Virus record (IMG/VR): IMGVR_UViG_3300049846_000918
Coordinates: 1 to 23,377 of that record
Length of the DNA: 23,377 nt
Direction: 5' to 3' (one strand)
DNA from: a virus
This document shows positions 1 to 23,377 of the stretch, one piece after another. The notes beneath the pieces were generated by a model. The model saw only the letters and a program-made list of their open reading frames with translations. It ran no database searches and was not told where the DNA came from. A program made the translations under genes and the position numbers. Numbering within the stretch: the first letter of the stretch is position 1; each line of letters starts with the position of its first letter.

Positions 1-213
1 GGCGCCATCAAGCGCGGCGCCAGCGCAGCCACCACCGCCATGGTCGGCACACCCACCGTCACGATGACCCACAACGATGCCGGTGCAGCCGCCTGGACCG
101 TGGCCGTCACCGCCGACACCACCAACGGTGGCATTGCCGTCACAGTCACCGGCGCGGCATCCACCACCATCAGGTGGGTGTGCAAGATCAACACTACCGA
201 GATGACCTACTGA
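1..213 (+). CDS. C-terminal part of a phage structural protein (start outside window)
   Basis: Frame 1 is open from the first base to a TGA at 211-213, giving the last 70 residues of a protein that begins to the left. The visible part is rich in Thr, Ala and Val with alternating polar and hydrophobic residues (GGIAVTVTGAASTTIRW), which suggests a beta-sandwich, and it ends in INTTEMTY. I recall similar tails (AVTVTGAASTTIRWVA...) in phage proteins encoded between head and tail genes. The next gene overlaps its stop codon (TGATG), so the two are probably translationally coupled. The function cannot be assigned from this fragment; a neck or decoration protein is a guess from position. Confidence 0.7.
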   Translation, partial: GAIKRGASAATTAMVGTPTVTMTHNDAGAAAWTVAVTADTTNGGIAVTVTGAASTTIRWVCKINTTEMTY

Positions 214-488
214 TGGCCCTGATCACCGACCTCGCCGAGACTCCGTTCGGCATCGCCATCCCCGGCGCCTACGCCAGGATCTCCCTGCTCCGTGCCGACA
301 AGCACGGCTTGCTGCTGCAGGTCAGCCACTACGCCACTGAGGCAGCCGCCAAGGCCGGCGCCAGCCCCATCCTCGACCGCACCGAGTTCGCCCCCACCGA
401 GGAGCTGGCCCCCGGCCCCAACCCGCTGGCGATCGGTTACGCCTGGCTCAAGCAGCAGCCTGCCTACGTCGACAGCAAGGACACCTGA
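213..488 (+). CDS. Small phage protein in the head-tail junction cluster
   Basis: 91 aa. The ATG at 213 overlaps the previous stop as TGATG, so this start is preferred over an in-frame one at 174 that would lie inside the upstream gene. The sequence opens with MALITDLAETPFGIAIPGAY and continues in short beta-strand-like stretches (ARISLLRADKHGLLLQVSHY), ending in a charged tail. No catalytic motif or membrane segment is visible. I recall similar short 'AYARI' proteins in phage tail and neck clusters but cannot name a family. The gap to the next gene is only 2 nt. A structural role is inferred from position only. Confidence 0.75.
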   Translation: MALITDLAETPFGIAIPGAYARISLLRADKHGLLLQVSHYATEAAAKAGASPILDRTEFAPTEELAPGPNPLAIGYAWLKQQPAYVDSKDT

Positions 489-490
489 TC

Positions 491-913
491 ATGGCCTCCC
501 GCAGCGAGCAGATCCTTGCTCACATCGCAACCACCCTGGCGGCCACCGCCGGCATCGGCACCGTCTACCGCTCCAGGGTGGAGGCCTTCTCTCGTGATGA
601 AGCGCCCGCCATGGTGATCGAGCCCGGTGGTGAAACCGCTCGCGAGATGAGCACCTGCAAACTCGACTGGACGTTGCCGGTGCTCATCGCCATCCACACC
701 CGTGGCAGCATCCCTGATCAGCTGGCCGATCCGATCCGCGTCTCAGCTCACAGCCTGCTCATGGCTGACCGCACCCTCGGCGGACTGGCGCTGGACATCA
801 TCCCGCTCGGCACCGATCCACAGCGCGACAAGGCCGATCTCACCTCCCTCTGGCTGGTCTGCACCTATCAGGTGCGCTACCGCACCCTGGCCAACAACCT
901 GGAATCTGCATAG
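491..913 (+). CDS. Probable tail terminator / tail completion protein
   Basis: 140 aa. It has the layout of siphophage tail-terminator proteins (lambda gpU-like role, a ring that caps the tail tube). The N-terminal helix is RSEQILAHIATTLAATA, followed by strands with VYRSRVEAFSRDEAPAMVI, a central WTLPVLIAIHTRG strand and a C-terminal VRYRT strand. The R-x-R...R-x-E-x-P pattern is one I associate with phage tail-terminator or minor-tail proteins. It lies directly before the tail tube gene, the expected place for this protein. The alternative is a head-tail connector protein. The family call is moderately sure; the exact role is inferred. Confidence 0.65.
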   Translation: MASRSEQILAHIATTLAATAGIGTVYRSRVEAFSRDEAPAMVIEPGGETAREMSTCKLDWTLPVLIAIHTRGSIPDQLADPIRVSAHSLLMADRTLGGLALDIIPLGTDPQRDKADLTSLWLVCTYQVRYRTLANNLESA

Positions 914-942
914 CACAGGCCAAGCTAGGCTGGTCACAGATC

Positions 943-1116
943 ATGTCTGCGTCAATGGCTCGCACCCAGATCAAGCCGCAGGCTGAGGATGCACCTCTGC
1001 CGCCACCGCCCGCCGAAGGTGGCAGCTACATCCTCTCCGGCGGCTCCTGGCTGTGCGTGCAGCAGACGGCGCCCGCCGCCGCCGCTGCAGACACCGCCCC
1101 CGAATCTGAGGACTGA
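943..1116 (+). CDS. Small phage protein between tail terminator and tail tube
   Basis: 57 aa from ATG at 943; an internal ATG at 955 is an alternative start. The protein has a short basic N-terminus, a Pro-rich stretch (DAPLPPPPAEG), a hydrophobic core (GGSYILSGGSWLCVQQT), then an Ala-rich acidic tail. The stop at 1114-1116 lies 3 nt before the tail tube start, so the two are probably translated together. No domain is recognised. Small Pro/Ala-rich proteins with a similar SYxLxGGSWxC core occur next to tail-tube genes in my memory of phage genomes, but I cannot name the family. It may be a minor structural or assembly factor. Confidence 0.55.
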   Translation: MSASMARTQIKPQAEDAPLPPPPAEGGSYILSGGSWLCVQQTAPAAAAADTAPESED

Positions 1117-1119
1117 CCC

Positions 1120-2052
1120 ATGGCCCTGTGGCGCAATCGCCTGGCCCTCGTCAAGACCGAGGCCACCTATGGCACCAGCAGCAGCCCCGCTGCCACCGAT
1201 GCTCTGCTGTTCACCGAGCTCGACATCGAGCCCCTGGCGCTTGAGCTGGTTGAGCGCGAAACCATTCAGGCATACATGGGCAACCGCGCCAGCGTGGTTG
1301 CTCAGCGATCGGTGCCGCTCAAGGCCACGGTTGAACTGGCCGGCTCCGGCACGGCTGGCACCGCCCCCCGCTGGGCGCCGCTGATGATGGCCTCGGCCTG
1401 CAGCGAGACGGTCGTCGCCAGTACCAGCGTCACCTACGCCCCGGCATCCTCCAGCCACAGCTCCTACACCTGCGACTTCTACGCCGACAACGGCAGCCGT
1501 CAGGCGATCACCGGCATCCGTGGCACTGCAGAGATCAGCCTCACCGTGGGTGAGATCCCGACGATCGCGTTTGAGCACATGGGGCTGTATGCCGCCCCCG
1601 GCGCCCTGAGCCGTCCGTCGGAGACCTACTCCGCCCAAGCTGCGCCCGTGGTGGTCAATGCCGACAACACCGCCAGCGTCAGCGTGCATGGCTTCAGCGC
1701 CTGCCTGCAGTCCTTCACCCTGTCCCTAGGCGTCGAGACTGTGTTCCGCCAGCTGGCCGGCTGCACCAAACAGGTGCTGGTCACCGATCGCAAGGCCACC
1801 GGTTCGATCACGATCGAGCTGCCTGCCTTCGCCACGAAGGATTTCCTCACGCTGGCCAGCAACCAGACCACCGGCGCGATCAGCTGGGTGCATGGCGCCA
1901 CCGCAGGCAACATCATCACCTTCAACGCCAGCACCTGTGCATTCGATGCGCCGACCATTGAGGATGGTGACAGCGTGACGATGATCACCCTGCCGTTCCG
2001 TCTGCTGCCCAGCGGCAGCGGTAACAACGACTTCTCCCTCGCTCTGACCTGA
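1120..2052 (+). CDS. Major tail tube protein
   Basis: 310 aa. The start MALWRNRLALVKTEATYGT and the beta-rich body are typical of siphophage tail-tube subunits: an N-terminal arm, then a barrel with many Thr/Ser/Val-rich strands (TVELAGSGTAGTAPRWAPLM, SLTVGEIPTIAFEHMG). Hundreds of copies would stack into the tube around the tape measure. The position supports this: after the terminator and before the chaperone pair and tape measure, exactly as in lambda (U-V-G/T-H). The stop overlaps the next ATG by one base. The length is somewhat above the family minimum, compatible with an extra surface domain. The role is confident; the precise Pfam family is not. Confidence 0.85.
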   Translation: MALWRNRLALVKTEATYGTSSSPAATDALLFTELDIEPLALELVERETIQAYMGNRASVVAQRSVPLKATVELAGSGTAGTAPRWAPLMMASACSETVVASTSVTYAPASSSHSSYTCDFYADNGSRQAITGIRGTAEISLTVGEIPTIAFEHMGLYAAPGALSRPSETYSAQAAPVVVNADNTASVSVHGFSACLQSFTLSLGVETVFRQLAGCTKQVLVTDRKATGSITIELPAFATKDFLTLASNQTTGAISWVHGATAGNIITFNASTCAFDAPTIEDGDSVTMITLPFRLLPSGSGNNDFSLALT

Positions 2053-2429
2053 TGGCCTTCATCCTCGAACAATCGCCCACCTTCTCCTGGCCGATCGTGA
2101 TCCGGGAGCTGGTGGACGGTGGCCGCTACCGCACCCATCAGTTCGAGGCGGTGTTCAACCGCCTGCCGCAGGATCGGATGGAGGAGGTGCAGCTGGCCTA
2201 CCACCGCATCAAGACCGAGGTGCAACGCGATGAGCTGATCGACGCGCTGCCCACCCGCGAGATCGCATCTGAGATCCTGGCCGGCTGGAAGGGCATCACC
2301 AACCCTGACGGCACCGATGTGGAATGCACGCCCGCCACAAAGGAGCAGCTGCTGAAGGTGGCCACCGTGGCCGACGTGCTGGTGGCCACGTTCTTCGAGG
2401 CGCACGAGAAGGCGCGAGCAAAAAACTGA
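2052..2429 (+). CDS. Tail assembly chaperone, upstream protein (gpG-like)
   Basis: 125 aa. The N-terminus is beta-rich (SPTFSWPIVIRELVDGGRY) and the rest mostly helical and charged (RMEEVQLAYHRIKTEVQRDE), the usual build of gpG-type chaperones that bind tube subunits and the tape measure. It lies directly between tube and tape measure genes. It ends ...KARAKN followed by TGA. The last codons contain a perfect A_AAA_AAC slippery heptamer in the zero frame, so part of the ribosomes should shift to -1 and extend the protein (see the GT fusion). The start ATG overlaps the tube stop by one base. Function is known for the family; assignment is by position, size and the frameshift signal. Confidence 0.88.
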   Translation: MAFILEQSPTFSWPIVIRELVDGGRYRTHQFEAVFNRLPQDRMEEVQLAYHRIKTEVQRDELIDALPTREIASEILAGWKGITNPDGTDVECTPATKEQLLKVATVADVLVATFFEAHEKARAKN

Positions 2430-2755
2430 CGGGCGCCGTGGATCACCTCATGCGTGCTGGCAAGGGTGACACGGCGCAGCTGCAGAGCGATGCCGCTGCT
2501 TATGGGGTGATCCTGGAATCGCATCATCTGGCGCCCGCGCACTTCACGCTGTGGCATGATCTTTGGCCGGCAGTGCATCTGTTCATGCGATGTCTGACTC
2601 AATGGCGCACCAGCATCGACGGTGTGGTCGGGTTGGATTATGGGGTGATGCTGCAGCTGGCCAGTCTGCTCGGGGTGACAGTGACCGAGCAGGTGCTTGA
2701 TGATGTGCAAGTGATGGAAGCCCACGCGATCGCCAAGGCGAAACGGAGGAAGTGA
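2052..2755 (+). CDS. Tail assembly chaperone frameshift fusion (gpGT-like, -1 PRF)
   Basis: Predicted product of a programmed -1 frameshift: bases 2052-2426, then reading resumes at base 2426 to the TGA at 2753-2755. This gives about 234 aa (125 from G plus 109 from the downstream frame, beginning LTGAVDHLMRAGKGDTA). The downstream frame has no good start of its own; its first in-frame ATG at 2324 lies deep inside the upstream gene. The T part is helical (DYGVMLQLASLLGV, EQVLDDVQVMEAHAIAKAK). In lambda, gpGT carries the part that contacts the tube protein while G binds the tape measure. The tape measure gene follows 1 nt after this stop. The slippery site and hairpin are listed separately. 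Confidence 0.88.
2420..2477 (+). promoter_or_regulatory. Programmed -1 ribosomal frameshift element
   Basis: Slippery heptamer A_AAA_AAC at 2420-2426 in the zero frame of the upstream chaperone gene, immediately before its TGA (2427-2429). After a 6-nt spacer comes a strong hairpin: GCGCCGTG (2433-2440) pairs perfectly with CACGGCGC (2470-2477). The stem continues after a 2-nt bulge with TCACC (2443-2447) pairing GGTGA (2465-2469), closing a 17-nt loop. Heptamer, spacer length and a two-part GC-rich stem match the textbook layout of -1 frameshift stimulators. Pairing was done by eye; no folding energy was computed. Confidence 0.88.
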
Positions 2756-2756
2756 A

Positions 2757-4634
2757 ATGGCGGTGATGCAAGCGCTGCTGCAGGTCAAGGCTGATGTCAC
2801 CGGCGAGGGCCAGGTCAACGCACTGGGTCGGGCGATCGGTGGCATCAAGCAGAAGGCCACTGAAGCCAGCGTGGGGCTCAAGGGTCTGACGGCTGCCGCT
2901 GGCATGGGCGGCCTGGCCGGATCATTCAGCATGCTGGCACCGCTGCTCAGCGTCGGCGGCCTGGTGGCCATGACCAAGAAGACGCTCGATGCTGGCAATG
3001 AAATGTTCAACCTGTCACAGAAGACAGGCGTGAGCGTTGAGGCATTGGCGCGATTCAAGAAAGCAGCATCAACATCCGGCACAGATGTTGAGACGGTGGC
3101 CAAGGCGATCACCAAACTTTCCAAGGGAATGTTTGAAGCAACGCAGACTGGGACCGGCCCAACAGCAAACGCATTGAAAACCCTTGGTGTCAGCGCAACT
3201 GATGCAACCGGCAAGCTGCGCAGCGCTGATGCCGTCATGCTCGACATCGCGACGAAGTTCAAGGGCATGCCTGATGGTGCGCAGAAAACTGCTCTTGCGA
3301 TGCAGTTGTTCGGCAAGTCTGGCGCTGAACTGGTGCCAATGCTGAATCTTGGCGGCGAAGCGATCGACAAGATGAAGGTGAAGATGACAACCGCCTTCGC
3401 AGAGAAAGCTGATCAATACTCCGACAAGCTGACCATGCTCGGCGGCAAGGTTGGTTCTCTCGGCGCTGACATCGCAATCGTCCTGCTGCCTGTGCTGGAC
3501 AAGATGGCTGATGGCATCACGGCTGTTGTCGACTGGTTCAACAAGCTGGATCCAGGTATCCGCAACGCGATCGTTGCGGTGTCGCTGTTCGCCATCAGCT
3601 TCGGCGCCATCGCTACGGTCATTGGCACGGTCGTTGGTGCGCTGGGCACGATCGGCACAGCCGTCGCCGGCCTGGGTGCTGCATTCGCCGGCACCGGCAT
3701 TGCTGCCACGATCGCCGGCTGGTTGCCTGCGATCATCGGCGCCACCAGTGGGATCGTGGCGGCCCTCGGCGGCATCCTGACCTTCGTCACCGGCACGCTG
3801 ATCCCTGGCCTGCTGGCGGTGGTGACTGGCCCTGTCGGTCTGACCGTGCTGCTGGTGGCCGCGATCGTGGCGTTGTTCATCGCCTTCCGTGAGCCGATCA
3901 TGAACTTCCTGACCTGGGTATGGGAGAACCTGGTGGGAGGCTTTCAAAAGATCGCTGATTGGTATATGAATGTCTATGTTAAGTTCTGGGTTGATCTGTG
4001 GGCCAACTACATCGTCAAGCCAATTACAGATTTTCTGTCCTGGTTTGGCAATGTGTTTATGAAAGGCTGGGAAGCCTACGTCAAGAGCATCCGAGGCATA
4101 TGGGATGCAGCTGCTGGGTTCTTCACACAGGCATGGCAAAATGCTGGCAACTTTATTACCGGAATATGGGGTGGCATCATCAATGGATTGCGAGGGATTG
4201 TCAATAGTTTCTTTGGAGCCTTCTTTGGCCAGATCAATTCAGCAGTTCGTGCCATCAATGTATTGATCGCCGGCTTCAATAAACTGCCTGGCCCTGATAT
4301 TTCGTTTATTCCTCAGGTGCCTGTTCCTCGATTCGCCGAGGGCGGCGTCGTTGATCGCCCCACTCTGGCCATGGTTGGCGAAGGTGGCGAGCGCGAGTAC
4401 ATCATCCCTGAGTCGAAGATGGCAGGCGCTGCCGCGGCCTACCTCGGCGGCGCCCGCGGCGCGTCGGTGGTTGGCCCCAGCACCATCAACGTGACCACCG
4501 GCCCGGTGCTGCAGCAGCAGGGTCAGAACTGGGTCACGATGGCTGACCTGCAGCAGGCGATGCGTGCCACCGAGGCCGCCACCCTGCAGCGCATTCGCAC
4601 CCCTGCCGGCCGCGCTGCCTTGGGCATCCGATGA
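2757..4634 (+). CDS. Tail tape measure protein
   Basis: 625 aa. The longest tail gene, placed directly after the chaperone pair. A good ribosome binding site (GGAGG, about 2744-2750) precedes ATG 2757. The N-terminal half is helical and Ala/Lys-rich (QALLQVKADVTGEGQVNALG), as in tape measures. Residues about 270-378 form a long hydrophobic stretch with several possible membrane-inserting helices, usual for proteins ejected into the host envelope. The C-terminus has the typical tape-measure signature GGVVDRPTLAMVGEGGERE (from residue 529). Length times about 1.5 angstrom per residue predicts a tail near 95 nm (family rule, not measured). The part at about 3900-4330 uses visibly more A/T than its neighbours. 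Confidence 0.92.
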   Translation: MAVMQALLQVKADVTGEGQVNALGRAIGGIKQKATEASVGLKGLTAAAGMGGLAGSFSMLAPLLSVGGLVAMTKKTLDAGNEMFNLSQKTGVSVEALARFKKAASTSGTDVETVAKAITKLSKGMFEATQTGTGPTANALKTLGVSATDATGKLRSADAVMLDIATKFKGMPDGAQKTALAMQLFGKSGAELVPMLNLGGEAIDKMKVKMTTAFAEKADQYSDKLTMLGGKVGSLGADIAIVLLPVLDKMADGITAVVDWFNKLDPGIRNAIVAVSLFAISFGAIATVIGTVVGALGTIGTAVAGLGAAFAGTGIAATIAGWLPAIIGATSGIVAALGGILTFVTGTLIPGLLAVVTGPVGLTVLLVAAIVALFIAFREPIMNFLTWVWENLVGGFQKIADWYMNVYVKFWVDLWANYIVKPITDFLSWFGNVFMKGWEAYVKSIRGIWDAAAGFFTQAWQNAGNFITGIWGGIINGLRGIVNSFFGAFFGQINSAVRAINVLIAGFNKLPGPDISFIPQVPVPRFAEGGVVDRPTLAMVGEGGEREYIIPESKMAGAAAAYLGGARGASVVGPSTINVTTGPVLQQQGQNWVTMADLQQAMRATEAATLQRIRTPAGRAALGIR

Positions 4635-5083
4635 CGGTCGTCTCTCAGAGCCAGTTCCTCAGGGTCTACACCAGCGCCGGTGCAACCCTCCACCGCTGGC
4701 AGTCGTACTACGCCCACACCACGCAGCAGCACGCTGGAGCGCTGTGGTCCTACCTGCCGTTCGATGCGTCTGGCATCACAGCCGGCCAGACAGGTGACGA
4801 ATCTGGCGTGACCATTACGCTGCCAGCGGTGCCAGCGGTGGTGGATGCGATCGAGCTGGCGATCACCCAGTCGCATCGGTGGGAGCTGACCATCTACCAG
4901 TTCACGCCAGGGCGCGAGCAGCAGCAGATTTTGGTGGAGACCTTCACCGGCGAGATCGTTCGCGCAGTGGCAACACTCGGCGCGATACGAATCGACCTTG
5001 GCTCTACCCTGTCACCAGTGGGTGCGCAAATCCCACCTCGGACGCTGACCAGTAACCTGATCGGCAAAGGCTGCAGACTATGA
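4631..5083 (+). CDS. Minor tail protein between tape measure and tip (lambda M/L position)
   Basis: 150 aa. The ATG overlaps the tape measure stop (ATGA) and the gene's stop overlaps the next ATG, so the three genes are tightly coupled. The protein is beta-rich, with a middle WELTIYQFTP strand and C-terminal end TSNLIGKGCRL. A conserved Cys near the end after a Gly-x-Gly recalls the C-terminal motif of lambda gpL-like or BR0599/DUF1833-type minor tail proteins, but the match is from memory and weak. It probably sits at the distal end of the tail tube and links the tape measure/tube to the tip protein encoded next. No enzyme motif is seen. Confidence 0.6.
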   Translation: MTVVSQSQFLRVYTSAGATLHRWQSYYAHTTQQHAGALWSYLPFDASGITAGQTGDESGVTITLPAVPAVVDAIELAITQSHRWELTIYQFTPGREQQQILVETFTGEIVRAVATLGAIRIDLGSTLSPVGAQIPPRTLTSNLIGKGCRL

Positions 5084-7299
5084 GCGGGCTGATCTCTAGC
5101 GATCCACTGGCGACCCTGGCCATGGAGTCAGGCATGGTCCGGGCGCCACTGGCCGAGGGTGCAGCGCAGGGCGACACACAGCTCGACAGCAAGCAGCGTG
5201 CAGCGGCCATCGGCGAACCGGTGCCGATCGTGTTCTGTCGCCGTGATGAGACAGCAGGCACGGGTGGTGTCCTGATCTCTCCAGCCGCCACTGAGGCACG
5301 GTTCAGCAACGATGCCAGCAATGCCGTCACGGCGTCCTACCACCTGGTGCTGAGCGAGGGGCGCATCGGTTCGATCCAAGTGCGTGATGTCTTCCAGCGA
5401 TCCTGCCGGGTTGGATCCCACAGCCAGACGTATGACCGTCGAGCTGGCACGTGGGAGCCCGGCAACTACATCACGGCGCACGCTGGCTACACAACACCGG
5501 AATGCCCGTACTATTGCGGGACGATTGGTGTATATACCGGCATGTCAACGCTGTCGTTTACTGTTACGATCCCGGATGGATTTGATCAATGGGATCGACA
5601 AGTGCATTGCTTCATCCGAAACGGAATGGAAGTAACGCGGCTGTTGGATAACGTAACAGGATCCAGCAACAACTTCGCCGATCTATACAACTGGTCTCTG
5701 AGTAATTGCGCCAAGCTGAGCGCCGATCAGATTGATTACAGCAGCCTGGCAAGCGCAGCGCAATTCCTGCATGTCAATGGTTTTAACTGCGACATCAATA
5801 TCACCAAGAGTCAGAACCTTGGCGACATGGTGGCCGACATGGCGCCATATTTCTTGCTGACCGAAACCCGCGTTGCGGGTCGTCGCGGCTTACGGCCGGT
5901 GCTGCCAGTCAACAGCGATGGCACAATCAAGACAACACCAATCGAGTGGGCCTATACGTTTACAGAAGATCATATTTTGCCGGATCAGTTGCAGATCAGC
6001 TATGTGCCGCCAGCCGATCGCAAGCCATTCGCCGTGCGTGCAATCTGGCGGCAACAGCTTGATGATGATCATGGCATCATCCGCTCCAGTGAAGTGCGCC
6101 TGGCTGGAGAGGCAGAGGAAGGGCCGTACGAACAGCATGACCTTTCGCAATTCTGCACACGCGAAAACCATGCAGTAAAGATCGCCGCATACATTCGTGC
6201 GCGACGGAAATACACAACGCACACAGCCAGCGTGTCATGCCGGACGATCGACTTCCCGCAGACCCTGCAGGCAGGCGACATCGTGCGACTAAAGCTGTAC
6301 CGCTCTAGCGACATTGCAGCATCGGGGTTGTGGGATTACCTTTACCAAATCGAGCGCATCACCAAGACAGCAGCCGGTGATGTCAGCATGGATCTGGTTC
6401 ATTTTCCGATCAACAGTTCAGGCGTGAGCCCTATTGCGTTAGCAGTGGCTGAAACGTTTGGGACTGGCATTATGCTGACCAGTAATCGCACGGGAGTGAG
6501 CTGCGACGCAAGTCCTTCTAGAGCAAGCGATACGAGCGTACCAGCGGAGACGTATCAGTCTGGAACATACGTTGCTCCAGTCAGCTACATATACGGCGGA
6601 GGCATCTGGGAGGAATGGTCGCAGGTCCCACCTGACATTGATGAAGAGGTGCCGCCAAACGTAATTCTCAACGAGCCGAAAGACCCGCCACCGGAGGAAC
6701 CGCCAGAAGAAAAACCTGAGCCAGCGCCTGAGGCAGAGACTGAACCGCAACCACCACCGCAACAGGTTTCAGGATTTCAAGGTCCTTTTGCTCCGGAAAA
6801 TTGGATAGAACATAAAATAATCTTCTATGATAACGAATGGCGAGAGCCAGGTTTTTACAACCCAGGATTGTATGGAGGATATGTTGTCTACGGATACACC
6901 AATGGCGTACCGACCGAAGCGACGCTATACGCTCCTAGGGTCGGGGTGCCGGGCCACCCATTTCTCGGCCCTTACTGGCGCACATTTATTCTATCAATTC
7001 CAATTTCTTATCCCTGCACAATTTCGTTCAATTGGTCTTTTATTCCACAATCTTATGACATGCAATGGGAAGATGATTTTCCGTTCATAAATTATCCTTT
7101 TGATGATGCGACCTTCTCGCAAGAAACATTAGTTTTTCCTAACGGTTTTAATAATACCGCGGGGCCATTCAATCAAAGTGGAACGCATACTGTTACAGCC
7201 ACTGTTTCCACTAAGTTTGCATTTCAGATTGATTCAGTGGATTCTGATCTACAAAGAGGCAGATTCATAATCAGCAATTTCGTCGTAACCCCCTTGTAG
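5080..7299 (+). CDS. Tail tip / host-specificity protein (gpJ-like hub) with exchangeable C-terminal domain
   Basis: 739 aa. The first ~100 residues include KQRAAAIGEPVPIVFCRRDE, a start pattern of J-like tail hub proteins ('GEPVPIVYG'). Residues ~100-500 look like the hub/OB-type region (QVRDVF, LQISYVPPADRKPFAVRAIW, VSCRTIDFPQTLQAGDIVRL). A Pro/Glu-rich linker (about 520-562: PPPEEPPEEKPEPAPEAETE) then leads to a beta-rich C-terminal domain of ~175 residues with many Phe/Tyr/Asn. DNA for that last domain (about 6780-7299) is strikingly AT-rich: 41 of 120 bases at 7021-7140 are G/C, against 37 of 60 at 7441-7500. This suggests a recently acquired receptor-binding domain. Hub role: good confidence from position and motifs; receptor binding is inferred. 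Confidence 0.8.
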   Translation: MSGLISSDPLATLAMESGMVRAPLAEGAAQGDTQLDSKQRAAAIGEPVPIVFCRRDETAGTGGVLISPAATEARFSNDASNAVTASYHLVLSEGRIGSIQVRDVFQRSCRVGSHSQTYDRRAGTWEPGNYITAHAGYTTPECPYYCGTIGVYTGMSTLSFTVTIPDGFDQWDRQVHCFIRNGMEVTRLLDNVTGSSNNFADLYNWSLSNCAKLSADQIDYSSLASAAQFLHVNGFNCDINITKSQNLGDMVADMAPYFLLTETRVAGRRGLRPVLPVNSDGTIKTTPIEWAYTFTEDHILPDQLQISYVPPADRKPFAVRAIWRQQLDDDHGIIRSSEVRLAGEAEEGPYEQHDLSQFCTRENHAVKIAAYIRARRKYTTHTASVSCRTIDFPQTLQAGDIVRLKLYRSSDIAASGLWDYLYQIERITKTAAGDVSMDLVHFPINSSGVSPIALAVAETFGTGIMLTSNRTGVSCDASPSRASDTSVPAETYQSGTYVAPVSYIYGGGIWEEWSQVPPDIDEEVPPNVILNEPKDPPPEEPPEEKPEPAPEAETEPQPPPQQVSGFQGPFAPENWIEHKIIFYDNEWREPGFYNPGLYGGYVVYGYTNGVPTEATLYAPRVGVPGHPFLGPYWRTFILSIPISYPCTISFNWSFIPQSYDMQWEDDFPFINYPFDDATFSQETLVFPNGFNNTAGPFNQSGTHTVTATVSTKFAFQIDSVDSDLQRGRFIISNFVVTPL

Positions 7300-7301
7300 C
7301 C

Positions 7302-7724
7302 ATGGCCCTGTTCCCCGCCCTCGCCCCCAGCACCAGAACCTTCACGCCAGGCAGTCATCCCTTCACCGCCTACACATCCATGTCCGGCCAGCAGAGCCGG
7401 GTGCGGCATTCATCCATCACCCTGAGCGGTCAGCTTGATCTGACATTCATCCGCCTAAGCCCTGCTGATCGGCAGGCGATCGAGGATCACTACCGCGGGC
7501 AGTTCGGCGAGTTCGTGCCGTTCTACCTGCCAGCTCAGACGTTCTCAGGGTTCACCCCATTGGACGTTGATCCCTCTGGTCTCTGGCGCTATGCGCAGCC
7601 GCCCGAGTTTGAGGACCATTGCGGTCCGACCGCAACGGCTACCGTCAAGCTGATCTCTGTGCCAGGCGGTGCAGCCGGCGCCCAGCTGGAGCCTGTCACC
7701 GTCTCGATCACAACCGCGTCCTGA
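7302..7724 (+). CDS. Minor tail protein, paralogue A
   Basis: 140 aa, starting 2 nt after the tip gene. It is clearly related to the N-terminal part of the next protein: both begin MAxFPALxPxTR, both have a central H(Y/W)R(G/E)QFG-x(3)-PF segment, and both have a xxWRY-x-PP motif. The core therefore looks like a conserved tail-tip accessory fold present in two copies. It ends in a Val/Thr-rich strand segment (VTVSITTAS). I do not recognise a named family with certainty. Given its place after the J-like gene, it is likely part of the tail tip or fibre complex. Confidence 0.65.
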   Translation: MALFPALAPSTRTFTPGSHPFTAYTSMSGQQSRVRHSSITLSGQLDLTFIRLSPADRQAIEDHYRGQFGEFVPFYLPAQTFSGFTPLDVDPSGLWRYAQPPEFEDHCGPTATATVKLISVPGGAAGAQLEPVTVSITTAS

Positions 7725-7726
7725 TC

Positions 7727-8407
7727 ATGGCCACCTTTCCAGCGCTGGAACCTGCCACACGCTCATACAGCATGGGGCGCTATCCGATGGTGACGCAGCA
7801 GGTATTCGCCGCCGAGCCGGTGCGATTCCTGCAAAGTGCTGTTTCGATTGGCTATGTGCTCAAGCTGGGTTACACCTTCCTGACCGCAGCCGAGGCGAAG
7901 CTGATTCGTGATCACTGGCGTGAGCAGTTCGGCGGCATCGAGCCATTCTTGCTAAGCGATGAGGTGATGCTGAATCACGGCGACGCGAACATCGTCAGCG
8001 CCACCAAACGATGGCGCTACAGTTCACCGCCGCAGGAACAGCAGCTGACCGGTGGTCTGGTCAACATCACGCTGGAACTGGAGACCGTCGAGGGCACCTT
8101 TGTCCTGGGTGCTGCCATGGCCATCGCCGTTGCGATCGTGGTCGGCAAGGCCAATGCTGGCGGCCCGGCCATGGTCATCGGGATCGTTGTCTCCTTCGCA
8201 CCAGGCTCGGCCGAGGGGCCCGATCACAAGGCGCCTGGCGTTGATCTCATCATCACCGCCACCATGGCGCCTGGTGCTGGTGGAGCGCCGCCGCTGGAGC
8301 GCACCATTAACGCATCCATCACGGCCGGACAGGCCAGCGCAGCGGCCACGGCCATGGCCCGGATTGTCACCGCATCCATCGCAGCCGGCTCTGCCAGCGC
8401 GGTCTAG
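7727..8407 (+). CDS. Minor tail protein, paralogue B, with repetitive C-terminal extension
   Basis: 226 aa from ATG 7727, 2 nt after the previous stop; a longer upstream start would lie inside the previous gene. Residues 1-~125 are homologous by eye to paralogue A (MATFPALEPATR, DHWREQFGGIEPF, KRWRYSSPP). Residues ~125-226 are an extra segment made of about five degenerate hydrophobic repeats, each like 'I-V/I-A-x-I-x-x-G-x-A-x-A' (AIAVAIVVGKANAGGPAM, RTINASITAGQASA, RIVTASIAAGSASAV). Such Ala/Gly/Ile-rich repeats could be a beta-helical or collagen-like fibre shaft, or could pack against another tail fibre. There are no charged clusters and no obvious enzyme motif. Confidence 0.65.
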   Translation: MATFPALEPATRSYSMGRYPMVTQQVFAAEPVRFLQSAVSIGYVLKLGYTFLTAAEAKLIRDHWREQFGGIEPFLLSDEVMLNHGDANIVSATKRWRYSSPPQEQQLTGGLVNITLELETVEGTFVLGAAMAIAVAIVVGKANAGGPAMVIGIVVSFAPGSAEGPDHKAPGVDLIITATMAPGAGGAPPLERTINASITAGQASAAATAMARIVTASIAAGSASAV

Positions 8408-8432
8408 GATCGGTTGACGACTGGTTCACCGT

Positions 8433-8849
8433 ATGGCTTCGCTCGTCTACAACTCCGCCGTGGACGACATGGCGCGTGGTCTGATCGACTTCGACTCAGA
8501 CACGTTCAAGGCCATGCTGGTCACCAGCACTTACAGCCCCAACAAGGACACGCATGACAAGCGCGACGACGTGACCAACGAGGTGACTGGCACCGGCTAC
8601 ACCGCCGGCGGCACCACCTGCGCGGTCACCGTCACCAAGGACACGGCCAACGACAAGGTGACGATCACTCTTGGATCTGTCAGCTGGTCTAGCAGCACCA
8701 TCACCGCCCGGGGTTGCGTCTACTACAAGAGCCGGGGTGGCGCCAGCAGCGCCGATGAGATCGTCGCCTACAACGATTTCGGCGGTGACGTGAGCACCAC
8801 CGGCGGCACGTTCTCAGTGGCGGCAAGCACGATCACGTTGCAGAATTGA
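8433..8849 (+). CDS. Phage structural protein of the 'LVTSTYSPNKDTH' type
   Basis: 138 aa. Features I recall from a widespread phage family of unknown function: an early D-x-D-x-F-K-A-M-L-V segment, then TSTYSPNKDTHDKRDDVTNE, GTGYTAGGTT, SWSSSTITARGCVYY and NDFGGDVSTTGGTF, in that order. The protein is beta-rich throughout and highly ordered in its motifs, so the family match is good although no biochemical role is known to me. It lies between tail-tip genes and the lysis-type genes, consistent with a tail or fibre-associated structural part. The 25-nt gap upstream holds no visible promoter. Confidence 0.75.
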   Translation: MASLVYNSAVDDMARGLIDFDSDTFKAMLVTSTYSPNKDTHDKRDDVTNEVTGTGYTAGGTTCAVTVTKDTANDKVTITLGSVSWSSSTITARGCVYYKSRGGASSADEIVAYNDFGGDVSTTGGTFSVAASTITLQN

Positions 8850-8851
8850 CC

Positions 8852-9115
8852 ATGCCAGGCGATCACGAGGTCACGCATGGAGACATCCTGCGTGCCATCG
8901 GCACCATCGAGGGCAAGCTCGATGCGATGCACAGCAACCTGGGGCAGAAGCACACTGACATTGCCGAGGCGTTTCGACGGCTGGGCGAGGCTGAGAAGCG
9001 CATTGCCCAGGGCATGATCATCGCTGTGTCAGTGGGCGTGATCTTCCCGTTGGTGTGGCAGGCCATGGGCACACAAGTGCACTTCGGCCATCCACCGGCT
9101 GAGGTCCGGCAGTGA
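8852..9115 (+). CDS. Holin-like / XhlA-like membrane protein
   Basis: 87 aa from ATG 8852, 2 nt after the previous stop; a TTG at 8846 would overlap it. Residues ~8-53 are helical and charged with heptad-like spacing (IGTIEGKLDAMHSNLGQKH, EAFRRLGEAEKRIAQ), a likely coiled coil. Residues ~54-73 form one hydrophobic helix (MIIAVSVGVIFPLVWQAMG). Coiled coil plus a single C-terminal membrane segment is the build of XhlA-type (hemolysin) holin-associated proteins. The next gene encodes a peptidase and overlaps by GTGA, which fits a lysis cassette. The alternative is a tail-linked membrane protein. The lysis role is inferred. Confidence 0.6.
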   Translation: MPGDHEVTHGDILRAIGTIEGKLDAMHSNLGQKHTDIAEAFRRLGEAEKRIAQGMIIAVSVGVIFPLVWQAMGTQVHFGHPPAEVRQ

Positions 9116-9813
9116 TCAACGACATCACGCCGTTCTTCGAGCACTGGAAGGGTCTGCCCCATCAACGCGCCGCGGCGCAGCAGCTGTGGGAGGCGGTGCC
9201 GGCCAGCCTGAAGAAGGATGACGCGGCCTGGTATGAGACATGGAAGGCTGCCGGCAAGCAGGCTGAGCCACGGGCGCTGACCAACCCGCTGCAGTGCCGC
9301 TACTTCAGCCAGCGCGACTCGGCGACTGAGCATGCCCTCCGGATGTGTTTCAGCAGCAGCTGCGCGATGCTGCTGGAGACCATGCGGCCCGGCACGCTGA
9401 CCGGCCCCAATGGCGACGACGCCTACCTCGGCCGGGTGCTCCGCTACGGCGACACCACCGAGGCGACCAGTCAGATCAAGGCGCTGCAGTCCTTCGGCAT
9501 TGAAGCCGGGCTGGTGCGCAACGCCAGCTGGCGCACGATCGAGCAGCAGATCGACCAGGGGATCCCGGTGCCGATCGGCATCCTGCACAAGGGGCCAGTG
9601 AGCGCACCCACCGGCAGCGGCCACTGGATCTGCGCCATCGGCTACGACGCCGACGCCCTGGTGGTGCACGACCCGTTCGGCGACCTCGATCTGGTGAGCG
9701 GCGCCTACGTCAACAACTGGGGCGCTCGGCTCCGGTACTCCCGCCGCAACCTCGGCCCGCGTTGGATGGTCGAGGGGCCCGGCACTGGCTGGGCAATCAT
9801 TGCTCAGCCCTAG
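9112..9813 (+). CDS. C39-like papain-fold cysteine peptidase (candidate endolysin)
   Basis: 233 aa, GTG start overlapping the previous stop. The C-terminal ~165 residues match Peptidase_C39_2-type papain-fold enzymes. An oxyanion Gln is in YFSQRDS (Q67), the likely nucleophile is Cys79 in RMCFSSSCAMLLE (aligning with the usual 'CGPTSLAM'), His171 is in SGHWICAIGYD, and Asp187 is in VVHDPFGD. Residues 1-55 form a charged, Trp-rich helical segment that might bind substrate. No signal peptide. I recall related 'TCFSSSCAM' proteins in cyanobacterial prophages. It directly follows the holin-like gene, so a peptidoglycan-cleaving (lysis) role is likely but inferred. A second Cys (C84) sits near the active site. 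Confidence 0.72.
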   Translation: MINDITPFFEHWKGLPHQRAAAQQLWEAVPASLKKDDAAWYETWKAAGKQAEPRALTNPLQCRYFSQRDSATEHALRMCFSSSCAMLLETMRPGTLTGPNGDDAYLGRVLRYGDTTEATSQIKALQSFGIEAGLVRNASWRTIEQQIDQGIPVPIGILHKGPVSAPTGSGHWICAIGYDADALVVHDPFGDLDLVSGAYVNNWGARLRYSRRNLGPRWMVEGPGTGWAIIAQP

Positions 9814-9837
9814 GCTGGTGCCATCTGCATGTGATCC

Positions 9838-9975
9838 ATGGACGCCAACACCGCCGCGATCGTCGCCATCGCTGTTGCTGCCGGCAGCGAGATCATCGCG
9901 CTGTCGCCGCTGAAGGCCAACAGCTTCGTACAGCTGGCGCTGCAGTTCTTGCGCATGGCGTTCCCCAAGCGGTGA
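9838..9975 (+). CDS. Small conserved phage protein (SEIIALSP type)
   Basis: 45 aa, too short for most gene finders. It begins MDANTAAIVAIAVAAGSEII, continues ALSPLKANSFVQLALQ and ends RMAFPKR. An N-terminal hydrophobic helix, the motif SEIIALSPLKANSxVQL and a basic end match a short protein I recall from many cyanobacterial phages ('ASEIIGLNPKLKSNSVVQL'). It follows the C39 peptidase by 24 nt and is the last plus-strand gene before the convergent minus-strand units. The hydrophobic start suggests membrane association. A role in lysis or virion structure is possible, but none is known to me. Confidence 0.7.
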   Translation: MDANTAAIVAIAVAAGSEIIALSPLKANSFVQLALQFLRMAFPKR

Positions 9976-9988
9976 GTCGAACGTGCAC

Positions 9989-10010
9989 AAAAAAGGGGCC
10001 TTTCGGCCCC
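9989..10010 (-). terminator. Intrinsic terminator ending the leftmost minus-strand unit
   Basis: On the minus strand: GGGGCC, loop GAAA, GGCCCC, then six T (plus strand 9989-9994). Perfect 6-bp GC stem with a GNRA tetraloop and a T-tract, a classic Rho-independent terminator. It faces the end of the plus-strand late genes and ends transcription of the 46-aa gene at 10018-10158. On the plus strand there is no T-tract after the hairpin, so it is one-directional. Confidence 0.85.
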
Positions 10011-10017
10011 CGGTAGT

Positions 10018-10158
10018 TCAGTCCTCCTCGATCATCTGATCGACCGTCTCGATGATCCGATCAGCGGCCTGGATCAGGCCAGCCACGTTCTCTTGGAAGC
10101 GGCGATCGGATTCCTCAAGCGCGGCGATCAGCTCGGCGAGGCTTTCTGAAATCTTCAT
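10018..10158 (-). CDS. Small helical protein, sole gene of its unit
   Basis: 46 aa, below usual length cut-offs. It begins MKISESLAELIAALEESDRR and ends AADRIIETVDQMIEED. The heptad pattern (Leu/Ile at a/d positions) and high charge indicate a single amphipathic helix or coiled coil, acidic overall. It is flanked by a terminator at 9989-10010 and, upstream, by a leader hairpin (10177-10194) and one copy of the 16-bp direct-repeat motif (10236-10251), so it seems to be expressed alone. No clear Shine-Dalgarno precedes the ATG. Function unknown; a dimeric small regulator or inhibitor is possible. Confidence 0.65.
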   Translation of the reverse strand: MKISESLAELIAALEESDRRFQENVAGLIQAADRIIETVDQMIEED

Positions 10159-10176
10159 GTTTCTAGATGCGGGGTA

Positions 10177-10194
10177 CAGGGCATCTCTGCCCTG
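10177..10194 (-). other. Leader hairpin upstream of the 46-aa gene
   Basis: Minus strand CAGGGCA, loop GAGA (a GNRA tetraloop), TGCCCTG: a perfect 7-bp stem lying 18-35 nt before the start codon at 10158. It lacks a T-tract, so it is not an intrinsic terminator. If the -10 is the TACCTT at 10205-10200, the transcript would begin at the very base of this hairpin, which could then protect the 5' end or control translation (inference). Confidence 0.55.
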
Positions 10195-10235
10195 CACTCA
10201 AGGTACTGCCGGGGCCTGCCCATGCACAGGGTCGT

Positions 10236-10251
10236 GTCACAACTCTTCACA
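10236..10251 (-). promoter_or_regulatory. Direct-repeat operator-like motif, copy 1
   Basis: Minus strand TGTGAAGAGTTGTGAC: two TGTGA boxes 10 bp apart. It lies 77 nt upstream of the 46-aa gene start and just downstream of the terminator of the previous unit. Thirty bases after its end, on the minus strand, is TACCTT (10205-10200), a weak -10 candidate. It is one of five near-identical copies in the window (see findings). Confidence 0.75.
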
Positions 10252-10264
10252 TTTTCGTGGGCAC

Positions 10265-10289
10265 AAAAAAAGGGGCCCCGCAGGGCCCC
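10265..10289 (-). terminator. Intrinsic terminator of the 12627-to-10381 minus-strand unit
   Basis: Minus strand GGGGCCC, loop TGCG, GGGCCCC, followed by seven T (plus 10265-10271). Strong 7-bp GC stem plus T-tract. The T-tract and following GTGC resemble the terminator at 9989-10010. It lies between the mini-ORF/59-aa gene and the next motif copy, so it separates two transcription units. Confidence 0.85.
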
Positions 10290-10293
10290 GTGT

Positions 10294-10353
10294 TCAGGCT
10301 GCAGCCTGCTGCGCCTTGAGGATTGCGGCGTCGATGAACGCTTCTCGTAACAC
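10294..10353 (-). CDS. Possible 19-aa mini-ORF before the terminator
   Basis: GTG start at 10353, product VLREAFIDAAILKAQQAAA, stop 4 nt before the terminator stem. It is an Ala-rich amphipathic helix. The only support is placement: a GNRA-capped hairpin (10357-10374) ends 3 nt upstream of the GTG, just as a near-identical hairpin ends 6 nt upstream of the HTH gene start at 10985. No Shine-Dalgarno. It may well be untranslated. Confidence 0.22.
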   Translation of the reverse strand: MLREAFIDAAILKAQQAAA

Positions 10354-10356
10354 TCG

Positions 10357-10374
10357 GCCCCGGTTGCCCGGGGC
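10357..10374 (-). repeat. Intergenic hairpin, copy A of a twin pair
   Basis: Minus strand GCCCCGG, loop GCAA (GNRA), CCGGGGC: a perfect 7-bp stem. It begins 6 nt after the stop of the 59-aa gene. Nearly the same sequence forms the hairpin at 10992-11009 (shared GCCCCG...GCAACCGGGGC). There is no T-tract, so processing, stability or start-site control is more likely than termination. Confidence 0.6.
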
Positions 10375-10380
10375 ATGCCC

Positions 10381-10560
10381 TCAGCAGGACCACTCTTCGA
10401 GTTGGGCGGCCAGGTCACGCATCTCTGCGGCCAGTGCCAAGCCCCGCTCGATCGAGCGTCCGTAAGCCGAGAGGGCGGCGTCCAGTTCAGCGAGCAGCAG
10501 CGCTGTCTCCTGGCGGTCCGCCTCGATCTCGGCGAGGAGGGCGCGGTCGGCGTCGGTCAT
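10381..10560 (-). CDS. Small coiled-coil protein
   Basis: 59 aa from the ATG at 10560, chosen because GGAG lies 6 nt upstream (plus CTCC 10567-10570); an in-frame start at 10626 would add 22 residues without a binding site. The protein begins MTDADRALLAEIEADRQETA and is helical with Leu/Ala heptads and many charges to the end (AAEMRDLAAQLEEWSC). It probably forms a coiled coil. It is the third gene of the unit that begins at 12627. No family is recognised; a function cannot be given. Confidence 0.65.
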   Translation of the reverse strand: MTDADRALLAEIEADRQETALLLAELDAALSAYGRSIERGLALAAEMRDLAAQLEEWSC

Positions 10561-10715
10561 GTCGATCTCCGGTGTGTGGATGAGCCCCCAGGCGGGACTC
10601 AGCGGTGCCTGGGTGTGGGCCACCACCGGGATCGGGGCCGACGCCCCGCGAATATGCAGTTGTCCAGGTTCTGGGCTCTGGGCCCGATGCGTTCATCATG
10701 CACCCGGCCGCTGCT

Positions 10716-10985
10716 TCATGCCGTGGGGATGTCGCAATCCGTAACACACGGCCCGAGATGGCGGATCCGGTAAAGCCCGCCGCCGGGCCGGTAGTCGAGC
10801 AGGTCGGCCTCCCACAGGCGGCTGAGCCGGCGGCTCACGGCCGACTGGCTGCAGCGCCAGTGTTCGATCAGATCGGCGGTGCGGACCAGGCACGGCGGAT
10901 CCACCAGCTGGCCCAGGTCGAGCCAGTCGAGCAGCACGCCATCCGGCACGCGATGGCGCAGGGACAGGAGATCGGTGGGGGTCAT
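10716..10985 (-). CDS. Winged-helix DNA-binding protein
   Basis: 89 aa. Residues ~36-65 (TADLIEHWRCSQSAVSRRLS...) have the layout of a helix-turn-helix: a helix, a Cys-Ser turn, then an Arg-rich recognition helix SQSAVSRRLSRLWEADLL. It is followed by a beta-wing (DYRPGGGLYRIRHL). This resembles MarR/ArsR-type winged helices and some phage regulators. The N-terminus (LLSLRHRVPDGVLLDWLDLG) may mediate dimerisation. A hairpin (10992-11009) ends only 6 nt before the ATG and could block the translation start. It may be a phage transcription regulator, and is one candidate to bind the 16-bp motif; that link is speculation. Confidence 0.65.
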   Translation of the reverse strand: MTPTDLLSLRHRVPDGVLLDWLDLGQLVDPPCLVRTADLIEHWRCSQSAVSRRLSRLWEADLLDYRPGGGLYRIRHLGPCVTDCDIPTA

Positions 10986-10991
10986 GAGGAT

Positions 10992-11009
10992 GCCCCGGTT
11001 GCACGGGGC
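10992..11009 (-). repeat. Intergenic hairpin, copy B of a twin pair
   Basis: Minus strand GCCCCG, loop TGCAAC, CGGGGC, ending 6 nt before the ATG of the winged-helix gene and starting 10 nt after the stop of the 167-aa gene. It differs from copy A at 10357-10374 by one base in the shared GCCCCG-x-GCAACCGGGGC core. The position suggests it could hide the ribosome site or mark an RNA-processing point (inference). Confidence 0.6.
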
Positions 11010-11019
11010 CTGTGGGCGA

Positions 11020-11523
11020 TCAGACCGAAGCCAGCTGCTCGCGAATCCGGCCCATCACCTTGGCCGATCGGCGTGCGCGCGGCGCTGCGGCCGGCTGCAG
11101 TCGCTCGGCGATCGCTGCCAGCTGCTCAAGGGCATGTTGCGCCTGGCCCAGGCGGTCACAGGCGTCGCGGTATGCCTGCTCATAGAGGTCGACGCGCTGC
11201 ACCACCTCCTCGGCCGGCAGGTAGGAGCCGGCAGAACTGATGTGGACGTAGACCGGTTCCGGCTGAGGTTCACCCTCGCGCACGATCTGCACGGAGCGGA
11301 TCAGGTTGCGGGCCTGGTGCTCGCGATGAAGCTCGGCCGCCACCTCGTCGTTCCACTCAAAGACAGGGTGGAGGGGCGCGTCATCGGGGCGAGCATCTTG
11401 GACGACGAGCGGAGCGGTGAGCTCACCGTTCTCGCGGGAAATGCGCGCCAGCTCTTGGCCGGCGACCTGAGCATCGACACCGCTGACGCGGGTGCCGGTG
11501 CGGAAGCTGTAGGTGATGGTCAT
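11020..11523 (-). CDS. Conserved phage protein of unknown function
   Basis: 167 aa. The N-terminal half has segments VVQDARPDDAPLHPVFEWND and AELHREHQARNLIRSV, which I recall as a recurrent pattern in early-region phage proteins ('ARPEDAPLHPAFEWDD...AARLYREHQARNLI'). The middle has VYVHISSAGSYLP. The C-terminal half is helical with a long Gln/Leu/Ala coiled-coil stretch (YEQAYRDACDRLGQAQHALE), ending in a basic, Arg-rich tail. No catalytic motif is seen. It lies immediately downstream of the pentamer array in the same transcription unit. The family is likely real; its function is unknown. Confidence 0.75.
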   Translation of the reverse strand: MTITYSFRTGTRVSGVDAQVAGQELARISRENGELTAPLVVQDARPDDAPLHPVFEWNDEVAAELHREHQARNLIRSVQIVREGEPQPEPVYVHISSAGSYLPAEEVVQRVDLYEQAYRDACDRLGQAQHALEQLAAIAERLQPAAAPRARRSAKVMGRIREQLASV

Positions 11524-11570
11524 CTGAGTTGAGAGTGAAGGTGAAGGGGCGGAGAGACCGCCCCGATGGT

Positions 11571-11987
11571 GCCAAACCGGCGGTGCCGGTGCGTGCGATA
11601 GCGAGCCGAGGCCCGCCTAGCCAAGCCAGACCGGGGCGTGCCCGATCAAGCCATGGCTCGCCTTGCCTGCGGTGCCGCACCGCGCCCCGCCGGGCCATGC
11701 CTGGCCAAGCCTGCCGAACCACGCCTGGCCCGGCCTTGCCAGGCCGCGCCTCGCCGCGCTCAGCCCCGCCTCGCCTTGCCTGCGATGGGATGCCAAGCCT
11801 CGGCTGGCCTTGCCCCGCCTTGCCGGCGATGCCTGACCCGGCCGGGCCTTGCCTGGCCACACCATGCCGCGCCACGCCTGCCGCGTCGGGCCGTGCCATG
11901 CCGGGCCATGCCGGGCCATGCCATGCCTGCGGTGCCGAGCCCCGCCAAGCCGGGCCATGCCCGGCCTTGCCATTCCAGCCATGCCTG
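11571..11987. repeat. Pentanucleotide GCCNN array with 4-nt interruptions
   Basis: No ordinary gene is seen here. From 11650 to 11987 the plus strand reads as 62 consecutive 5-base units plus seven 4-base units. By hand count 53 of the 62 pentamers start with GCC, while the last two bases vary (AT, TG, TT, GG, AA, CC, CG and others). The 4-base units (CGGT, CCAC, CGAT, CGAT, TCGG, CGGT, TCCA) start at 11670, 11719, 11783, 11827, 11886, 11930 and 11974, i.e. 44-64 bp apart. A more degenerate version extends left to about 11571. On the transcribed minus strand the unit is NNGGC. The array lies between the genes at 11020-11523 and 11998-12627, inside one transcription unit. It is open in all six frames, which follows from the unit composition. 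Confidence 0.9.
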
Positions 11988-11997
11988 ATTCTCTCCA

Positions 11998-12627
11998 TCA
12001 CACGATCTCGAACAGGCCGAAGCCCAGGCCGGCGCTCATCTTCGAGTCCGGCCGTCCCTCACCGATGCCCACCTGCAGGCCCACACGGGCGATCAGGTTC
12101 ACCACGTCATCGGATGTGAGCATCCCGGCGTCGTACCGGATCCGCAGCGTGGCGCTCCACTCGCGGTAGAGCGGCCGGCAGCGCAGGTCGACCACACCAG
12201 TGGCGTTCCGCGTCGGGGCCACCCACGGCTCAGCTTCACCGCTGGTCAGCCGCACCAGTGGCGCGCCGTCCACGCGATCGAAGCCGTCCTGCAGCACCAT
12301 GAACGCCAGCTTGGCGTGCGTCATCTTGAAGCCGCACGCCCGGCAGGCGCTGATCGCAGCATTGCGGAAGGCCGCGGCATGGATGCCTTCCCAGCCTTCG
12401 TCGGCGATGTGCTTGGCACCTTCATAGAGGGACTCGAAGTCCTTGGCCTCACGCTGCTTCCGGCTTTTGGCGGTGCTGCCAGCCTCCTGGGTCTGGCGCA
12501 TCATCTCCATTGCCTTGGCGCTGAAGCGGTTGATCACCAGCGGAGCAGTGCCTTGGATGTTGATCTCAAGCCGGCGAAAGTCCGGCGGGGTGATGGTCGC
12601 GATTGCGGCCGCTTTCGTGGTTGCCAT
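11998..12627 (-). CDS. Conserved phage protein with RAMP-like glycine-rich C-terminus
   Basis: 209 aa from the ATG at 12627 (MATTKAAAIATITPPDFRRL); a start at 12669 would add 14 residues. Seen in sequence: an N-terminal strand LEINIQGTAPLVINRFS, a Lys-rich middle (STAKSRKQREAKDFESLY), a helical FRNAAISACRACGFK, a beta segment EWSATLRIRYDA, and a C-terminal glycine-rich stretch VGIGEGRPDSKMSAGLGFG (186-204). I recall the family ('APLVINRF...GxGEGRP') as unnamed early phage proteins. The G-rich end resembles the G-loop of RAMP/Cas7-type RNA-binding proteins; this is only a visual similarity. It is the first gene of its unit; the pentamer array follows directly. Function unknown. Confidence 0.75.
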   Translation of the reverse strand: MATTKAAAIATITPPDFRRLEINIQGTAPLVINRFSAKAMEMMRQTQEAGSTAKSRKQREAKDFESLYEGAKHIADEGWEGIHAAAFRNAAISACRACGFKMTHAKLAFMVLQDGFDRVDGAPLVRLTSGEAEPWVAPTRNATGVVDLRCRPLYREWSATLRIRYDAGMLTSDDVVNLIARVGLQVGIGEGRPDSKMSAGLGFGLFEIV

Positions 12628-12715
12628 TGAGTGATGGGGTGAATGTCGGACCTCTCGGCCCGTGAGCACAACCTATGGGCCAGGGTTCCCCCGTCCAGCC
12701 TCATCGCCCCAAACC

Positions 12716-12731
12716 GTTACAACCTGTCACA
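12716..12731 (-). promoter_or_regulatory. Direct-repeat operator-like motif, copy 2
   Basis: Minus strand TGTGACAGGTTGTAAC, the most diverged copy (two changes in the first half, one in the second box). It lies 88 nt upstream of the start at 12627 and downstream of the terminator at 12768-12795, so at the head of a new unit. Forty bases after it is TAGGTT (12675-12670), a possible -10. Confidence 0.7.
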
Positions 12732-12767
12732 CTCCAAGGTCGTCGCTCACCCTGGCGACGGCGAATG

Positions 12768-12795
12768 AAAAAGCCCGGCTGTCTCACGGCCGGGC
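12768..12795 (-). terminator. Intrinsic terminator of the 15695-to-13103 minus-strand unit
   Basis: Minus strand GCCCGGC, 9-nt loop, GCCGGGC, then five T (plus A-tract 12768-12772). Perfect 7-bp stem. Minus-strand transcripts would run antisense through the plus-strand gene at 12876-13121 before stopping here. On the plus strand it lies upstream of that gene and has no T-tract. Confidence 0.75.
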
Positions 12796-12875
12796 CCCAC
12801 TCCCATCACACCGGTTCGCGCCGGCAGTCCTACGCTACCTCCGACCCCTGCCTGGGCTCGATGTTCTGGCTGGAC

Positions 12876-13121
12876 ATGAACCTGTCGCTCTCGGATCAGT
12901 TCGAGATCGAGAAGCAGGTGCGCTACATCCAGGGCTGCACCGATCTGCAGGAGCTCAGGCACCTGGCGGTGGAGCTGCTGCGGTTCTCATCGCTGCAAGC
13001 CCACATCTCCAGCCAGCTGGTGCTCCAGACGGCCGAGATGGAAGCCGACATGATCGGCGAGCCGACGGCTGAGCACCAGCAGCTGGCGGCCGAGATCCTG
13101 GCTCAGCGGGCGAGCAGCTGA
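12876..13121 (+). CDS. Small cyanobacterial-type protein (LSLSDQFEIEKQ)
   Basis: 81 aa from ATG 12876; an in-frame ATG at 12861 would add MFWLD. It starts MNLSLSDQFEIEKQVRYIQG and is almost wholly helical (DLQELRHLAVELLRFSSLQA, AHISSQLVLQTAEMEA). I recall the opening 'LSLSDQFELEK...DLEELR.LAxELL' from small conserved proteins of Synechococcus, Prochlorococcus and their phages, of unknown function; it supports a cyanobacterial host. It is one of only two plus-strand genes inside the minus-strand region, and its 3' end overlaps the convergent gene at 13103 by 19 bp. No Shine-Dalgarno or strong promoter is visible. Confidence 0.72.
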   Translation: MNLSLSDQFEIEKQVRYIQGCTDLQELRHLAVELLRFSSLQAHISSQLVLQTAEMEADMIGEPTAEHQQLAAEILAQRASS

Positions 13122-13267
13122 TCGAGGTAGAGCTCAGCCTGCCAGCGATCCTCTGCGTAGCGGCAGACACCATGAGCGCAGGCGCGGTGCTCAATGTGGC
13201 CGCGATCGGTCCGCAACACTTCGATGGTGCCGCCGTCGCGGTGGATCACATCGAGCACCTGGGTCAC
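13103..13267 (-). CDS. Small Cys/His-rich protein
   Basis: 54 aa from a GTG at 13267, chosen because GAGG lies 8 nt upstream (plus 13276-13279) and because the GTG overlaps the stop of the upstream 29-aa gene (GTGA). A longer start would run through that gene. It begins VTQVLDVIHRDGGTIEVLRT. The middle RGHIEHRACAHGVCRYAED contains H24, H27, C30, H32 and C35, a cluster that could bind zinc. The C-terminal helix is RWQAELYLDQLLAR. No family is recognised. Its end overlaps the convergent plus-strand gene by 19 bp. Last gene of its unit. Confidence 0.6.
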   Translation of the reverse strand: MTQVLDVIHRDGGTIEVLRTDRGHIEHRACAHGVCRYAEDRWQAELYLDQLLAR

Positions 13268-13353
13268 GGGAGGATCCTCGACGCCAGCCACAGAGTAAGG
13301 CCGCAGACCACGCAGTAGGCGACGGTGAGCAGGAGGAAGTCGTGGAGGGTCAT
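13264..13353 (-). CDS. 29-aa single-pass membrane peptide
   Basis: Too short for standard gene finding. The product begins MTLHDFLLLTVAYCVVCGLT and ends LWLASRILP: nearly all hydrophobic, one membrane helix. Evidence that it is real: its ATG overlaps the stop of the upstream gene (ATGA) and its stop overlaps the GTG of the downstream gene, so it fills the gap exactly in a chain of coupled genes. No Shine-Dalgarno. Function unknown. Confidence 0.6.
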   Translation of the reverse strand: MTLHDFLLLTVAYCVVCGLTLWLASRILP

Positions 13354-13667
13354 GGGACCTGCCGCTGCAGCAGCTCGGCGGCGCGATCAAGCCGATCAGC
13401 TTGGCGGATGTCAAACGAGGTAGGTGCAGGTTCTCCTGGTTTGCCATGGCGTCTCCAATAGGCAATGCCCTTTAGCGTCTCGACCAACTCCGCCACCTCA
13501 CCATCGCTAGGCTGCCCAGTGACAGAGGCCGGCTCCCTGCCTTGCGGCACAGCCGGTTCATCTGCCAGGGCGGCGCGGGCCTCAGCATCAATGTGAGGCG
13601 GCACAGAGCTGCCCGTCCGGTGCGCGTGGACGTAGATGGCCATCAGGTATCGAAGGTCCGTCATCAT
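13350..13667 (-). CDS. Small early phage protein (TSFDIRQADRL type)
   Basis: 105 aa from the first of two ATGs (MMTDLRYLMAIYVHAHR), which overlaps the dcd stop. Residues ~1-25 are helical, ~26-60 look disordered and Pro/Ala-rich, and the C-terminal part carries VAELVETLKGIAYWRRHGK, then GEPAPTSFDIRQADRLDRAA, ELLQRQ. I recall this 'ELVExLK...FxRAAxLLE' C-terminus from small proteins in cyanobacterial prophages. No enzymatic motif. It overlaps the 29-aa gene by 4 nt. Function unknown. Confidence 0.65.
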   Translation of the reverse strand: MMTDLRYLMAIYVHAHRTGSSVPPHIDAEARAALADEPAVPQGREPASVTGQPSDGEVAELVETLKGIAYWRRHGKPGEPAPTSFDIRQADRLDRAAELLQRQVP

Positions 13668-14173
13668 CCCCTGCTCCCCTGCACGGTGGCATCCCCGTTG
13701 TAGCGGCCAGTGACTGCGTAGCTGCGCTGGGGGGTGGCGGCCATCTGGTGGAACACCATCTGGCCGATCTTCATGCCCGGCCACAGGGCGACCGGGTGCA
13801 GCTGGCGGCTGTTGACCAACTCAAGGGTCATGACCCCGTGGAAACCTGGGTCTGCGTACCCAGCCATCAAGTGTTCGATCCCCTCGCGGGCGCGGGAGGA
13901 CTTGAGCATGAACTGCGCGGCGATGTCGTCGGGCAGATGGAACGTCTCAACCGTGCAGGCCAGCACGAACTGCCCCGGCTTGGGCAGGTAGGGGTTCTCC
14001 TGCGTGTGCTGGTGCAGCGGGTAGGGCACCAGCTCCAGGCCCTCGGCAGATTCGATCAGCAGGGTGGGGCCGAGTCGCACATCCAGCGACGCCGGGTTGA
14101 CCAACTCAGGATCAAAGGGACTTACCATGCCGCCGTTGCAGCGGGCGGTGATTTGCCAGTCAGCGAGGATCAC
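13664..14173 (-). CDS. dcd: dCTP deaminase
   Basis: 169 aa, GTG start overlapping the stop of the upstream gene. Trimeric dUTPase-superfamily enzyme that deaminates dCTP to dUTP for dTMP synthesis (whether it also has dUTPase activity cannot be seen). Motifs: NPASLDVRLG (26-35), FMLKSSRAREGI (88-99) with the phosphate-binding SSRAR, GYADPGFHGVMTLELVN (105-121) holding the catalytic Glu (E118), LWPGMKIGQMVF (130-141), and a short C-terminal GRYNGDATVQGSRG. It is slightly shorter than E. coli Dcd (193 aa). In phages it raises dTTP supply or supports modified bases. The call is secure. Confidence 0.93.
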   Translation of the reverse strand: MILADWQITARCNGGMVSPFDPELVNPASLDVRLGPTLLIESAEGLELVPYPLHQHTQENPYLPKPGQFVLACTVETFHLPDDIAAQFMLKSSRAREGIEHLMAGYADPGFHGVMTLELVNSRQLHPVALWPGMKIGQMVFHQMAATPQRSYAVTGRYNGDATVQGSRG

Positions 14174-14325
14174 TGCTCCACCTCCTGCTGCTGTTGCGCA
14201 GCTTGGGCGAGGCCGGTGTAGAGCGCGTGCATCGGGTGCGCCGGGTCGTGCCGGCCGTCAGCCTCGTAGAGCGCTTCGAGGCGGTCTTGCACCGCCTGTT
14301 GTTGGATGGGGTCGCAGTTGTTCAT
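14170..14325 (-). CDS. Small helical protein upstream of dcd
   Basis: 51 aa, missed by length filters. It begins MNNCDPIQQQAVQDRLEALY and ends GLAQAAQQQQEVEQ. Its ATG overlaps the stop of the upstream DUF6378-like gene and its stop overlaps the dcd GTG, so it is part of the coupled chain. Helical and Gln-rich; the middle YEADGRHDPAHPMHALYTG resembles a pattern I recall from cyanophage proteins ('YxxDGRxDPxHPxHGLYTGL'). Function unknown. Confidence 0.65.
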   Translation of the reverse strand: MNNCDPIQQQAVQDRLEALYEADGRHDPAHPMHALYTGLAQAAQQQQEVEQ

Positions 14326-14594
14326 CGTTCGGTTCCGTTGAGGCGATCGGCTACCAGCTGGGCGTAGCCGGCGATGTCGTGCCAGTTGTCGGCATAGTCG
14401 GGGTCTCCGTTCAGGATCCGCCCGATCTTGTGGCAGATCATGTCCAGGGCCTCCTGCTGATCATGGGCCAGCGCTTTTCGGCGCAGATGCAAATGCCTAT
14501 TGATGATCTGCTTCAGATCTTGAGTGCATTCGGCATGCCCAGTGAACTTGCCGTAACGCTGGCCCCGCTCCTGCAGGGTGTCGGTGATGTCCAT
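14322..14594 (-). CDS. DUF6378-like phage protein
   Basis: 90 aa. It matches from memory a widespread short phage family: DITDTLQERGQRYGKFTGHA, then a helical middle with LALDxI-type QEALDMICHKIGRILNGD and a C-terminal DYADNWHDIAGYAQLVADRL. The E-x-x-L-D-M-x-x-H-K-I and D-x-W-x-D-I-A-G-Y motifs are the family signature. The all-helical fold with acidic pairs recalls MazG/NTP-pyrophosphatase-like proteins, and the place next to dcd suggests nucleotide metabolism; this is inferred. It overlaps genes on both sides (1 and 4 nt). Confidence 0.8.
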   Translation of the reverse strand: MDITDTLQERGQRYGKFTGHAECTQDLKQIINRHLHLRRKALAHDQQEALDMICHKIGRILNGDPDYADNWHDIAGYAQLVADRLNGTER

Positions 14595-14908
14595 CAGATC
14601 ACAGTCCGGGTGTTGTGGTTTGGGTCGGTCTCATCCAGGTGGCACTCAGGCCCGAAGCCGGTGGCGAGCACTTCAGCGCGGGATGGCTCGGCTCGCTCGG
14701 CGTCGGTGGCCTGCAGGCTATCCAGCCAGCTGTCCAGGGCTGCCCTGCTGGTGGTGCTGCCCTTCAGCCTGAGGAACCGCCGCAGCTCGCGCTGGCAGCG
14801 GATCCACACGCTGGCGCTGCGGGCGTGAGCGATGAAGAACCGGCCGTTGATGTCGCGGCCGGTCTCGATGCTCATCCCACCCTGCAGGTTCAGGCGGTCG
14901 CGGCGCAT
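14594..14908 (-). CDS. Early phage protein of unknown function
   Basis: 104 aa, starting MRRDRLNLQGGMSIETGRDI. The N-terminal part (DINGRFFIAHARSASVWIRC) looks like beta strands; the middle is a basic helix QRELRRFLRLKG followed by SRAALDSWLDSLQ; the C-terminal third is polar. An alternative start is the internal ATG of MSIETG. It overlaps the upstream gene by 19 nt and the downstream one by 1 nt, as throughout this operon. I do not recognise a family and see no catalytic motif. Confidence 0.62.
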   Translation of the reverse strand: MRRDRLNLQGGMSIETGRDINGRFFIAHARSASVWIRCQRELRRFLRLKGSTTSRAALDSWLDSLQATDAERAEPSRAEVLATGFGPECHLDETDPNHNTRTVI

Positions 14909-15105
14909 GCCCTGATCTCAGTGGACCATCCATGGACGTGACGCAGCAGCGCCTGGCGCTCATGCGCGAGGTCGAGCGATGGCGTCAGCCACGCAGCGTC
15001 AGCATCGGTGTCGACCGTCAGCCCGGCGGCGAACGGTGCAGTTTGATCAGTGCCGGCCGGTGCGCAGATCCAGGCGCGGCCGCGGCGAAGGTAGTAGTGC
15101 TTCAC
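14890..15105 (-). CDS. Small early phage protein
   Basis: 71 aa with a GTG start that overlaps the stop of the upstream gene (GTGA). It begins with an aromatic, basic stretch (KHYYLRRGRAWICAPAG), then a Thr/Asp/Ala-rich middle (VDTDADAAWLTPSLDLAHER) and a short helical end. No membrane segment or metal site. Position in the coupled chain and frame continuity are the main support. Function unknown. Confidence 0.6.
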   Translation of the reverse strand: MKHYYLRRGRAWICAPAGTDQTAPFAAGLTVDTDADAAWLTPSLDLAHERQALLRHVHGWSTEIRACAATA

Positions 15106-15305
15106 AGGACAGGGAGAGGAATGGTGGAGCAGTGGATGCGCGGCACCAGCCAGACGCTGGCGTCGTTGGTGGCCAGCACCTCGTAGTAGGGCCAGCCACG
15201 GATGGTGAGAACACCGGTGACGGTGGCGGTGTCGAGCACGCCCCAGCCGAGGATGTAGACCTTCTGGCCGCGTTCGTAGCGCTGGCCCCGGCGGTGGGTT
15301 CTCAT
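15102..15305 (-). CDS. Small beta-barrel-like protein
   Basis: 67 aa from the ATG at 15305 (MRTHRRGQRYERGQKVYILG), which overlaps the stop of the upstream membrane-protein gene; a start at 15326 would extend into it. After a basic N-terminus it has alternating strands: KVYILGWG, TATVTGVLTI, YYEVLATND, VWLVPRIHCS. The pattern G-x-K-V-x-I...A-T-V-T-G resembles KOW/SH3-like small barrels (my reading). It might bind nucleic acid or protein. Unknown function. Confidence 0.62.
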   Translation of the reverse strand: MRTHRRGQRYERGQKVYILGWGVLDTATVTGVLTIRGWPYYEVLATNDASVWLVPRIHCSTIPLPVL

Positions 15306-15475
15306 GGCTGCTTCAGCGCCTGGCATGCGCGGACATGGCCAGCATTGCAGTCAGCGCGGGTCATGTCATCCAGCGTGGTGGTGAGGCAATACCAGAAGGC
15401 ACCGGCGATGCCGGTGCAGATGGCGAGGCCGGCGGTGAAACGGAGGAGGGATTGCACGGTTTGCACGGTTTGCAC
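15302..15475 (-). CDS. Small single-pass membrane protein with repeated GTG starts
   Basis: Up to 57 aa. The gene begins in a 9-bp tandem repeat, so three in-frame GTG codons (15475, 15466, 15457) are possible starts, giving VQT, VQTVQT or no repeat at the N-terminus. One hydrophobic helix follows (LLRFTAGLAICTGIAGAFWY), then CLTTTLDDMTRADCNAGHVR and ACQALKQP with three Cys after the helix. It could be a membrane-anchored protein with an outside Cys-bearing tail. No Shine-Dalgarno near any GTG; the start is uncertain. The stop overlaps the next ATG. Confidence 0.5.
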   Translation of the reverse strand: MQTVQTVQSLLRFTAGLAICTGIAGAFWYCLTTTLDDMTRADCNAGHVRACQALKQP

Positions 15476-15478
15476 GGT
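15452..15478 (-). repeat. Three tandem 9-bp repeats at a start codon
   Basis: Plus strand TTGCACGGT three times in a row (15452-15460, 15461-15469, 15470-15478), minus strand ACCGTGCAA. Each copy carries one GTG in the same frame. Copy-number change would keep the frame and add or remove VQT units and start codons. Confidence 0.8.
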
Positions 15479-15490
15479 TCGGGAGTGGGT

Positions 15491-15509
15491 GCCGGGGTGG
15501 GCCCCCGGC
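15491..15509. other. GC-rich hairpin upstream of the membrane-protein gene
   Basis: GCCGGGG (15491-15497), 5-nt loop, CCCCGGC (15503-15509): a perfect 7-bp stem without T-tract on either strand. It lies between the 57-aa gene ending at 15522 and the GTG starts at 15457-15475. It may shape the leader of the membrane-protein gene. Confidence 0.45.
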
Positions 15510-15520
15510 GGGCCGTGGAG

Positions 15521-15541
15521 GTCAGGCCAGGTGGGCCTGAC
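15521..15541. other. Hairpin over the stop codon of the 57-aa gene
   Basis: GTCAGGCC (15521-15528), loop AGGTG, GGCCTGAC (15534-15541): a perfect 8-bp stem that includes the stop codon of the minus-strand gene at 15522-15695. It lacks a T-tract, so it is a weak terminator at best; RNA stabilisation is possible. Confidence 0.45.
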
Positions 15542-15695
15542 AAGTCCCGATCCAGCGCTGCAGCTCACCATGTCGGCGCTGCAGCTCCAGGTAACGGCCG
15601 GGATCACTGTGCGGCAGCAACCCGCGAAGCTCGCGAGCGATCTGCTCGGCCTCAGTGGTGAACTGAGCAATCAAGGCAAGGATCTGATCCTGCAT
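15522..15695 (-). CDS. Small helical protein, first gene of the dcd unit
   Basis: 57 aa, short and easily missed. It begins MQDQILALIAQFTTEAEQIA, continues RELRGLLPHSDPGRYLELQR and ends TCQAHLA. Almost all helix with polar/hydrophobic alternation. It is the first gene downstream (minus strand) of motif copy 3 at 15788-15803, from which it is separated by 92 nt, so it should be well expressed when the unit is on. No clear Shine-Dalgarno. Function unknown. Confidence 0.6.
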   Translation of the reverse strand: MQDQILALIAQFTTEAEQIARELRGLLPHSDPGRYLELQRRHGELQRWIGTCQAHLA

Positions 15696-15787
15696 TGTTC
15701 AGGACCGGCTCGGGGCCGGGCGGGGTGGTGGCCGTCTCCGGCCGTGAGCCAATCATCCCCGCTGCACTGCCCCACGACCACGCCCCT

Positions 15788-15803
15788 GTCGCAAACCTTC
15801 ACA
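15788..15803 (-). promoter_or_regulatory. Direct-repeat operator-like motif, copy 3
   Basis: Minus strand TGTGAAGGTTTGCGAC. It sits in the divergent gap between the minus-strand unit starting at 15695 and the HNH gene starting at 15844 on the plus strand. Exactly 30 bases after it on the minus strand is GATGAT (15757-15752), the same hexamer at the same distance as for copy 4. Confidence 0.75.
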
Positions 15804-15843
15804 CACGCATTCCGCCTAGCATCCCCGCAGCAGCCATGCGCTC

Positions 15844-16149
15844 ATGCAGGCCCGGATCGACGGCACCGAGCTGGTGACCGCCAGACAGGCCCGCATCAGC
15901 TTCCGCCAGAGCATCTTCAACGCATGGGCCCACCGCTGCGCCTACTGCGGCCAGCCGGCACAGAGCCTCGATCACATCCAGCCCAAGGCTCGCGGCGGCC
16001 TCACGGTGCGGCAGAACCTGGTGCCGGCATGCCTGCGCTGCAACCGACTGAAAAGCCACCGCGAGGTGTTCTCGTGGTGGCGACTGCAGCCGTTCTGGTG
16101 CGCCGATGCTCAGGCATCGCTGATCGCTTGGCTCCGCTCCGGCGAGTAG
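15844..16149 (+). CDS. HNH endonuclease
   Basis: 101 aa. HNH/ββα-metal nuclease: zinc-holding pairs Cys32/Cys35 (HRCAYCGQ) and Cys63/Cys66 (VPACLRCNRLK), catalytic His44 in SLDHIQPKARGG, and Asn58 in VRQNLVPACLRCN. Later residues (WWRLQPFWCADAQASLIAWL) are typical of HNH proteins I recall from cyanobacteria and their prophages. It cuts DNA; in phages such enzymes act in packaging, as homing nucleases or in host DNA breakdown. It is isolated on the plus strand within minus-strand operons, which fits a mobile or independently acquired gene, although its base composition looks like its neighbours. Its 3' end overlaps the convergent gene by 40 bp. Confidence 0.88.
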   Translation: MQARIDGTELVTARQARISFRQSIFNAWAHRCAYCGQPAQSLDHIQPKARGGLTVRQNLVPACLRCNRLKSHREVFSWWRLQPFWCADAQASLIAWLRSGE

Positions 16150-16439
16150 CAGCAGCACTCAGCTGCGAAGCCCAGGCCCTCCTCACGTGGGTCTGGAAAG
16201 TCCAGGTCGCAGGCGGCACCGCGCCAGTGCTGGCACCGCTCGCAGCTGTGCTCAGCTGTCGGCGCGAGGTGGCGGCGGCGATGCCAGCGCGGGATCTCCG
16301 GGCACACGTTCCGGTGGCTGAGCCCTTGGCGAACCTGGCGCACGGCTTCGCGTGATGTGCTGCCCATCTGCCTGGCCATCTCGGCATTGCTGAGATCGAA
16401 CGACAGCAAGACTTCGCGGACCTGATCGGGGGTGAGCAT
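16110..16439 (-). CDS. HTH protein with C-terminal Cys cluster
   Basis: 109 aa from the ATG at 16439; a start at 16496 would add 19 residues. Residues ~4-40 (TPDQVREVLLSFDLSNAEMA, RQMGSTSREAVRQVRQG) have a helix-turn-helix layout similar to small cyanobacterial proteins in which 'SREAVRQIR' is the recognition helix. The C-terminal half has Cys66-x2-Cys69, Cys77 and Cys95-97 with HWRGAACDLDFPDPREEG and FAAECCCY between, a likely zinc-binding knuckle. Probably DNA-binding. It overlaps the convergent HNH gene by 40 bp. Role unknown. Confidence 0.68.
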   Translation of the reverse strand: MLTPDQVREVLLSFDLSNAEMARQMGSTSREAVRQVRQGLSHRNVCPEIPRWHRRRHLAPTAEHSCERCQHWRGAACDLDFPDPREEGLGFAAECCCYSPERSQAISDA

Positions 16440-16519
16440 GGCAGGGATGAGAGAAGGGTCCGGGCCTCCGATGCCGCCAGCTACGGCAGCCAGCACCCCA
16501 CGTACTGACTGCAGCGGTG

Positions 16520-16537
16520 CCCGCCCTTACGGGTGGG
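16520..16537 (-). other. Hairpin between two minus-strand genes
   Basis: Minus strand CCCACCC, loop GTAA (GNRA), GGGCGGG: a 7-bp stem with one G-T wobble, lying 15 nt after the stop of the 66-aa gene and about 80 nt before the next start at 16439. No T-tract. The surrounding 112-bp gap (16440-16551) shows no other gene or copy of the 16-bp motif. Confidence 0.45.
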
Positions 16538-16551
16538 GCCGACCCGGGTGG

Positions 16552-16752
16552 TCACAGTTTGACGTCCGCGTCGAAGACGTAACGAGGGGCGCTGTTCGGC
16601 TGCTCAAGCGCGGTGAATGTCATGCCAGCGATCGTCAGCCCAGTGGCGCGGCTGAAGGCGTTCGCCGCATCGGCGAAGGTGCGCAGCAGCTGCTCCTTGG
16701 CTTGGATGGCTTCTTCGATGGTCATGGTGCTGGGGTACGATTTGGGCTCCAT
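16552..16752 (-). CDS. Small early protein (TIEEAIQAKEQL type)
   Basis: 66 aa from the ATG at 16752 (MEPKSYPSTMTIEEAIQAKE); the internal ATG of MTIEEA (16725) is an equally possible start. The first half is one helix (TIEEAIQAKEQLLRTFADAA) and the second half looks like strands (GLTIAGMTFTALEQP, RYVFDADVKL). No known motif. An 80-nt gap without visible signals separates it from the RlpA-like gene upstream. Function unknown. Confidence 0.58.
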   Translation of the reverse strand: MEPKSYPSTMTIEEAIQAKEQLLRTFADAANAFSRATGLTIAGMTFTALEQPNSAPRYVFDADVKL

Positions 16753-16832
16753 TGTTTGATCGATGGGCAGTCCGCTGCGGCCGGCAGCGGTGAGGCGGAC
16801 ACCGCGTGAGGACCCGCCACCGGCCAACCAAT

Positions 16833-17165
16833 TCAATAGCTGATGCGCACCTGGGCGATGCCGTCGAGCGGCACACCGAGACGCCAAGCAGCGCCAGCTG
16901 AGAGATCGAGGCTGTTGCAGTCGCAGCGGTCGGTGACCGGCACCGTCAGCACCCGGCTGCCGTGGCGCACCGTGACGCGGGTGCCGCAGGGCAGCCAAGG
17001 ATGGGCGGCCGACACGCCCCAGTGGCGGTAGATGCCGCCGCAGTAGGCCGGGCCGCCGTTGAACTCCTGGTGATAGACCGTGGCTGTCACCGGCCGGCCG
17101 GCGTGATGCGCGAGGGCCGGGCCCTGCAGAAGCAGGGCCGCGGCGAGGGTGATGCGTCGGATCAT
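16833..17165 (-). CDS. Secreted RlpA-like double-psi beta-barrel protein
   Basis: 110 aa. Signal peptide: basic MIRRI, hydrophobic TLAAALLLQGP, cleavage likely after ALA (residue 19). The rest is a single double-psi beta-barrel domain as in RlpA, barwin and expansin-like proteins: TATVYHQEFNGGPAYCGG, LPCGTRVTVRHGS, then VTVPVTDRCDC-type Asp79 and the family's SLDLS (85-89) and AAWRLG. In bacteria RlpA cleaves or binds glycan strands; Asp79 and Asp87 are the conserved acids here. Cys42, 60, 81 and 83 could form disulfides. An exported cell-wall protein in the early region is unusual. The ATG overlaps the upstream stop. Fold call good; activity unknown. Confidence 0.8.
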   Translation of the reverse strand: MIRRITLAAALLLQGPALAHHAGRPVTATVYHQEFNGGPAYCGGIYRHWGVSAAHPWLPCGTRVTVRHGSRVLTVPVTDRCDCNSLDLSAGAAWRLGVPLDGIAQVRISY

Positions 17166-17485
17166 GCGCGGGCCTTCCTGCTGCCCTTGCGGCTGCGGCG
17201 AGCGGGGACCGGGGCCGGGGCCGGGGCCGGGGCCGGAGCGATGGCCAGCACCGGCACGACGACCGGCTCAGGCGTCATGCCTACCAGCAGGGTGCTCCAG
17301 GCGGTGGCCAGCTCGTCGTTGCGGGCCTCCAGCGCCTGACGCAGCAGACGGCCCAGGTCGTAAGCCAGCTCGGCGGCGAGCACCAGCAGTGTGGCGGCGA
17401 AGGCCAGCACCGCAGCGGTTACCCGAGCGGCGCGTTCAATGTGCGGGCCCCAGTTGGACAGGGCGATGGACTTGATCGTGTTCAT
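17162..17485 (-). CDS. Membrane protein with PA-repeat and basic tail
   Basis: 107 aa from the ATG at 17485. One hydrophobic helix (residues ~22-41: VTAAVLAFAATLLVLAAELA) is followed by AYDLGRLLRQALEARNDELA, an amphipathic region, a Pro-Ala repeat (APAPAPAPAP, encoded by four tandem GGGGCC units at 17211-17234 on the plus strand), and a very basic end (RRSRKGSRKARA). I recall membrane proteins with 'ELxYDLGR' in cyanobacterial prophages. The basic tail might bind DNA or phospholipid. Its stop overlaps the RlpA-like start (ATGA), so the two may act together at the envelope. Function unknown. Confidence 0.65.
   Translation of the reverse strand: MNTIKSIALSNWGPHIERAARVTAAVLAFAATLLVLAAELAYDLGRLLRQALEARNDELATAWSTLLVGMTPEPVVVPVLAIAPAPAPAPAPVPARRSRKGSRKARA
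17211..17234 (+). repeat. (GGGGCC)4 hexanucleotide repeat in coding sequence
   Basis: Four perfect tandem GGGGCC units on the plus strand, preceded by a partial unit. They encode the Pro-Ala repeat of the minus-strand membrane protein. Length change in steps of six would alter the linker without a frameshift. Confidence 0.85.
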
Positions 17486-17549
17486 GGCTGATCGGTGGTA
17501 GATGGACGATGGCCCAGAGGGCCAGGACAAGAAACAGGACAGTCTTCAT
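17436..17549 (-). CDS. Possible 37-aa signal-like peptide, first in its unit
   Basis: Begins MKTVLFLVLALWAIVHLPPI and ends SHEHDQVHRPVQLGPAH. The start looks like a signal peptide or membrane anchor. It overlaps the next gene (17485) by 50 nt in another frame, so only one may be real; the short spacing to motif copy 4 (64 nt) matches that of other first genes in their units. GGAG is present but 13 nt from the ATG, too far to be convincing. Confidence 0.4.
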   Translation of the reverse strand: MKTVLFLVLALWAIVHLPPISHEHDQVHRPVQLGPAH

Positions 17550-17613
17550 GGGGTTCGGGCGTCTCCGCCCTGCGGTCATCATCGGCGCAGCACCAGCCGG
17601 TTGCGGTGGTGCT

Positions 17614-17629
17614 GTCACATAGCTTCACA
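17614..17629 (-). promoter_or_regulatory. Direct-repeat operator-like motif, copy 4
   Basis: Minus strand TGTGAAGCTATGTGAC, a single base from copy 5. It overlaps the stop codon of the upstream gene (17615-17617) and lies 64 nt before the 37-aa ORF and 128 nt before the membrane-protein gene. Exactly 30 bases after it is GATGAT (17583-17578), as for copy 3. Confidence 0.75.
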
Positions 17630-18079
17630 ATCCCACGGTGAGCTGATCACCCGCCACCGGCCCATCAGCACCTGCTGGCGCCCGTACAGGAACCCGCAGA
17701 GCGTGCTGACCGGCACGCCCCGCTTCTGCGCCCATTCACGCCGGCGCGACACCGGCAGCCGGATGGTTGTTTTGGTCGACCGGCACCGCAGCACCCAGGC
17801 TGGCTCATCTTCCAACCTGGGGCCATCGGTGGCGTGCTTCTTCACCCACCAGATCCATGTGCCCGATCGGTTGCTGACCGAGCACCGCCGGATCAGCCCG
17901 CGATCCTCAAGGGTGCGCAGGCTGCGGTTCAGCGTCGCTCGATCGGTGCCAAGCTGCTCAGCCAGATCAGCCAGCTGTTCCCACCATCCGGGGCATACCT
18001 GCTCCAGCTGCACCATGACCAGCACCATCTCAGCGCGATGGTGCTGGCGCAGGTGAGCCAGAAAGACTGGCTCGATCAC
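17615..18079 (-). CDS. Two-HTH DNA-binding protein downstream of ssb
   Basis: 154 aa from a GTG 1 nt after the ssb stop; longer versions would run through ssb in another frame. Residues ~33-67 (WEQLADLAEQLGTDRATLNR, SLRTLEDRGLIRRC) form a winged-helix HTH of the Crp/MarR type. The C-terminal ~40 residues (RREWAQKRGVPVSTLCGFLY, GRQQVLMGRWRVI) look like a second small HTH. I recall 'REWAQxxGVPxSTLxGFLYGRQ' from cyanobacterial phages. No cyclic-nucleotide domain is present. It may be a transcription or replication regulator and is a candidate to bind the 16-bp motif; a copy overlaps its own stop codon. Confidence 0.7.
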   Translation of the reverse strand: MIEPVFLAHLRQHHRAEMVLVMVQLEQVCPGWWEQLADLAEQLGTDRATLNRSLRTLEDRGLIRRCSVSNRSGTWIWWVKKHATDGPRLEDEPAWVLRCRSTKTTIRLPVSRRREWAQKRGVPVSTLCGFLYGRQQVLMGRWRVISSPWDCEAM

Positions 18080-18080
18080 G

Positions 18081-18515
18081 TCAGAACGGGATGTCGTTCT
18101 CGGCGACCGGCGCGACCGCGGCAAGATGCGGGGCCGGCGCAACTGCAGCGGGCATCGGCGCTGGTGCAGCAGGGGCAGGTGCAGCGGCCTGAGCCTGGGC
18201 GTCGCTGAACTTCTCGATGTTCTCCGCCGTGAACCGCTCAGCCAGACGCTGCTGACCGTTCCGATCGGTGTAGAGCTCAGGCTCTTCCACCCGACCGTAG
18301 AGGAACACCTTGTCGCCCTTCTTGACGTAGTTGCCCACGTACTCGGCCGACTTGCCCCATACCGCCACATTCACCCAGCGCGCAGCCTGTTCTTGGCCTT
18401 GCCGGCGTGGCTGACGCACAGCCACTGTGAAGTTGGCGACCATCTTCCCGTCGTTGAGATACTTCAGCTCAGGATCTCGTCCGAGGTTGCCTGTGATCTG
18501 TCCGATGTAAGCCAT
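18081..18515 (-). CDS. ssb: Single-stranded DNA-binding protein
   Basis: 144 aa. N-terminal OB fold (about 1-105): MAYIGQITGNLGRDPELKYL, then ANFTVAVRQPRR, WVNVAVWGKSAEYVGNYVKKG, FLYGRVEEPELYTDRNGQQR. The linker is Ala/Pro-rich (~106-138) and the tail ends ENDIPF, the acidic tip by which SSB recruits recombination and replication proteins. Family known to form tetramers that coat ssDNA. It is encoded with RecE- and RecT-like genes, so it probably serves phage recombination and replication. Its 5' end overlaps the HTH gene by 52 nt. Confidence 0.94.
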   Translation of the reverse strand: MAYIGQITGNLGRDPELKYLNDGKMVANFTVAVRQPRRQGQEQAARWVNVAVWGKSAEYVGNYVKKGDKVFLYGRVEEPELYTDRNGQQRLAERFTAENIEKFSDAQAQAAAPAPAAPAPMPAAVAPAPHLAAVAPVAENDIPF

Positions 18516-18688
18516 TGTGGTGAAAGTTTCTCGAAAGCGTGGATCCCCTCTGCGGGGTAAAGCACCCGGGCGCCAACCCGGATGTAGGGCGGGCCCTTGC
18601 CCGCATGACGCCAGTTGGCCAGCGTCTGATCACTCAGACGCCAGCGATCGGCGAGCTCCTTGGATGTGAGATACGCTCGCTCACTCAT
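18464..18688 (-). CDS. Excisionase/MerR-type HTH protein
   Basis: 74 aa from the ATG at 18688, chosen because a perfect GAGGAG lies 8 nt upstream (plus 18697-18702); an in-frame GTG at 18697 is possible. The sequence MSERAYLTSKELADRWRLSD, QTLANWRHAGKGPPYIRVG, RVLYPAEGIHAFEKL is a textbook helix-turn-helix of the AlpA/Xis (HTH_17) type: 'L-T-x-x-E-L-A-x-R-W-x-x-S-x-x-T-L-x-x-W-R...P-x-Y-x-R-x-G-x-x-V-L-Y'. These bind DNA as regulators or excision factors. No integrase is seen in this window. It overlaps ssb by 52 nt, an unusually long overlap. Confidence 0.8.
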   Translation of the reverse strand: MSERAYLTSKELADRWRLSDQTLANWRHAGKGPPYIRVGARVLYPAEGIHAFEKLSPQWLTSDRSQATSDEILS

Positions 18689-18700
18689 GCAACGCACTCC

Positions 18701-19441
18701 TCAAAATGGATCATCAGCGATGACCTCCGTGATCAGATTCTGTGCAGCCTCTGCTTGATCAACAGGCGATTCCTCGCCAGAGTCGGTGTCTGGTGTTGCA
18801 GCGGTTGAGCCAGCGATGATCTTCTGGTTCAGCTCGGCGACGACACTGCCGCCGCCAGTGGCCGGCTCCTCGCGCACCGTCACCGGCCGCACCTCGGCCT
18901 CTTCGCGGACGCCCAGGCCGAACAGCACCTCAGGCATGTAGAGGTTGATCAGCCGGGTCGCAGCGCGCCAGCGCAGCATCTGCTCTGGGATCGAGCGGTA
19001 CTTCGGATTCCGGGTCCAGCCGTCGGCCGCGGCCTCCTTCATCGTGACCGTGGCGGTGATCACCTCGCCGGTCTCGCGCATCACCGCCGTGGCGGTCACC
19101 TCCAGCGCGTCGCCGGTGCCCTTGCTCTTCCAGCTGATCGGCCCCTGGAGCAGGCCCGACTTGTTGGCGCGGCTGATGGCGAATCTGGAGGAGGTGTTCG
19201 GCCGGCCGTTGATCACCGACATCTCCTGAAACAGCAGCATCGGGTGCTCACCCAGCTGCTCGGCGTAGAGCATCGCCACCAGGCACGCCTCAGGCTTGCC
19301 CTGGAAGTGGGGCGGCACCATGCCGCTCATGCTGAACGCCTTGGCCAGGCGGTAGCGGTGATCGAGCGCTGCACCGTCATGCAGGAAGGCCAGCGCTTGG
19401 TTGTTGCTGGTCGTGGTCGTGAGGGCTGTGGAGTCGGTCAT
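18701..19441 (-). CDS. RecT-like single-strand annealing protein (probable)
   Basis: 246 aa. Pattern seen in a phage recombination family often labelled RecT-like: SMSGMVPPHFQGKPEACLVA, then LGEHPMLLFQEMSVINGRPN, SRFAISRANKSGLLQGPI, VTMKEAAADGWTRNPKYRSI and PEQMLRWRAATRLINLYMPE (the 'MLRxRA' and 'P-x-V-L-x-G' blocks are the best match). Family members pair complementary ssDNA made by a partner nuclease; here a RecE-like gene lies two genes upstream. The C-terminus ends EVIADDPF, resembling the SSB acidic tip. Start ATG overlaps the upstream stop. The family call is by motif memory and context. Confidence 0.72.
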   Translation of the reverse strand: MTDSTALTTTTSNNQALAFLHDGAALDHRYRLAKAFSMSGMVPPHFQGKPEACLVAMLYAEQLGEHPMLLFQEMSVINGRPNTSSRFAISRANKSGLLQGPISWKSKGTGDALEVTATAVMRETGEVITATVTMKEAAADGWTRNPKYRSIPEQMLRWRAATRLINLYMPEVLFGLGVREEAEVRPVTVREEPATGGGSVVAELNQKIIAGSTAATPDTDSGEESPVDQAEAAQNLITEVIADDPF

Positions 19442-19659
19442 GGGTCAGTTGGGGGTGAGTTGGTGGATTCAATGGCCGCCGCCAGCTGCTCAAGCGCTGG
19501 CACTGGATCCTGGCGAAGAGCTGCCAGGAACTTCTCGCTGCGGATGGCCTCGCGGATCATCTCGGCGGCGGTGCTGATACCTCGGTCGAACGACAGGCTG
19601 GCCGCCTCGATCGCAACGCGGAAGATCATCTCGCGGGCATTGAGGTTGGTGTCAGTCAC
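19438..19659 (-). CDS. Small helical protein between recE- and recT-like genes
   Basis: 73 aa from a GTG at 19659 (first residues VTDTNLNAREMIFRVAIEAA); a longer start would run further into the nuclease gene. Helical throughout (SFDRGISTAAEMIREAIRSE, FLAALRQDPVPALEQLAAAI). It overlaps the nuclease gene by 8 nt and the RecT-like gene by 4 nt. This position and tight coupling suggest a helper of the recombination pair, but no family is recognised. Confidence 0.62.
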   Translation of the reverse strand: MTDTNLNAREMIFRVAIEAASLSFDRGISTAAEMIREAIRSEKFLAALRQDPVPALEQLAAAIESTNSPPTDP

Positions 19660-20461
19660 GACACCACCCCGGCAGCTCGATCGGCTCCTGCACCAGGTCG
19701 CCATAGCCCGGCCAGCGGCCAGAGGCCCAGCACTCAGCCAACAGCGCCATGGCCGCCTCGATCCGGCGCTGGCCGGCGGCGATCATGGCACCGCTCGCGG
19801 GGTAGACCGCCACGGCGAACGGCCGCACGTTCTCCACTGCGATCGTGATGAACTGCTCGGCACCCAGCGCGTCCTGGTTCCAGGCCGCCTGGACGTGATA
19901 GTCCAGGTTGGCGATGCTCTTGGCGAACTCCACCCGGCTCGCGTCACGGGTGGTCTTCACGTCCACCACGATCCTCCTGTCTTCCGAGTGCCAGTCCGGC
20001 CTGGTCTTGCAGGCGAGGCCCGTCTGGGGATCCTCCCACGTGTAGCTGGCCTCCCGCCGGCCTGGGAGCTCCAGCAGGAAGCCAGCCGCCGGGTGCTTCC
20101 GCACCTGGTCCGCCATGCGGCGCACCTGGTCCGCATCGTCGGGCGACAGCACGATCTTCCCGGCCGCCTCCCGCTCGAACTCGGCGGCCAGCTCCTTGCC
20201 GACCTTGGTCCGGCGGTCGAAGCTGTGCGGCGGCACCGCGATGGTGGTGTCCCAGAGCTCAGGCTCCAGCACCGCCGTGTGGAGGGCGGTGCCCATCAGC
20301 ATGGCCGGCGTCGGCTCCCGCTTCTCGCGGTCCTCTGCCAGGAACTGGTCGTAGTAGTGCAGGGGGCTGCGCCCGAGCACCTTGATCTGGCTGGGCGAGA
20401 CCGCTTTGAGTGCGTGGTAGGCCTCGTTCGTGAGGCCTGGGTGGTGGGTGAGGGTTGGCAT
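19652..20461 (-). CDS. RecE-like / exonuclease VIII-type PD-(D/E)XK nuclease
   Basis: 269 aa from the ATG at 20461; a start at 20551 would add 30 residues and cross the promoter region. The N-terminus has HHPGLTNEAYHALKAVSPSQ and MGTALHTAVLEPELW (57-71), usual in the RecE C-terminal nuclease domain (DUF3799). The active site is E137 in REASYTW, D156 in CKTRPDWH, then IVVDVKTTRD with D167 and K169, and the following helix YHVQAAWNQDAL (Gln191). RecE digests dsDNA 5' to 3' so that RecT can anneal ssDNA. First gene of the unit behind motif copy 5, 75 nt away. Call confident. Confidence 0.87.
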   Translation of the reverse strand: MPTLTHHPGLTNEAYHALKAVSPSQIKVLGRSPLHYYDQFLAEDREKREPTPAMLMGTALHTAVLEPELWDTTIAVPPHSFDRRTKVGKELAAEFEREAAGKIVLSPDDADQVRRMADQVRKHPAAGFLLELPGRREASYTWEDPQTGLACKTRPDWHSEDRRIVVDVKTTRDASRVEFAKSIANLDYHVQAAWNQDALGAEQFITIAVENVRPFAVAVYPASGAMIAAGQRRIEAAMALLAECWASGRWPGYGDLVQEPIELPGWCRD

Positions 20462-20536
20462 CCAGCCTGTGGATTGCGTGGTCAGTCTCGACCCTACGGC
20501 CTTCCCGTCCCTTACTTCCGCTTCCCGCTGCATCCC

Positions 20537-20552
20537 GTCACATACCTTCACA
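20537..20552 (-). promoter_or_regulatory. Direct-repeat operator-like motif, copy 5
   Basis: Minus strand TGTGAAGGTATGTGAC, closest to the consensus. It lies 75 nt upstream of the RecE-like gene (minus) and at the same time its right end is the -35 box (plus TTCACA 20547-20552) of the helicase promoter. Forty bases after it on the minus strand is TAGGGT (20496-20491), a possible -10, the same spacing as for copy 2. Confidence 0.78.
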
Positions 20553-20575
20553 AAGCATTGATTTCGCGGGATAAT
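20547..20575 (+). promoter_or_regulatory. Sigma70-type promoter for the helicase operon
   Basis: Plus strand -35 TTCACA (20547-20552), 17-bp spacer, -10 GATAAT (20570-20575): five of six consensus bases in each box and ideal spacing. Predicted start near 20582, leaving a leader of about 35 nt before ATG 20617. No Shine-Dalgarno is evident. The -35 coincides with half of motif copy 5, so a protein bound there should affect this promoter. Confidence 0.7.
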
Positions 20576-20616
20576 CTGCCATCCTCAAGGCCACGTCAAC
20601 CCCTACCGTTGGGCCT

Positions 20617-22011
20617 ATGCAGGTCACTCTCCGCCCCTACCAGCAGCAGGCCGTCGCCGAGATCCGAGGCTCCTACCAGGCCGGCTGCCGCCGTGCGCTG
20701 TTCGTCCTCCCGACCGGTGGCGGCAAGACCGTGGTCTTCACCCACATCGCCGAGCGCGCTGCCATGCGCGGCTCCCGCATCTGCATCCTCGTTCACCGCC
20801 AGGAGCTGGTCGATCAGTCCAGCCGCTCCCTTCACGCCATAGGCTGCAACCACGGCGTCATCGCTGCCGGCTACCGGCAGGACCTCAGCCACACGGTTCA
20901 GGTGGCCAGCGTCCAGACCCTGGCCCGGCGGCTCCACCAGATCCCGGCCGGCTTCTTCCAGCTGCTGATCGTCGATGAGGCCCACCATGCCGTCGCCGGC
21001 ACCTGGGCCAAGGTGCTGGAGCACCACCAGGGCGGTCACGTCCTCGGCGTCACCGCGACGCCCGAGCGCCTTGATGGCCGCGGCCTGGGCGATCAGTTCG
21101 AGACCTTGATCGAGGGCCCCGACGCCGGCTGGCTCACCGAGCAGGGCTTCCTCGTGCCGGCCCGGGTGTTCGCCCCTCCGGGCATCGACCTCTCCGGCAT
21201 CAAGCGCTTCGACACCACCAAGGGACGGCACGAGGCAGACGACCGCCTCAAGCAAGGCCAGGCCATGGGTGATGCCGTGAGCCACTACCGGCGCACCATC
21301 CAGGACGAGCACAACGGCACCGCCATCGCCTTCTGCTGCTCGGTCGCCCACGCCGACGCCTTGGCCGAGGCCTTCCGCTCCCAGGGCATCGCCGCCGCCC
21401 GGCTCGATGGCGCGATGGACCGCGGCGAGCGTCGCCGGCTGATCAACGACCTCGGCGCTGGCACCCTCAAGGTGCTCACGAGCTGCGACATCATCTCAGA
21501 AGGCACCGACATCCCAAGCGTCACCGGCGCGATCCTGCTCAGGCCCACCGACAGCCTGGGCCTCCACCTCCAGCAGGTGGGCCGGGTGCTCCGGCCGGCG
21601 CCGGGCAAGCGCTGGGCGATCGTCAACGACCACGTGGGCAACAGCCTCCGCCACGGCCTGCCGACCGATCAGCGCGAGTGGAGCCTCGAGGGGCGCACCA
21701 AGCGCACCAAGCGCGCCGCCAGCGAGGCCCTGCCGGTCAAGGTATGCGATTCCTGCTTCAGCACCTTGCCATCGGCCGAGCCGGTCTGCCCGGTGTGCGG
21801 CTTCGTGTTCCCACCGCCCGCCCGTCGCGAGCTGGTCACCGTCGACGGCACCCTGCAGGAGCTCACCGCGCGAGACGCAGCACGCCAGCGGCGCAACGTC
21901 GTCGGCCGGGCCCGCACCCGCGAAGAGCTCGAAGCCATCCGACTCGAGCGCGGCTACTCTCGCGGGTGGACTGATCACATCTTGAGGGCGCGTGGAGGTG
22001 CTCGGGCATGA
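20617..22011 (+). CDS. SF2 DEAH-box DNA helicase with zinc ribbon
   Basis: 464 aa. Motifs in order: RPYQQQAV (6-13), Walker A PTGGGKT (32-38), Ia LVHRQEL (58-64), motif II DEAH (120-123), motif III TATP (146-149), motif V EGTDIP (295-300), motif VI QQVGRVLRP (319-327). A zinc ribbon follows at Cys377-x2-Cys380...Cys391-x2-Cys394, then a basic helical tail (ARTREELEAIRLERGYSRGW). This is the ATP-dependent translocase/helicase type common in phages (UvsW-like; RecG/restriction-type helicases are relatives), used in replication restart and recombination. First gene of a plus-strand unit behind the promoter at 20547. Stop overlaps the methyltransferase start. Confidence 0.92.
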   Translation: MQVTLRPYQQQAVAEIRGSYQAGCRRALFVLPTGGGKTVVFTHIAERAAMRGSRICILVHRQELVDQSSRSLHAIGCNHGVIAAGYRQDLSHTVQVASVQTLARRLHQIPAGFFQLLIVDEAHHAVAGTWAKVLEHHQGGHVLGVTATPERLDGRGLGDQFETLIEGPDAGWLTEQGFLVPARVFAPPGIDLSGIKRFDTTKGRHEADDRLKQGQAMGDAVSHYRRTIQDEHNGTAIAFCCSVAHADALAEAFRSQGIAAARLDGAMDRGERRRLINDLGAGTLKVLTSCDIISEGTDIPSVTGAILLRPTDSLGLHLQQVGRVLRPAPGKRWAIVNDHVGNSLRHGLPTDQREWSLEGRTKRTKRAASEALPVKVCDSCFSTLPSAEPVCPVCGFVFPPPARRELVTVDGTLQELTARDAARQRRNVVGRARTREELEAIRLERGYSRGWTDHILRARGGARA

Positions 22012-23261
22012 CTGAGGCACCATTGCTCCACCTTGGCGACTGCATGGAGGTGCTTCGCACCCTGCCCGACTGCAGCGTGGATGCCGTCGTGACCGACCCT
22101 CCCTACGGCTTGGCCTTCATGGGCAAGCGCTGGGACTACGACGTCCCAAGCGTGGAGGTGTGGGCCGAGTGCCTGCGCGTGCTGAAGCCCGGCGGCCACC
22201 TGCTGGCGTTCGCCGGCACGCGGACGCAGCACCGGATGGCGGTGCGGATCGAAGACGCGGGCTTTGAGATCCGGGACATGATCGCCTGGATCTATGGGTC
22301 GGAGTTCCCGAAGTCGCTGGACGTGAGCAAGGCGATTGATAAGGCGGCGGGGGCTGAGCGGGAGGTGGTGGGGAGCCGGAAGCTCACCGGCACGGCGCGG
22401 ATAGTTGGCGGTCAAGGTGGCGCAACTGCCGGCAGGACCGGCGAGGCCTATGCCGATGCAGAGATGCGTGACACCCTGCAGATCACCGCCCCCGCCACTC
22501 CTGCCGCGCAGCAGTGGTCCGGCTGGGGCACCGCCCTGAAGCCAGCACTGGAACCGATCACCATGGCCCGCAAGCCGCTGGCCGGCACCGTGGCCGCAAA
22601 CGTGCTGGAGCATGGGACTGGGGCGCTGAATGTTGATGGGTGCCGGATCGGCACCAGCAAGAACGTCCCAGCCAGCGTGAGCAAGAAGGCCCCGGCGAAC
22701 TGCTATGGGCAGTTTCGCGAAGCCGGAGAGACCCCAGGAGTCGGCGGTCACAATCCGAACCTGGGCCGCTGGCCGGCAAACCTGATCCACGACGGCAGCG
22801 ATGAGGTGGTGGGGCTGTTTCCGCAGAGCCAGGGGATGCAGCAAACGGTGTTGCGGCGAGGCGCAACCACCGGGACATCCATCGGCGGCAAAGGCCGCTA
22901 TGGGGAAGCCGCTCCTCAGGAAGTCGAAGCTGGCTACGGCGACTCGGGCAGCGCTGCCCGGTTCTTCTACTGCGCCAAGGCCAGTAAAGCCGATCGCGGC
23001 GATGGCAACATGCACCCGACCGTGAAGCCCACCGAGCTGATGCGCTATCTGTGCCGGCTGGTGACGCCCCCCGGCGGTGTGGTGCTGGATCCGTTCATGG
23101 GCAGCGGGTCAACAGGCAAGGCCGCAGTACTGGAAGGGTTCGACTTCATTGGCATCGAACGCGACCCGGCCTATCACGCCATTGCCGAGCAACGAATCAA
23201 TCAGCCGATCCGGCACCAACCCTCTCTCTTCAATCCCTCAGACCATGCCGCGTTCGGATGA
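22008..23261 (+). CDS. Site-specific DNA methyltransferase (beta-class order)
   Basis: 417 aa. Amino-methyltransferase fold: catalytic TDPPYGLAFMGKRWDYD with DPPY at 30-33 near the N-terminus and the SAM-binding DPFMGSGSTG at 361-370 near the C-terminus, plus MHPTVKPTELMRYL (335-348). Catalytic motif before the SAM motif is the beta-class order. The long middle (about 110-330) is the likely target recognition region. It transfers a methyl group from SAM to adenine N6 or cytosine N4; which one cannot be told. No restriction enzyme gene is adjacent, so it is probably an orphan phage enzyme for protection or regulation. It overlaps the helicase (ATGA) and, at its end, the VRR-NUC gene. Confidence 0.93.
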   Translation: MTEAPLLHLGDCMEVLRTLPDCSVDAVVTDPPYGLAFMGKRWDYDVPSVEVWAECLRVLKPGGHLLAFAGTRTQHRMAVRIEDAGFEIRDMIAWIYGSEFPKSLDVSKAIDKAAGAEREVVGSRKLTGTARIVGGQGGATAGRTGEAYADAEMRDTLQITAPATPAAQQWSGWGTALKPALEPITMARKPLAGTVAANVLEHGTGALNVDGCRIGTSKNVPASVSKKAPANCYGQFREAGETPGVGGHNPNLGRWPANLIHDGSDEVVGLFPQSQGMQQTVLRRGATTGTSIGGKGRYGEAAPQEVEAGYGDSGSAARFFYCAKASKADRGDGNMHPTVKPTELMRYLCRLVTPPGGVVLDPFMGSGSTGKAAVLEGFDFIGIERDPAYHAIAEQRINQPIRHQPSLFNPSDHAAFG

Positions 23262-23377
23262 GGCCAAGGTCCAGAACGACATCCGCATCGCCTGCGGTGC
23301 TGGCCCCGCTCGCCTCTGGCGCAACAACACCGGCGCGCTCAAGGACGCAACCGGCCGCTTGGTGCGCTACGGCCTCT
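23245..23377 (+). CDS. VRR-NUC nuclease, N-terminal part (runs off window)
   Basis: 44 residues are visible from ATG 23245, overlapping the methyltransferase end by 17 nt. The start MPRSDEAKVQNDIRIACGAG, then ARLWRNNTGALKDATGRLVR and YGL, matches the VRR-NUC N-terminus I recall from phages ('SEAxIQNxIRIALG...LWRNNVGxxxDxxGRxVRYGL'). VRR-NUC enzymes are PD-(D/E)XK-type DNA nucleases that resolve branched DNA. Being next to helicase and methyltransferase genes fits a replication/recombination job. The catalytic part is outside the window. Confidence 0.82.
   Translation, partial: MPRSDEAKVQNDIRIACGAGPARLWRNNTGALKDATGRLVRYGL

Follow-up and report, generated by a model that had tools for sequence, protein, structure and literature searches.

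Replication-gene promoters of a phage of small cyanobacteria appear to resemble photosystem I promoters in site and spacing

Described direct-repeat systems and the phage repeats

Cyanophage infection depends on light. Proteins of the OmpR family bind direct repeats, and repeats with an 11-bp period make up the Pho box. Lambda CII sites (TTGC-N6-TTGC) flank the -35 hexamer, and the CRP site is the palindrome TGTGA-N6-TCACA. HLR1 of cyanobacteria is a direct repeat with a 10-bp period (consensus KTTACAWW-N2-KTTACAWW), which according to the available parts of two articles is bound by RpaB, a response regulator of the OmpR family (PMC13421787, PMC9241938). The available part of the first of these reports that RpaB activates with a site at about -66 to -45, lists psaD and psaE as RpaB-activated and describes competition of RpaA and RpaB for shared sites at several promoters (PMC13421787). 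Control of cyanophage genes by host PhoB is described for S-PM2d and for pstS of P-SSM2, and Pho boxes (PyTTAAPyPyT/A) for some cyanophage genes upregulated under phosphate stress (PMC10976474, available part).

In our study, a viral stretch of 23,377 nucleotides (IMG/VR record IMGVR_UViG_3300049846_000918, here called the window) was analysed, whose phage is related to cyanosiphoviruses. Six direct repeats of the form TGTRAM-N4-TGTRAC with a 10-bp period are spread over its minus strand, and judged by sequence their closest match is the HLR1 box. By majority base, 14 of the 16 positions specified in HLR1, read as its reverse complement, agree with the motif; only those not fixed beforehand are free evidence, since a pattern fixing the T, G and A in each box had served to choose the 43 training sites. 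At the two mismatches the phage has mostly G where HLR1 implies A, which is the minority base in the phage. As in the HLR1/RpaB regulon, two direct repeats with the same period and a similar box consensus lie upstream of the core promoter, and psaD and psaE in possible hosts have a related box pair. In contrast to that regulon, the phage boxes are mostly TGTGA instead of TGTAA, and the array sits on a phage, where it heads recombination and DNA-metabolism genes.

Comparisons with lambda CII and CRP, drawn in a first-pass annotation of this DNA, led no further, HLR1 being closer. CII sites share the 10-bp direct repeat, but they have another sequence and the phage repeats lie further upstream. 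All six sites repeat the half-site in direct orientation and thus lack the palindrome of a CRP site. A Pho box was rejected as well, because an 11-bp spacing of the boxes is not enriched and their sequence differs from PyTTAAPyPyT/A as given in the available part of PMC10976474. The cyanophages described there would share with the window the pairing of phage promoters with a host two-component response regulator, as proposed here; they differ from it in that the window has 10-bp TGTRA repeats heading every minus-strand unit.

Six minus-strand promoters and their conservation

The first-pass annotation had listed five 16-mers in a single orientation, 64-92 nt from the first start codons; coordinates, strands and distances all agreed with the letters. 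Its rule of one motif per minus-strand unit stood for these five, but a sixth copy, TGTTACGGATTGCGAC at 10746-10731(-), had been overlooked and the final stretch miscounted, which thus comprises two units. Also unnoticed, beside correct positions, was that each site lies exactly 30 or 40 nt (N30, N40) upstream of a -10 box.

Site 1, TGTGAAGGTATGTGAC (20537-20552; this and all following elements are on the minus strand unless stated; 26.1 bits), heads the exonuclease/RecT/SSB unit, with N40 to TAGGGT (20491-20496; predicted +1 at 20484, T) and a degenerate third box TGCAGC (20532-20527). This -10 box overlaps a palindrome GGTC-N6-GACC (20493-20480). The divergent helicase gene (20617-22011) has a -10-like GATAAT at 20570-20575 on the plus strand, in the arrangement TTCACA-17-GATAAT; its -35 position is occupied by the first box of site 1 in reverse complement. 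Site 2, TGTGAAGCTATGTGAC (17614-17629; 22.9 bits), overlaps the stop codon of the gene at 17615-18079, an overlap already described for one copy. It is followed with N30 by GATGAT (17578-17583; predicted +1 at 17571, A) and by a leader hairpin GGGCG-GAGA-CGCCC from +2 (17557-17570). The same -10 box and spacing are found at site 3, TGTGAAGGTTTGCGAC (15788-15803; 24.4 bits; -10 box at 15752-15757; predicted +1 at 15745, A), whose hairpin GGCCG-GAGA-CGGCC (15730-15743) starts at +3. Site 4, TGTGACAGGTTGTAAC (12716-12731; 21.9 bits), has N40 to TAGGTT (12670-12675; predicted +1 at 12663, A), a very degenerate third box TGGGGC (12711-12706) and a hairpin CGGGCC-GAGA-GGTCCG from +2 (12647-12662). 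The additional copy, site 5 (10731-10746), reaches 18.5 bits, or 18.8 with the leave-out matrix described below, and shows N30 to CATGAT (10695-10700; predicted +1 at 10688, A); the loop of its leader hairpin is not GNRA. Related contigs carry a strong site in flanking sequence matching that of site 5 (L007:11848, L079:2413). Site 6, TGTGAAGAGTTGTGAC (10236-10251; 24.8 bits), lies with N30 ahead of TACCTT (10200-10205; predicted +1 at 10193, A) and a hairpin GGGCA-GAGA-TGCCC from +2 (10179-10192), with an extra A-T pair at +1.

A matrix of phage sites gave 8 matches on the minus strand of the window, representing the six promoters, and none on the plus strand (Markov-chain chance level: mean 0.44 per strand, largest 3). 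The leave-out matrix, built from 31 sites of relatives with the window and its close copies excluded, recovered the same minus-strand promoters and had no plus-strand match (chance mean 0.72, largest 4). Both 40-nt sites score again one turn further (20542, 12721), which is the degenerate third box. Four of the five previously listed sites are within 3 mismatches of the earlier consensus, compared to 0.16 expected from dinucleotide shuffles (0 of 100 reached 4), a statistic that is optimistic because the consensus was derived from these very sites. The site at 12731 has more than 3 mismatches, yet it is the one scoring 21.9 bits with the matrix. Concerning the three intrinsic terminators reported before, two minus-strand matches fit unit ends (10289-10272, 10011-9994) and a third was not found in a simple scan, whose matches are overall at chance level (8 versus 7.6 expected).

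Confined to the minus strand in the window, the array recurs in relatives. In 106 loci TGTRA-N5-TGTRA occurred 57 times in forward and 3 times in reverse orientation, compared to 0-4 and 0-10 for 15 other gaps. Only the 5-nt gap is enriched, corresponding to the 10-bp period of HLR1; an 11-bp period occurred 0 times forward and twice in reverse. Five relatives of 48-52 kb contain 4-7 matches each, of which no more than one falls on the opposite strand (0.05-0.20 expected per strand), and 47 of 49 exonuclease loci have the composite of site and -10 box within 800 nt upstream of that gene. The spacings of 30 and 40 nt are preferred in relatives, too: TANNNT lies exactly 30 nt away in 13 of 46 site clusters and exactly 40 nt away in another 13 of 46 (binomial for one such offset about 1e-22). 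The shared element, orientation and geometry of the six promoters, repeated in relatives, support the earlier idea of a single-regulator regulon. The repeats are probably activator sites belonging to a presumably early promoter cassette that is present in several copies.

At 19 of 45 promoters the predicted +1 is directly followed by a hairpin with a GNRA tetraloop, whereas none of the 45 showed one at any of seven control positions. Many hairpins begin at +1 to +5, i.e. at the 5' end of the predicted transcript. In an Rfam search of the window at gathering score, the leader hairpins matched no RNA family model.

Related geometry at psaD and psaE

Transcription starts are predicted from the -10 placement, which puts the sites at about -58 to -43 (N30) or -68 to -53 plus the third box (N40). 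The N30 position overlaps most of the activating zone given in the available part of PMC13421787.

Relatives alone point to the host of the phage. Cyanobiaceae-type genomes, with 30 loci per gene, were examined as possible hosts. Upstream of psaD, GTGAM was detected 39-41 nt before TANNNT in 29 of 30 genomes; a further peak at 49-51 nt (24 of 30) comes from the first box, which lies ten bases farther upstream. Upstream of psaE, TGAC lies 29-30 nt before TANNNT in 28 of 30. With a common criterion for four genes (TGAM at 29-31 or 39-41 nt from the -10 box) the counts out of 30 were 29 for psaD, 29 for psaE (one being a chance N40 match), 2 for psaF and 1 for recA. Orientation of the psaE and psaF loci was taken from the search strands, a peptide pattern having missed 10 and 28 of 30, respectively. 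Nothing convincing was seen upstream of psaF in the 30 loci, and no such box pair in front of psaE of three other cyanobacteria including a Synechocystis. With the phage matrix the host sites reach about 4-8 bits (psaD) and about -2 to 11 bits (psaE), compared to a training median of 24. The region before psaL holds psaI. An element TTGAACTTTTATGTCG and near forms occur there in 23 of 30 loci, with TANNNT counted 38-40 nt on in 21 cases; its sequence differs, and it was left out of the motif count.

In 2.0 Mb of one Cyanobiaceae-type genome, a scan with the phage matrix showed neither an excess of -10 boxes at 30 or 40 nt nor a regulon, and looser patterns gave no clear peak. Two strict host-type patterns matched five times in this genome; the two matches with TANNNT at the right distance are, by position, those of psaD and psaE. 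That no genome-wide regulon appeared there counts against RpaB as the regulator.

Candidate regulators and meaning for infection

We consider it probable (about 0.6) that the early promoters are activated by a host response regulator of the OmpR family, most likely RpaB acting through an HLR1-type site. This reading rests on the boxes, their spacing, strand and conservation, the -10 box, the hairpins and the resemblance in geometry to psaD and psaE in possible hosts, all of which can be read from the DNA. The C-terminal part of RpaB showed 85-87% identity in four comparisons. Neither the window nor any of 50 phage records (related or named) showed a DNA-binding domain of the OmpR type (Trans_reg_C). 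RpaA or a second OmpR-family regulator of the host might bind the sites instead, given that this family binds direct repeats. The competition of RpaA with RpaB for shared sites points the same way, but RpaB is favoured by the 10-bp register of HLR1 and by psaD and psaE being listed among its targets (PMC13421787, available part), and we regard another host regulator as unlikely.

Regulation by a phage protein, as the first-pass annotation had suggested with four candidates, lost ground, three of them being patchy among the five large array-bearing relatives: the protein at 10716-10985 has homologues in 2, that at 16110-16439 in 3 and that at 17615-18079 in 4. Only the excisionase-like HTH protein of 74 aa at 18464-18688 (minus strand; phrog_66, E 7e-07) is present in all five and in 53 of 62 loci, and phrog_66 carries the description of an excisionase and transcriptional regulator. 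The protein is the best candidate for a phage-encoded repressor or activator that binds the repeats and controls the units. However, homologues also occur in phages lacking the array (L036/G100, KBS-S-2A, S-H1), and the similar psaD/psaE geometry in hosts would stay unexplained, making this possibility a doubtful one. The fixed distance to the -10 box would also suit an element that RNA polymerase reads itself by way of an unusual sigma factor, requiring no activator. We judge this very improbable, since the boxes, at -43 to -58 or beyond, are upstream of the -35 region and occur at two spacings one helical turn apart. Moreover, a sigma factor was found in only 5 of 50 phage records, 4 of them array-less, and no sigma factor gene in the window. 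S-CBS1, S-CBS3 and KBS-S-2A, sharing related structural or exonuclease genes with the window, differ from it by a sigma factor gene and by no array above chance, and one close relative, G100, also has a sigma factor and no array. Strict mutual exclusion of sigma factor and array does not hold: the relative G110 combines a sigma factor with one fair site, and S-H1 lacks both.

The cassette has two, sometimes three, TGTRAM boxes on one helix face, set 30 or 40 nt ahead of a -10 box of sigma-70 type, the spacings differing by whole turns. We propose that host RpaB would bind the boxes and activate, possibly in dependence on its phosphorylation, so that host RNA polymerase and a host light/redox regulator switch on the recombination and DNA-metabolism genes of the phage. 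The phage promoters would be early and light-dependent, and the 5' hairpin may protect the mRNA. Related phages with their own sigma factor mostly do without the array. A literature search, partly covering excerpts, brought up no recognised paper linking a cyanophage with RpaB or HLR1, which is no proof of absence.

More tentatively, and with slightly less than an even chance, a cyanophage lineage may hand its core early transcription to the photosynthetic redox regulator of the host by means of many copies of a photosystem I-type promoter. Many copies, not the one at the exonuclease gene, would be joined to a 5' hairpin, often GNRA, that protects the mRNA, and relatives would use their own sigma factor instead. 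The start of infection would then be gated by light and redox state right at the level of transcription.

In this phage of small cyanobacteria, promoters of replication genes thus appear to resemble photosystem I promoters in site and spacing, and infection may be wired to the light and redox sensing of the cell. This bears on how the first genes of a phage could respond to light. If RpaB drives these promoters, the link of light to the first phage genes becomes testable, and a compact cassette of promoter plus hairpin is defined. Host two-component control would then extend from PhoB and phosphate stress (PMC10976474, available part) to core replication genes, suggesting that phages trade off having their own sigma factor against borrowing an activator.

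Gene content and probable host

The window, a virus record of 23,377 bases, is probably a fragment of a phage genome. Tail-type genes and a helicase/methylase pair lie on its plus strand; on its minus strand there are a cluster of exonuclease VIII, RecT-like and SSB genes, a dCTP deaminase gene and small genes. Bases 1106-2642 show a 74% match to Synechococcus phage S-CBS3. Judged by its sequence, the phage is related to the cyanosiphoviruses and, going by relatives, its host would be a picocyanobacterium. Part of the DNA methylase gene (22164-22349) shows about 81% DNA identity to methylases of Mycobacterium phages, a likeness unusual between phages with hosts so distant. A GC-rich stretch of degenerate tandem repeats, made up of GCCGGGCCAT and similar units, occupies 11689-11985, between the genes 11020-11523 and 11998-12627; several frames are open, and the region is probably non-coding. 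Within the minus-strand cluster, a plus-strand ORF (15844-16149) overlapping 16110-16439 is HNH-like by inspection. It has homologues in 21 of 62 loci as well as in S-CBS1 and S-CBS3; one S-CBS3 gene, possibly the counterpart of this ORF, is annotated as HNH endonuclease.

Promoters with a common repeat

The first-pass annotation had described five minus-strand direct repeats as the apparent sites of a single regulator and suggested motif searches of the phage and its relatives. All five lie where it placed them, but the set was incomplete, a sixth copy (TGTTACGGATTGCGAC at 10746-10731) having been overlooked. In the order of transcription the sites start at 20552, 17629, 15803, 12731, 10746 and 10251. 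The -10 box follows at 40 nt for 20552 (TAGGGT) and 12731 (TAGGTT), and at 30 nt for 17629 and 15803 (both GATGAT), 10746 (CATGAT) and 10251 (TACCTT). A matrix of 43 non-redundant sites from relatives and window, coupled to the demand for a -10 box 29-31 or 39-41 nt further on, gave eight matches on the minus strand of the window, none on the plus strand and 0.44 per Markov-chain copy. These represent six promoters, since both 40-nt sites score again one turn further on. With the window sites and close copies removed (31 sites left), the matrix returned the same eight matches, none on the plus strand and 0.72 per Markov-chain copy. Site 1 (20552) coincides in part with the -35 position of the helicase gene that runs the other way; from there it would be expected to repress this gene or to activate it in a different manner.

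Relatives were gathered with the exonuclease (57 loci) and the protein 11998-12627 (45 loci). In a set of 106 loci, which includes three window pieces, S-CBS3 and some duplicate contigs, 57 forward and three reverse occurrences of TGTRA-N5-TGTRA were counted, compared with 0-4 and 0-10 for the 15 other gap lengths (0 to 15). After similar contexts had been collapsed into 46 clusters, TANNNT was located 30 nt downstream of the motif in 13 clusters and 40 nt in 13, with three, one and two clusters at 29, 39 and 41 nt and one each at three other offsets. The composite of repeat and -10 box is present within 800 nt upstream in 47 of 49 exonuclease loci (at least 60% identity, with at least 400 nt of preceding sequence; the count includes the window and duplicate contigs, e.g. 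L007/L062, and many of the sites also belong to the matrix training set) and missing at loci L011 and L036. Among 102 loci, it is mostly missing in those of lower identity or lower G+C found via protein 11998-12627. Five records of 48-52 kb contain 7, 7, 5, 4 and 5 matches, with no more than one on the opposite strand and a chance expectation of 0.05-0.20 per strand; in the record G081 two matches lie far from the exonuclease region. The repeats are almost certainly part of real promoters with a common activator site.

Predicted transcript leaders and the exonuclease promoter

With +1 placed seven nt past the -10 box, the predicted leader often opens with an A that is followed by a short hairpin. 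In 19 of 45 non-redundant non-exonuclease promoters, a GNRA tetraloop (GAGA 14, GCGA 3, GAAA 1, GCAA 1) is closed by 4-7 pairs in a stem starting at +1 to +5, these promoters being separated from exonuclease-type promoters by an ad hoc pattern that may misplace a few. Controls at seven positions further downstream gave 0 of 45, shuffled leaders a mean of 0.075 and a maximum of 1. The three loop-adjoining pairs vary (G-C, C-G, A-T or G-T); because the hairpins were chosen for pairing, the proof lies in the position control and not in pair counts alone. The remaining leaders form a hairpin with a different loop or lack one. Four of the six window leaders show the GNRA form, at 17571-17557, 15745-15730, 12663-12647 and 10193-10178 on the minus strand, each interval opening with the predicted +1 and the hairpin following directly. 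A stricter scan (-10 box, 6-11 nt, GNRA hairpin of at least 5 pairs) of the window, seven larger relatives and four named phages yielded 12 cases. In 10, the activator site scores at least 11 bits; the two others are in G106 and G110, and G075, G100, S-CBS1, S-CBS3, KBS-S-2A and S-H1 had no case.

At exonuclease promoters the GNRA hairpin was found in 0 of 16, and in 30 of 47 the -10 box is overlapped by GGTC-N6-GACC. In the window this palindrome (20493-20480, minus strand) extends over both the -10 box of the exonuclease promoter and its start; it may be an operator for a second regulator. The leader hairpin is very probably an RNA element. 5' stem-loops have known effects, and by analogy the hairpin may protect the 5' end.

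The candidate activator

A regulator of the phage's own was one source considered in the first-pass annotation, which named four candidates. Of these, 18464-18688 alone has a homologue in each of the five large relatives with the array, but homologues occur in array-less phages, too. Neither a sigma factor nor an OmpR-type DNA-binding domain was found in the window. The latter domain (PF00486), detected in 10 of 14 control genomes, was found in none of 50 relatives and named phages; for many of these records absence is weak evidence because many are fragments, several, however, being 48-52 kb. In the same 50 records (six loci lay outside both searches) sigma factor PF04542 was found in five, S-CBS1, S-CBS3, KBS-S-2A, G100 (L036) and G110 (L049). 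No composite above chance was detected in the first four (G100 scanned to base 40,000 of 40,792), and G110 has one fair and three weak sites.

A host regulator is suggested by the motif itself. Its reverse complement is approximately KTYACAWW-N2-KTYACAWW, and the RpaB site HLR1 is given as KTTACAWW-N2-KTTACAWW in passages of two papers (PMC13421787; PMC9241938), according to which HLR1 at about -66 to -45 leads to activation and overlap with -38 to +23 to repression. For the phage sites the predicted position is about -58 to -43, which overlaps the range given for activation. A list of motif-predicted HLR1 sites differing from the consensus contains one with TTCACA (in PMC6331805). RpaB is conserved: over the last 110 aligned columns, that of a marine Synechococcus is 85-87% identical to that of S. 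lacustris, Prochlorococcus, Synechocystis salina and a Leptolyngbya. L109, a contig filed as Bifidobacterium breve MAG and probably misfiled or from a mixed bin, encodes a protein that shares 85% identity with the cyanobacterial RpaB query.

Photosystem I promoters were compared in Cyanobiaceae-type genomes. For psaD, 58 of 61 genomes gave a match and the best 30 were used; for psaE, 30 of 53 matching genomes were used. Upstream of psaD there is mostly TGTTGACGGGTGTGAA (30 loci), with GTGAM 39-41 nt ahead of TANNNT in 29 of 30, and upstream of psaE mostly RCGAC-N5-RTGAC, with TANNNT 29-30 nt downstream in 28 of 30; therefore, both spacings seen at phage promoters recur at these genes, which PMC13421787 includes among the RpaB targets of other cyanobacteria. 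When one rule is applied to all genes (TGAM, 29-31 or 39-41 nt), the numbers per 30 loci are 29 for psaD, 29 for psaE (one a chance 40-nt match), 2 for psaF and 1 for recA, 30 loci not being 30 independent cases because loci of any one gene are homologous. Against the parallel stand the low phage-matrix scores of the host sites (about 4-8 bits for psaD, about -2 to 11 bits for psaE), the lack of a further regulon in 2.0 Mb of the genome G033 and the absence of the repeat pair upstream of psaE in three distant cyanobacteria. A conserved TTGAACTTTTATGTCG-like element precedes psaI in 23 of 30 loci (L468-L497), and TANNNT was counted 21 times at 38-40 nt downstream of it; the element shares its position class with the psaD element but differs in sequence.

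A precedent for host PhoB controlling cyanophage genes has been published, with the authors' caution that predicted boxes require binding tests (PMC10976474). We estimate a probability of roughly 0.75 that these promoters are activated by a host OmpR-family response regulator; that the activator is RpaB itself is somewhat more likely than not.

Follow-up and report, generated by a model that had tools for sequence, protein, structure and literature searches.

The window analyzed here, a virus contig of 23.4 kb (23,377 nucleotides; IMG/VR record IMGVR_UViG_3300049846_000918) with a G+C content of 64%, carries tail genes on the plus strand and includes genes for tail-tube and tape-measure proteins, an exonuclease, RecT, and SSB. 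A tandem array of pentamers lies in a block of minus-strand genes that also includes those for a RecE-like exonuclease, RecT, SSB, and dCTP deaminase; given this location, the array RNA is expected to read (NNGGC)n. Ten bases separate the 5' end of the array (position 11987) from the vipr stop codon, and the array is followed on the same strand by the gene at 11020-11523 (Table 1). The right end of the contig (20617-23261, plus strand) encodes a DEAD/ResIII-type helicase and then an N4/N6 DNA methylase. Another tandem repeat, 5.5 copies of the hexamer CGGGGC at 17203-17236, corresponds to Ala-Pro repeats within a minus-strand open reading frame (ORF).

The window appears to come from a tailed phage that probably infects a freshwater picocyanobacterium. 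Among cellular sequences, the one closest to its Vipr protein (81% identity) is found in a metagenome-assembled genome of Synechococcaceae, and the same system is carried by a Cylindrospermopsis cyanophage, with a Vipr that is 55% identical. Four other IMG/VR contigs of the same phage carry an identical Vipr and an identical array.

Table 1. Features of the array locus, in positions of the window
Feature	Positions	Strand	Description
vipr	11998-12627	-	RAMP-type protein, 209 aa, phrog_4652 (function previously unknown)
Putative vrRNA array	11605-11987	-	(NNGGC)n on the transcribed strand with 4-nt breaks; from parse and statistics
Module 1 (RNA 5'-most)	11929-11977	-	NN = AT AA CG AT CC TT GG TC AC
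Module 2	11880-11928	-	AGGC + 9 pentamers, NN = AT AT CC AT CC AT AC CC GC
Module 3	11826-11879	-	AGGC + 10 pentamers, NN = GT GC AT GT CA AA CC CG CA AT
Module 4	11782-11825	-	CGGC + 8 pentamers, NN = AA GG AA CA GA TT AT AT
Module 5	11713-11781	-	AGGC + 13 pentamers, NN = AA GA GG TG GC GA GC CT AA CG CA GT TC
Module 6	11669-11712	-	AGGC + 8 pentamers, NN = TT CA AT CC GG GC GC AC
Module 7 (RNA 3'-most, partly degenerate)	11605-11668	-	AGGC + 12 pentamers
Structured 3' flank, two hairpins	11524-11604	-	Candidate vrRNA tail or transcript end
Candidate vap (VIPR accessory protein), phrog_15946	11020-11523	-	167 aa; co-orientation with vipr

An independent dynamic-programming parse divides positions 11650-11987 without remainder into 62 pentamers and 7 tetramers, exactly as stated in the initial annotation. 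The strong bias toward pentamers that begin with GCC is also evident, at 49 of 62 instead of the 53 of 62 counted originally, and the tetramers obey the 5n+4 spacing rule proposed for them, at intervals of 44, 69, 44, 54, 49, and 49 that differ from the original list, the exact values being parse-dependent. The array had been drawn from 11571 to 11987; a weaker stretch of repeats does prolong it below 11650, down to 11605, but positions 11571-11604 lie outside it and are part of a hairpin-rich flank. The autocorrelation check suggested at that stage came out strongly positive: identity at a lag of 5 is 0.592 in the array (z = 10.7), whereas 2,000 shuffles that preserve dinucleotides average 0.330 ± 0.024 and never exceed 0.408; the remainder of the window gives 0.265 ± 0.027. 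The pattern (GCCNN)x5-GCC has nine exact matches in the window versus none for the reversed control. The array RNA is no more stable than its shuffles (z = -1.74), which speaks against the extensive folding that had been envisaged for it, so a stable fold does not seem to be the point of the array. The Rfam scan gave no match at the array, nor was a hammerhead ribozyme detected around it even at E values up to 1, and no CRISPR-like spaced direct repeats were found there. Nothing points to a methylation target or a recombination element, two other options raised originally.

The gene next to the array encodes a distant homolog of a phage protein of known structure: a profile built from 67 homologs matches chain D of PDB entry 36pp, "SUSP1 Vipr protein," with an E value of 2.5e-39, and the window protein alone matches SUSP1 Vipr with an E value of 0.0044. 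The gene is intact, and all invariant residues are present. The best Foldseek and VIA matches of its AlphaFold model (pLDDT, 94.7) are the Cas7/Csm3-type subunits of type III and type VII CRISPR systems (Foldseek E value of 6e-5 against Csm3-type chains; VIA Z score of up to 11.7), and the Cas7/Csm3 RAMP fold is thus predicted with high confidence. Entry 36pp was absent among the Foldseek matches listed, which came from a structure library that extends to 8 April 2026 and so may lack this entry. PADLOC and Pfam did not recognize Vipr and returned weak Csm3 scores only. In one related locus (L111, 6768-7691), two adjacent same-strand ORFs, one full-length and one a C-terminal fragment, match the Vipr profile.

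The database search for the unit pattern that had been recommended in the initial annotation, performed on viral contigs with a pattern of seven consecutive GCCNN units, yielded 120 loci; the protein played no part in their selection. Of the 106 loci in which the parse recognized an array, 80 encode Vipr within the stretch of DNA retrieved, and the retrieved stretches of the other 26 contain none. In these 80 loci, the nearest array always lies within 1,500 bases of vipr, and in 78 it is transcribed in the same sense. Conversely, loci retrieved with the protein alone contain an array in 77 of 103 cases, and its sense agrees with that of vipr in all 77. This common sense bears out the earlier suggestion that the GGC-bearing strand is the probable RNA. 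Loci L047 and L110 are apparent exceptions, with the nearest array opposite in sense to the Vipr homolog. The relatives of the array are found on phage contigs or in prophages, and the same architecture is seen in cultured phages of Mycobacterium, Gordonia, and cyanobacteria. In the cluster K Mycobacterium phages (L328-L342, L129, and L131), vipr and its partner gene are located between the genes for a Rha-like antirepressor and an excisionase, that is, in the lysogeny control region.

The partner gene, a member of phrog_15946, has homologs in 98 loci (sets of 27, 15, and 56) that also contain vipr and an array, and it shares the strand of vipr in every one of them; on account of this co-orientation, it is tentatively regarded as the accessory gene of the system and is a candidate counterpart of the VIPR genes vap1-6. 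The model of its product (pLDDT, 96.3) ends in a C-terminal helical hairpin; the resemblance to MarR-like regulators is too weak to prove anything. The 81-nt flank that separates this gene from the array is unusually stable (z = -4.66; none of 200 shuffles was equally stable), its second hairpin being GGGGCGG-TCTCT-CCGCCCC at 11546-11564, and it may represent either the tail of the guide RNA or the end of the transcript; a consensus scan for a terminator found none. Many relatives have a G/C hairpin between the array and the partner gene, although this recurrence is only suggestive because their sequences were picked by eye. A single structured flank follows the whole array, with none after each module.

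Taken together, the protein, the repeat, its position, and the kind of genome fit the Viral Interference Programmable Repeat (VIPR) system, for which the only description found is a 2026 bioRxiv preprint (PMC13142463). According to the preprint, Vipr is a RAMP protein of phages that binds vrRNAs, each made up of 9 to 16 GGY/NN repeats; the NN pairs recognize double-stranded DNA, skipping one base, and competing phages are thereby repressed (PMC13142463). VIPR occurs chiefly in the genomes of phages and prophages. The array of this tailed phage is therefore very likely to be a guide RNA (vrRNA) array of a VIPR system. It is an example of a system already described and known for a few months, not of a new kind. 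Similarly to the type II VIPR systems of Escherichia phage SUSP1 and a Pseudomonas fulva prophage, the window combines a phage-encoded RAMP homolog of SUSP1 Vipr with GGY/NN pentamer RNA flanking vipr and modules of about 8 to 13 repeats (versus 9 to 16 per vrRNA in the preprint); it also has a small candidate accessory gene beside vipr and, downstream, a structured flank that may correspond to a vrRNA tail; in the relatives of the window, too, GGY is conserved and NN is hypervariable. However, the guides of SUSP1 and P. fulva each have a long tail, whereas the putative guides of the window are arranged head-to-tail with only the 4-nt AGGC between them. The preprint also refers to types that have "staggered arrays with overlapping vrRNAs" (PMC13142463), and the head-to-tail AGGC format may be the same as this staggered array (its fig. 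S18). Unlike the VIPR subtype with interspersed hammerheads, the window array has no hammerhead ribozymes around it.

The predicted fold of Vipr is shared with Cas7/Csm3 of class 1 CRISPR-Cas systems (types III-A and VII), whose subunits align along a guide RNA. Nevertheless, Vipr is only about 10 to 15% identical to these proteins, the repeat unit is 5 nt rather than 6 nt long, and there is one RAMP only. A CRISPR-Cas array was considered for the window and rejected, as it has a 5-nt unit with a 4-nt delimiter and neither palindromic repeats nor direct repeats of about 25 to 40 nt that separate unique spacers. The trp RNA-binding attenuation protein (TRAP), a ring that binds triplets spaced by 2 to 3 nt, also imposes an RNA periodicity of about 5 nt but differs from Vipr in having another fold, a GAG/UAG motif, and no guide function.

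The tetramers, originally described as phase breaks, behave as delimiters of modules and not as random slips. Among 355 breaks in 63 arrays, the consensus in RNA is GGC-A-GGC, with A in 88% of the cases, and the 4-nt word is AGGC at 301. Modules of the related arrays contain mostly 7 to 12 pentamers, with a mode of 9 that falls inside the range given for a vrRNA in the preprint, and their 5,428 pentamers carry GGC in 85% and GGT in 4.4% of the cases (90% for both), with all 16 dinucleotides occurring at NN. Among the window's close relatives, the pentamer just before a break is frequently ACCGC or ATCGC. Other breaks were seen beside Vipr homologs: in locus L018 (1995-2351), all of them are GTTC in the RNA instead of AGGC, and loci L124 (4937-5824), L110, L030, and L092 have 7-nt or 6-nt breaks and could possibly represent other VIPR types. 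No Rfam match was obtained for these loci with longer breaks; an Rfam scan of twelve loci beyond the window, whose arrays were unbroken or had breaks of 6 or 7 nt, likewise identified no family.

Comparison of the arrays of close relatives, another check proposed originally, revealed gains and losses of whole modules between fixed ends. Arrays of this type occur in cluster K Mycobacterium phages such as Quico, DRBy19, and Philus. Among the cluster K phages, ByChance lacks one module that is present in Philus, and Donkeykong has extra modules, while the last module, AGGA ATGGC GGGGC TTGGC TGGGC, is invariant in all those compared; gains of single units, such as runs of GAGGC, also occur. In the cyanophage relatives, whose Vipr proteins are 83 to 90% identical, the array ends are kept, most interior modules are replaced, and a few guides are shared. 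Since related phages gain and lose whole modules, each AGGC-delimited module is probably one guide.

By analogy with the relatives studied in the preprint, which provide the model for how the RNA is made and bound by Vipr, for the 1-nt skip, and for DNA silencing, the locus could work as follows. A single minus-strand transcript would comprise vipr, then the array, and then the candidate accessory gene. One Vipr (RAMP) subunit would hold each NNGGC pentamer through its GGC so that NN stays free for pairing with DNA, and the target would be read as NN with one base skipped, according to the published rule. A 4-nt AGGC break would begin a new module, so that the array would provide about seven guides, of 8 to 13 NN pairs each, directed at competing phages. 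It is conceivable, at somewhat less than even chances, that each GGC-A-GGC break itself defines where a guide begins, whether because the RNA is processed there or because the shift in register makes the Vipr filament stop and start anew; the result would be a compact multiguide transcript without individual tails, in a VIPR type that matures its guides in its own way and has an uncharacterized accessory protein (phrog_15946).

Natural targets were sought by decoding the guides as strings of NN. When 588 guides were compared, all against all, with 3.3 Mb of related phage DNA, the guides that matched with at most one mismatch numbered 3, 8, 3, and 4 at skips of 0, 1, 2, and 4, respectively. The excess at skip 1 is discounted because it includes matches that had been fetched with the skip-1 pattern and because the codon period favors this skip; in this low-power comparison, there was no clear enrichment of skip 1 over skips 0, 2, and 4. 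The scans of the IMG/VR collection had low power as well, since they took exact matches only. They returned one match each for modules 3 and 5 (9 NN), neither of which extends to the full guide, and a few unrelated matches, at about the chance level, for module 1 and for a guide that relatives have in common (8 NN). The guide core common to the cluster K phages had seven matches in low-G+C contigs, at the chance level, and none in 21 array-bearing phage genomes; as a peptide it gave none in tblastn, which has little power at 14 residues. The guide of a Bradyrhizobium prophage matched one site in three of 266 genomes with 3 mismatches, again at the chance level. Thus, no convincing natural target was found in the related phage DNA, the exact IMG/VR scans, or the 266 Bradyrhizobium genomes, and the assignment of a guide function rests on homology. 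A guide common to loci L043, L165, and L167 has a full 8-NN match in L345 (at about 11032), L346, and L348, contigs of about 61% G+C, where it lies in frame in a small phage gene with the skips at wobble positions; taken alone, this match is at the chance level.

The array could have been inherited as a VIPR array and then have decayed, partly or wholly, so that it guides nothing in this phage. The 13 of 62 pentamers that deviate from GCC and the degenerate 3'-most module indicate that part of it may indeed be decayed, and the unsuccessful target search agrees with such a loss. Nevertheless, loss of function is unlikely overall, as vipr has retained all its invariant residues, the array is the same in the four other contigs of this phage, and its module layout recurs in close relatives whose arrays are clean. 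The initial annotation had listed a multivalent protein-binding site among its options, and an RNA with many such sites could apply here. The array might be no more than a binding site for Vipr, serving in regulation of vipr or in packaging of an RNA-protein particle, with NN unselected and no guiding. Its place within the vipr transcript, adjoining the gene, and the fixed GGC next to a nearly free NN would suit this role, which is nonetheless very improbable: NN pairs guide DNA recognition in the VIPR systems of SUSP1 and P. fulva (PMC13142463), some guides are kept among phages that otherwise differ in their modules, and a guide core is common to the cluster K phages.

Two further explanations have a negligible likelihood. 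Slippage can enlarge tandem repeats, and the single-unit gains in GAGGC runs show as much, but a functionless, microsatellite-like expansion is hard to reconcile with the presence of all 16 pairs at NN, with breaks that are a fixed word, and with the link of the array to a single gene family and a single strand across very distant phages. The last two positions of the pentamer had already been judged too diverse for a simple microsatellite, and in VIPR they constitute the guide information. Translation into a repetitive protein, as annotated in some phages, is suggested by the long open frames on both strands, each of the six frames across the array having 0 or 1 stop. However, GGCNN can yield only TAG as a stop, which by itself keeps the frames open; the ORFs overlapping the array have no Pfam match, and the 4-nt breaks shift the frame. 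The array was therefore correctly described as noncoding. Gp48 of Mycobacterium phage Donkeykong (L129, 3472-3858), annotated as a hypothetical protein, overlies a vrRNA array and is probably no protein; the same is probably true of L330 463-651 and similar ORFs annotated as hypothetical proteins over the arrays of other cluster K phages.

VIPR has been proposed as a viral ancestor of CRISPR, and two such systems have been studied in depth so far. As far as can be told from comparison with the main text of the preprint, the new elements here are the AGGC-delimited modular format, the module turnover between close relatives, the presence of the system in cultured Mycobacterium, Gordonia, and cyanobacterial phages, and its link to phrog_4652 and phrog_15946. 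The identification of the window array as a very likely vrRNA array gives a function to phrog_4652 and, tentatively, to phrog_15946, and it explains the repetitive "hypothetical proteins" annotated over such arrays. The phages of cultured hosts, Mycobacterium smegmatis and Gordonia terrae, make guide maturation, turnover, and natural targets testable in standard laboratory strains.
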